Source of the DNA: Tilletia caries
Taxonomy: Eukaryota > Basidiomycota > Exobasidiomycetes > Tilletiales > Tilletiaceae
Length of the DNA: 64,000 bases
Reading direction: 5' to 3'
NCBI GenBank assembly: GCA_032718865.1
Contig: JALUTQ010000019.1
Location: 26,691-90,690, forward strand
A model generated the notes under the pieces. It was not told the DNA's origin and made no database searches. It saw only the letters and a program-made list of their open reading frames with translations. Below are positions 1-64,000 of this stretch, one piece after another; position 1 is the stretch's first letter, and each line of letters starts with the position of its first letter. The position numbers and the translations under genes were made by a program.

Positions 1-1302
1 TGAGTGCTGGGTGACCGTCAGCGCCGCACTTCGAGCAGTAGTGGCCCCAGCTGCAGTTTCCTGCTGCCAGGCAATCGATGGGCCTGTTGAATCGGTCGCA
101 GAAAGCGACAGACTTGCCCTTCCAACGCCATCCCAGCTTCCCGAGATTCTCGAGGTCGGGAGAGAACGCCTGTCGGCAGTCTCGGAAGTCGTGGTCGCAC
201 CAGCGGCAGCAGGCCGTACAGTAGAGCGACGGTCGGCGGTCGGGCCGGTCGCTGCCGGCACGGGGCCCCTTTGGAGGGATTGCGCCTCCGTCCCGGGGAG
301 AGTAGGAGGGAGGCGCCCGCTGAAAGGGCATGTCGTCCCAGTCGCGCTCTCGGCGTTTGAGGGCCGGTACGGAAGGGCCGCCAGAGGATGATGAGGCTTG
401 GGGCTGGGTGGGCTGGAACTTTGAGGATGGAGGAGGGGCAGCAGCCGAAGGCAGCGGAGCTACTGTCGGTCCGTACACGCTTTGGTCGCGGAGCGCCTCC
501 ATGGCCGCTCCCACCTTGCCGATGGTGTCTCCCTCGGCGCGCAAGAGATCGGCGACGAGTGTGGATGTCGTTCTTGTGAAGTCGTCGACGTATCCTGGCG
601 GCTTGTTGCACTGACGCTCGGCCTTCCGGAGCAGTGATTCGTTTATTTTTCCTATGTCAAACGCCATTCCCACACCTGACTCTCGCTTCGCCCACATTGC
701 CTCCAGACAGCGCTTGATGTAGAGGCGCCAGACGGCCCAGTGCTCGTCGGTCGCGCGGGTAATGACGGTGAGGTGCATCTCCTCGAGGAGGACGGCATGG
801 TTCTTGTCGGCGTCCTCGGTGGGAGACCCCATGGCGCGACACAGGCTGGCCAGCACCTGGATGGCTTGATGAGTGGCGCCGCGGGGAAGGAAGGAGTCTT
901 TGCGGTAAGCGTCGTTGAGGCGCTCCTGGTTCTTGTTGTTGAGAGGGAAGGTGAGCGGTTTGCGCGTCTCCCCGTCCTCAGAGCTGACCAGCGCCTCGAC
1001 CGTCAACCAGATCAGCGGGGGGCGGCGTCCCGTCCTGACGAGCTCGACGATGTCGGCCGGGACGTTGAAGGAAGCGCCTGGCCAAGGCTCGACGACCGTG
1101 TCTGCGTGGTCGGGGTCGACTTGGAAGGACGGGAGACCTTGTTGCTTGTCGCCCGCTGCGTTTCCTTCGCGGAAGAGCCGCAGTTCCTCCACGAAGGCCC
1201 GAGCGAGGCCGGTCTGTTGTGCAGCCGCCGCAGCAGCCGCCGCCGCCACCGCCGCAGCGGCAGCAGCAGCAGGAGCTGGGTCGGGGTTTGGGGCGTCGGC
1301 CA
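1..1302 (-). CDS. Gag-like zinc-finger ORF of a probable DIRS/Ngaro-type retroelement, 3' truncated by window edge
   Basis: A minus-strand frame stays open from an ATG at 1302 to base 1 (434 codons, no stop in the window). The N-terminus is a Pro/Ala-rich stretch (GCN repeats, about residues 5-28). A globular-looking region of about 200 residues follows (VEELRLFREG, PLTFPLNNKNQERLNDA, YIKRCLEAMWAKRESG), then a Pro/Ser-rich linker. The C-terminal part is Cys/His-rich: CTACCRWCDHDFRDC, then FCDRFNRP..C..CSWGHYCSKCGADGH. A zinc-binding FN-x-C-x-C-x-H-x-C-x-C-x-H pattern of this kind is typical of the ORF preceding reverse transcriptase/tyrosine recombinase in fungal DIRS-like elements; that family assignment is from memory of the motif. 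The RT would lie left of base 1, so the assignment cannot be completed here. It could instead be a host zinc-finger protein. Confidence 0.5.
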
Positions 1303-1717
1303 TTGTTGGTGCTGAAGAGTGTTACTTGGTGAGTTTTTGTCCTTGAACAGAGCGTAGCGAGCAAGTCGAGCGAAGTGATGGTCACTCGCCACGTCAGTCG
1401 TGTCTCTTTCTCATCATTTCTATTCCGCTCTCCTTGCACCTCCACTTCCCTAGCAAGGCTCTGCGTCCCGCTTACTCCCGCGCAAGACTATCAATTGCCC
1501 TACACCAGCAGACCATGGGGACAGTTTGTGGCGGTCCCGCGGGATCTCCCGGGGCGGTCCCAGATCTGTATGGGCCCAGCCAGCGGGGGACTGTCCCGGC
1601 GGCGTTTCCTCCGCTATCCCGGGACTGACTGGGAGCGAAATCCTGGGACCGCCACAGGACTGTCCGAAAAAGAGGAAAGAAATTGATCAAAAAAAAACGA
1701 AAAATCAAAATCTATGG

Positions 1718-1790
1718 GGTTCGAACTCTCGACCCGCACAATCAGAATGACCAGTGCTTTCCACTGGACCATACACGCTTTTTCAGCACG
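1718..1790 (-). other. tRNA-like sequence with A and B boxes (degenerate tRNA or SINE head)
   Basis: On the minus strand TGGTCCAGTGG fits an RNA polymerase III A box as found in tRNA-Gln. About 40 nt downstream AGTTCGAACCC fits a B box (GGTTCGANNCC with one difference). I could not pair a convincing acceptor stem or anticodon stem, and no CCA-adjacent discriminator is clear. It is more likely a decayed tRNA or the head of a tRNA-derived SINE inside the repeat-rich stretch than a working tRNA. Confidence 0.35.
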
Positions 1791-1954
1791 GCAAATCATT
1801 CTCTAATCAGTACTTATACACTACAAATTGGCATTATCGCGAGGCTGGTTAAGAAAACTCGCCCAAAAGTCTCGGATCACACCTCAGGGAACCACCCTGA
1901 GCATAGGCATTTGGAAAGAAGAGTAGATTATCCTGTTACGAGAACGGGTGAATA

Positions 1955-2648
1955 TCCCGATCTATGGTCGGTTCGCCCCGAGCACCCCGGCACTGACCCC
2001 GATCTATGGTTGAGTGACCCCATAAAGATGGTCATGTGACCCCATAAAGATGGTCGATTGAGCCCGTAAAAAACGCAATTTTGGTGCATTGACCCCGTAA
2101 GATTAGTACATTGAACCCATAAAGATGGTCGTTTGGCCCCATAAAGATGGTGGACAGAGCCCGTAATGTCTAATTCAGCCGGATAGAGCGGTAGTGTGTA
2201 CTAACACTGTCCAAACGACCGGTCGGGCCTTCAGGTATGTAAGAGGGTTCAACTCACACACAAGTCGAGCTTCTGTGAAGCGTTTCTGCCCGTCGACGAG
2301 CTCTCAAAGTGAATTACGTCGCCGAAGACCGCCATCCCGGCCCGCCTATGGCCGCCTATGACCCTAGAAGCTCAGTACAGGTACCTTAGGCACCCTGGCC
2401 GCTGTAGAATAATTTATCTGGAAGATTTGGAAGCAGGGAAGGTCGCCAAAGGCGATTTGAGATTTTTATGGGGCCAGTGCCCTGCCTTATGGGGCCAATC
2501 GACCATCTTTATGGGCTCAATCGCCTTTGTTTATGGGTTCAGTCGCCGATAATTACGGGCTGAAAAGCCTCATCTTACGGGCTCAATTCAAAAAACGCTT
2601 ACGGGGCCAATCGCCTCATGCTCGGGGCGAATCGACCATAGATCGGGA
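1955..2648. repeat. Inverted repeat with arrays of ~22-bp degenerate units in both arms
   Basis: The 30-bp end at 1955-1984 (begins TCCCGATCTATGGTCG, ends GCCCCGAGCA) matches the reverse complement of 2619-2648 with one mismatch. Inside the left arm (about 1990-2170) variants of GACCCCATAAAGATGGTC recur at least four times, spaced roughly 20-25 bp. Inside the right arm (about 2465-2618) the same words occur in reverse complement (GACCATCTTTATGGGCTC). The whole could fold into a large imperfect hairpin around a unique core at about 2175-2460. This looks like a foldback or MITE-type non-autonomous element. No ORF is associated. Confidence 0.6.
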
Positions 2649-3086
2649 CATTCAGGTTACTTGCATCCTGTTATTTACATTGACAGTCCTGGGACGGTCC
2701 CCGTGGGACAATACCGGGGTTTTTGCGCTAGGACAGTCCTGTAGTAGTGTAGGTGACCACTCGACCGAGACTCGAAGAAAAGCCACGTGACGACACTGGA
2801 GCCCGGATCACCGAACTTCGCCGAAGGACCGAGATAAGGAACGGCACCCCACCGTTCCACGGATAAAAGACACACCCGATGAGCCTCATCCACACTTCAG
2901 TTATTCTGAACCCTCCCTCCAGCATCCATCTCATCTCCGGAAATTTTACGCTGCCCCCTCCCTGCATCTTCTCAGAATGGCCCTCTTCCCAACGTCTCGC
3001 CCGTCTTCCTCTGGCCTTCCATATGCGGTCCTCCACTCCCAACGATCACCTCGACCACACAGCCTCTCTCTCTCGAAGCAGCAAAG

Positions 3087-4308
3087 ATGACGACCAACAG
3101 CACCCGGCTACCCACTCTTGTGGTCACGTTGGCTCTATCCCGCTCGCCTACCCCAACGTCCAGTCCAGACGAGCCTCCGCTTGCGTCGGCGCGACCCCAG
3201 ACCTTCTGGATTGACGTCCCAGCCCGAGGAACCACTCCGGACGCTCCTTCCACTTCTTCCACTCCTTCCACACCCTTCACCCCAAAGAAGGCACCCCCCC
3301 ACCAAGCGCCAAGCAACCACGACCAAGATGAAGACTCGATCATCGACATCCTCCCTCCCCAGGAAGAAGTCGTGGTGACTCAGCTCCACGTTCGTCGAGC
3401 ACCCCGTTTCCCCGCGCGAATCGTCAAAGCACCCCATTTCCCCACACACTCACCGGGACCCCTGAACCAAGTGTCGAGGATCTCCTCCGCTCGCCTACTC
3501 GGACGACTTCCATCTCCCTACCACCAACACATCCACTTGGACCGGTCACTCGACCCTGCAGGCGCCTCAGCACCCCATTTCCCCGCTTCCTCACCCGACC
3601 AAGGAACACCTTCACCCCCTTCTGCGATCCAAAAGCATGGCCCGAACCTACTCGGTCAACCCCAAGCGTCGAAGGCACTCCCTCTCCTTCAAGCAAGGCC
3701 GGTCTCCTAGCGCATGGAGAACGATAAAGACTACCTCGAGCATCCCACAGAAACGAACACTTCCAACATTGAAGCAACTCAGCTCCAGACGACCGGACAG
3801 AACCATGACACAGCTCTTGACTCCTCCAAATCCAGCACCAGCTCCCTTCCGAGGACCAGTTCCATGCCCGACTCGAGAAGGCACCGCATTCGTCGCAACC
3901 ATGGCCCACCCACACGCTCTCGCCAAAGACACCACATTCGTCATGCTGAATGCGTCCACCAGAGCCAGTTCACAAATGGCCCGGTTCGATCCTCGATTTG
4001 GTTCGTTCCCTACCCTCTCTGGCACCCCAACCCTTGCACCATTCCAACCACCTTGCTTCGGATTCCGATCGGCCCGCACGTTCCAGCCCCTTTCGCAGCC
4101 TCCTCAGCACCAGCCCCCGGGATCCCCAGCCCTCATACTACGACCGTTTCCGTGCCTCTACGCACCAGAACCCAGTCCCAGCGATTCCAGCTCTCGTCTC
4201 CCTCCAACGTTTCTACCCCTGCAACAGGCCCCAGACGTGTACTCCGGGTATAAATACCCTTCCCTTCTCCCCCATCATTGTACTTGCTTTCCCCTAGCTA
4301 CCCTGTGA
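3087..4308 (+). CDS. Weak hypothetical ORF region (Pro/Ser/Thr-rich), gene structure unresolved
   Basis: Two overlapping plus-strand ORFs lie here (3087-3710, 207 aa; 3637-4308, 223 aa), and a third open frame from about 3362 to 3729 contains the repeated word STPFP three times. All are Pro/Ser/Thr-rich with no recognised domain. The STPFP repetition suggests that frame, rather than the longest ORF, may be the coding one after an intron. A TATAAATA lies near 4247. The region sits inside the putative 1501-4633 repeat, so it may be non-coding or a non-autonomous element's passenger. Confidence 0.2.
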
Positions 4309-4633
4309 ATCAGATCCTTTGCTCTACTGTCACACTCCTGCTCCTGATATCGTCCAGTCTGACGACCCCAGCCTGAATCCCACTTCTCCCTTTGCTCTAC
4401 CTTCTCTACCTTCCTCTTCAAGACCTTCTCACCCATCCACAACCCTTCTCACCCCACATTGTTCTGCCCAAAAAGACCACAGACTCGAAACCTGAGCTCA
4501 AAAGAAACTGCCTGGGGCCTCGGTTACATCGTCGACTCCCCTGGGACTACAGTCCCGGTCAGCCCTGTGGTCTCATCCCGGGACACTCCCGCCCTGGGAC
4601 CCTCCCAGTCAGTCCCCCAGGTCTGCTGGTGTA

Positions 4634-5810
4634 CTGCCTCCACCAGCTGGGTTGATAACTTGCTGAGGTACATTTAATTGTCGCTGAGCGACCGTATATC
4701 ATTTTGTCTGCGATCTCCACGGCCTCGTCCGGTGTCTGCTTCAGAGGCGGGGGCATTGGGATACCCCATCAAGCCGGCTGCAGGGGCCTCCAGCAGGCCC
4801 GCCCGTTCCCACAGCTTCCACGTCGACAATGAATAACGAATGGATGCGGCTGATCGCTGCTCGAAGTTTCTCGCGCAAACCTTGAGATTTGGGCCCGTTG
4901 ACTGCGCTCTCTTTGTGCCTTTGTGGCCAGCAATCACCATGGCCGCGGCCGACCGGGCCACCCAACATCGTCATGCTGGGCTCATGTGGCCCGCTGCCCT
5001 GCGTTCCTGACCTTGCTATTAATGTATCATGATTTCTCCCACACTTTCTCAGCGCCAGCCACCTCCTGGACGCCTGACAGAAAAGACATATGGCGGCTAG
5101 AAAGTAGAAACGTGAAAAAGAACGAGCTCGTTGACGTATTGACGTGGCACTGAATATTCCGGACCAAGATCGACATGGATTGCGCGTGTGGCTTGGGCAG
5201 GAGGTGCAGTAATGATGGATCCGCTGCTCCGCCAGTCGGGGAATCAAGCTTTCAATGCTTCCTTGGCCCGGCTGGTAGTGGGCTCTGGGCAGGACGAATG
5301 ACCCATGCTATCCTTGCGAACGTCCTTTCGCACCTCCTTCTCCTCGACATCATCGAACGTCAATAACGTCTCCTTTGTGATCGCCCCCGCAGGTTCCAAA
5401 GTCGTATCTCCGCATTCAGAAGATCGAAATTGAGTCGCAAGGTACACAGTGAAAGTTGGGGAAGATGTCCAATGATCTGCAAATTGAACTCTGTGAGGAC
5501 CTCCTTGCAACGGCCACCTGCTGAGAGAATTGACGTGCCGCAGAGCCAAGGCAAACAAGCGGGAGACGGGAGGCCGGAACGCGCTTCGCTTGTACCGCTC
5601 TCCCGGATCGCAGACAGGCTACGAAATCCATGCTGCTTCCCTTTCTTCTGGATGTGCCGCGGGGCCCGCGGACCCCAAACGCTGTGATGTCCAAAAGCTT
5701 GGGTACATACGATGCAGAGATAAGGTAGTACAGGATGCAAATGTTGAATAAATCCGACGTTTTTGAAGCGACGAGCTGAGGAGCGAGGGGACATGGGCCG
5801 AACGGAGGCA
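4634..5810. other. Intergenic stretch, no supported gene
   Basis: Short overlapping ORFs on both strands (none over about 170 codons) show no recognisable domain or splice pattern. The segment lies 3' of the acyl-CoA synthetase gene and probably contains its 3' UTR and terminator. Confidence 0.4.
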
Positions 5811-8385
5811 TCAAAGCTTCGCCTTGATCCCCGCCGAGCCCGACGCACCTGCAGCACTCCCAGCATCTGCCAACAATCGTTTCCGCAACTCGGCCTTGAG
5901 AATCTTGCCCGTCGAGTTCTTCGGGAGCTCGTCGATGACCTCGAACTTGGCCGGGACCGCAAACTTGCTCATGCGCGTGATACAGTGCTTCCGCAGCTCG
6001 TCCTCGCTCACCCTGGAGCTCGAGGTCTTGAGGACGACGAAGGCGTGCGGAACCTCTTGCCAGCGCGGATGGGGTGCGGCCACCACGCAACATTCCATCA
6101 CCTCGGGATGCGTTGCTAGCTCTGTTTCGATGTTGAGCGAGCTGATGTTCTCTCCTCCAGAGACTGTCAAAGAAGGAACGTCGGTGTTCAGGTCAACGCG
6201 TTTTACTCCTTGCCGCCTGTCTAACCCAGTCTATTGCTCACTGATGATGTCTTTGCCGCGATCGAGAATCATGACTGTAGACGGAGGGGGAGGAACATCA
6301 GAATGTTGTCAGACTGCGCAAAAGGAACGTCAACCTCATCTCGAGAAGCCTTCGCTCTGCTGACCTTCTCCTCCCGGCATCCGTACCGCCAGATCGCCCG
6401 TCAGGAACCACGAGCCAGCATGAGAGCGGCCTCGTACGACTGTCGAAGTCGCTGCGGGATCGTTATAGTAGCTGTGATGAGATACACAGTAAGTCAGTAC
6501 GTCCCTGACTACTAGACGAGAACGCAAGTCTTGATAGTGAGGCAGAACTCACCCGAGCATAGCCAGATTGCCACGCATGGCAATCTCGCCCATCTCCACA
6601 CCATCACCCTTCACATCGACCAGATGGTCATCGGCGTCATCTGGCACCTTGTCGCTGTTGCTTGGATCAGGCCGCCGGACGACGCGGACCTCGTCCGAGG
6701 CCAGGTATGCATGGCCTTGTCGGGCTTGGAGTCGTGCTCGGGCGTCAACTGTGAGATTGGCCCATGCTGGGTCGGCGTAACGACGAACAGCAGGTCCGTA
6801 GGTCTCCGTCTGATGTCAAAACAACCAGGCAAATCAGCAATAACACAGGTCAGTGAGGCTTCAGTTGCTTCGAGCTGGTGTTCTTCGGAAAGGCTCACAA
6901 GGCCGTATACGTGGACTGGCTCTAGATTCAGAGCCTCCATCTGTCCGAGCAGTTGTGCCGTCGGTGCACTGGCGGCGACGAGAACGCGGACTTTATTGGG
7001 CAACCTCTTGGCCGTTGCGTGGTTGACGATGCCGATCTGGACCGTAGGTGCACCAGCGTAGCTGCCGATCAGTTGGCGAAACATCAGCGATGAGAAGTCA
7101 GTGGGAACTGAGCGAGTGCTGAGTCTACTCACTGCGTGATGCCGCCGTCATTCAAAGCGGTCCAGATTGCTGCGTTGTCGACCTTTCTCAGAATGTAATC
7201 TGGGGTGGGAGCATGGTGTGTAGACGGTGAGCAATGCTGAGACATTTTACACCACGTCCTACTCAACTTACGGGTGGCAACAGCAGCATTGACAGCCCAT
7301 GTTAAACACCAGCCAGCCGCGTGGAAGCACGCCAGGACCCATAAATCTTTTGGTGCATCATATACGAAAGGAAGGATGGTGAGCTAAGTTCAGATGTGAT
7401 CGGCAATCCTTCAACCTCGGACGTACATACGCTTCCCGTGGTCAGAGTTGCTTCAAAGACGTTTGAAACGGCGGCCAGATAGCTTCCGCGCGCACTAGTC
7501 AGAACACCTTTCGGGCGTCTACGATCCAAACAGAGGCGTGTCAGCGAGCCGTCTCACGTCTCATCCTCGAGGTACGTACCCGGTAGTTCCGCTTGTGTAT
7601 GAGAGAACGATAGGTGTTTCCTCATCCTTGGGCAGGCGAAGGTGTTCCCAGTCCCTCCGTGCTCGCTCCATAGGCCAGCCTTTCTGAGCCGTGTCAGCAT
7701 CTTCCTGCAGTTGAGTTTGCGTCCAAAGCTCTCGGCCGCGCATCAAGAAGTGCTCGTACGGATCCGGCAAGCCATTGGGAGCGGAAAGGCGGCCAGTATC
7801 ATTGGAAACGATTACCATGCGCGGCCTGCCGTCAGGACTGGTCCCTGGGTTGTTGACGTCGACGAGGTGGGAAAAGGCGGAGTCGAGCATAATGACGGTC
7901 GCTCCCGAATGGTTGAGGACGTATTCGATCTCTTGCTTCGTATTTCGACTGTTCGGCGCCGTGAGATTGTCGCCGGTCCAATCAGAACATGAGTCAAGCC
8001 AGCATCGGAAAGAAAGAGGGGGGTTTACTCACATATTGCAGGGCACTATTATGCCTCCGATGGCGGGCACGGCGTTGTAAGCCTCGAGGATGAGGGGCGT
8101 GTTAGGCGCGATGACCGCGCATCGGTCTCCTTCCTTGAAATTGGGCGTGGCTTTGAGGGCGAAGGCGAGCGACAAGACGCGGGCGGCCCATTGCTGATAG
8201 GTGAAGCGGAACTCGCGCTCTGGGTGGACGATACAGAACTTGTTCGGGTCTACGCAGGCTGCTCGGAGCAGGAAGTTGACGGGATGAAGGGGAGTGCGAT
8301 GGACAGGTATTCCGGCCGGCAGGGCCATGCGCAGACGAAAGTCTGGCGGGGGAACGGACGACGGCGGCGGGACGTAAGACTCCAT
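5811..8385 (-). CDS. Acyl-CoA synthetase / AMP-dependent ligase, peroxisomal (PTS1 AKL), ten exons
   Basis: Exons by splice-site reading: 8385-8033, 7948-7580, 7518-7431, 7383-7272, 7199-7133, 7061-6899, 6809-6553, 6471-6365, 6274-6242, 6163-5811. They sum to 1,902 nt, giving 633 aa without an internal stop. The ANL-superfamily motifs appear in order: P-loop SYTSGTTGRPKG (about 234), AGAPTVQ, the ATP/adenylate motif TETYGP (about 385), TGDL, the hinge DRGKDIIISGGENIS (about 508-523) and the C-terminal catalytic Lys in NSTGKIL (about K603). It should activate a carboxylic acid to its acyl-CoA through an acyl-AMP. The last three residues, AKL, fit a type 1 peroxisomal signal, so fatty-acid or aromatic-acid activation in peroxisomes is likely. 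Length is slightly above the roughly 550-600 aa usual for the medium-chain/plant AAE-like group. The substrate cannot be read from sequence. Confidence 0.9.
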
Positions 8386-8904
8386 GCTTCCAACTCAAGG
8401 GCCGTCAGCGAGAAGCGCAGCGGGAAAGCAGCTCTCTGATCCTGGCAAGAAGGTCGAAGTCGACAAGATCCTTGTTGAGAGGCTTCGGGAAAGGAAACCT
8501 CGATGGCGAACCACGCACTTATAGAAAGGGCCGTGCGCGATCTCGACCTCATCATCACGGATCATCTTGCGAGCGGCAGGCAGGCTTCAAGCGGCTGCCC
8601 CTTCCTCGGGACGGGATTGGCGAGACCAGCGCCTCCTTCCCGCGCTCACGTTTGCTCTGGCCTCTAACTGGGACCATCACCTGGACAGTTGGACACCTCT
8701 TGGCCCCATCGGAAGTCGGACACCATCGATTAGCCCGCCATGGAATCAATGACGACAACCATCACCATATTTGGACCTGCCCCGGCACGAGGTGGTTCGG
8801 ATCCATACATAAGAAGCAGAAGGCGCTGAAGATCTTTGCTGAACTCTTTCCTCCTCTTCCCCCACCGCCTCACCCTTCTTTCCTTCCGTCTGTTGTTATT
8901 CAGA

Positions 8905-10754
8905 ATGCCATCGCGCCTCTCTCTGACGGGCACGGCCGACTTGCCTGACACGGTCTCCCAGTTCATCAATCAACGACGCTTCCTTGCCCGCAACTCATCC
9001 TCGGACGCCTCCGCCACGGGCACGCCTCAAACGAGTGGGAAGGGTCTCGATTCCTCCAGTGCTGCTCCCTTCTCCGCCTCCATCGAGCTCGACAACGCAC
9101 GGGTCTACTTCCCCGGTCAGCTCTTCAAAGTCAAGATTCATGTTGCCCCCAAGAACGATGCCAGCCAGGTCGAAGAGATCGCCGTCGAGATCAAGGCGTG
9201 GACACATTCGTATGGATGGGCAAGCAACGGTTCATCGAGCTATCCGGTCTTCGAAAAGTTTGTCCATTATTCGGTCGAGTTGCCTCCCGGGCCTCAGGAC
9301 GGCAACTCCGCTACCAATGCTGGCACGGGTCTTGACATCAGCAAGTCCGATGAGCAACCTAACACCTGGCTCATCAGCACTCGTTTGCCTTCCACAGTCA
9401 TTAACAAGACGGGATGGCGTTCAACGGGCGAAACGACGTCCATTCCGCCCACCTTCAAGGACGTCAAGTCTAGCCTAAGCAACACCGTCTACTGGATCAT
9501 CAAACTCACCGCCAAGCGGTCAGGCGTCTTCAAGCGAAACTTCCGCATCTGGAAACCCTTCATTGTTCTCCCCCTCTCTCCACGAGCTCCGCCTGCCTCG
9601 AATCTTCCAATGCTCGTCATTTCGCCTGAAGGTCTTCCACCCACGCCGCAGTCCATCAGGTCCGCCTTGCCCGACTCGTGGAGCACCTTCTCGCTCGAGA
9701 GCAAGCTCAAGTCAGCAAAGCTACCATCAGCACTCATCTCTTCATACCCACGCCCGAACACATCGGACCGGGCCCCGTTCCCTTCATCCTCCACGTATCC
9801 GTCAGCTCCAAGAAGGAATCCGATTTGCTCCCTTCAGGCTCAGTCCGACTCCCCGATCTGCCCCTCAGCGGATCATCTGCCGATGATAGTTTCGAGCACG
9901 CTATTCTCGCGTCAGTCAAAGGCTCGGATGCGGATAAGTCGAAGAGCAAAGGAAAGGGGAAGGAAGATGCACATCAAGAATTTCAACCCTCCTTCGAGAT
10001 CATCAGGCACACGCGCAGCCGCGGTCACGGCTCGTATTACTCCGCACGGCATCGAATCCCAGCTTTTGTCCAATGGGACTCGCCCGACTTCCTCTCCTCA
10101 AACCCCACAGCCGGGGAAGCTGTCGATCATGGCCACGCATGGACCGACCCCATGCCCACGCAGCGGGCTGGACTAATCAACGCCGTCGATCTGCCATACA
10201 CGCGTTCGGCCCTTTTGACAGGCAGACTGATGGTCAACGTACCACCTCCCATCGACTCGCATAACCTCCGGATGAAGTACAAGCTCAATTTCCACTGGGC
10301 TCAACCCGGTCTCGGCAATACCATTTCTGCGGCGCTCGGTCGCTGGATTGCAAGCACCGGCGTCAGTCGTGCGACCCTGGATACGATGGGCGAGAGGCTT
10401 CCTGACGAGGAAATGGCTCCGGAACAGGTCCAGGCGTGGCGTGACCTCGACCGGCGCGTCCTCGGGCCTCGGTACATCTTGCTCCGAGATCCCAAGGCTG
10501 ACTACTCGGCAGACTTTGGCGACGACGACGAACAAGACAACAAGAACTACAAGTTTGATGACGATAACGACGACGGGTCGGACGCTAAGTCTGGATTCTT
10601 CTCCAGATTCATGCCGCAGCGGAGTGCGAAGGGCGATGGCAAGTCTTCTGCCGCTGATGGCGATGGTTCCGACTCAGACGACTCGGACGATGTTGCCAAC
10701 CTGAAGGCCAAATTGGCCATTAAGGATCAACAGGAGGCTGCCGACAAGACGTGA
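8905..10754 (+). CDS. Arrestin-like domain protein
   Basis: The start MPSRLSLTGTA at 8905 is preceded by TTCAG; the first frame runs to about 9730 and a second from about 9678 to the stop at 10754. A 56-nt intron at 9660-9715 (GTCCGC...GTCAG) would join them into 597 codons. If it is not spliced there is a one-base frame change near 9710. The N-terminal half has arrestin-N features (SASIELDNARVYFPGQLFKVKI, then VEEIAVEIKAWTHSYG). The C-terminal half has arrestin-C-like beta strands (ISTHLFIPTPEHIGPGPVPF). The tail is highly acidic (DDDEQDN, SDSDDSDD). Fungal alpha-arrestins act as adaptors for ubiquitin-dependent endocytosis of membrane transporters. No PPxY motif was noticed, so a Rsp5-adaptor role is not supported. 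The domain assignment rests on pattern only. Confidence 0.55.
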
Positions 10755-11002
10755 CCCTTTGGCAACCTTCCTTCGCGATGTGAAGAAGTCATTTAGCTTC
10801 GCTGATGAGGCCACATGTATCTTACTGCTCGAAGGGCATGTAACTTTTTACCTGGACTAGCTTCTCAAATGTTCCAATGAACGTGCATGACGGGAGGGCT
10901 GATACGAGAAGGTGATACGATACATTATGCGATGTGTAGATAAGTGCTATAAAGTGGGAGGATAGGCTTGAGAAGGCAAGGAGCTCGCCTCTACGTCTTC
11001 AT

Positions 11003-13753
11003 TCAATTCGTGTTGAAAAGTTGCTTGGTTGCGGCCTGGATGTCCAAGACCGCGGACTGGGGCACGAGTGCGGTAGCCACCAGCGCGCCGTGCTCGTGCA
11101 GCGATCCGAAGCGGTCGCAGAGCGTGTCCGTAAAGCTTTCAAGCATCAGCTCCTCCAGCTTCTCAGGATCGCATGGGCGCGCGGTCGCGTAAAGTTGATG
11201 CATGTTCGCCCATTTGCGGGAGTGGAGAAGGTTGTGTCGCAGGTACCGATCATAGGACATGAACTCCGGTTGCTTGTCCTGGTATTCTTGGACCCACGCG
11301 CGCATCCGAGTCGTGCCGTGTCCTGTTCCGACATTGTGAAATTCCTTCTTCACCAGGTCGGAGTTCCACATCTCCTGCAGTTCCTCGTAGCCAGCGCGAC
11401 AGTCCTTCTCCACGGCCGCAAATGACCAGCGGCGATCATCTTCGTCCGGACCATCTTCCCCCTCCTTCCCTGACCTGTGTAGGGTCTTGTGGTGGAGAAA
11501 CATCATCAGCTCGTGCGGGTGCAGTTCGAAGCCGCCGAACCTCAAAGGCCAAAGAAGCATCGCTTCCTGAAGCTCGATGCTCTCCGCGTGCGAGGGAAAT
11601 GCCTTGCTCAACTCCGCGTTCAGCCAGGCGAATGCACCGATGCCGTGGGTAAAGACGGTGTCGAAGCGGTGAATCACCGTCCGGTACGCGTCGACGAAGG
11701 TGTCGTCGGGGAAGCCTATTGGGACTCCGCAGTTGCGAACAAGGAAGGCCGCGTACCGGTTGTAGATGTTGATCTTGCCTAGCAGCGAGCGAGCACCGCT
11801 GGCGCTCTCCAGCTCACGTCGCGCGGCCTCCGCATGCGAGTCGACAAGATATTCATCCACTGCCCAGCCGCCGTCCTCCTTCAGGAAAAGAACGCCCCAG
11901 CGCAAGGGACGTTGTGACCATTCCTTGCTCTTAGGGGCATTGCTGACCGCTGTTCCGCTGCTCGTGCCTGTCTCCGCACCGAAAGCGACTACCGTCAGCC
12001 CAGTCTTCTCCTCGTTCCAAGCGAGGCCCGTCAGCGCCGTAAATTCGCCCATGACCGCCCAGGCTCGAGATACGCGCTCGCTACCCGTAGACCAGATCCA
12101 AACGTCATCGTGGTTGCGATGTGCTGTAACGTCGGCTGCACACGCCAGAGCGATGTCAAGCACGACGAGGAGTAGCTCGTTTGAGACCGCGGACGCGAGC
12201 AGGCCGAAGGGTGTGCCACGCTGGTTAAGGCGCACCGCCATTTTCCCACTTCCATCACCGTTGCCGCCATCCTCTGTGATCCTCATTGGGAGCCGCAAGA
12301 ACGTGCCGTACCACGTGAGCCACTTTGGTGGCATCCCAAAGAACCGAAGCACATCGAGAGCGACGCGATGTGGCACGGAGGCACCAAAGTCGCGCAGGTC
12401 GGCGTGCATGAATGCCGCGTTCGAACGTGGAGCTCCGATGCGAAGTAACTGCACGTCCGCCGTCATCTGCTTGTACATCTCGGCATACTTCCGAGCAGGG
12501 AGCTGAGCCGTGACACCCGTTTTCCACGCACACTCGCCCTTGGTTCCGACACCGGCGTCGGATCCCTCGTAGGCAGCTTCAAAGCCACCTGCAGAGATAC
12601 TGCCACTGAGAAGCTCCGTCGTGGAGGACCTGTACGAGCTCGTCCGCTCCTGAAGAAGACCGCCGAAGCGAAGATCTAGGAGAGTCTGCTCCTGAGCTTG
12701 CGTTTTGTTCACTGCTCGCAGCAGCTCGAGCTGATTTTCTGTCTCCTCTGCGACCTTGTCATCGCCAGTTACCCCTCGAAACTCCGTGGGGACAGGCCAG
12801 GAGTCGTTCAAGTGTAGTTGGCTGAGAACTTGCGAGAATCGTACGGCCCACTTCGCTCCGACGACTTGCAGGAATACCGCCTGTACCACGTCCAGGGACA
12901 GGTGCAACCGCTCTTTACCGTTGAGGTGCACCTGAGAACTGGTCGCGACGCCCGAGGCAGGCCACTCCCACCTCTCGATGTTCCGCCACGTGGATGTGAA
13001 CGCCTCGCTCAGCTCGCCGAGAACTATCGGCTTGCGGGACTCGTCAAGCAACTGCCGGCGCATATCCTGTCCGTACTGCTTCGCATCCGCGGCGAGTGAC
13101 TCCATGGCGGTCTTGACATCCGCGGCCGTTACGCTCTCACCGAGGATACGATCGCCGAATCTCCGGGTTTCCGAGCGGGACTCCTCTAGCACCTTCAGCA
13201 GCGCTGGCTTTGCTCCGTGCTGCTCCAGGAAGTGGCGAACGTCGAAGCCGTTCTGGGGCTCGGTTGCGAAAGGAATGGGATCTTTGGACCGAGATTTATC
13301 CGTCTCCGCTCGCGACTTAGCACCCCCGAGGAGGTCGTCCTCGGCCGAGTCCTTACCGTCGCTGTCGATCCACTGCTGAAGGACATCACTGAAAAGGATC
13401 GCGTAGCCAGCCTGCTGTTGGACGGAGGTGATTTGCGCATCAAGCCGGCGCGATCACTCCTCTGCGGCTTTGAGAGACCGATGGCACGCAAACTTGTCCT
13501 GCCGTTCGAGGAAGTCGAGCGCCTTGCGTGCGCAATCCTTGGCCTTCTCGCAGTGCGCAAGCGGAAGCGTTCAAAGCGCCTCGGCCTTGACACGCAAGTT
13601 GGACCAGACATCGTCGCCTGCACCGACTTCCTTCTCCTTCTCACCCACGAGAAGGATCATCTCCTCGATGGCATCCTTCTGCGAGCGAAGTAGCTCCATC
13701 TTGCGAGCGATTGTCTCGCGCGCGATTGTGTTGCGAAGATCGTGATGAGGCAT
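11003..13753 (-). CDS. rvt: Cellular reverse transcriptase of the rvt family, frame crossed by two TGA codons
   Basis: The uninterrupted part is 729 codons (13192-11003). The same frame extends upstream to an ATG at 13753, giving 916 codons with TGA at 13573-13571 and 13456-13454. The upstream segment reads as a plausible helical, Lys/Glu-rich N-terminus (KAKDCARKALDFLERQ), as in rvt proteins. RT motifs: A, FMHADLRDFGASVPH (Asp at about 452); B-like, RGTPFGLLASAVSNELLL; C, RNHDDVWIW (HDD at about 548-550, the place of YxDD). The pattern fits the single-copy, host-encoded rvt genes described in fungi and other eukaryotes, which lack the endonuclease and RNase H of retroelements; none is seen here. 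No repeats flank it. Both TGAs would be CGA (Arg) before a CpG-to-TpG change, suggesting recent decay. Readthrough, an unrecognised intron, or a downstream start are alternatives. Confidence 0.75.
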
Positions 13754-14242
13754 TGTGTAAATCTGCGATACGATGATGGAAGCACAGGGAGTGTTAGAAG
13801 GATGGGGGAAAAGAGGGTAAGCGGGTCACGCGGTCACGGTAGAGGCTGAAGGGGGTACGATGCGTCCGAACCAAATCAACATGGACGTTCTTGTTCTTGT
13901 TGTGTCGCATTCCGCCGAGGTTAATATAGCTCAGGCAGCTCAGGTATAGCGCGCAGTCGAATATAAGTCACTCCTCTTGCTGCGGCCTGCGCAGCGCGCA
14001 GTTACGCACGGCGCCCCCTCGGTCCTGCACGTTTCGGCCCTCCCTGAGCCAGGCCAACGCATGGGGTACTCCTGCGAGATCACTCCCGTCACGTCCCATA
14101 GTCGTCTCGTCGTTACGGACGTTCGCAGCAGTCAGACAGGTTCCGTAGCTGGTGCATGTCACAGCCAAAAACAAACAAACAACCGTTCACTTGCTGATGC
14201 GCTGATGTTTACAATTTCACGTATAGCTTGCCATAGAAATGG
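13754..14242. other. Intergenic region upstream of rvt
   Basis: 489 bp between the rvt start and the 3' end of the next minus-strand gene. It should hold the rvt promoter and 5' UTR. No clear TATA box or repeat was noticed; short ORFs here look incidental. Confidence 0.4.
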
Positions 14243-17350
<3,108 letters not shown>

Positions 17351-19257
17351 GGCCTTCGATGTTGATGTTGATGTTGATATCGATGTCGAGGTTGAAGGGC
17401 CTGAGAAGAAGGGAAGATGGAAGATGGAAGGTCAGCGAGACGACGGTAGAGGAGATAATGTTGCACTACATACTCACCAGCAGGGGTCCGACTGCGCGCG
17501 CTCCCATCAGGAGAGAGCAGTGAGATGAGCGCGAGCTCAGTAGCAGCGTTGATCATCGCCGTCGCCGTCCTCGCTGTCCTTGTCGTCGTCGTAGCCCTTT
17601 TCGGATTTCGTCGGACATCGGATTCTTTCCGCTTCATTTCTTCGCCTCTTGTCCATTTCTCTGACATTTGTACTTCCTCCTTCCTACCACATCAATCCCA
17701 CTCTTTCACCACGACGTACAGCGACCTGCGAGAAATCACTGCAGAAGATGCTGTCCAGATCAGCAGTGGCCAGACTGTCCCTGCTCAGCTTGTATTGACT
17801 GATGAGAGCACAGCCAGCTGACCGCCTCTTCTCCCCCTTTTCCCATCCTCGTCTTCGCTGAGTTTCTTTCCCTGTCCGCTCCTCTTTTACCTTTGGAGCA
17901 GCAGGGGGACATTTACCTCTGTCTCTTGGGCGGATCTCCAGACTCTTCCATGCACAAGGTCAAGTTCGGGATCGTCGATCACTCTCCAATCCTTCCGGGC
18001 CCATTCGCTCATTCTCCAGCTCAATTTTCTTCATCAAGTTCTCTCTCCAGATGATTTATACAGGATTCTATCGTCTCAATCGCAGCTCGGCATCTATCAA
18101 CAGAGCCCCTGTTCGCTTCAGCTCCACGCCTTCGAACTTTGGGACTTGGGAGGAGTCCTTCGAGTCTTCCAAGCTCATCAAACTTCGTTCGCCGGGATTC
18201 TCACCTGATTCGTGTGGTCATCGAAATGCCGTCCATCCACGTTAGTACTTCACCACCGTTCCACCGCGGCTCGTCGATGCTACTCAGCATCAATGCAATC
18301 ATGCCGCATCTACGCCTCAGGCAAATACGAGGAGGTCGAGCGGAGTCGCGGAGATACCCGTACGGCCTGAACCCGACGATTCCTTACATGTGCCGCGTCA
18401 AGTGCCCCAAGATTCTCACCGACAACACCGGCACAATTCGCTATGACGGCGTTAGGTACCCTGACGCACCTCACTGATCCGTAATGCGGCTGTAAGCCCT
18501 ACCACCAGTCGTTTCATCGAAGCACCCAATCCTGCATTGTCTCTGCTACCATTATGCACTTTCGACCCTCTGTCTTCAGTTTCTTCAATATGCCTATGTA
18601 CCGCCTCTTCTCTTCTTCTCACTCACCCTATTCAATCTTAAAATTGCTGGTCAAAGATGAATCTGGTCGAAAAACTGAGAAACGGCAGGGTCAGAGAAAA
18701 GAAGTTCAACGGACAAGAGCAACAGAGAGAGATTGAAGAAGCTCACCAATGCGATTTCCTCGGCGCCAACAGGAAAGACGCGTAATGGGATCGAGGCACC
18801 AGTTTGATCATATTCTCCTAGTCAAAGTGCCTGCCATCTCGGACCTGAATGGAGTAAAGGGCTGTGCCAGGATATCCCGGAGCCGGAGCTGAAGACCTGC
18901 GTCGATTGGGCGGGACAGGGCTGGAATGCTCGTTGGCGAGTTTGCGTTGCTTCATACGCTTGTTGTGCCGAAGACCGTGAGTAAAAACGCCGTCTACCGC
19001 AAGGAAGCTCCCCTAAGCAAGTCTCGAGCCCTTCGTCACCCGGTATGCCGGCTGTGCGCAGGGCCTGCCCCGCCCCCGTTCTGGAGGAGCGGTGCACGGC
19101 ATTCACACCCCTGGCATTTACCCTGGAGGGCGCCGCCCATATCGAGGCAACGGAGGTGCTCAAGTACTGGCGCGGGGTTATGCACTCTTTCTCTTACATG
19201 TTCAACGCTATTTCTATTTCTCTCCTTAGGTCCAGAGCAGAGACATTTGCGCTCCGT
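17351..19257. other. Intergenic / 5' region with no well supported gene
   Basis: Probably holds a short first exon and promoter of the minus-strand gene ending at 14243 (donor-like GTGAGT near 17486). A plus-strand ORF at 17525-17821 begins with a hydrophobic run (AALIIAVAVLAVLVVVVALFG) but overlaps that presumed 5' exon and has no other support. Remaining ORFs are under 115 codons and unrecognised. Confidence 0.35.
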
Positions 19258-19978
19258 CTATACTAGGTCCCTCATTTGAGCCTTTTGTCCCCCCTTCTTG
19301 TCTTCCGTTTGTACTTCTTCATAACCACCAACATCAATCCACCTTTTCACCGCAAGACCCACAACCGCCATTGTACCATCAACCGCAAAGAATATCCCCC
19401 AACCTAGCGCCTTGCCATTCCATTTCCCCCTTTTGACCAGGGAAATTTCAGCCTGTTTGTGGTGCCTGGACTTGAGCGCGATCATCGAGGCAGAGCTGAT
19501 GCGGTCGACTGTCTCGTTTTGTACGGGATCTCGATGTGTGTCCGCCGTCGGAGTCGCTGCAGCAACATCAGAACGTCTTTCTTTTTTCGGGGAGGCACCG
19601 GAGTGACCATATCCAGGGATGTGAGGGCCCTTGGGCAGATTTTGAGAGATCAAACCCGTCACCGTCCTGAAGGTGAGTGTCGAGTCCGATGGCCCACCAA
19701 CGGGGCCTGTCACGTTGCGTTTTGACGTCCGGTCAGAGAGAGCTTTGGAAAAGCTTTTGACTCCGGCTTGGTCGTGTGGCTCGTCCACGCCCGGCTCGGT
19801 TGACGACGTATGGGGGGACCTCGGTACCGGAGATGCTAACAAGGATGCAGCGTATTGCGATTGTCAGTACCAACGTCATACATTGCTGATCACATGTTGA
19901 TCCAATGGACTTACCTTGAACGGCGAGCACCAGAACGAGCACCAGCAGGATCAAAGCAGTATTATTGAGCATCTTCAT
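19258..19978 (-). CDS. Small secreted protein with signal peptide, two exons
   Basis: Exon 1 is 19978-19915 and exon 2 is 19835-19258, joined through a GTAAGT donor and TTAG acceptor to 213 codons without a stop. The first 20 residues (MKMLNNTALILLVLVLVLAV) form a clear signal peptide. The remainder is polar, Ser/Thr/Lys-rich and has almost no Cys. A weakly hydrophobic segment lies near the C-terminus (WGIFFAVDGTMAVVGLAV), which could be a second membrane span followed by a charged tail. I recognise no family. It could be a candidate effector or a cell-wall/membrane protein, but only secretion or membrane insertion is supported. Confidence 0.55.
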
Positions 19979-20427
19979 TCTCTAGGGCCTAGATGGGTTG
20001 GAGTGATAGTCGCTAGATGTGGAAGAGTCGAGATGTGCTGCGCAGGTGAAGTGAAGGGCCGAGTGTTGGAAAATGACGTGTTGTGGAAGCACGAAAGGAC
20101 GCGGACTCGGAAGGAAGTGCCTGCGTAGCGCTGATGTCGACGGATGAGTGAAGGAAGGCTCGCGGTAGCTTGAGCGAAGCGGAGAAGCGAAGAAGTGAAA
20201 AAGTGAAGAGAAGAGTTTGAGCTCGAAGGACCTGCCTGGAGCGAAGAAAGAGAGGACGGAGTGGACAGAGGATTTGATGGAAAAGGGAAGATACACTCTC
20301 GGGTCCTCTTGACCTTCTTGTATGGACTTCCATCTCCAAAGGAACGCGGAGGAAGGAGATGTACAGCTGGCATGTTTCGACTTTCGATTCGCTGTAAAAT
20401 TAGGGGGTTTCGTCAGTGCGGTGAGCA

Positions 20428-20582
20428 TGCGTGCTCGAACATTCTGGCTCATTTCGCTGCTCGAAACTTTGATCGAACATCCGGCGCTTCGGTGATTCCT
20501 CAATGAGCGATGTGCCAGAATGTTCGTGAGCCAAAACGCGCTTCGAGGCCGCGTTTTGGTCCATGTACATTCTGGCACACCT
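20428..20582. repeat. Imperfect inverted repeat around CATTCTGGC / GCCAGAATG
   Basis: GCTCGAACATTCTGGC near 20432 is mirrored by GCCAGAATGTTCG near 20516, and a further GTACATTCTGGCACAC occurs near 20565. GCGTTTTGG also appears facing its own complement (CCAAAACGC). Small palindromic sequence of unknown role next to the 20625-21072 element. Confidence 0.4.
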
Positions 20583-20624
20583 CATTTCAATTCATTCTCC
20601 TTCTTATTTTCTTGACACTCGGTG

Positions 20625-21072
20625 AGGCGGTGATCAGTTGCGAGCGCGCTCACCTTGAAAAATGAGCGCGCGCTCTGTTTTTTTTTTTGGGCCGACATGA
20701 AAGCGCACGCATGTTCAGTTCCGCGTTTTCAGAGCCGGGGGCCCAAAAATTTCAGAGCGCCCTCACTCAGTTCTGAGCGCGGCGCTGGGCCGACCTATTT
20801 CGATCGGCCCACCTCTTCGAGCGCGCGCTCTGGCTCCCGCTCGATTACAGAAGCATCACGTGACGTTTGTATTGATCACAAAATCAATACAAACCACAAA
20901 ATGAGAAAGCAGAGGCCGAGCCGGAGAAAGCAGAGCGCACTTTCCGGCGCAAGCGTTGTTCAGTTGTGGGCGCGCGCTCTGAGAAGCAGATTTTCAGAGC
21001 GCGGCGCGAGGGGCCTCGCGCTCTGTGTTTGAGCGCCCTTTTTGAGCGCGCGCCCGCAACTGATCACCGCCT
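20625..21072. mobile_element. 448-bp MITE-like element with 18-bp perfect TIRs
   Basis: AGGCGGTGATCAGTTGCG at 20625-20642 is matched exactly in reverse complement at 21055-21072, and similarity continues inward into GCGCGCTC-rich sequence. The interior is packed with GAGCGCGCGCTC-type palindromic words and has no ORF of note. A diverged copy of one end lies at 23866-23883 (two mismatches, followed by a shared TCACCTT). I could not settle a target-site duplication. Classified as a miniature inverted-repeat element on structure alone. Confidence 0.65.
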
Positions 21073-22549
21073 GAAGGGTCGCGCACGGGGTCTTCATTTG
21101 GAGCGGTCAAAACTGCACATTTCAATGACCAAAATGAAGAACATGTATGAATGCACACCTCTGACGAAACCCCTTATTGAGATGAGAAAAGCTAGGAAGA
21201 GATGAAGAGAAGAAGGGCGTCAGACGACAAGCAAGAAGAGCGTCGAGTCATGGGCCTGAATATGTACATTACACTGATACACATGTATGACAGGCGACAG
21301 CCGGTGTATGGCGTATGCAACGGTATTTTGCCAGCACAGACGTGTACCGCTGGCACGTTTCGATTCGCTGAAAAATGGAGATGAGGAAAGCTGGGAGGAG
21401 ATGGAGGCGTGGAGCATGGAGGGAAGAATGGCGACAGCCGATAAACCAGAACGTTACATGTATGAAAATTTTGACGCAAGTCCGGGACAACTTACCTGAA
21501 AGGTAGAGGCAGTCGTCACTGGCCGTTGTGCAGACTCAGAGAGCAGAAGGCAACGGAAGACGTGGTTGTTTTGCGTGTAGTGGTAGAAGTAGAGTATGAG
21601 GGAGGGAATCGACAAAGTGGAAGTCGCTTTTTATACACACAAGTCTGGAAGAGCCTTCGGCCCAACCGTGACCCGTGGGCTGACCTACATATGGTTAGAT
21701 CGATAGTAGTAGTCATCAACATATGTGGCATTCTGGCGAGTTTCCGGTACTCAGGCCGCAGGCGATGGACGATCAATCATGGGCTCGAATTTTGCATGAA
21801 GGAAGAGGAAGGGTGAAACAGAAAACAGGTATAGATGTGGCTGGCTGATTGAGGATGCTGCTCTGAAGGGGGCTTATGGTAGATGTACATGCTCAAAAAG
21901 ACCTCGCAACTCACTACTGTTGCTACTTGGGCGCCGCCCGCAACGCCGATGGATCCGGAAAAAAGGGGGGGGGGGGACGAAGGAGGAGAGGGCCGTCTTA
22001 ATGTCTCTGCATGCGCTCGCGATTGCTCTGAGCTGGTTGCGGTCGCGCGGATTACGGATATGCTTGAGGCTTGAAGCTATGAGACATCAGTCGAGGCAGA
22101 TGAGAGACCTGTCGAGTTGTGGGATGGCTGCTGTGGGGTGCGTGACTGTTGCTGATGCGGACGGTGTTCGATCTTTGGTTTCTGCTGTTATTGCTGTAGA
22201 ATGTAGTCCCCGGGCGACCGGAAGGCCTCGACTGCGGGCGATGGAATGCAGGATGCTCTGAGCGATGTGCGGTGCTGACCGAGGGGAAGCGAAGGACCAA
22301 GGATATGATGGGAGGCAGGACTCGGGAAACCTGTTGCCTAATGATGCAAAGAACGATGCCTTGTGCTTGACTCTTGAGCCCGCGCCCAGCCGGGTCGTTG
22401 AACGTTGGCGATGTGTGGCAGGCCGAGGATTGTCTGGCCGTCGTGCGAGCCGCGAGGGAGGAAAACCGCGGTCAGTTAAGTTGGAAACCTGGAATCTCTC
22501 TCGAATTCCCGCCCGGTCGATCTACGGAATGCGCACCTTCTCCGTCTGA
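21073..22549. other. Intergenic, AT/GC-mixed, with a second copy of a short flanking repeat
   Basis: No supported gene. The words TGGCACGTTTCGATTCGCTGAAAA near 21352-21375 echo TGGCATGTTTCGACTTTCGATTCGCTGTAAAA near 20369-20400, so part of this stretch may be duplicated around the MITE. A G12 run lies at about 21966-21977. Confidence 0.35.
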
Positions 22550-23670
22550 CTGAGCTGTTCAGAGCAGTCGGCAAACTTGCAGTCGAGCTCCGAGCACCGA
22601 TCCGTCGTCACGCTCATCATTTCGATTTTGGCTTCTGGCAGGGACAATAGAGATGAGAGAACAGATAATGGGGGAGTGATGATTGCAAAGGGGAGTCCAA
22701 GGCGGGTCAAGTATCCGTTTCAGACGTCTGTTCGGAAGGAGGAGAAGGTGAGCTTCATCCAAGGTGTGCTGTCGAGTGTTTTGCAGATCTGAAAAGCCAG
22801 TGAATAAGGGCAAAGTGGCGCTAGTAGCTCAAGCCCCAATAGGGGTATCCCTCACCTCCATATTCTGGAATTTCATCGACCAACTCCACTGCTGTCCGTC
22901 GATGCGACTTGAAAGGGGGGTCTATCAGGGTCAATTGCTATTTGCTGGTCGCCGATGGAGATGCCGTGTTGGCCGTCATGGAAGGTGAGGTTGCCCATGT
23001 TCGCTCCAGAGCCGGCTTCCATCAAGACGCCCTGTTGGCTGTTGGATGATGAATTGTGTTCGGGTTCGCTCTGTTGCCTTCAAAGCCGTTTCGTGTCACT
23101 CGTCTGCGTTGCGCTTCAGTCTCGGAAAGTTGGGCATCCTGTTCTTCGAAGGGAGGAGAGAGATCGTCAGTAAATCGATGAGGGTCCAGTGATTGCCGAT
23201 GTGGCATTTCGAAGGCAGCCTCCGCTCACTGGTTTGCTGTATGATGCTGTACACCACCAGGGTCGGCACGGCTGGTGAGCGGCTGGTACTGCCACTGGGA
23301 CCGCTGCTGCTGGCCTGCTGCTGCTTGAACCGCCCATACCGAGCGAAGCCGATGTGATGGGCGGTGTCATGTAGGGACCGGGCGTCATTGTCCGTACGCC
23401 GTCACGTCCCGTCCTGGATGTAAGAGAGAATGGCAAGAGAGGTAGGCTGGTTGTCGTGATCCTGGAAATACATCATACATGTAACATGGGTTCGAAGGTC
23501 AAGTATTTGCCGAACGGGAACTGGGAAGACACCTTTAACACTCACAGAAGTTGATTGTTGATGCTGCATACTGCGGTCTGCAGCACGTAATGCTTTGCAG
23601 CTTGCTGGAAACGTGAGGAAGGCGTTAGGCGGAACCGCGGAAGCGAAAGATGGAGGAAAAGATGGCATGA
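22550..23670 (-). pseudogene. Decayed beta-helix protein relic (GH55 glucanase / pectate-lyase-like)
   Basis: On the minus strand near 23050-22925 one frame reads SNSQQGVLMEAGSGANMGNL followed by TFHDGQHGISIGDQQIAI. This resembles the conserved core of GH55/pectate-lyase-3 proteins, where a Gly-rich helix coil is followed by a GNQQF-type turn. The expected continuation (QQWSWSMKFQNMEV, matching a WxWxW...NC coil) is present but in another frame, about 40 nt on. Upstream minus-strand pieces from about 23670 (MPSFPPSFASAV) could be the 5' exons, but I could not thread a complete splice model. Best read as a degraded or frameshifted gene. Confidence 0.35.
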
Positions 23671-23865
23671 TCAACGATGTGCGAGGAGACAGGAGTGAAG
23701 ACAAAACTGAGAGGAGATGGGTATGGTATGATAGGACTGTAGGTCTGTAGGAAAAAGACAGATGAGGGACGCGATGCTCTGAGCGATGTAGAACTGCGAA
23801 GCAGGCGGACCGGTAGAGATGAATAGGGAAGCGCACAGGAATCAGGATAGGACTTGACAGCTGAG

Positions 23866-23883
23866 AGGCGGTGGTCAGTTACG
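23866..23883. repeat. Diverged single end of the 20625-type element
   Basis: AGGCGGTGGTCAGTTACG differs from the 18-bp TIR at 20625 by two bases and is followed by a TCACCTT shared with that element. No matching opposite end was found nearby. Confidence 0.45.
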
Positions 23884-24636
23884 CAAGTAAAAAATCACCT
23901 TGGTCAGATGGTCAGCAGTCTAGGAGTGGGTCATGGTCAGTGATTCAGTGTTGGCACTTGGCAGCGACATTGCCGCGTTGGCCTATGGCCATGGAGATTG
24001 GAGATTCTCACAGACCACAGAGAATCAACAGGCGACGTTGTTGACAGCTGAATTGAAGATGGATCATGGAGAAGAGGGGGAGTGGGGGATGAACGGCTGC
24101 GGGCACTTACGGACCGGCCTCGGCCGACATGAAGGTGATGAAATGAAATGAGGCGGCGACGATATGAGGCCAGAGACTCGACTACAGCTTTAACATATCT
24201 AGGACAAGGAGTAACTCACTGTGCCATCCGAGGTAGTTTCCAGTTGGTGGAAACCCCGTGAAAACTCGATAGTTTTCGACGCCGAAAACTAACGAATGCG
24301 CAGCAGTTTTTGTGGCAACTATGAGTCTGTCGAAACGGAAACGTGTCTGAATTCAGGAATCTGTGTCGTGTCTGTGGTACAATGGTAGTCGTGCGCAGCA
24401 TGAGAATAGGAATTTCCTCCTTCATGACCGTGGATCTCGCCCCGATCCTCAACCAGCGGTACCCATCGGCTCACATGACCTTCCAAGCAACCTTCCGCCA
24501 TAGCCCGAAAGCCGACGCCTGGCCATTCTCCGTCGAATCCAGCCCTTCCCCGTCACACCTCCCTCCCCTGGAAGCAAGACTCGTCCCGAGTCATTCCCTC
24601 TCCTCTCCGTTTCCTTGTTCCAACTCCCGCAAGATC

Positions 24637-27600
24637 CTACTTCCTAGCCCTCGGCTCTCCCTCCTTCAACACCAACTCTTCTTTGGCCCCCAATCTCGTC
24701 TTGTCTCGCTCCCTTTTGATCTTGGCAACGAAGTCTTGAATGGCCCACTTCAGGCCCGAAAGACGAGTGTCGGATTGCCAGGTCGGCTCAATCGTTCCTG
24801 CCCATTTGACCAAATAGTCGAATCTTCGTCCGTCATTGAATTGAGTCGGACGTCGCCCAAGGAATCCTAGAACTCTGCGTTCTGGCCGGGCTCCTTCTTC
24901 TGTGACGCCAACGATTGGACGTGGTGTGACCTTTGCAGGATCTCCATGGAATGGTTCGAGTGCTTGGATTGGAAGAGTGCTGTGCGCCTTGAACCACGCA
25001 GGAGTCTTGAGTTTGAAGGCTCCTTGTTCGATCACCTCAGCGATCTCGAAAGGACCCATTTGTTTTGCCTCGAGCTTGACCTTGGAGCGTTGAGTTGGGT
25101 CAAGTCGTGCCTTGTAATGATCCGATCGAACCAGGACCCAATTCCCCTTCTTTGGATCCCAGGACTGGTGGCGGCGATCGTATTCCAGCTTCTGTTGTGT
25201 TTGAGCCTTCAAGAGTCTCTCCTGGACATCTTGATGAAGGGCCATCAGCTGGGAAAGATCTCGGCCGACCTGTCCTTGTGCTTCACGATGAACTTCCTCG
25301 AGGGGAAACAAAGGTGAAGGGCGACCGAAAACGACTTCTTGAGGAGCTATCCCGGAGCTCTCGTGTACTGTGTTGTTGTAAGCGGTCATTGCAATTGGCA
25401 GTTGAGCGGGCCAATCATGCTGGTCAAGGGCGACTGTGTTTCGAAGAAGGACAGCCAATTGCTGGTTGAGTCGTTCGACTTGTCCATCCTTTTGTGGGTG
25501 GTACGCGGTCGACATGCTATGTTGAATGCCGAGCTTTTCGACCAATGTTTTCCAGAATTCGGCCGTAAAACGAACGTCTCGATCACTGATCAGCTTTGTC
25601 GGAAGCCCTGTCCAGGGATACGCGTGCTGGATGAAACGTTGCGCGGTATCTTTGGCCGTGTCGGTCGTCTTGGATGGCCAGAAAATAGCGTACTTCGAGA
25701 ATTTGTCGGACATGACAGTGATGGCGTCGAAATGATCAGGTTCACTAGGAGTGAGACCTGTTACGAAGTCGATTCCCATGTCCGTGAAGATCTTTGCTGG
25801 GCTGCAGATCGGAAGCAGCTGACCGTACGGTAGGTGATGCTTGCCCTTGTTTGTTTGGCATTCGAAGCAAGTGCGTATCATCTCGTCGATTCGAGAATGG
25901 AGATCAGGGAAGGTGAACATCTTCTTGACCTTCTCCGCTGTTCGTCTCGCCGAAGGATGTCCTGCTCGAGCCGATGAGTGGAACTCGATGAGGAGTTGAC
26001 CGATCTTGTCCTCCGGAACGCAGATCCGAACCTTTTCAAGTCGGGGTCCGGAGCGTTCGAAAAGCAGTCCCCTCTCCTTGAAGAACCGAGGATGAGCCGC
26101 TTCGTCCTCCTTCGCGTTCGATTTAACCGCCTTCGCCAACCTCGGACTCCTTCGTCGTTCCTTCAATCCTTCTCCCTGCTCATGCTTCCCCTTTTCTGCC
26201 TCCTTCGTCTCAGATCCCCTTGTTCCCTCAACCCCATCACCACCGGCCTCCGTGTCCTTGTCCTTGTCTCCATTCTCGCCCAACCGCCCTGCCCTCGTCT
26301 GCCCATCTCTTGCACCATCTCCTCCAGCCAATTGATCCCTCCCCCTTGCCTCGTTCGTCTCCGTTTCTGCTTTGTCTCTTTTTCCTCGTCCTGGAGCCAC
26401 TTGCTCCCTCTTCCCCTTTTCTTTTCCTCGTACTTGATCGTCTTTCTCCTTCTTCTTATCTCTTTTTCCTCGTTCTGGAGCCGCCTGCTCTCCCTCTTCT
26501 CCTGTTTCTTCTTTTTGATCAGCATTTTCCTCCATGTGCCCGCCTTTGTGCCCTGGCATCTCACTCACTGGCCCTATTTCCTCCTCTTGAATCCCGTTGT
26601 CGTTGCTGGATGTTGGGGTTGTCGAAAGCTTGAGGTGTCGCCAAATTCGTTTGTATGTCTTGTCGTTGTTGTATGCTTCGTCCCAACTCTTGATTTCGTC
26701 GTCTGTAAAAGAAATGGAAGAAGAAGTTGTTGTGATGGCGATGTTGTCGCTGATTGTGTTATGGATGGTGAGGTGTATGATTTGAGAAGTGTCGTCTGGC
26801 TCGGGAACAGGAGCTCTTGACAACGCATCGGCCACATTGTTGTGTGAACCTTTGCGGTATTCGATTCGAATCTTATCCCTGAGAGGAGCAAGGGAAAGAG
26901 CCAGTCGTTGCAGTCGTTGGCTCGGGGCTGCAGTCTTGAGGCTCCACAGCCATGTAAGTGCTTGATAATCGCTTCGAATCGTCGAGACACTTCCGTCGAT
27001 GAAGTGGGAAAGCTTTGAAATGGCCCAGACGAGATCAGTGGCTGAGTATCGTGTTTCTGTGTCTTTTGTTTGTCGAGAGATGTAAATGACAAGGTCTTCA
27101 TGATTGTTGTCGTCGGTCTGAATAAGGGCGGCGCCGAAACCGATTGAAGAGGCGTCGACGTCGAGAATGAAAGGCTTATCGAAGTCGGGGCGTCGGAGTA
27201 TCGGGGTTGATGAAAGAGCGACCTTGATGTCGTTGAAAGCTCGTTGTTGATCTTTTCCCCATCGAAAGGGCTCTTCATGAATGGCTTCATGCATTGGCTT
27301 GGCCCTCTTCGCGAAGTCTTGGATGAACTTGCGTCTTGCGGTACCAAGACGCCATCGCATAAAACCGAAGAGTTTCTTTGGCTGTGCGTGGGATCGGGAA
27401 GTCGAGGACAGCTCGAGTTCGCTCTTCGTCGACCATAATTCCCAGAGCATGGGCACGATAGCCCAGAAGCTTGAGGCTGGTAAAACCGAAAGCGCACTTC
27501 TTGGGCGCGACGGTCAGGCCAGCATTTCCGAGGGCGGAAAGAACGTTGTCGACATCCCGAAGGTGGTCTTCGTACGTAGCTGAGAAGATGAGGACGTCGT

Positions 27601-28474
27601 CGAGATAGGCGATGGCGCATACGAACCGATAGATCGAGAGAATGGTGTCCATGATTCGCTGGAAAAAAGCTGGAGCCGCCTTTGGACCAAAAGGCATGCG
27701 ATTCCAAAGTCGAACTCCGAAGACAGTGATGAACGCTAGGAGCACTCGAGCTCGATCTGTGCAAGCGAACTGATGGTATCCCTTGTTGCAATCGACCGTC
27801 GTGAGAAAGATCGCCTTCTGGATGAGATCATAGACTTCGTCGGTCCGCGGTGTGTAGTAGCTGACGTCTTTCGTTACCTCATTCAGAGGTCGATAGTCGA
27901 CACAGAATCGTATCTTGTCGCGTTGCGGAACAAGGACTACCCCAGAGCTGTGGGGGCTGATGCCCGGTTCGGAGAGCCCTAGCTCGTCGTGTTCCTTCAG
28001 CGTGGTTTCGATGGCTTCCCTCTGCGCAGGAGACGTTCGTCGAGGTGGCTCGGAATGTGTCCAGGTCTCTTGACCTTCCTTGAGTTCGATGTCAAAAGAT
28101 TCCTTCTCATAAAGACCGAGAGGACGTTCCTTCGTTGGCCAGACCTTTTGGCGAGAGAGTATTTCAAGGAGTCGATCTTGTTGGTCCTTTGAAAGAAAAG
28201 CTGAGACAGCAACGGAAACCTTCTCGTTGCCGGTGGGATATTCGATGTCGAGTTCCCGGAAGATGGTTTCGTCCTGCAGTGCCAGGCCTGACAAGTCGAT
28301 AGGAGCCTGTGTTGAAGCATGGTCCGAAGGAAAGATCTCTTCATCCTTGACCGTCGTCTTCTTGGAGGTCTTTGATGCACTTCTCGGCTTCTTCGGTGGG
28401 ATCATTCTTGCCCGCATGATCGGAGTTTGTCCGAACGTAACGGACCAGCTGACGCCTGACGGGGTCACAAGCAA
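24637..28474 (-). pseudogene. Ty3/gypsy pol: RT, RNase H, integrase, chromodomain; frameshifted
   Basis: Two frames: 28474-27287 (RT) and 27456-24637. RT motifs include VDYRPLNEV and the catalytic AYLDDVLIFS. RNase H has FILDVDASSIGFGAALIQ. The integrase has an HHCC finger (HPSARRT...CFECQ) and catalytic D,D,E in DMGIDFVTG, LISDRDVRF and HPQKDGQVERLNQ. The C-terminus has a chromodomain (YLVKWAG..EPTWQ), expected to direct insertion to marked chromatin. Between RNase H and integrase lies an unusual insertion of about 200 residues that is highly charged (Lys/Glu/Gly-rich, repeats of RGKRDK). The frame break near 27345-27360 coincides with a 7-bp tandem duplication (CTTGCGT/CTTGCGG), a genuine-looking mutation. 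The RT frame starts within gag, shifted by +1 with 134 nt of overlap. Confidence 0.85.
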
Positions 28475-30854
28475 TTCCCTTCTCGAGGATATTGTCGACT
28501 GTTAGAAGCCATCCGTCCGAGCAACGTTCCACCTTGTGGAACTCGCACCATTCGACCCGTTCCTCTCCATGGTCGCAGACAAAAGAGACCGGAAGGACGA
28601 CGACCGACAATGTTCGTTGTGATTTGCCGCTGTCGAATCCTTGGAGCTCGATGTCTTGGGCGGGAAACTTCTCAATGTCTGGAGCGAGTGATGTCAAAGC
28701 TCTCGAAGATATGAGGCTGATCTCCGAACCCGAGTCTAGGAGTAGCTCGTATTGATCCTCTCCCTCGACCTTCACGGGCAGTTTGAAGGAGGCTGCCCTT
28801 TGATGTAGCGTTCCAGGGAGCTTTGCATCTGGAGTTCCCCGTCTGACCGTTCGTACCGCGCTGCACTTGCGGACGTTGTTCTCGGAATCATGTTCGGTGT
28901 CGTCCGTAAAGAAATCGTCTTCTTCGTCGACAGTGCTGGTCGTACCATCCGAGTCAGAGCCAGAACGTAGGGCGTCCGCAACGACCTTGGCGATGTTTGG
29001 AACTCGTGATTCGACCCGTCGGACATATCTCCCCTTGCCCTTTTCCTTCGGGCAATCCCTAGCCGCGTGTCCCACCTCATGACAAAGGAAGCAGCCACCC
29101 GTTTCCCGGTCCTTCTTCCTCTGTTCTTTCTCCTCATCCGAACGAGGTTGACCAGTAGCGATTGCAGATGATCGCTTCGACGCGTGTCGGACGTTCCTCT
29201 TGGTCCAATCGCGTCGTGGTTCATTCGTTCGGATATCGTCGTCTCCTTCCCCAGCATACACCCCGAATTGTTCACGAAGATACGTCTCGCGCTTGATCAT
29301 TCGTTGAACATAATCCTCCCATGTCGTCGCCCGTTCCATCACGTCAAGCAGCTGGAGTTGCCAGTTGCTCGGCAGACCGTTGTGGACCATGCCGATTAGC
29401 TCGATGGAGGATCGTTGATTGAGAACGCGACTGATCTCGTCAGGAAAGACGATCCGGATGTTCTCGGGTCGATTGTAAACGAGCCGAGAGACTCCTTCCA
29501 TACCGACCAGCCAGTACTTGTCGTAGAGATAGCTGGAAAGCGCTTCGGACCGAGGTTTGAATCGTCGTTGGAGCATCTGTAGCGTGGCGGCGGTGGGATC
29601 CCTCGTCCATCGTCGGAAGAAGTACGTCCGCCATTCATCCCACGTCGTTGGTCGCGGCCAAATGGTGTCCCACCAGTCCTTGGCTGCGCCTTTCATGCAG
29701 CTTCCGACGATACCGAGAATAGCCGCATCCTCGTAAAGACCTTGACTTCGGAAGTGCTCGAGGTAAATCCAATAAGCAAGTGGGCGGCGATCAGCGGGGT
29801 TGAAATCGCCAACCTCCGCTTGCTTCGGAACGTTTGAACGGGAACGTTGCTGGAAGTCTCGGCCATTCCGGAAGTCGGGTGGTCCGCCTCCGCCAGGGCC
29901 TTGACCTCCACCAGGACCTGGACCGCCGCCAGGACCTGGACCACCGCCGGGCCCGCCGCCACCGGGTCCATTCCCTCCTGGTCTACTGCCAAACGCATTC
30001 CACCCCGTTCCTCCGCTGTTGAAACCTCCTTGTTGTATGCCGTCACGGACTCCTCCAGAACCCGGACGAAAGTACGACATGGGTCTCTCCGGACCAGTCG
30101 GTTCTCCTCCGTATGTACGGGTTTGTGTTTGAGGTCGTGTGTCGGTAAACATTGAGAGGGCTTCGATCGGTCCGTGAGCTGGGATCGTTTGGATTGCGTG
30201 CTCGGGATGTGATGCTGTCGCGTCAGCAAAGCCGACAGACGGTCTGGCGGGTGCTGTTTGGGGCCAAGGGGCCTCTGGCCGAGTAGCAGGAGGTGGCACA
30301 ATCGTCGACTCCTGTCGTGTGCCTTTGAACTCTTCGACAGGCTTGCCAAAGACGTCCGTGATCCTCGAGTTGATCTTGGAGAAGTCTTCCTCAAGGCGAG
30401 CGTCGAGTCTCGACAGATCGGTCTCGAGGCGCTCGACGCGGTCGTGGGTGGTGGTTGTAGTACCAGCCGACCCTCCGCTTCCTGTGCCTTCTTGACGAGC
30501 CGCAGAACCGACTCGTACAGAATGTTCGAGTTGTCGAATTGAACGCCGACGGTCTCGTCGTAGCCGGTCCTCCGCTTTCCAATCTCGCTTCATGCCATCG
30601 ATGCGTTCGAGCCTGGCCTCGATCGGCATCTCGTTGGGTGAGTGGGGAGGAGAGATGCCATACTGGATCTCGAGCTCTGTCAAGCGTTGTAGTTGGATAT
30701 CTTGGGTCGAGACGCCCGGGAATTGAGGGTGGGGCGTCGAGGATGAGGGACCGGCCGCTTGTTGAGGGTATTGAGCTTGCCGGGGGGTGTCCGTAGCGCC
30801 CGTCTGTCGCTGACGGGTAAGGGCTTCTGCGCCCTGATAGATCTGGGTCGCCAT
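28341..30854 (-). CDS. Ty3/gypsy Gag with zinc knuckle and aspartic protease
   Basis: The frame is open from 30920; the start MATQIYQGAEALTRQ at 30854 is preferred because the longer N-terminus is hydrophobic and atypical. Length is about 837 codons. It has a coiled-coil-like segment (DRVERLETDLSRLDARLEED), a Gly/Pro-rich linker (GGGPGPGGG repeats), a capsid-like helical region (AYWIYLEHFRSQGLYEDAA, TWDEWRTYFFRRW), a CCHC zinc knuckle (CFLCHEVGHAARDC, CX2CX4HX4C) and near the C-terminus an aspartic protease (LLLDSGSEISLIS). Encoding the protease in the gag frame, with RT following by a +1 shift over a 134-nt overlap, differs from the common layout where protease belongs to pol. Confidence 0.85.
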   Translation of the reverse strand: MATQIYQGAEALTRQRQTGATDTPRQAQYPQQAAGPSSSTPHPQFPGVSTQDIQLQRLTELEIQYGISPPHSPNEMPIEARLERIDGMKRDWKAEDRLRRDRRRSIRQLEHSVRVGSAARQEGTGSGGSAGTTTTTHDRVERLETDLSRLDARLEEDFSKINSRITDVFGKPVEEFKGTRQESTIVPPPATRPEAPWPQTAPARPSVGFADATASHPEHAIQTIPAHGPIEALSMFTDTRPQTQTRTYGGEPTGPERPMSYFRPGSGGVRDGIQQGGFNSGGTGWNAFGSRPGGNGPGGGGPGGGPGPGGGPGPGGGQGPGGGGPPDFRNGRDFQQRSRSNVPKQAEVGDFNPADRRPLAYWIYLEHFRSQGLYEDAAILGIVGSCMKGAAKDWWDTIWPRPTTWDEWRTYFFRRWTRDPTAATLQMLQRRFKPRSEALSSYLYDKYWLVGMEGVSRLVYNRPENIRIVFPDEISRVLNQRSSIELIGMVHNGLPSNWQLQLLDVMERATTWEDYVQRMIKRETYLREQFGVYAGEGDDDIRTNEPRRDWTKRNVRHASKRSSAIATGQPRSDEEKEQRKKDRETGGCFLCHEVGHAARDCPKEKGKGRYVRRVESRVPNIAKVVADALRSGSDSDGTTSTVDEEDDFFTDDTEHDSENNVRKCSAVRTVRRGTPDAKLPGTLHQRAASFKLPVKVEGEDQYELLLDSGSEISLISSRALTSLAPDIEKFPAQDIELQGFDSGKSQRTLSVVVLPVSFVCDHGEERVEWCEFHKVERCSDGWLLTVDNILEKGIACDPVRRQLVRYVRTNSDHAGKNDPTEEAEKCIKDLQEDDGQG

Positions 30855-31115
30855 CTTGTCCTGCACGTCCAAAGGAATGCGGTAGACGGCAAATGGAAAG
30901 GGAAGGAAGATGGAAAACACGAGAGGAACGCATGATAGGCGTGGAAAGTCGGGCAGATTTCGTCCGGCCTGTGGCGCACGCAGGAACTACGCGTCTGAAA
31001 GAAGCGCGTTGGGCAGGAGACGGACGGAGGATGAGGGGAGGTCGGACGACGGTACCAGGGATTCACCTCGACGATTGGTTGCCGGGTATGGACACTGGTA
31101 AGAACCTGTGGGCAA

Positions 31116-31626
31116 TTAGGCACCGCTAGCGTCATCGGAGGACTGTCGAACGGTCACCTCTACCCTCACGATGTCTCGGTTTTGCAAGCCGGGAAACGCC
31201 TGTGGGGGCAATTCAGCGAGTATATGATTCGGTTCGTGTGGGCGTGTCACTTGAAGGAAAAAGCGTGGGGTGTGCGTGGAAACGTCGAATTGGAAGGAGG
31301 TGGCAGAAAGATCGCCCAGTTCCTGCCAAGCGCACGAGAGAAGTGTCAGTGTAGAACGCGTGCCTCGGGTAGAGTTATTCCGAAGACAGACGTACCTTCC
31401 AGTCACGCGGCCATCTTACCATACACACGCGGTCGCCAAAGGTGAGGACAAGCAGGCGGACCTGGTTGTATGCGGAATCGTGCCATCCCTGGGTCGGAGT
31501 ATTCCCAACCTCGCAGCGCTGTTGAACGGCAGCTAAGGGCATTTCATCCGTATCGGAAAGGGGCCGGACAGCGGACGGCCCTGGGGAAAGAGAGATGGAC
31601 GTGGGTGTTTGCGTTGAGGCATCCAT
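31116..31626 (-). CDS. Small two-exon hypothetical protein
   Basis: Start MDASTQTPTSISLSPG at 31626; exon 1 is 31626-31396 and exon 2 is 31322-31116, joined by GTACGT...GGCAG to 145 codons. The protein has a Ser/Pro-rich N-terminus, then a compact domain (VRLLVLTFGDRVCMVRWP, RFFLQVTRPHEPNHILAELP) ending in charged residues. I recognise no family. Upstream in-frame ATGs exist, but the sequence there is hydrophobic and unlike the rest. It lies immediately upstream of the gypsy element, same strand, possibly at the insertion boundary. Confidence 0.5.
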
Positions 31627-32077
31627 AGGTGCCTTGAACGTTATGAAAGTGACCAGTTCGCGAAAGAGGCAGGGGGTGAAGAAGAGGAAGAGAGGATAGT
31701 GTGAAAGGTGGGAAGGACTGATGAGGGGGGGGGACAGGATGAGAGACACGAAATTGTAAGCTAAGCATGAACGATCAACGGCGCAGGGAATGAGAAAAAC
31801 CCAGGGCGCAGGCGGGTAAACTGTATAAGGAATCGACAACGTTTACTGATGAGATGAGAGCATCATAACTTGTTAGCAAACTGTAATAGCTGAACGGTCA
31901 TTCCAATCAGTGAAACAGCGTGAAAAAGGGCCATACGTTCCGTCCAGAAAACGGTAGGAGTTGTTGCATTTGTGGATGAGCGCGCGGACGACTGGGGTTT
32001 ATAGACATGAGTCTGAAAGAGAAAAATTGTTCGGCCATCATGGCGCAAAGATACATCAGAAAGATGCAATCGATGTG
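31627..32077. other. Intergenic region, promoter of the small gene and 3' end of the F-box gene
   Basis: 451 bp with a pyrimidine-rich minus strand. Includes a G8 run near 31727. Nothing else identified. Confidence 0.35.
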
Positions 32078-33834
32078 TCAGAACATACGCATCCTCTTCG
32101 ATGCCGGTGTCGACGTTGATCCCCCAAGTGTCAGGGCGGAGTTCGAATCAGAACCATCCCCGGCGAGACCTGCGACGGCGTGAGCAAACGTAGCAAGTGG
32201 CGAGTGATGGCCAACACTGTCCTGGTTGCTCGCGGTAACGATAGATGCAGGCATGGGAGTCGCAACCGACGAGGTGGATGCCGTTGGCATGTGCCCCGGA
32301 AAAGAGGAGTCAGCGGCACCGGGACCGTTGAACGGAGAGACGGAAAGTGTCGACGACGAAGCGGGAGATCCCGAGAAAGTCAACACACTGGATGACTCCA
32401 AACTCACTGAGTTGCCGATGGTGAATGACGAATCAAGTGATCCTGAAGAGGATCCGGACAGCGCACTCAACTCAGACCACGTCGTGGATCCGTCTTCCGA
32501 CTCTGTATCCGAGTCCGATGATGCTACGGAGGACGGAAGTGAAACACGTCGACGGCTGTATGGCTTGATGTATGCGAGGAAGGGCAAGGAATGGACGTTT
32601 GCCCAATTGTGGAATTTGTTGAGGTTCTGTTCGAAGAAGCGTTCTTCCACACCGAGGGTCGAGAGGCGGGGGGGGGGGCGGATGGTCCTTTGCATTGGAT
32701 GTGGGCGATGAATAGACTGGGGAAATGATTGTCATCGCAGGGAAGCCAGTCACTGAGGGGTATATTTGACTTGATCCGGAGCTTGTACAGTGATACTGCC
32801 CGGATGCAACGTAGGAACCGGCCTTCAACCTCGAGAAGCTGTAGACTGAGCTTTTCAAGCTTTCGCAGATGGACGTAGGGGAGGTCGACCTGGGGAATGT
32901 TGGCTGCTCGTGGGTCGGGCTCGCAAACGGCGATATCGAGGTGTTGGACCCTGGACATCTTCTGCAATAGGCAGTTCAACCAATCGAACGTAGGAGTGAC
33001 GGCATTGAAGCCCGAGCATACCAAGACAAACTCGGAGGTGCGGTAGAGATGGTCGAGTAGGTTGACACGGAGGTCTCGACCCCCGATGAAACATTCCACG
33101 AGACACCCGGGGGCGCGAATGACAAGACGTTTGATGTCGGCACGCGGCCTGGAATGTGGGAACATCTTGTGCAGGCGTATGGTGGGTCGGATGTGCCGCC
33201 CATTCACGACGGCCGAATCTACTTCGATGTGAATGACCCGCAAGTGGATATTGTTAGCAACGATCTCCTCGACAAGATCGATGTGATCTTGCTGGGCTGT
33301 GAGACGGATATGGAGCTCGTGGATTCCGTAACTTGCGACGCTCATGCGAGCCAGAACGGTTGTTGAAAGTACCCACCGAGGAACATGCATGGTCTTCCAT
33401 AGCCTGAGACTAGAACGGGTGATCGGTTCATGTGCTCGCAAGTCGATGGACACACTATGCAGCAGGGGCAGCCGAGCGCGAGTGAGGGACTGCTGTAGTT
33501 CGTATAGGTTGGGGATCCGGGACGCCTCTGTGCCTTGGAAGAAATCCCAATAGAGGCGATGATCGTTGACCGGATCGTGTACGCTGGGATGGAAGGGGGC
33601 TCGACAGTCGTGAACGCCGTGGTGAATCGGCCGTGGGAAGGCGTGGAAGTGGAAGCCAATGACAGCGTCGACCGCGAGCTTGACCTTCCAGTTGAGCAGC
33701 TGAAAATCGATCGTGCTCCTAATGAATTGCTTCAACGGGTGTTCACGTCTCGGCGGCCGATAGAACACGTGTTGCATGATAAGGAGGATGATTTTGCCGG
33801 GCAGCTCTGCGGAAACAGTTGAATCAGCTCGGGA
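32078..33834 (-). CDS. F-box/leucine-rich-repeat-like protein, frame broken at a G11 run
   Basis: Start MSRADSTVSAELPGKI at 33834 (an in-frame ATG at 33879 adds 15 residues). Residues 10-25 (ELPGKIILLIMQHVFYRPP) look like an F-box helix. Repeated leucine-rich blocks follow (LRKLEKLSLQLLEVEGRFLR, VQHLDIAVCEPDP). The frame continues to the homopolymer of 11 G at 32668-32678. Beyond it a second frame carries on with a sensible C-terminus (FFEQNLNKFHNWANVHSLPF, then a long Ser-rich tail ending KRMRMF at 32078). F-box proteins are substrate receptors of SCF ubiquitin ligases. The frame change is probably a homopolymer-length error or slippage, so I annotate one gene. F-box identity is by pattern only. 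Confidence 0.5.
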
Positions 33835-33879
33835 CATAGTGAATGCTGGAAAAGGTCGACTCACTGTCAAAGCAGTCAA

Positions 33880-35449
33880 ACAAAGACCTCTTGATCACAA
33901 AACGCGGCATGATATCAGGACACGTAATAGCGGTTTGATGTGTGGTTCTTGCTTAGCGACGAGGAACAACCTGGGCTATGGAAGAGCAGAAGAGAGTGTA
34001 GACACCGGTCAACATCTGTCTGTAGATGGGCATACCGCGACGGAAGACGACGAAAGAACGCATCAATTCGAGAAAGATGCCAACGGCTGGTGGAGTACCG
34101 GGCAAGAGGCGAATGGAGAAGATGCTGCTGAGGGCTTTCGGATGTGGGCTTGAGCAATCTGTCACGGAAAGAGATGGTAGATGAATCGACATCGAACAGA
34201 AGAGTCTGAAGTAGGTAGCAACTCACTTTATGGACGCCGTAACGGACAAGAAAGATTAGGGATGAGCATATAATCTTCGCTGCAGCAGCAAGTCGCCAGC
34301 AAAGAAGGCATAACGTTGCCGCTGCGGTGGTGGGAGCATCCTGGAAGAAATCGGAAGCTCGCGATGCGTGGTGGCGGTGGAATCATTGGTAGTGGAACCT
34401 GAGGAGATTCGAGATAACGGTTGTGGGGTGGGTGGTGGTTGCATTGAGGTTGATATTGTGGTGGTGGTGGTGGTGGTCGCTGTCACCCCATGCGAAGGAT
34501 CGGGAGCTGTGTGTGATCAACAAGAACAAAGTTGGCGGTGACAGCGTTTGCCTCTATCTCCGTTGATCGATCGACCTGAGAGCAATGTCACGTGGCCCTT
34601 CGGACATAGATGCTAATCATTACCTCAGCGAGTTTACGACGGACAAGCTCCAGCACCATCAATTCACGTCCGTTGAAGCTCATTGATGTGGGAGCAGGTG
34701 CGGGCTGCAAAACGACTAAGTAAAGTGCTGGTTTGGAGGTATCAATCCTTGCAAAAAAAGGTAGCTAGCTTGCTGCATGACATAATGGAGGTTCGGCCGT
34801 AACGAAAATCGCTTCTAAAACCCCAAACTATAAGTCTGGGGAAAACCTTCTTTCAGTCGTTGCCTTTTTACTTTTTCCTTTTTCCCTCTTGACTCTCTGG
34901 CCTCTGCTCCTGGCCTGCAGTACTGGCCTCCCGCCTCCCACCCTGACAGCTGACTATGATACAATAAGACACCAACACGGCGGACGACGCACTGCTAAGT
35001 ACTAACTAGTATGTACTACTGGCGAGTGGCTTTCGGATTCTGTCTCAACCTAGAATTTGTATGCACTGCATCTATCTCATTGAGTATCTCATTACACACT
35101 CATTCTCTACCACCTACCACCGCCTATGTACCACCAATTGTATATGGTCGACCTCTTCAGGCTTCAGGCTTCGGGACGCACACGACGTCAGTCAGGCTTT
35201 CAAGAATAACGTTTCTTTCTCCCTCATTCATTCTCGTTGTCCGTCCTCGACCTGCGTATCCTCACTTCGGATCTTCGAAGCATCACCTCTCGCTCACCTC
35301 CGCCTAGCATCACCATCCTGGCCAAAGTCGAGGAGAGGACTGGAGCATCTCTCACCGCTGTAGCACCGTTCACCTCCGTGCCTTGACGTGACCACCCATA
35401 CGTTGCCCTGAGGCCGCGCTCATCAATACTCGTGGCGACATCTCGCACA
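33880..35449. other. Intergenic region upstream of gene A
   Basis: About 1.57 kb without a supported gene. A run of CACCAC/GTGGTG repeats lies near 34430-34480. The last few hundred bases should contain the promoter and 5' UTR of gene A; CT-rich stretches precede its ATG. Confidence 0.35.
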
Positions 35450-38400
35450 ATGAGTCTCCTCCTTGCTCCTTTGTACGTCGTTTTGGTCTGTGGACAGGCC
35501 CCAGATAACTGACTCTGAACTCCTTTTCGCCCGCAGCAACAATGCTATGCGCCTCGGTCAAGGGTGAGCGAGTATTGCAGTAGGAAGAACCTCATAACGC
35601 GTGCTAATCTGGTACTCGTCCTGGACGGTCACAGATTCAACTCGTACACGCAATCAATACTAATCGATGACGCCGTCATCATCGACCCTACTCGCGAGGA
35701 GAATGTGATCGACAACTCGGGCCTGACGGTCAAAATGCTTGCAGAACGAACTGGAACACTGAGCGTGCTGGAACGAATGCCTGGCCTCGTCGAATCTTCT
35801 GTTGGAGCTACCTCGCCCCGTACAGAATCGACGGACACAGCCAACAAGAACAGCACGGAAAAAACGAGGCTCCCTGTTCGCCCGAATGACCCTGCCTCTC
35901 CCAAAGCGAAGCCAGAAGCTCCAGCGACCGAGTCGACCAAGCCTCTGACTGCAGAACAGCGAAGGGAGGAGAGGGACAAGAAGCTTAACTCCGCTGCCGC
36001 TGCGGAGGCGAACGCAATGAGCGTCGGAGAAATGAATGCCAAGTTTGGCCAAAACAGTTCCAGGATCGAAGACCTTCTTGCCAAGAACACCCAATCGGTC
36101 AATGAAACCCAAGGTCACGTCCAGCTGCCTTGGACCGCACAAGAAGCCGAAGGTCCCGGGCAGATCGTCACGTACACCTCCAAGTTCGTAAACAAGCTCA
36201 GCGAAATCACCGACGAGATGTCCATCAGTGGCTCGCTCTCCATCAAATACAACGCCATCGGAGGCTCAGGATCTGGAGCGTTCTTTGATGCCGAGAAATT
36301 CTATGAAAGCGACCTCAGATACCTCGTCTCGGTCAAAGTCGTCAATCAGACGCTCAACTATAAGGATCCCCTAACTTTCAACCCGTTGCGGTCCTGCATG
36401 CGCGATCAGGAGAAGTTTAATCAGACCTTTGGTGATGCTTTCATCTCGGGTTTCCTCGAGGGTGGTGAGTTCAACGCGCTCATCCTCATGAAGGTCCACA
36501 ACAAGAACAAGAAGCGCGACATTCAGGCCGAGGCCAAGGTTGCCCTCACTGCCGGTCCAGTCGAGGTCTCTGCCCAGGGGAACGTCAAGCTGGCAGAGGA
36601 GAACATCGCCAACAACAGCGAGACGAGCGTGTACGTGCGCTGGTGTGGTGGCGGCAACATCAAGCCTTACGATGACGAGTGGAACATCAAGTCCGCAATG
36701 GCTGCCGCGGCGAGGTTTCCTGCATTGGTGGGGCTGTATCCACAGCGTACTTATGCAGTGTTGACGAAGTACGAGAGCCTTCGAAGCTATCTCGTGCTCA
36801 AGCCCGTCAAGCTCTCTCCGCTTCGGTATGAGTTGGCTCAGATGTACACCAACATCCTGCTGGATAGCTACATGGAGTACAAGTCCATGACGAGACGAAT
36901 TTCTACCGACATTGCCGACATCCAGGCCGGACTGAAGGAATTTCAGACGGTCGACATATCATCGCGACCAACGCTGTCTTCAAGTTTGGCTGCGGCCGGC
37001 CTCAACTTCTTTCCCGCTACCTTGACTGGCCTCGACGACGCACGCAAAGCCATTCGCAACCAAATGAACATCATCGTCGGCGAGGTGGATGAGATGACAG
37101 ACCATCCGGAGAAAGGGAGCGATCCGAAGCGCAAGCAGCCTTACGTCGGACCCGTTTCGTTTTCAATTCTACTTCCGGAAGTCGACCTGCGCAACACACG
37201 CAAGCGATCGAACGTAGCTCCTTTGAATATTCAGCGCATCAATACTGTCGATAAGCCCGAGAACGCGCCTATTGACGAGGTCAACGAAGATGCGCCGCCA
37301 CTCTTTGATCCTAACAGCACTTCGATTCGCCCGAGTTCATCTGAACAAAGCAAGCTAGCGGACCTCGAGTGGCAGAGCTATGGCATTGGGACATCATACC
37401 AAGTCAGCCCTCCTGTCGGCGATCAGGACCAAGGAACGCCCTTCTGTACGCTTGACTTTGCGCAGTCCGACGAGTCAATCACAGAGATCACCGCGGTGGT
37501 GGATGCCGAGAACAAGCTCACTTCCATCGTGCTGGGATACAACAATGGTCTCATCTGCACCTTCGGCGCGGCTGTGGATCAGAAGGACCTCGACTCTGCA
37601 CCTCAGACGCACAAGCTGGTCTGTCCCGACGCGCGTGCGCACCGCATCGTGTCTGGCAAAATCCAGGTGCTCACCTACAACGATGCCAATAACGAGCCTA
37701 AGCAGAGGGTTGTTGGACTGGGCCTCAGCATCAGCAAGGATCGCAAGATTGAGACGTACTACAGGCCTGGTTCTTCGGAGGCTGGAACAGTGGCTGAAGT
37801 ACCCTTTGGCGTACCTGTTAGTGATTTCAAGCTCTCTGGGCTGTGGGGTCGCATGCACGAAGATGGTCCAGACGGTGGTATCACCCGACTTGGCTTTATC
37901 TGGGGCTCGGTCGCATTGGTGAGTTCGAGTTCTTGCTCGCTCCCTAACTGCTATGAACGTCGGATGATTGACATTGATCGTGACTACAGAGCGTTGCCAC
38001 TTCAAGTGACCAGTCCGACCGGCCTACAAGTATCACGAGCGTATCTCGCTCCTTTTGGCCCAACACACGCGAGAACAATGTCTTCAACGAGATCAAGTTC
38101 CCTTACCCGCTCCTTGACACGCCTCGACTTATCCTTGCGCCTCATTACCTCAAGTCAGCAGCCAAGAACAAGGAGGAAAAGGACACAGAGAGCATGGAAC
38201 GTATCTTCCTTTCCGTCTCAGCAAAGAAAGAGAAGCTCACCGAGAAGGGATTCGAGCTCGAGGCTCGGACACGATACAGTGAAGATGCTTTCTTCTGCTA
38301 CTGGATGGTCATGCCCGAATTCGAGTCGACACAGATCGAGTGCGGAGAAGCGGACGTAGCCGACATCCAGGGAAAGACCAGAGAGGTGGAGGTCACCTTT

Positions 38401-38886
38401 GGCCGATCCTATCCCGAAGACAGCACTCCCGACATTCGTTGCTGGATCACTGCCATCAATGCTCTACCTTCAAGCGAAGGAGGAACAATTCACGTCAGAG
38501 CTCAGGTCGTGCCCGATTCCTTTACCATGAAAGGCTTCCGACTCGCTGTCGACGTCTTCGGCGGAACCAAGGTTGAGAATATCAAGATCGGCTGGATCGC
38601 GCACACCAAACCAAGCGAAACGAATGCCGACTTTGTCAGCGGAGACTTGCTGGTTGGTGACATGGCCGAGGCCAAGAAGGAGATCAAGCTCGCCTCCACG
38701 CTGAGCGATAAGCCCGTCTCGCAATTTGTTGCCATCAACGAGATCGAGGCCGAGACGAAGACTCTCATCAGCTTTGCGGCGACCTTCTTGCCGGAGACGT
38801 CTAAGGAGGCCGTTCACCTGAACGTCTGTACTTTCGGGCCAAGCCAGGTCAAGAAGCTCGGCCTCATCTGGATCCTGTCGATGTAG
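35450..38886 (+). CDS. Gene A: MACPF-like protein with jacalin-like and H-type-lectin-like domains
   Basis: Exons 35450-35472, 35537-35563, 35635-37918 and 37990-38886 give 1,076 codons. The N-terminus MSLLLAPF/NNAMRLGQG/FNSYTQ is shared with genes B, C and D, followed by an IDDAVIIDP block and a charged linker. FGDAFISGFLEGG begins at residue 282: F-G-D-x-F-x6-G-G, the spacing of the MACPF/CDC signature with Asp for Thr/Ser. Next come WCGGGNIKPYDDEW and FPALVGLYPQRTYAVLTKY, also conserved. A jacalin-like beta-prism region follows (LTSIVLGYNNGLICTFG ... DFKLSGLWGRM ... ITRLGFIW). The last 250 residues contain two H-type-lectin-like repeats (VEVTFGRSYPEDSTPDIRCW ... IKIGWIAHT; a second ends GLIWIL). 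No signal peptide. Function inferred: lectin-targeted, membrane-active protein, cytoplasmic unless released otherwise. Confidence 0.75.
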
Positions 38887-39173
38887 TTTCGTGACACCTC
38901 CAAAGTCATGCACATAACACTCGCTTTGGATCTTTATCTTCATCACGTCATGCGGAGCAGTGACCGCTACGATCAATCCTTTGCTTCATGGAGCAGAAGA
39001 GGAGCGAGGCAGAGTTGGAGCTCGACGCCAGCCTGAAATCTGCGACGGGCGAGGAGTTTCATGAAATGATTGCCAAATTGCGGTCGCTCTGAATTGCGTA
39101 CATGCCAAAGTAGGGAAATGACCTGAAGCAACATAGTGCGAAGGTAGTGCGGCGAAGAAAGAAGAGAGGAAAG
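38887..39173. other. 3' flank of gene A up to the copia insertion
   Basis: Holds a 34-codon ORF (38989-39093, MEQKRSEAELELDASLKS) of unclear status and the GAAAG target site at 39169-39173. Confidence 0.4.
39169..39173. repeat. Target-site duplication (left copy), GAAAG
   Basis: GAAAG directly before the left LTR, repeated at 44889-44893 after the right LTR. Confidence 0.9.
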
Positions 39174-39504
39174 TGTCGTAGTTCTAGACGAACAGGTACG
39201 ACTCCTGTTGGCTACTCACCGATGAAGGTGGAAGGCCAGAGGTTGTGCGAAGTCAAGCAGTAAATGAAGATGAAGGTATGAAAGGACAAGTGATGTATTC
39301 GAGGGGGAAAGGACGAGACAACGAGAGTGAGAGTATATGTACTCCAAGGAGACGAACGATAGGGGCTATTGGGAAGTAGATGCTTGTGAAGGAGAGATGA
39401 ATTGTCCGATGGCTCGAATCGAGGAAAAAGAGGTAGGTGCTGAGACTGATGTGGTAGAGAAGGTGAAGCGAAGGGAACGAGCGATCATGTTCCATTTCAT
39501 GACA
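39174..39504 (-). repeat. 3' LTR of the copia element (331 bp)
   Basis: Begins TGTCGTAG and ends CATGACA on the plus strand (TG...CA). By eye it is identical over its whole length to 44558-44888. Confidence 0.95.
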
Positions 39505-39515
39505 CTCCCACCCAT
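39505..39515 (-). other. Polypurine tract of the copia element
   Basis: Minus strand ATGGGTGGGAG directly abuts the 3' LTR, where plus-strand DNA synthesis would be primed. Confidence 0.7.
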
Positions 39516-39533
39516 GATCGACGAAGTGACCGA

Positions 39534-42500
39534 TCAGGTTGAGGTGCTGGGATGATGGATAATGCCGATGGTGTTACGATGCTGATGGAAGGTGATAGGA
39601 GGGAGGGACTTGGTGAACATATCCGATGGATTGTCTCGTGTGTTGATGTACTTGATGTTGATGAAGCCACGCTCTTGTTGCTCCCTGGTAGACAAGTACT
39701 TGCGCTCCATATGGCGGGTAAGACCATTGCTGACTGGGTTCGAGATGATGTGAATTGCAGGCTGGTTGTCGCAGTAGATGACCGATGGTTGTCCTTCGCC
39801 ATCGACGCGGAAGCCAAGGTCCTCGAAGAAGCGGCGAATAGCCATGACTTCACGAGAGGTCTGCCACACAGCGATCAACTCCGCCTGGGCCGTTGAGTCT
39901 GCGACCAGGGTCTGCAGCTTCGATCCCCAAGCCACTGTCGCACCATAAACCGACACACACCACCCCGAAGTCGACTTGGCTGAGTGATCGCCGCCAAAGT
40001 CGGAGTCGGAATAGGCGACGACATCGTCCTGCGAGTGAGCGGCGATGCGAAGCTTCATGTCGATGGTGCCAGCCAGGTACCGAAAAGCGCGTTTCATGCA
40101 GGCAATGTGAATTGGACCAGGGTTTTTTGCGTGCCGTGAAAGGTAGGCAACGAAGTGCATCAAATCCGGCCGCGAAGCCTGAGCGAGCCAATTGAGGTAA
40201 CCGAGCTCCGCCTGAAAGAGTTTCTGCTGGGCCTCTGTCGACTGGCCATCATAGGGAACGAGTCGCTGCTTCGGATCGAGAGGTGTGGGAGCTGGATTGA
40301 GGTCCTTGTACCCCAGACGGTCGAGCGTCGCGCGAATGTAGGATGCCTGAGAGATGAGGAATGATCGACCATCGACGCTGCGCTCGATCTTCATGCCAAG
40401 AAATTGACCGATCGTTCCCTGATCCTTCATCCGAAACCGCTTGGCGAGCTCCGCCTTGAAACCCACAATTTCCTTCTCATCCTTCCCAAACACCAACACA
40501 TCGTCCACATAGACGGCCACCACGATTGCCTCCGTGCCTGAGCCATAAATGAAAATAGCTTGATCGGCGATGGACTGTTGGAAACCCAAGGCGAGGAGAG
40601 CAGAGCGAAGGGTGAAGAACCACTCGCGACCTGACTGCTTCAGGCCGTAGATGGCTCGTATAAGTCGACACGCCAGATGCTCTTGACCAGGGACTTCAAA
40701 GGCGGGGGGGCTGCCTCATGTAGACTGTGTCTTTGAGGAATCCGTAGAGGTAGGCGGTGACTACGTCGAGTTGGTGGACGTGCCAACCGAGGTAGGCGGC
40801 CAGGGCGAGCAAGGTTCGAATTGTCACAAAACGAGTCACCGGCGAGTAAGTCTCGTGAAAGTCGACCCCGGGGACTTGACTAAATCCCTGGGCAACCAAA
40901 CGAGCCTTGTACCTCGCTACACAGCCATCCGTGTCGAGTTTGAGCTTGAAGACCCAACGCGAACCGACTAGATCCCGATCTGCGGGCAGTTCCTCCAATA
41001 CCCATGTGCCCATCTCCGTATGGGATGCGATCTCCTCCTTCATTGCCTCAAGCCACAATCCCCAATCCGTTCTGCGCATAGCATCCTTGAGCGTGTTTGG
41101 TTCCAGCTCGATGCCGTCGGCGGACAACAGCGCACGGAACGCAGACGCAAACGAGTCGTGCATTGAGAGAACAGCCATATTCGCCTGCCGCTGCTCCCGC
41201 CCATCTTGCAGTCGACGAACGTGCAGTCGAGTCTGGTATGAGATGGTGGGCTGAGGGCGAGCACGAGCGTTTGAGCGAGCAGGAGGTTGAGGTTGCTGTT
41301 GTTGTGGAGCTGCAGGAGGAGGAATCTCGGCGCGAGCGGGCGCCACTGGAGCAGGCAAAGGAGCCTCGGAAGCCGCCGGTTCAGGCGCTACTCCCACCGG
41401 TGCTGCTGGGGGGGGGAGGAGGAGGTGCAGGAATCGGCTCGTCACCGTCATCCAGAAGCTCAACTGTTGCTGGTGGGTGAGGTGAGGGCGCAGGAGGACG
41501 AGGGCCAATCACGACGATGCGAGGACGCCTAGCAGCTGAGTGAGGAGCTGGGGGTTGATCGGCGTGAGAGGAGGGAGAATCGAGAGTGCTGAAGTCGTAT
41601 CCCTTGTGCTCGTGGAAGTCGACAAACTTGGTGACCTTGACCTCGCCGGTATCGGGGAAGTGAATCCGATAACCTTTGTGGTAATTGTCGTAACCAATAA
41701 ACACTCCCACCCTTCCCCGAGCCGCAAGGGAATGCGCACGCTCACGATCGCTCAACATGGCGAACGCGAGGCACCCGAAGACGCGAAGATTGCCAAGCTG
41801 AGGCTGCGTCCCGTGCCACAGCTCGTAGGGGGTCTTGCCGTCCAAAGCTGAGCTGGGACACCGATTGCGAATGTATGCCGCCGTGCTGGCAGCCTCTGCC
41901 CAGTACTCTAAGGGAATGTTGCGCCCATGAAGGAGGGGGGGCGCATGACGTTCTTGATGAGGCCGACGTAGCGTTCGGCAACACCGTTCTGTTGAGAGGT
42001 ATAGGCGCATGATTTTTCGTGACGGGCACCAAGCAGAGCTGCTTTGATCGCCGCGTTGTTGAACTCGCCGCCTCCGTCGGTCCGTAGGCACCCGATGGGG
42101 CCTTTGAACGGGACCACTTCATCGCGCCAGGCGATGAACTTCGCGACAAAATCAGACTTGCGCGCGAGGGGGGGATGACCCACACCATCCTGGTGTAGTC
42201 ATCAACGAGAACCGCCAAATACTCCGCTCCCCCCAACGACTTGACGATGACTCGGCCGGTGAGATCGCCGTGCACGAGCTCCAGAGCTCGCGTCGTCTTC
42301 GTCGTGGAGGTCGGGAAGGGGGGGTTCTTTTGATGTTGGTGAGGGAGCACGTCTCGCACCTGCAGATCGTTGACTGATCCGCGCGTCGCAGCCACAACGG
42401 CTCCGGGAGACCAACACTGTTCTGGGCAAGGACCGGGAGCGTCGAGCTACCCGCGTGGCCCAGGCGTTCGTGCCAAAGGCGCCACATCGTCACAAACCGA

Positions 42501-43260
42501 TCCAAACGGTCACCTGCGAGAGGAGGGGCCAGTTCCTCGTTATCAGGTGCACCACTGCGCTCTTCATCGTCGTCTAAGACGAAGAAGGCGGAAACATCCG
42601 TACCAGTCATCACCGTGATGACGTACGCCTGGGACTGCCATGACCAGATCGCACAGACTTTGAAGCTGCGCTGGAATGGGTCCGTAATGGTTGCTTCGAA
42701 GTGTTCATCGAAGTGAACTCGAAGATGGTCTTGATTCAACTTGAACACGGAAATGAGGTTGTACCGTAGTTCTGGAATCAAGAGGACGTCGAACAGCACA
42801 AGTTCACCAGGAACATTGCCATCTTGTCCGACCGTATGTAAAACGACCGTGCCGCGCCCGCGGGCAAGGATTCGTTTGCCGTCAGCCAGGACGACCGCAG
42901 TCGTGGAGGGCTCTATGGCGGCGAAGCAGGAAGCGTTGGGCGTCATGTGTGCGCTGGCGCCCGAGTCGAGGATCCAAGCAGCGCTCGCAGAGGGAGTAGG
43001 GGCGCCCTTCATCAGGGATTGCACCATCAAAAAGGGCGTCCTCATCCTAATACGGGCGAGAAGAGCTGCCCGGGGGGTAGAATTGCTGACCACCGGGAAC
43101 CCAACCCTCGGGAGCGTGCTCGCTGATGCGACTGGCCAGACTGGGAATCTGGTAACCGTATCCCATCGGTGGAACCCCCAAAGCGAGGGTACCATGCGTC
43201 CCAGGGCGAGCAGCGAGAGACGACTCAATGGCGGCGAGGCGAGCATGTACCGCCTCTATA
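39534..43260 (-). pseudogene. Copia pol: protease, integrase, RT, RNase H; frame broken at G/C runs
   Basis: Fragments in order: 43246-42152 (protease DSGASAHMT; GAG-pre-integrase LWHERLGHAG...CRCETC), 42395-42152 and 42183-41908 (integrase VDDYTRMVWV, LRTDGGGEFNN, YTSQQNGVAERYVG), 42091-41381 (integrase C-terminus, Pro-rich linker), 41508-40696 (RT: GSRWVFKLKLDTDG, VDFHETYSPVTRF, HQLDVVTAYLYG), 40589-39534 with upstream open frame (RT core VYVDDVLVF; RNase H AYSDSDFGGD, ADSTAQAELIA). The frames change at C6/G6 43072-43077, G7 42318-42324, G7 42168-42174, G7 41935-41941, G9 41408-41416 and G7 40704-40710. Every catalytic residue I looked for is present, so apart from these runs the polyprotein looks functional. 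Confidence 0.9.
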
Positions 43261-44351
43261 GCGCCGTGCTCCTGCGTCTTTGCCTTTTGCTCTTGAGCCA
43301 CACGACTGTCTGGGTGTGGTGGCTGGCCGTTTTTCTTCGCCTTGCAGTGCTGAATGAGATGACCGACTTTCTTGCAGTGGTAACACGTCGCACCCGTGCG
43401 CGAAGCACCAGCGCCTTTACGACGATTCTTCGCCGCGGACTGCTGTGAAGTCTCAGCGGCAGAGGACAACGCCTGAGAGACGATGAGCGCCATAGCACCG
43501 GCGGGAGGCGCTTGTCCCGTCACTGTCGCTGCCGCTATATGAAGCGACTCTTCAGCGGCAAAGGTTGCGATGACGTCCTCAAAGGTGAGAACCTCGGGTC
43601 TCCAGCTGGCCGACAAGGAGGCGCGTATAGCGTCGAAGCGAGACCCCAGGAAAACACGCAGAACGATCCCGACCTTGCGAACCTGAGACACGGGCTCCCC
43701 TCCGGACATGAACACTTGATTGAAGAGGAGTTCAAGGTCCTGAGAGACCTGAGTCACGGTCTTGTCTCCGAGAGTGTAGGTCGTGAGTTCGTGTTCCGCC
43801 GTCTGCATAGTCGCCACATCTTGTCCAGCGTACTTCTTGGAGAGGGCAAGCCAGATGCCTTGTCCGTCGCTTCCGTCGGCACCGACGAATTTCGTTACGT
43901 CGCTCTTTGTCTTCTCGTCAAGCGATTGAATGAGGAGACTGCCGGCCGTGGTCAAGTCCGAAGAACGATACGCCGTTGCATCGTCAACGGAGGCGAGTTC
44001 ATCGGCTTTGTCTGGGTTGGCGAAGATGCGCCGATAGCAGTCGACGGAGGTCGCAGGGTGGCCATGAATGAGGTACCAAAGTCGACCGTCATTGTGAGGC
44101 TGAAGGAGGGCGGCCATATCCGTGCGCCACGAGATCCAGTTGCGCTTTCCCTCAAGGAGAGCAATCGTCGCCTTGGTGCTTGCACCTTTAGGCTTGGCAG
44201 GGGAACGCTGAGCACGCACAAGGCGAGCCAGCACAGCGTCGTACGTCAAGGAGGATCCCAAAATCCGGATGCCGATGCCATCTTGAGGCCCGAAAATCGG
44301 CGGGGGAAGGAACGCTTTGTCTTGGCCTTGAGTGCCAGCGGTGGTAGACAT
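43047..44351 (-). CDS. Copia Gag
   Basis: 434 codons starting MSTTAGTQGQDKAFLPPP at 44351, about 200 nt inside the 5' LTR. The central region matches the copia gag domain (NWISWRTDMAALLQPHNDG, TLGDKTVTQVSQDLELLFNQ). A CCHC zinc knuckle follows (CYHCKKVGHLIQHC, CX2CX4HX4C). The frame ends in a Pro/Gly/Ser tail at the G6 run that begins the pol frame, so Gag and Pol may be one polyprotein in the true sequence, as is usual for copia. Confidence 0.9.
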   Translation of the reverse strand: MSTTAGTQGQDKAFLPPPIFGPQDGIGIRILGSSLTYDAVLARLVRAQRSPAKPKGASTKATIALLEGKRNWISWRTDMAALLQPHNDGRLWYLIHGHPATSVDCYRRIFANPDKADELASVDDATAYRSSDLTTAGSLLIQSLDEKTKSDVTKFVGADGSDGQGIWLALSKKYAGQDVATMQTAEHELTTYTLGDKTVTQVSQDLELLFNQVFMSGGEPVSQVRKVGIVLRVFLGSRFDAIRASLSASWRPEVLTFEDVIATFAAEESLHIAAATVTGQAPPAGAMALIVSQALSSAAETSQQSAAKNRRKGAGASRTGATCYHCKKVGHLIQHCKAKKNGQPPHPDSRVAQEQKAKTQEHGAIEAVHARLAAIESSLAARPGTHGTLALGVPPMGYGYQIPSLASRISEHAPEGWVPGGQQFYPPGSSSRPY

Positions 44352-44542
44352 AATGTTGACTGTCTACATTTGTTAAGGAGAGTGAACCACCAGGGTTGTA
44401 GTCGTTAGAGGCGTGAGGTATCGTGAAGACGTGAAGGGTGATCAGCCCAAGAGAGAAGGCGCCAGAAAAAGAGGAAGAGGGTACGATAAAAAAGGGAGTA
44501 ACTTGTAAGTACTAAGTTGCTATGCCCTCGCACAGTCGGAGC

Positions 44543-44557
44543 ATTGGGCTCATAACC
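44543..44557 (-). other. Primer-binding site, half-tRNA initiator-Met type
   Basis: Minus strand GGTTATGAGCCCAAT directly downstream of the 5' LTR is complementary to the anticodon arm of eukaryotic initiator tRNA-Met (GGGCTCATAACC), the half-tRNA priming known for Drosophila copia and related elements rather than priming by the tRNA 3' end. Confidence 0.75.
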
Positions 44558-44888
44558 TGTCGTAGTTCTAGACGAACAGGTACGACTCCTGTTGGCTACT
44601 CACCGATGAAGGTGGAAGGCCAGAGGTTGTGCGAAGTCAAGCAGTAAATGAAGATGAAGGTATGAAAGGACAAGTGATGTATTCGAGGGGGAAAGGACGA
44701 GACAACGAGAGTGAGAGTATATGTACTCCAAGGAGACGAACGATAGGGGCTATTGGGAAGTAGATGCTTGTGAAGGAGAGATGAATTGTCCGATGGCTCG
44801 AATCGAGGAAAAAGAGGTAGGTGCTGAGACTGATGTGGTAGAGAAGGTGAAGCGAAGGGAACGAGCGATCATGTTCCATTTCATGACA
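44558..44888 (-). repeat. 5' LTR of the copia element (331 bp)
   Basis: Appears identical to 39174-39504. It should hold the element's promoter for minus-strand transcription. Short ORFs in it recur at the same places in the other LTR and are not genes. Confidence 0.95.
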
Positions 44889-44893
44889 GAAAG
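44889..44893. repeat. Target-site duplication (right copy), GAAAG
   Basis: Matches 39169-39173. Confidence 0.9.
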
Positions 44894-45131
44894 CAGGCCG
44901 ATGACGATGATCTCCAAAGCATCCCGCTTTGCTTCAGGCAAAGCTCCAACGATTATTTCCTTTGAACCTTGACCTAGAGCTACGGACCGCAGCCCCTTCG
45001 TCTTTCGTCCATCCCAGCGGCTGGAGACTGAATCCTTGCGCATCGACGGGATGCATGCGGAATTCGCTGCGAGCAACAAGCAGATTAGCAAGGAAGCTCA
45101 GCTGAAGCACAAAAGTGTTGAGACCGGAGAC

Positions 45132-48100
45132 CTACTTTTTGTAGTGATAAAAGAGTGTGAACCATGTGCAGTCCTGTTGGGCGACCTGGACGTTCTTGTC
45201 ATCACTCCCTTCGGCTGCGACTTTGAGATACCACTTTCGGTTGCCATCCACGAGGTAAAAGCTGAATGCAGTACCAGTAGCATTGGGCTCGACTCTGAAC
45301 TGGTTTGAGATATGTACGGACGAAGCGAAGTCAGTATGTCGTAGAAATGATATGAAGGTCACAAAAAAGAAGTCCAGCTTATGCTTACTAGTTGTGCCTT
45401 TTCTCCAGCCATGCCGCGTATTCGTGCTAGATGTTCATCTCCGTCTAGGTCACAGTGCATGAATTTGCCGCTGAAGGTGTGCTTCAGCCGGAAGCCTTCA
45501 TTTGACAATGCGCTGATTATACTCTCCGCTCTCCCCTTGGCCTCCTTGACAGCGCTCAGCTGCTGTTCGAGAGCTTGGCGTGTCTTTTCGGTAGAAGTTG
45601 TGAGGGAGACCAGCTTGCCCTCGAGGTCATTGATCTTTTGTTCTGCCTCCTTGATCTTTCTCTCGGCTGCCGTCTTGTCGTCGCTGGTCTTCTGGGCCGC
45701 GGCGTCGCTGACCTCGCTCTGCTTCCGTAGCGCCGTGACAAGTTGGTTGATGTTGGCAAGCTTCGTTTCGCTCTCTTTAAGGTTACGCGCCAGGATTTCC
45801 TCGGTGGAAACCCTCTCTTCGAGGGCGGCATCGGCCTCAAATGCTGCAGTTTTCTTGGCGTCATCAGGTGCTGTCTGATCCACAGCGTTCTGGTTGGCCC
45901 AGACGATGCCAAGACGGAAGATGCCCGGATTGATGCCCTTCTCCGAAGACCATCCCCAGAACCCGCTCACGTAGCCGCGATCCAGGGGGGGCTCCCATGT
46001 CACCGATCGCACGTTGGAGAACGCACGTTTTCCGATGAAGCGTCTGCCGAAACCAGCTCGTCTGACGTTGGGTTCATGAGCGATCAAGCTCTCACCACGA
46101 TTCGTGACAAATTTGATGGACAGGACGAACTCCGGCGATTTGATGACAGCCTCCGTGCCGACGGTGATGATGACTGACGTGATACGCTCGTCCGGGGCCA
46201 AATCCAGAGACTCGCTCTCGGGGTCAACAACGCCGCGCTTCCACGACAGACCGTTGGTGTATTTGCACGAAAGACCTGAGATCACCCCTTCGGTCACCGT
46301 GGCTGTGACCTTTCGGAGAAGGAAAGAAGGCTGAATGAAGTCGAGGGCGGTGAAGAGTGTGCCTGGCACCGGATTGCTCAGCTCGTTGCCCATCGGCGGT
46401 GTAAGTCGGAGCGAGTTCTCGACACCCTCATCCCGAGCTGCGAGGAACATCTCGATGGCGTTGTTCTCTTGCCTCAGAAGTTTAATCGTCTTTCCGCTAG
46501 AGGTGACTGTGGACGCCGCCTCTTTGTTGTCATCAGCGCCGGAAGCATTCGAAGCATTGCTGACCGCAGCCCCGATTGGCTTCTTGACGATGCACATCCG
46601 ATGGGCTACATCCGAGGACGAATCGTTTCCGGCCTCGTCGCCGAACATCTTCTCGCCGGTGAGAGGAGCTGTACGCTTGCTGGTACGAAAGGCCGACTCA
46701 ACCATAGGAAGGAGCGTCTCGAACGCAAAGAAAGGCAGGAACTTCTCGCGTGGGTTGTCGAGCACCTGACTGGGATCCTTGGTGATCTCGTCGACCCGTT
46801 CGATGATCAGATTCATCTGATCACGCACAGCCTGACGAGCATCGTCAAGACCGTCGAGGGTGGACGGGAAGAAGCCGATCCTCGCCTTCTTCTCGGCATC
46901 AGTGAGCGTCTCGAGAGTCCGATGATCTTCGGCGTCGCTGAACTGCTGGCTTTGAGCTTTCTTGCGTTCTGCCTCGCCTTCGACCTTCTTGAACTTGAGG
47001 GTTCCGCTCTGTACCTCGCTGATCTGTGTCGTCAGCCGACCGTAAAGAGCTTTCAGGCTCATGAAGAGGTCAAGTAACTCCTCGCTATATAGGGCCGCAT
47101 TCTCGTAATCGCAGGGCGAAAGATCCTTCGGCTTCAGGGCTTGATAACTGCGCAAGTTATCGTATTTCGTCAGAATGGCGTAAGTTCGACCGGGTGAAGT
47201 TGCAACATGGTCAGGGAAGCGCGTGGCAGCTCGAGCGAGAGACTCGATGGTCCAAGCCTCTTCCGGAGGCTTGATAACGCCTCCACCAATCCAGCTGACC
47301 TGCACCGTCGTCTCCGTGTTGAGATCGAGATTTGCTTTGGCCTTCGCGAAGGCACCCTTGGCTGAGATATCGAGCGATTCCTTGCCCAACGCAATCGAGC
47401 CTTCTGCCTTGATGTCGGTCGACTTGGCCTTGTTGAGAATCTTCATGCTGATCAACGCGTTGAGTTCGCCACCTTCGATGAAACCTGAAATGAAAGCATC
47501 TCCGAAAACTCGGCGGAACTCCTCTGCCCCCACGTTCTCTATGTTGTTGAATTCCAGCGCATCCTTGAAGTTGATTGACTGGTTCACGACTTTGACCTGC
47601 AGGAGAGAAGATCGAAGGGTGGGTCAGATGAGCTGCAACGCTTCTCGCCTCCTCCCTACTGTAGCTCACAGAGATATAGTAGTTCATGTCGCTCGACTTG
47701 AACTTATCCGTGTCGATGAAGGAGCCTCGGCCAGAACCGCCGCATGAGCTTTTCTTGATGGAAAGACCGGCACTGACGCCCATATCTGATGTGATATCCG
47801 AGAGTTTGTCGACAAATCGACTCTGGTAGATTACCGTCTGGCTGACGCCGGTCGAGTTTTGAATATCGAAGATCTGAGTTTTCTGACCGTCGGTGTTCGG
47901 CGTCGTATGTGTGGATTTAGGCATGAGAAACTTCTTGTGCATCTTTGCCATATCCTCGAGACTGAGAGTGACCTTGAACTGGTTGGCAGCTTCCAGCATC
48001 TCCGGGGCGCGCTCGCGACGCTGGATGGCGCGTTTGACTTCGTCCTGCTTCCTCTTGAGTTTAAGAGCTGCAACTTTAGCGGCCTTCTGCTTGGTCGCCT

Positions 48101-49087
48101 CGTTGGCGACTTCCTTTTTATCGACAGCATCAGCTTTAGTGGCGAGCTCGGTCTTAGCCGTTTCGGTGGGGGTGGAAGCAGCCTCAGGCTGAGCAGGTGA
48201 TGCAGGAGAATCGGCCTGGTCTTTAGGCTCCGCCGTAGAGACTCCTTGTTGCGCAGGATTTGGAAGATTCAGGTCAGCCGATTATAGCAGAGGGATGTTC
48301 GTCCAAATGTAAGCTACAACCCACCAGACTCGCTGTTCTCGACAGCAGGGTTATCGACGTCCGCTCCAGGAGTATCAACGCCTGCAGTCGGCTCGGTGGA
48401 AGGGATTGGGTCCCCCTCGCTAGCGTTGTCCTCGCCAGCTGCTTGAGCCTGTGTGACGCCTGCGACTCCTTCCTCCGATTCGGTGTCATCATCTTCCTCA
48501 GCTTCCGCTTGTCGAACTGAAGGGCTTGGGGACATTTCGATTGTCACGCCTGCGCCGATTGCGAGTTTCTTGAGATTGTCTTGCTGGGCTTGTTTCTTAG
48601 CGGCAGCCGCTTCTGCAGCCTCTGATTCCTCGAGCAAGGCGGCTTCGCCAGATGACTTTTCTTCCTCGATATCTTTTCGCTTTTGGCGGGCTTCCTCGAG
48701 GATGGCGGTGTTGAGGAGAACTTGTTCTTGCTTTGTCCACATACTCGGTTTTCCGAGAATGAGGGCAGAAAGCCGAGCGGAGCTACCGCTGTTGTCTGTG
48801 ATGTTTTCCGGCTGCAGTGGACCGATGGTGACAGCATCATCGATCAAGATCTCGTGCGTGAACGAGTTGAAGCTGTGCAGGACAGGGTACATGGTATTCA
48901 GTGCTCAGTATTCCGTACCGAATCTGGCTAGATTCAAATCCACGAGCATGGCGCGTACTCACCCTTGGCCAAGGCGCATGGCATTGTTGCTGCGGACACC
49001 ACACGAGGAGATGAGTGCCGGGTGCTTTCCTCAATTGGGGAGCTGGTCAGGTAAGGTAACTCACTATGGTGCGAGCAGCAAGCTCAT
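45132..49087 (-). CDS. Gene B: MACPF-like protein with jacalin-like domain, coiled coil and trefoil-like tail
   Basis: Exons 49087-49065, 48989-48963, 48872-48325, 48244-47670, 47596-45389 and 45299-45132 give 1,182 codons. The N-terminus MSLLLAPY/NNAMRLGQG/FNSFTH is that of genes A, C and D. In-frame ATGs lie upstream, but the paralogues fix this start. An acidic and then a Lys/Glu/Ala-rich linker follow. The MACPF-like motif FGDAFISGFIEGG starts at 422; VSWIGGGVIKPPEEAW and SPGRTYAILTKYDNLRSY follow. A jacalin-like part (ISGLSCKYTNGLSWKRG ... GYVSGFWGWSS ... FRLGIVW) leads to a coiled coil of about 110 residues (heptads such as LANINQLVTALRKQSE). The last 85 residues (GFRLKHTFSGKFMHCD ... 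RKWYLKVAAEG) resemble a beta-trefoil (fascin/ricin-B style). This C-terminus replaces the H-type-lectin repeats of A and C. Confidence 0.75.
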
Positions 49088-50358
49088 CTTGGCGGTGTTC
49101 CCGAGTTTGGTGCCCTTCTCTAGGTGGGGTTCGCTGTTCTGCTGGAGAGCTGTTCGCGAGGTGGTCGTCGTCGGACCAAGGGGGCGAGTCAGGCGGTGGT
49201 GAGGCGGGTGAGCTTTGAAGATGTTACTGGAATAGGTTGGGAAGGGGATGAAGGGGAAGGTAGGGTTGCCACTTGCCACACCGCTGTTGGATAAGGAGGG
49301 AAGTCGCACACAGAGTCAGACGTCAGAAGAGGCCGGCTAGCCGCTAGACATTCAGCGCAACTTCGCGAACATCATATGCCGTGGAAATGGAGAGGGACGA
49401 GTAAGACGATAGACCTCTCTCAACGTTTCCCACAGGCCACAACTGATACGCAAACCCTACAAGCTCGTTTACAGTTCTGTTTGTGGTGCATTTCTCATGC
49501 TAATGAGCTTGACACGAACGTGGAAGCAAGAGTTGTGGGGGCTATTTGCATCTTGCGATGCCGCATGCGGGACATAACGATACAGTAGTGGTGCAAAGGC
49601 GGCATAGGAATTAGGATATCGAACTGCTGCCTGCTGGGTAATAGGTAATAGCGTTGAACGTTGAACGGAGTTCAAAGTTCAAAAGATTCAAAGTAAGTTC
49701 TGCGTGGCGCTGGGCACGTGGAGCGCGGCGTATCGGTCGCCAGGCGTCAGGCGTCAGCATGCGCCATGCACACAGCATATCAGCGAGGCAGGCGGCCGGC
49801 GGTCACAAGGTCGGCTTTTGGTCAAGTTTCGTCTCGGGATTTCTGAAGTCAAAGACGTAAGGTTTCTGTGGCGTACATGCCAGGGACATACTTTGTGGCG
49901 TCCGTCAAGTATGTAATCATTTCAGAGTTTTAGGCGTTCATGCGTTCATGCTTAAGTGTGCTCACATATATATTCACACAAAGGATTTAACTCTGTATAG
50001 CTCTATCGCCGATGATCACCTTCCTTTTCCTTTTCCTTTTCCTTTTCCTGCTCGCTGCGATATGCGATGAGATCTGAGAAGTGAGAAGTGAGAAGTAGTG
50101 AGAGCCGAGGTTCTGTGGAGAAAGTGCACACTACATACCTGCTCCTCCTGAAGCGTGAATGCCTGAATCCTGATGCCTGATGCCTGATAAGCTTACCCTG
50201 ACTAGCTGACCGCTGACTCCAGTCGTCTTCCTTTCCTTGCACCGCCGTCCACCTCGTCCACCTGTGCAGTTGCTTGAGTCTCTCTCGTTTCCCTCCCCAT
50301 CCAGACTACACCTGGAATCGTCGATCACCAGCGTCAATCTCAGCGGTAGCTACCCAAG
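49088..50358. promoter_or_regulatory. Divergent intergenic region between genes B and C
   Basis: 1,271 bp separating two divergently transcribed paralogues, so shared promoter elements are likely. Contains a (CCTTTT)n tract at about 50022-50048 and repeated GCGTCAGGC/TGCCTGATGC words near 49745 and 50165. No TATA box was chosen with confidence, and no gene is supported inside. Confidence 0.4.
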
Positions 50359-53300
50359 ATGTCGCTGCTTCTGGCACCTTTGTGAGTGCACTGTCTGCTC
50401 TTGAAGCTCGTCCGTCGCAAGATATGGCCACTGACTACAGGCAGGAACTACTGCCCGTTATAACACCCTCAGTCACAATGGTATGCGTCTCGGTCAAGGG
50501 TGAGCCGAAGTTCTTGTGAATGTGAAGCACGAAAGCTACGCACGGAGACTAACCAGTCTTCGACTCGCAGCTTCAACTCCTTCACTCAGATGACCTGTGT
50601 CGACAACGCAGTCGTGATGGATCCCGAGCGTGCGGATACAGTCATCAATAATGAAGGCGTGACGATGCGGATTCTGGCGCAGAAGATGAAGAAGGCAAGC
50701 GTTTGGCGGCAGATGAAGGAATATGTGAACGACAAAGAGCTTGCCATTGGAAATACCGAGCCCGACGCAGGCGAACATCTCTCTACCGATGGTACCGGAA
50801 GTGCGTCCGACGAGCCGGAGGACGAGGAGGAAGAGGCGAAGGACGGCATTGCCCAGAAACAGCTGGACCGCGAACGGTCCCAGAAGAAGGAGAACCTGAG
50901 ACAGCTGGCCCTTAAAAAACAGGCGGACGACCTTAGCGACCCTGCACTCGGATCCCGGGGAAACCCTGCGTCCAAAGGCAAGGCGGACATTCTGACCGAA
51001 GAACAGCTCGACGAGGAACTGAATAGTGCGGCTAAGATCAAGGCAGCGGCTGACAAGAAGCTCGCCAAGGATCGTGAGGAAGATCTCGAAAAAGGCAGGG
51101 CACAGGCCATGGACACCCCCGACCTAAGGCAGCAGTTGGTGGAGAAGGATCGACAGCGCAGCGAAAAATTCAACAGTGGTGGTACGGGCATGGGCACGAA
51201 TACGGGCAAGCGACTGGCATGGTCGATGCAGAAGTCGGTCGGCACGAGTCAGATCGTGAACTACACGTCGCGCTTCGTCGACAAGCTCAGCGAGATCAGC
51301 GAGGACATGTCCGGATCGGCAGCCTTGAGCATCAAGGCTGGTTCTTTTGGAGGCTCCGGTAGTGGCGCTTTTATCAATACGGACAAGTTTTACTCATCGG
51401 ATATCAAGTTCTACTTGTCGGTTAGTACTTGGCCACCCAATTTCATTATGGGGAATCTGATCTGACACCTTTCCTCATCTTGTTCATTAACAGGTCAAAG
51501 TAATCAATCAGTCGATCAACTTCAAGGACTACCTCGAGTATAACCCTATTCGATCTGTCAGCGAGGCCAACGCGGATCGATTTAACACCGTTTTTGGAGA
51601 CTGTTTCGTGAGCGGCTTCCTCGAAGGCGGCGAGCTCAATGCGGTCGTCCTCATCAAGGTTCTCAACGATGCGAAGAAGAAGGACATCATGGCTGAGGCT
51701 CAGGTCGCCCTGACCAAGGGCATCGAAATTGACGGCATGGGTAACATTGCCCTTGCCATGCAGAACATCCAAATGAACACGGAGATTTCGATCAACGTCC
51801 GGTGGTGTGGAGGAGCCTCGATCAAGAGCTACGACGAACAATGGACGATCGAGTCCCTGCTTGCGGCGGCAAATCGATTCCCTTACCTTGCCTCGCAGTT
51901 CCCGCAGCGTACTTATGCGATCCTCACGAAGTATGAAAGCCTGCGGTCTTTCGTCAAATTGAGGCCCGCGACGGTTTCTCCGCTGAAGTACGAAAACGCA
52001 GCACTATACGCGAATATGTTAATGGTGAGTCTCACTCCTCCCTCTTTAATACACGCAGCCAAAAAAGCATGGCTGGCTCCGTCAGAAAGAACTGACCGTG
52101 AAGAGGGCACCGAAACTTACATTGCCTTGTTTTTTTTCACCGTAAGGACGCCTTCCTCGAGTACAAGACGTTGGCAAAGCGTGTTGCGTCCGACATTCGA
52201 GCTGTGCAAGCTGGGGTCAAGCGATTCAAGGCCGAGGTGCCCGTTGCGAGCACCGACGATCAATTTCTCTCCGTATCGCTCCAGAAGTCCAAACTGTCCA
52301 AGTTTTCAGCCAACCTTGAAGGACTCGACCTCGCCCGCTGCGAGATCCGCAAGCAGATGAACGGCATCGTCCGCGAAATTGATGCGATCACCAAGGATCC
52401 GGCTGTTGCGACTAAACAGCGAGGAACAATCTTCGTCGGGCCGGCCTCGCTGCAGACACTGATCCCGCCAGTCGAATACAAGGTCCGCAAGATCCGCAGC
52501 AACCCTCTATCTGGCGAACGCATCAATAAAGAAGTCGAGGACTTGAACAAGGCCATTCAAGCCAAGAATGATGATCCTGAAGTCCACCTCTTTGACCAGT
52601 CTCAAACGACGTTGCCCCTCTCAGAGATGGAGCTGATCAAGGTGGCCGACCTTGAGCGCGACAACCCGGAGCTGGCTGAGGTGACCCGCGTCACCCCACC
52701 GGTCGGAAGTCTCTCCACGGGCACCAAGTTCTGCACCATCGACCTTGGCCTACAGGACCCGATCATCACCGAGATCAAAGCTGGGCAGCAGGCTGGTGTG
52801 CTACGAGCACTCTCGGTCACATACTCCAATGGTCTGAGTGCCAGCTTTGGCGATGACATCGACCACTACTCAGTCAATCAAGGAGACGAGATTGGCGAGC
52901 AGGACAAGTTCCTGCGCACGCTCAGCGACCTCAGCGCCTCGGAGATGATTACCGCCGCCTCCGTTCAAGTCGATGCTGCCGACGACGAGTTGACGATCAG
53001 CGTGGTCGGCGTCAAATTTACCACCAATAAGGGTCGCAAGCTCACCGTCTTGTCCACAGTTGAAGGTATCCAGGGCCACAGCAAGACGCACAGCTTTGAG
53101 AGACCGATCACGGACGCCTACATCTCTGGGTTCTGGGGCAGAGAACGTTCTTTTGAGGATGCTAGTAGCGCCGAGGCCAGGAGTGAGGACGCCAAGATTG
53201 ACAAGGTCGAGGCTCAGGCACAGAAAGCCAAGCCCGTCAAGGGCAGTCGAATTACCAGGCTTGGGTTTGTTTGGACGCAAGCTGTTGTGGTAAGTCTTTT

Positions 53301-54219
53301 CATGGCAGAACGGAAATCTTCTTAGCTCGGACGAGGAGTTCTGACCCTCCTTGTTTCATTGTCTGCTGTTTCGTAGAAGGACACCCTTTTCGACGACGAA
53401 TCGCCAGTGGAATGCCAGACTTCTGAAAAGCTTCTGAGCAGTTCTCACGGCATTGCGGAATTCGGGCGCAAGTATCCTGAGATCCCGCAGCTGATCTGGG
53501 GTTTACGGACTCTGGAGATCGGGGGAAGTGCGGATTCGACACTGACAGCGACGAAGAAAGTAGAGCTCGAGCGCATCGGCTGCACCCTGCAGCCGAACAG
53601 TTGCACACCTGGGGCACAGTGGATGGTCCTTCCCGAGCTCGAGCACATCAATATCCAATGCGGCGAAGTCAAGATCAGCACGGACAGCAAAGAGAGCATC
53701 GAGAACATCCCCTTCGAGCTTCCGTTCAATGAAGGCAAGGCCCCGCAAGTCATCTGCTGGATTGTAGATTTCGAAAACGTCGGGAACACCTGCGACATAA
53801 AGGTTGGTGTCAACGACGAGAAGAAAACCACGGCCACATCCTTCTATCTGAAGGCGACCAACAACGCCGGTTCCTTCGAGACATCTTCAGAGGAAAATAA
53901 TACAGTAACGTACAAGGAGGTCACCGTTGGCTGGCTGGCCCACGACAAGATCATTTCTCCAACCGAGTCGGTCTTCCGCACCGGCAACATCGCCACGTCC
54001 ATCGGATCAAAGGGCAAAGAAGTGCATACGATCACGTACGAGACACCCTTCTCAAGCAAGCCGACGAAGCACTTCTATGCACTGTCCGCCATCAAAACGG
54101 AGGGTAGCGCCGCGTCCTGGAAGGTTGCGACGAAGGAGAGCACGGCGTTGAGCCTCAAGGTCGATATCGAGGCACTCGCTGGCTCCACCTACAGTGGAGT
54201 CTGGATCTCTTCTTTGTAA
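50359..54219 (+). CDS. Gene C: MACPF-like protein with jacalin-like and paired H-type-lectin-like domains
   Basis: Exons 50359-50381, 50473-50499, 50571-51420, 51494-52024, 52147-53289 and 53377-54219 give 1,138 codons without a stop. The N-terminus MSLLLAPF/HNGMRLGQG/FNSFTQ is shared with A, B and D. A strongly charged linker (Glu/Lys/Gln, about residues 90-230) is probably helical. The MACPF-like motif FGDCFVSGFLEGG begins at residue 334, followed by VRWCGGASIKSYDEQW and FPQRTYAILTKYESLRSF. The jacalin-like region has LRALSVTYSNGLSASFG ... DAYISGFWGRE ... ITRLGFVW. The C-terminus contains two H-type-lectin-like repeats (FELPFNEGKAPQVICWIV ... VTVGWLAHD; YETPFSSKPTKHFYALSAI ... SGVWISSL). 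Closest in layout to gene A, with two extra introns. No signal peptide or membrane span. Confidence 0.75.
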
Positions 54220-54543
54220 CTGCTATTGTCTACTGGCTCTGCGGAGCTTTCATCTTCCTCTAGGATTCCTCTTACTGGTTGCTGTGTTCGAAATGAATGA
54301 GTGAATGCTGTCTTCTCTTCTGCGCCTAGGTTTCGCAGCTTAACGCTCAAGGCCCAGGCATTGTGCTGATCCGTAGCACAAACATTCAGGTCTTATTCAT
54401 TCGAGGGCTAACAGATCCCGTAGGATCAGCCTCTCTGTCCTGCAAACGTGATGATAATTGGCCGCAAGATACGCGAATTTGAGGATAAAGTTGCGACAGT
54501 AGCGAAAAGAATATCTTATCAGAAGAGGAATTCCAAGGGGCGC
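54220..54543. other. Shared 3' region of convergent genes C and D
   Basis: 324 bp between the facing stop codons of C and D. No ORF or repeat noted; presumably both terminators. Confidence 0.4.
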
Positions 54544-57500
54544 CTACGCCCAGATGGGGAGCAGCCGTGAAAGACTGGTGTCTGTCTCGAACCCGAAGAA
54601 GCCCTTGAGACCGACCATGCCCTGAAATCCATTGATGACCCTGGCACCATCAAGACCAGAAGATGACCGAGCACCCGAGGCAGCGTCGAGCGAAAGTGTC
54701 CGTTGCTTGCTGGTCGTGATCGCAATGCCAGATGGCATCGGTGTGTCATTGTTCGACGGGATCTGGATGGACCGAATCGTCTCGTCCTTTCCCAGCTTTA
54801 CGTCCAGGCAGGTATGCGTATTTGACGACTCCAGATCAATATCGGCACCATGTACCAGGCCCACTTTGCCATACCAGATCCGTACCGAGACCAGTACGGC
54901 CTTGTCATTGCTCCGTGAGAAGACGAATGCAATCCGCGTGGGGAAGTCCGTCTTGTTTTGCTTGATTGCTGTCAGAAGTTCGTAATCGTTGAACATCGTC
55001 CCGGCAGACGGTCTAGACGTGCCGAGGCACGGACCGAAGCGAAGACCGCGGTTCTTCAGCTTGGCCACTGGGCTCAGTAGAGCAGCTCGTTCGTCGGGTA
55101 ACAGGTCGGACTCAAATTCTTTGTCCACGAGGAGTGGAGCGTGCAGCAGCTGTTGAATGATGACAGCAGGATGTGAGTGTCTAAGCCATGTATGATGCTA
55201 TGTGCTGAACGATACGTACGCCAACGAGAGACCCAGTCGCTGTTGCAAAGCGTGTGACCCTTTGATACCAGAACAATGAGAGGTGAGCCTAAGAAGCTGT
55301 CGGTCACTGTCAAACAAGTGGTCACATCTACGTACTCTGTTCCAGACAGCTTCGGAGTGGACCACACAAAACCGAGACGATGAATGCCCGGTGTGCCTCC
55401 CATCTCGTTGCTGAGGCCGTAAAATCCGGTCAAGACTGCCTTCGGCAAGGGAGCTTCAAAGGCAAATTCTTCCAGATTCGAAAAGAGACGGCCATCTAGG
55501 TACCGACACCTGAATCCATATCGAAGCTGCTTGCTGGCAGCGGCGTGTAGCGTCCGACCTTTGTTCGTAAAGAATTTGAGCGCCGTGACGGTACCCTTGG
55601 TCTTGCCGTCCTCAGGCTTGCCATACTCGATACTGCCGCTCAGTATCATCTCGTCCTCTGCAAATTTGGCGAGCTGGAAGGGCTCTTGCTCCTCATCGAT
55701 CCATCCGCGGCGCCATTGGAGACCATTTCTGTAGGAGATGGAAATACTTGCGATGGCGCCTTGAGCAACGCCAATCGAGAGGTTTGCGATGCCCGCGTAG
55801 GTCTTGATGAAGTCAAACCCGAAGAACGGCTCGCCATCCTCCTTCGAGCCGACAGGCCGCGTCAGGCGCATGGTCGCTGCGGGGCTCTTCTGAGTTTTTG
55901 CGCCGGGTGCAGCGTTGCCTTTGCCGTCTGAGAGTCTCTTGAGAAACTTTGCCTCCTCAATCACGGTCAGACCGAGTGAGGATGGCTCGGACTCGCATAA
56001 GCTGGCCAAAAAGCCTTCTCGGGCGGCATCCTGTCCACCTCCGCCGTTCTTCGCCTCCGGCTCGGGTCCGATCCGACGTCCAGTCAGTGGAGGTCGAGAC
56101 GCCTCGCCGGTGCGAACAGACTCGATGATGGGCAGCTTTTCCCAGAACTTGACGGGACTCGTAAATTTCTCCTGGTAGTCTTTGCTCTGGGGATCCGTGA
56201 CTATATCGGGTCGTTTTGTGATCTGCTCGACGCGTTCAACGATGCTGCTGAGCTCGGGCCTGATTGCGCGGCAGGCTTCTTCAAGACCGTCGATGGAGGC
56301 CTCATAGCCGCCCTCCTCGACTTGCTGATTGGGCCTAAAGCGTTTGGTGCCCTGCTGAATCTCGCGGATATCGCCACTGATGTTGTTGTAAAGTGCCTTG
56401 AAGACCATGAAATAATCCAACAGCTCGTCTGTGTATAGGGCAACGTTGTCGTAGTTCATTTTCCCAAGCTTAGCCGGCTTCAAGGCGAGATAACTGCGAA
56501 GCTGGTCATATTTCTGCAGCACTGCGTATGTGCGCATCGGCGAGCGGGCGACATTTTGCGGGAAGCGACTGGCTACTTTGATGATCGATTCGATGGTCCA
56601 GGGCTCATTCGGATGCTTGATGTTGCCGCCGCCAGACCAGCTCGCGGTGATTGTAGTCTCGGTGTTGAGGTTGATATTCGCCTTTGCGAGGGAAAAGGAA
56701 GCGGAGGCTTCTATGTCTAGGGCGCCACTGGAAAAAGCCACCTTGGCCGCGGCCGCAATCTCGGTGAGCTTGGCTTTGTTGAGGACCTTCATGGAAACGA
56801 GCGCTTGAAACTCGCCTCCTTCGAGGAAGCCCTGAATGTAGGAATCGCCGTAGACCTGAAGAAATTGCTCATCATCCACAACGCCGTCCGGGAGCGGGAC
56901 AAACTCCAGGGGATCTTTGAAGTTGATGCTTTGGTTTGTGACCTTGCAGCTGATGTAGTAGTTGAGGTCACTGTTCAAGAACTTGTCACTGTCGATGAAC
57001 GATCCTCGGCCGGAGCCGGCAATGGTACCGGCCTTGATGGACAGCGAGGCCGATATACCCATGTCCTTGGTGATGCTGCTGAGATCGTTGACGAAGCGGC
57101 TGGTGTACACGACGGTCTGACTGGGCCCTCCGATGTTGCTGTTCTTCCAAGTCCGAGTGCTATTTTCGATGATGCTGGATCCGGCATGTTCGCGGTATGG
57201 CGGTGGGGCAGGAGCAGGATTGTTCACGAGCGCTGAGGACTTTCCTTCAAGTGGAGCTCTCCGCCGCATGGCCCTGATTTTCTCCTGGCGCTCGGGGGAC
57301 AGAGTGAGAAACTTGTCGTTGGTCAACTCGTCCATGGCGGTTTTTGCTTCATCAAGACGATCGGTGTCCATCAGCACTTCGGTTTCCTTGGTCCACAGAC
57401 TTGGATACGAGTTGGACAAAGCGATGGTTCGCATCGTCTGCCCAAGATTGTTCAAGAAGTTCTCTTCTCGGTGAGGAGAGACAACAACAGCCGAATCGAC

Positions 57501-57731
57501 GCAAATGCTTTGCGTGTATGAGTTGAAGCTGTTGGTGAAAGAGAAGATATCAGCACTACTAGCCTGTCCAGACGCTGCCTTGGAAGAAGACCGACCCTTG
57601 ACCAAGGCGCATAGAATTGTTGCTGAAGACGGCATCATTATGGAGGGCCACATCAGTAACCAGTCCTGAGAGCGTGCAGCGTGCTGAGGCTGGATCGTAG
57701 TGACTCACTAAGGTGCGAGGAGGAGCGACAT
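54544..57731 (-). CDS. Gene D: MACPF-like protein with two jacalin-like domains
   Basis: Exon 1 is 57731-57709 and exon 2 is 57622-57596 (its donor reads GTCGGT, weaker than in the paralogues). Exon 3 begins at 57528 and stays open to about 55345. One or two introns follow between about 55345 and 55130, exact joins unresolved, and the last exon ends at 54544. The N-terminus MSLLLAPY/NNSMRLGQG/FNSYTQ matches the family. The MACPF-like motif YGDSYIQGFLEGG begins at about residue 243, followed by ASWSGGGNIKHPNEPW and SPMRTYAVLQKYDQLRSY. Jacalin-like domain 1: IASISISYRNGLQWRRG ... VLTGFYGLSNE ... IHRLGFVW. The final exon carries another (TIRSIQIPSNNDTP ... GLKGFFGFETDTSLSRLLPI). There is no H-type-lectin or coiled-coil tail, so the C-terminal binding module differs from A, B and C. 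Confidence 0.7.
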
Positions 57732-58437
57732 TGTGACGGATCGGCTGGCCGTGCTGGTCGATGCCGGAGAGAACACAGAGAGAAGTAGAATGACCTCGGA
57801 CGGACGACGAACAGCTGTTGATGCTTGACGCTCCTTGAGCCAAGTGAATAGTGAAGACCAGAGCGACACGGCGATTCGCCGACCATGCAGAACTTGTACA
57901 AAAAGCCATGAAAAGTAATGGAAACACAAGCTCAATAGACTATAGACTAAACCTAAATGAAATAACGAACAAACAAACGAAGCACACGCCACCGAATCGA
58001 AGCGATGAATGCACCATGTACAATGAACGCCACCAAAGTCTATAATGTGCATGCTGGATGCAGACAATCGACACTACACTACATTATCATATGTCCCTAT
58101 ATAGAAAAGAGTCTTTCTATAGTACAGTATTATGAACGTTATTTATTCGTCTCCCAGTCCCAGTCTGGCTGGTGTCCCGAGAACTATATTCACTGCTGCT
58201 GGCCGCTCGGCCGTCGGCGCTCACCGCTGTACGGCCCCAGTCCACAGTCTACACTCCACAGCGGTGACATATCCCGAAGCACATACCTCTCTCCACTCCC
58301 TTCTCCCGTTGCTGACATCATCATTCTTCGAAGTTCGCCCGCCGAGCAAGCTCTCAACTCGATGCCAACCGGCCCATCCCACATCATTGCATTTTGTTCC
58401 CCGTCCAGCCCGGCTTGCCATTCGAGAATTCAGCAGC
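57732..58437. promoter_or_regulatory. Divergent intergenic region between genes D and E
   Basis: 706 bp between divergent starts; likely bidirectional promoter. AT-rich in the middle (about 57900-58130). An in-frame extension of gene E back to an ATG at 58132 falls here but is low in family character, so the shorter start is preferred. Confidence 0.4.
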
Positions 58438-59658
58438 ATGCCTGTAGCTTCCGGTGGACCCGCCCTCATTGAGTCCAAGGATCTCTTTCCTGGAGCCGCT
58501 CTGGACACCTTCCTCGAGTCCAACAAGCCCACCCTTGCCTCACTCGCTCAGCAGAAGCTGCCCATCGTTGTCCCATGGCATGCCGAACAGACCATATATC
58601 CCGGCCAGCTCTTTCACTCGAGCTTGCATACCTCATCTGATCCGTGGTCAAAGACCTCGGCCTTCATCACTCTCGAGCAAGAGCAAGAGCAAGGCCGCAC
58701 GCCAAGCAGAATCGTTTATCTCAGCACTGACGGAGGTACCTCGGGCTCGTGCAAGTCCACCAAGACGCAGTCGACGGTGGCAAAGGAGGACCACGAATCG
58801 TATGGGTTCACGGCCACTCTGAATCTCGGGTTCTGTTCCGTCTCAGGATCTCTCAAATACGACCGCCATCTATCCCAAAACAATGATGTGAGTACTCATC
58901 ACACCTCGAAATGCCATCAAACAGTACCTGATCCCAAGGCTTCTCACCAACAGGACATCAAGACCTCTGTCCGCGCGAGCTACCGATGCGGCACCGTGCT
59001 CCTTCGTCAACCTCCCGAGCTTTCCCAAGAAGCTCAGATCGAGCTCAAATACGGCGGCGGCATCGACGCCTTCGAGCAAAAGTACGGCGACTATTATCTC
59101 TTTGGCTACAACCTCGGCGGCGACAACTCCATGATGGTCTCGACCAACTCCATGTCGATGTCCCTCGCCGAACGCAAGACTCTCAGCATCAAACTCGAGA
59201 CCTTCTTATTTGATATCGAGTTCACCCAGCACTTCGACTCCGCAGAGTCGTCCGCATCAGCCTCGCTCCGCGTTACGGGGTATGACACTTTAACCGCGTC
59301 CATCCTGGACGACGAGAAAAGTTGGGCCGCCTCGAGCACGGCCGAGTTCGATCGTATGCAGCGCGAAACGGCCCGCATGCGAAACTTGGGAAGCATGCTG
59401 CCCACACGCGTTGAGCAGAAAGCAGCTGAGCTTGGCTTACTACTAGGACCTGCCGGCATGGTGCAACAGCGGCTGAAGTCGGACCTCGCCAAAAGGAACA
59501 ATACGCCATTTGCGCCGATGGCCGCGCTCGAGAAGACAGTGGACAAGGAGCTGTGTGATCGGCTGATCAAGAGCTGTCTTGTAGTTGAGCTTGTGCTCAT
59601 GCCGGTGCGGTCTTTACGTCAGGTGCGGTACTGGATGACAGAAGACGATATCATTTGA
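58438..59658 (+). CDS. Gene E: short MACPF-like protein without lectin domains
   Basis: Start MPVASGGPALIESKD at 58438; exon 1 is 58438-58887 and exon 2 is 58954-59658, giving 384 codons. The 66-nt intron (GTGAGT...CAACAG) happens to be in frame, so intron retention would insert 22 residues. YGDYYLFGYNLGG begins at residue 194 and fits the MACPF spacing (aromatic-G-D-x-aromatic-x6-G-G). Around it are KTSVRASYRCGTVLLRQPPE and TLSIKLETFLFDIEFTQHFD, predicted beta strands. The MSLLLAP/MRLGQG N-terminus, jacalin-like and H-type-lectin-like parts of A-D are all absent, and the C-terminus is helical. It may be a distant relative acting as a partner or regulator of the large proteins, or an independent MACPF-like protein. 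Confidence 0.65.
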   Translation: MPVASGGPALIESKDLFPGAALDTFLESNKPTLASLAQQKLPIVVPWHAEQTIYPGQLFHSSLHTSSDPWSKTSAFITLEQEQEQGRTPSRIVYLSTDGGTSGSCKSTKTQSTVAKEDHESYGFTATLNLGFCSVSGSLKYDRHLSQNNDVSTHHTSKCHQTVPDPKASHQQDIKTSVRASYRCGTVLLRQPPELSQEAQIELKYGGGIDAFEQKYGDYYLFGYNLGGDNSMMVSTNSMSMSLAERKTLSIKLETFLFDIEFTQHFDSAESSASASLRVTGYDTLTASILDDEKSWAASSTAEFDRMQRETARMRNLGSMLPTRVEQKAAELGLLLGPAGMVQQRLKSDLAKRNNTPFAPMAALEKTVDKELCDRLIKSCLVVELVLMPVRSLRQVRYWMTEDDII

Positions 59659-59818
59659 GCAACAGGGAACTGTTTCAGCTTCTCCCAAGTTCTACTTGGC
59701 CCCGTCTCTCCACCCAACTTTCCCAGCATCCTCTCATAAAGTACGCAGGCTTAGACACACCGATGTCAGAATCTACCATTGAACACCATCCCTTAAGTTA
59801 ACATCTGATCAAGTGCGC

Positions 59819-61468
59819 TCAGGGCGTTCGGAACTCCGCAGTGGAAGAGTCGCCCGGAATTTCCAAGTCTTCATGATTTTGCTTCTTACTACGAAACAAG
59901 TAGTTGCGTGATTTCCCGTTCCTTACGGTGAAGGTCGTTTGCTCCTCGTCCATCTTCTCCTCCTCCTCCTCCTCCTCCTCCTCCTCCTCCTCCTCCTCTT
60001 CTTCGGCAACTCTCTTCTTCGGCAACTCTCTTCTTCGGCAACTCTCTTCTTGCCCTTGCCCTTCCCCTTCTCCTTGGAGCTGACACCACCACGATCCAAC
60101 ATCAAAGCCAACCCAGAGCCAGCCGCACCCGCACCCACGCCCGCATCAGCACCAGCCCCACCACTCCCAAACGGCACAACAAGCGCCGCATTCACATTCC
60201 TCACCGTCCCCATCAAATGAATCCGTCCCGCCGAGCCCAGCATGCCCAAGATCCGCTGCGCCTTCGGCTGGATGAGGGAGGGTGCGTCGAGGGAGTGAAT
60301 CAGGATGAACAGGGCTGGAGGGAGGTCCTCGTTGTTGGTGTGTGGGGAGGAGGAGAAGAGGGAGATCAGACGCTGGGCGCGTTGTTCGGCCTTGTTCGCG
60401 CCGGTGGTGCTGAGTGGTGGAAGTAGTCCACCGTTCCGTCCCTCCTTCGGCTGACCACCACCACGATTCCTCCCCTCCTCCTCCTCCTCCTCCTCCTCCA
60501 CACCCCATCCGAACAGCCCGCTCACATCCACTCAGCATATCCTCAATCTTTAGTCCGGCCGAGGCGCGTATCCCGCCGGCCCCGCCTCCAGAAAGAGCCA
60601 GGCCGTGTCCAATCCATGCACAGCCATGCCCCGCTGCGCATACGTCCCCGAAGAACGTCTCGAGTAGGTGCTGGGGTGGTGGACGAGAGTGTGCTTGTCG
60701 TGCTCTCGCTTTGCTCGATACTTGCAATGGTGCCTGTGGCTGGGATCGGAAGAGCGGGGCGGGTAACGCAGCAGGTGGGGCGGAGAGCGTATCAGGCAAC
60801 GCCCCGATCCCCACTCCATAAAAGACGAGCGAAAAGCCAGCCTGGAGCTGGCTAAGCCAGAAAGCGAATACAGAATTCGGCGATGACTCCTCCTGCTGTT
60901 CTTTTTGATCATCATTGTCGAAATCGCCATCTTGGAAAGCACGTTCGGGCACTGAGCCGTAGTCAGCGCGGAAGTGGGCTGTGGAGAGTGCGTGTAGAGT
61001 GTGCGTCGCGAAGGGGGGGGGGACGAAAGAACTCGTTGGATCCAATACTGTTGTTGTTGTCGTGCTGGATGTGCCCTTCCCCTTCCCCTTCTCCGCGCCC
61101 CGAGGGGGAAGTCCAGAAGCGAACGGCGGCCGAAGGGGAACATTAAGCGTACCCCAAACCCGTTTCCACCGACGCAACTTTGCGCCATCTTCCTCCTGCT
61201 GCCCACCATCGCCATCGTCAGAGTCTGGATCACTGTCGTCGGCCCGTCGACGGGGGAATAACGCCTTGGTGGCAGCAGACGGGATGGAGCCCAGCTTGGA
61301 ACTGAGGACCGCGTTCCCCGATGTCACATTTGCACCTGCACCTCCTCCTGCTGGAGACCCCGCCCCAATAGGGCTCACACCAACACCCTCGATCCCGTCC
61401 GCCAACCTTGCGCGTTTCTTCCCCTTCCCTGTAGGGCTTGGCATCTGGACTTGCCTCTTCCCATACAT
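59819..61468 (-). CDS. ORC2: Origin recognition complex subunit 2-like (ORC2), reading frame interrupted
   Basis: The N-terminal frame starts MYGKRQVQMPSPTGKG at 61468 and has a disordered, basic/acidic N-terminus, as usual for ORC2. The core motif FAFWLSQLQAGFSLVFYGVG matches the ORC2 Walker-like region (QLxxGFSLVFYGVGSK). A different frame (60531-59923) carries the other ORC2 block, LFILIHSLDAPSLIQPKAQ with RIHLMGTVRNVNAALV, the family's IDGPSLR...IHLIASVDH region. Between them the sequence after GVG is unlike ORC2 in any single frame. A (CTC/GAG)n tract at 59955-60000 and GGA repeats near 60480 surround the frame changes. ORC2 is an essential part of the complex that marks replication origins, so a broken sole copy is unlikely; introns, repeat-length errors or a decayed second copy are the options. 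Confidence 0.55.
59955..60000. repeat. (CTC)n / (GAG)n trinucleotide repeat
   Basis: About 15 CTC triplets, read on the minus strand as poly-Glu or poly-Arg depending on frame, in the 3' part of the ORC2-like gene. Confidence 0.85.
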
Positions 61469-61620
61469 CTCGTTTCCTTCTCATCGTTCTCTTCTGTTCT
61501 TGGTCGTTGATCATGATCATACTTCCTCCCATTTTTGCCCACACTCCCTTCTTTCCCTTGTTCGAGCTCATGTATCTAGAGACCCACCAGCTAGAAGCAA
61601 TACAGTCAAGCGCGTTACTG

Positions 61621-63612
61621 TCAACGTTCAGGGACTGAGGCCCGCGACCCTTCATTCCCGCGCGGGGTCGACGCAGCCGAGCTCGTAATCCGGGACGACG
61701 AAGGCGAGTACGCAAGAAAGAACGCGTCCGAGGATGTCGGTCTAATCAGAGACTGTGTCAACCCTGCTGCTTCGAGGTCCTCCTCCTCAGCGCCTACTCG
61801 TAAGCCCAAGCCGGCCCCCTTCGTGATCCGTTCAAGCGTCGAGGCCGAGCGCGTGTTCCCCTTCCCTGATGGCACTTCATCGTCGTCGTCCTCGCTGAAG
61901 ATGTTGTCGTCGTCCAGGTGTGCTGCCGGCAGGACGGGAGCGGCGTTCTTGGAGCGTGGACCGAGTGGGGAGGGCCCATGTCGACTACTTGTATCACCAC
62001 TAGCGAGTGCGCTCATCCTTGAGGAGCGTGCGTGTGAGCCGGAGGGAGTCTTGATGTTGGACCCGCTCGGAGTAGAGATAGCACCGATTGCGCTCCCTCC
62101 CACCTTGGTCGGCGTAACCCTTCCGCTTCTTGATGGAGCACCGACGCGACTTAGGGTTAGGGTTAGGGTTAGGGTTAGGGGTTAGGGTTAGGATCGCCTT
62201 AGGGTTAGGGTTAGGGTTAGGGTTAGGGTTAGGGTTAGGGTTAGGGTTAGGGTTAGGGTTAGGGTTAGGGTTAGGGTTAGGGTTAGGGTTAGGGTTAGGG
62301 TTAGGGTTATGCTCCCTCCCGGGGTCCTTCGTTCTCCCGAGGCGGAGGAAGGAGGACGTGCGGCTGGTGTTCGACGGCTGCTGAAGGCGAGTTGGTGAAG
62401 GATCCTCCGGCGTCGCTGCCAAAAGCGTAGTCGCCTTTCGTGCTGAGAGGAGGCGGAGGCGTGCCTCGTGTCCTGATCTTTCCCGTACTGCTCTGCGCAA
62501 AAGTCGGTCGCGGAGGTGTCCGGGGTGAATGAGTTGCTGAAGTCGTCGTCAAAGAGAGTGCCCGTGGCTGCGCTGTCCCGGCGCGGGAAAGCGGTGGATG
62601 CGGACGACGACGATGATGATGCTGCCGCTGATGCTGCTGAAGCATTCGACATGATTCGTCCCGCTCTTCCGGGACAGACCTTGGGGTATCTTGCTCGTTC
62701 TCATCCTCATCCCACAGGGATCCACTCCCTTCCCTCTCTCTCCTGGTTTTGGGAGCCGGTCCTAGGCCAGAAGGGTCTCTGCTGAGCTGATCCGCCCCAG
62801 GTCCGAGGAACGGCGTGGTGAGGGCCGGACTGTCTTCCACCGCTCTCCAATCCGGTGCCATACTCGCGATCGATCTCCTCTTGTCGAGCTCGGTCGAGCC
62901 GGTTGGCCAAATGGCCGGTCTTTGTGAGTTTTTCGATGGCATCGATGAGACCTCGACTCCAGAGCGGAGGCTCGACGGCCACCGAGTATGGAAGCTGCTG
63001 TGGCGCCCTTTCCGTATGCGGCGATGTTGGCATCCGTTCGCTCAACAAGCACGGTTCCTTCGAGAGAACGCCGCCGTAGAGACCCTTTGCGCGAGAGTAG
63101 GAGAACATGGCGGCGACGGAGCCCTTGGAGTTGAGCGAGCCGGATGCTTCTGCGGATCGACCGAGGGGCCCGACTGCGACGGAGAGATTGCCGCCGAGCT
63201 GGAGGGAGCCTGTAGTTGAAGGCGCGCACGGCGGAGGACGAGTTCAAGACGACGAGACAGTCTATGATCTGAGCCCCAGCATTGAAGCCGCCGCCGAGGC
63301 CCGCGATGCCGATGGCGGTGGGTGCCGTCCAGTGTCCGCCGGATCCATCGGGTGCGGTGTCAGTGCGTGCGATGACGATGCCTGAGCCTGCGCGTGCGGA
63401 GAGGATGAAGCCGACGCGAATGACGGAGAAGATGGCGAAGCCACGCGCAGAGGACGGAGATGGGGACGAGTTTGTCGAGGCCGTCGAATCGGGTCCACGA
63501 AGCTGTTGAGGATCTTGGTTGCCTTCTGACACTCCTTCGGGAGCTCGTTCGGCAGGCGCACCCATTTCTCGATGTCACTCGCTGTGCTGGTGGGAGGAGA
63601 GCAGGAGAGCAA
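61621..63612 (-). pseudogene. SYLF-domain (Ysc84/Lsb3-like) gene with several frame breaks, interrupted by telomeric repeats
   Basis: Minus-strand pieces in different frames form a SYLF domain in order: LPNELPKECQKATKILNSFV (about 63560), FDGLDKLVPISVLCA, RGFAIFSVIRVGFILSARAG (about 63430), WTAPTAIGIAGLGGGFNAG, LGGNLSVAVGPLGRSAEASG, SKGSVAAMFSYSRAKGLYGG (about 63100), LEGTVLVERTDANIAAYGKG, RGLIDAIEKLTKTGHLANRL. Ysc84/SH3YL1-type SYLF domains bind phosphoinositides and actin at endocytic sites. One intron (acceptor ...CAACTACAG near 63213) explains one join; the others look like single-base changes. A Ser/Pro-rich linker follows, is cut by TTAGGG repeats at 62151-62309, and resumes as a Ser/Asp-rich tail (MGGSAIGAISTPSG to RASVPER, ending 61621). 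No SH3 domain seen. Confidence 0.6.
62151..62309 (+). repeat. Interstitial telomeric repeat tract (TTAGGG)n
   Basis: About 26 TTAGGG units on the plus strand, with an imperfection near 62178 (TTAGGGG) and a break at about 62190-62196 (GGATCGCC) that splits it into a short and a long block. TTAGGG is the telomere repeat of many fungi. Unique sequence continues on both sides, so this is not a chromosome end in this assembly. Confidence 0.95.
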
Positions 63613-64000
63613 GGTGGCGAGTGGGACGCAGGATGCTGGCAGATGGTCATCCTCATCCCTTCATGGTCCGCGACAATAAATGAATGAGCGAGCATAAGAC
63701 AGCCTGTGACGTAGCTACATGCAACCGGCTGCGCTTATATCGTCGAACCGGAGGTTCGAAGGTTTGCGCTTCTCTGCCAAACTTGTCCGTCACGTGGTGA
63801 CGCTGAGATGAGATGAGACGAGAGAGCAGCAGACGCGTCTGGACGCGTCCCGCATCCCTTCTCCTGCCTTCCATAGGTCCTCTCGCTCTTTCCGGCCCGC
63901 CAGCGCGTACTCGCTGTCTCCTCACGTCCCTCAATACTCCTCAAACTTGTGCTCCTACGCGAACGCGCAAACGCGTCACGACTCACGCGCCTGCGCACCC
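63613..64000. other. Right edge of window, no supported gene
   Basis: Upstream region of the SYLF gene. Should hold its 5' exon or promoter; short overlapping ORFs are not convincing. Confidence 0.35.

What the first reader, a model, noticed from the sequence alone, without database searches (positions are those of the whole stretch)
35450..59658. Alternating five-gene cluster of MACPF-like, lectin-tailed proteins
Genes A-E lie in strict + - + - + order and all carry aromatic-G-D-x-aromatic-x6-G-G, the spacing of the MACPF/CDC signature with Asp in place of Thr/Ser. Seen: the motifs at residues 282, 422, 334, about 243 and 194, and shared flanking blocks (RTYA[IV]LTKY, W-x-GGG-x-IK). Known: MACPF proteins form pores and often use lectin-like domains for targeting. 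Inferred: a clustered set of intracellular, lectin-guided pore formers or membrane binders. No signal peptides, so release would need an unconventional route or cell damage, as for a defence or allorecognition system.
Basis: partly seen in the sequence, partly recalled or inferred. Interest (0 to 1): 0.9.

Follow-up and report, generated by a model that had tools for sequence, protein, structure and literature searches.

The report
Subtelomeric cluster of lectin-tailed perforin-like proteins
A wheat-bunt fungus carries, near a chromosome end, five neighbouring genes for perforin-type (hole-punching) proteins, four of them with sugar-binding-type tails; the set is kept together in related fungi, exists in a second copy, and comes in unusually divergent versions, as genes for attack, defence or self-recognition often do, although nobody has tested what these do.

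Summary
Genes A-E lie at 35450-59658 in + - + - + order and each carries [F/Y]GDx[F/Y]x6GG. A, B, C and D each match, by sequence alone, one solved structure, the "Aegerolysin-L pore" 9uj0 (A 2e-7, B 4e-13, C 3e-10, D 5e-12), which has the same Asp in its signature. E matches MACPF/CDC by fold only. A-D have jacalin-like domains plus H-type (A, C), weak trefoil-like (B) or second jacalin-type (D) ends; E has no tail. "MACPF-like" is supported; "lectin-tailed" is wrong for E. Pore formation and defence are inferred.

Beyond the finding: a second five-gene set lies on another contig (47-65% identity over the main stretches); both sets sit near TTAGGG arrays; members share contigs in Tilletia, Ceraceosorus and Acaromyces; and T. 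controversa holds versions of A, C and E only 67, 63 and 78% identical, although aligned regions of these genomes are 98.7-99.6% identical (PMC9172201). A complete Copia element with identical LTRs lies between A and B. Best reading: a co-evolving multi-component set of fungal MACPF proteins acting at membranes, possibly in non-self response. New variant of a known kind.

The parts
35450..38886 (+). Gene A, 1076 aa, 4 exons: N-terminal block, variable linker, MACPF core with FGDAFISGFLEGG at residue 282, jacalin-like region (no Pfam match of its own), H-type lectin tail
   Evidence: main exon to 9uj0, E 2.1e-7; H_lectin 30.9 bits, cut-off 24
39174..44888 (-). Ty1/Copia element between A and B: identical 331-bp LTRs at 39174-39504 and 44558-44888, target duplication GAAAG; described only
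   Evidence: RVT_2 in two frames, Pol_BBD in a third
44934..49087 (-). Gene B, 1225 aa, 7 exons: MACPF core with FGDAFISGFIEGG at 422, jacalin-like domain, coiled coil, beta-trefoil-like tail (weak)
   Evidence: Jacalin 25 bits, cut-off 22; RicinB_lectin_2 18.2 bits, below cut-off 25.6; 9uj0, E 3.5e-13
50359..54219 (+). Gene C, 1138 aa, 6 exons: MACPF core with FGDCFVSGFLEGG at 334, jacalin-like domain, H-type lectin tail (borderline)
   Evidence: Jacalin 26.5, H_lectin 24.2 bits, cut-off 24; 9uj0, E 2.7e-10; 99.9% to P0151, labelled T. caries
54544..57731 (-). Gene D, 950 aa: MACPF core with YGDSYIQGFLEGG at 243, jacalin domain, probable second jacalin-type domain
58438..59658 (+). Gene E, 384 aa, 2 exons: MACPF/CDC-fold protein without tail, YGDYYLFGYNLGG at 194
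   Evidence: (P0121 identical)
62151..62306 (+). TTAGGG arrays (5 and 18 units) about 2.5 kb beyond E, with 1.7 kb of further DNA before the contig end: the cluster is subtelomeric

Best explanation
A-E are five soluble, probably cytoplasmic MACPF/CDC-fold proteins (A-D clear paralogues, E distant) that work as one multi-component set. Proposed mechanism: the C-terminal jacalin, H-type and trefoil-like domains of A-D dock the proteins on glycans or lipids that become reachable when a membrane is breached, fused or foreign; the MACPF cores (A-D, with tail-less E as an extra subunit) assemble side by side into a hetero-oligomeric arc or ring; the two hairpin regions then insert. SHOWN: gene structures, homology of A-D to a solved MACPF pore, MACPF-type fold match of E, lectin-type domains, a second set, subtelomeric site, divergent versions. 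INFERRED: linkage in other species (from contig lengths and locus numbers), co-assembly, membrane insertion, carbohydrate binding, a role in response to damage, invaders or non-self.
For: A, B, C, D each find 9uj0 (Aegerolysin-L pore; one entry, 36 chains of one sequence) as their only convincing PDB match; the family profile aligns its N-terminal block and core, and 9uj0 carries YGDRFIADFIKGG. GGXnW, a second conserved MACPF motif (PMC5483515, passages), is present in A-D. E: Foldseek best PlyB pore, E 2.6e-8, prob 1.00; the 41 matches with E<=0.001 are MACPF, CDC or gasdermin-type pore proteins. Joint function: own A, B, C and D fall into separate clades; A, B and D reach beyond Tilletia. 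Members share a longest contig of equal length: C. guamensis A, D, E; C. bombacis A, E (consecutive locus numbers); Acaromyces A, B, D; T. maclaganii A, B, C-like, E; T. indica C, D (consecutive numbers); T. horrida A', C', D'. The own genome holds one of each of the five in each of two sets. Immunity-type evolution: T. controversa versions of A, C and E at 67, 63 and 78% against 98.7-99.6% identity of aligned regions (PMC9172201).
Confidence: 0.6

Rival explanations
1. Non-lytic MACPF scaffold: the proteins bind internal membranes or glycans without making holes, for example in spores or wounded hyphae, as some MACPF proteins in animals are thought to work without lysis.
For: No signal peptide seen by eye; long charged linkers between N-terminal block and core; first-hairpin amphipathicity not significant; PMC5483515 (title and passages) treats perforin-like proteins with alternative mechanisms.
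Against: The nearest solved relative is a pore; the second hairpin alternates significantly in B and D.
Confidence: 0.22
2. Weapons released by an unconventional route or by lysis against insects, nematodes, bacteria or other fungi, like pleurotolysin B and its aegerolysin partner, the lectin-type tails replacing the aegerolysin.
For: Fungal MACPF proteins without recognised signal sequence occur in secretomes (PMC9505663, passages); PlyB is E's best Foldseek match; relatives occur in lichen fungi and Trichoderma (names; lifestyles recalled).
Against: No aegerolysin found in the genome (the control rang nowhere, so inconclusive); nothing shows release; relatives in fungi of many lifestyles speak against a wheat-specific effector.
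Confidence: 0.2
3. A subtelomeric family kept by duplication, with redundant members and no joint function; linkage reflects tandem origin only.
For: Both sets lie near TTAGGG arrays; a relic of A's end, 93.5% identical over 123 codons, lies near the second set; gene order differs between the sets.
Against: Each set holds one of each of the five types, with exon-long open frames in the second set (no full models built there); A, B and D types are shared with Acaromyces or Ceraceosorus on shared contigs.
Confidence: 0.15

Closest known systems
Aegerolysin-L pore (PDB 9uj0)
   Same: Significant sequence match of A, B, C, D; same YGDxF signature with Asp; N-terminal block also aligns
   Different: 488 aa against about 950-1225 aa; no such lectin-type tail known to me; its organism and paper were not found
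Pleurotolysin B (PlyB) and beauveriolysin B (BlyB), fungal MACPF-like proteins
   Same: Fungal MACPF signature Y/F-G-x2-F/Y-x6-G-G; BlyB likewise is reported with no Pfam domain (PMC8624791, PMC9505663, passages); PlyB is E's best fold match
   Different: They are gene neighbours or partners of an aegerolysin; here no aegerolysin was found (inconclusive), targeting-type domains are fused, and several paralogues are clustered
Complement membrane attack complex (C6-C9)
   Same: A set of diverged MACPF proteins (recalled); MACPF/CDC fold, rows
   Different: Secreted animal plasma proteins with other accessory domains; hetero-oligomerisation here is only inferred
Fungal allorecognition loci (het-B with lectin-fold domain; RCD-1 gasdermin-type pore)
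   Same: Divergent versions within a species complex; lectin-fold or pore-forming parts (PMC10890737, search listing only; RCD-1 pore 8jyz)
   Different: No incompatibility reaction known here; no HET domain or partner gene identified

Membership tests
MACPF/CDC superfamily | Signature Y/F-G-x2-F/Y-x6-G-G (form given in PMC9505663) | tested here: met
   A-E, residues 282, 422, 334, 243, 194
MACPF/CDC superfamily | Stricter form with T/S and H after the first G (PMC5483515) | tested here: not met
   Asp and no His in A-E. Not taken as excluding: the solved Aegerolysin-L pore has the same Asp, and fungal members are described with the looser form
MACPF/CDC superfamily | GGXnW motif (PMC5483515) | tested here: met
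   Present in A-D; not found in E with the pattern used
MACPF/CDC superfamily | Sequence homology to a solved MACPF pore | tested here: met
   A 2.1e-7, B 3.5e-13, C 2.7e-10, D 5.4e-12 to 9uj0; E no such match
MACPF/CDC superfamily | MACPF/CDC fold in E | tested here: met
MACPF/CDC superfamily | Bent sheet and two helical clusters in the core of A-D | tested here: inconclusive
   D model: long strand 246-265, helices 268-283 and 292-305; residues 176-190 under pLDDT 50; 9uj0 at rank 17; core not folded alone; A, B, C not folded
MACPF/CDC superfamily | Pfam MACPF model PF01823 | tested here: not met
   No match in the genome (1 of 14 controls rang); best E 0.14 in 1 of 15 E homologues. BlyB is reported without a Pfam domain too
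MACPF/CDC superfamily | Membrane pore formation | not testable with these tools
   needs protein work
Jacalin-type beta-prism | Fold and Pfam PF01419 | tested here: met
Jacalin-type sugar-binding lectin | C-terminal GxxxD ligand loop (recalled) | tested here: not met
   the last strand reads IxRLG in A-D, no Asp; so called jacalin-type fold, not a proven lectin
H-type lectin PF09458 | Profile match over the curated cut-off | tested here: met
   A 30.9 bits; C 24.2 bits, borderline (last-exon frame); cut-off 24
Aegerolysin/MACPF two-component cytolysin | Aegerolysin partner gene | tested here: inconclusive
   PF06355 no match in the genome, but no control genome rang
Fungal allorecognition locus | Highly divergent alleles at one locus within a species | tested here: inconclusive
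   Divergent versions exist; the A and E versions are absent from this genome; their locus is unknown
Fungal allorecognition locus | Incompatibility reaction | not testable with these tools
   needs strains

The most novel reading that the evidence does not exclude
A complement-like fungal system: five co-encoded MACPF proteins build one hetero-oligomeric, lectin-guided pore inside the cell, and the whole set segregates as deeply diverged subtelomeric haplotypes, so that it discriminates self from non-self or invaders at fusion or injury.
Probability: 0.18. Interest if true: 0.88.

Novelty: new variant of a known kind. Interest (0 to 1): 0.62.

Why it matters
The best-described fungal MACPF proteins are single partners of aegerolysins. 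A five-member set with fused lectin-type tails, present twice in one genome and in strongly diverged versions in an otherwise near-uniform species complex, would give fungi a multi-component perforin system and a concrete candidate for non-self response in smuts, where such loci are hardly known (my recollection). It also gives the solved Aegerolysin-L pore a large natural family that Pfam's MACPF model did not find here.

Tried and rejected
Haplotype explanation for the two sets (dikaryotic assembly): not supported; family PF00562 (second-largest RNA polymerase subunits) gives three loci, the haploid number as I recall it, and a gene from the window's left part has one copy. The flank 60200-63800 matches C5 and C33 and, among the 33 matches listed, not C6.

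A third A-E set in the own genome: none found; searches with D, an E version and an A version hit C14 and C6 only. The tool scores only its best candidates.

Pfam and NCBIfam for the core: nothing relevant. E against the PDB by sequence: nothing relevant. The match 1939-2664 to C6 is a dispersed repeat, dropped. Trees used 120 of the 196 D hits and chosen relatives; 5 of 128 sequences were dropped from the first for coverage or span, 1 of 54 from the second.

Literature: searches listed no paper on a lectin-tailed MACPF gene cluster in fungi; each listed only its best rows and only open-licence papers are held, so this is not proof of absence. Seen as passages: PMC9505663, PMC8624791, PMC5483515; PMC9172201: passages, abstract, outline. 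Search listing only: PMC10890737.

The odds did not need changing.
Full report
WHERE IT IS. The window is the last 64,000 bases of a 90,690-base contig (C14) of a 38.1-Mb fungal genome. Proteins of the window are 98.6-100% identical to deposited proteins labelled Tilletia controversa (P0121 for E, P0001 for D) or T. caries (P0151 for C), so the source is a wheat bunt fungus of that complex. The assembly looks haploid: PF00562 gives three loci.

THE GENES. Spliced models (intron borders) give A, B, C, D and E of 1076, 1225, 1138, 950 and 384 residues in + - + - + order. A-D share a 23-nt first exon and a 27-nt second exon, a start MSLLLAP[FY][NH]NxMRLGQGFNS[YF], a variable linker, the core with the signature, and a jacalin-like region. 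After that they differ: A and, borderline, C match H-type lectin, B ends in a coiled coil and a weak trefoil-like match (the Acaromyces relative P0018 carries the trefoil family PF14200), D probably in a second jacalin-type domain (rows of the multi-domain Parkia lectin reach model residue 962; overall rmsd 17-19, so domain placement is not matched). E is a bare core.

A SET OF FIVE. Among 123 of 128 core sequences and 53 of 54 in a focused tree, own genes and relatives fall into D, B and A/C groups: D clade support 1.0, B of smuts 0.994, A with A' 1.0, C with C' 0.995 (FastTree local supports, midpoint root). In the focused tree A (with Acaromyces and Ceraceosorus) has 0.998, B of smuts 1.0, D 1.0, but the wider C group only 0.48; C was seen only in Tilletia. 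Acaromyces has A, B and D members with longest contig 447,625, Ceraceosorus guamensis A, D and E with 363,282, T. maclaganii B, C-like, A and E with 1,102,916, T. horrida A', D' and C' with 217,268 and B', C', E' with 160,461. C. bombacis A and E (CBOM_04877/04878) and T. indica D and C (g4003/g4004) have consecutive locus numbers. Sharing a contig is inferred from equal length and species, not read from the DNA. Two Naganishia species have a B-side and an A/C-side member two locus numbers apart (B-side placement 0.956, 0.734). This is what a co-functioning set predicts, though tandem duplication explains part of it.

A SECOND SET, NEAR ANOTHER CHROMOSOME END. On contig C6, 17-38 kb, lie B'(-), C'(+), A'(+), D'(-), E'(+), with 58, 47-53, 65, 60 and 58% identity to their counterparts over the main stretches and 39-47% in the tails of C', D' and A', in exon-long open frames; I built no full models there. 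Each second-set gene groups with a T. horrida gene (supports 0.999 D', 1.0 B', 1.0 A', 0.988 C', 0.993 E'), so the two sets look older than the split of these species. TTAGGG arrays stand at window 62151-62306, 2.5 kb beyond E and 1.7 kb before the contig end, and, in the opposite sense, at C6 9932-12171, about 5 kb before B'. The places listed for such arrays (a first part of 348) lie within about 22 kb of a contig start or at the highest coordinates seen on that contig. At C6 43.7-44.7 kb a relic carries the last 123 codons of A (93.5% identical) followed directly by sequence matching the end of B: the arrangement without the Copia element.

DIVERGENT VERSIONS. A search with A found no near-identical deposited protein among the 120 listed of 277; the best is labelled T. 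controversa, at 67% (P0136). T. controversa also has C at 63% (P0148) and E at 78% (P0122), while near-identical C and E exist under the labels T. caries (P0151) and T. controversa (P0121). P0136 and P0122 report the same longest contig, 54,267 bases. The A and E versions are not in the present genome; C was not searched that way, but D's search found no further locus. Across this complex, one-to-one non-repetitive regions are 98.7-99.6% identical in DNA (PMC9172201, passages). A protein divergence of 22-37% is therefore far outside the background. Alleles under balancing selection, introgression, or an extra subtelomeric locus present in some strains would all give this; I could not read the flanks of the other contig. 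No version of D between 61 and 99% from this complex was listed (120 of 196), which an all-or-none haplotype would predict unless D is missing or misannotated there: this counts against the simplest allelic picture.

HOW IT MIGHT WORK. Cytoplasmic proteins with lectin-type tails could meet their ligands only when compartments break, cells fuse or invaders enter. I propose docking by tails, side-by-side assembly of unlike cores and insertion of hairpins. Against it: hairpin amphipathicity beats shuffles only in B and D for the second hairpin and nowhere for the first; the usual sugar-binding Asp of jacalins is absent (motif recalled); no activity data exist. I put 0.85 on MACPF membership of A-D, about 0.75 for E, 0.55 on membrane insertion, and 0.35 on a non-self or immunity role; these are my judgements.

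VERDICT. It is a new variant of a known kind: fungal MACPF proteins, here as a duplicated, subtelomeric five-gene set with fused lectin-type tails, linked relatives in other smuts, and strongly diverged versions.

Noticed in passing
window 39174-44888: Complete Ty1/Copia element between A and B with identical 331-bp LTRs and target duplication GAAAG: a very recent insertion; the relic on C6 (43.7-44.7 kb) shows the same junction without it.
   Followed up: yes
window 60200-62306: The segment right of E (weak ORC2 match, below cut-off) has an 86-87% copy inside C5 near 938 kb; the match ends at about 62152, where the TTAGGG array starts, as if a broken end had been capped; beyond the array, 62303-63800 matches C33 at 97%.
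   Followed up: partly
window 1939-2664: Dispersed repeat of about 730 bases with many copies over the genome, the long ones at 91-99% identity.
   Followed up: partly
window 24640-30920: Gypsy-type retroelement pieces (RNase H, integrase; a weak zinc knuckle).
   Followed up: no
window 11006-13192: Open frame of 729 aa with a reverse-transcriptase match (PF00078, 37 bits) and no other domain listed; might be a stand-alone reverse transcriptase, not examined further.
   Followed up: no
L028, L029 (C6:8001-28000): Two CCCTAA arrays 2 kb apart at C6 9932-9979 and 12106-12171, with about 10 kb of sequence outside them.
   Followed up: no
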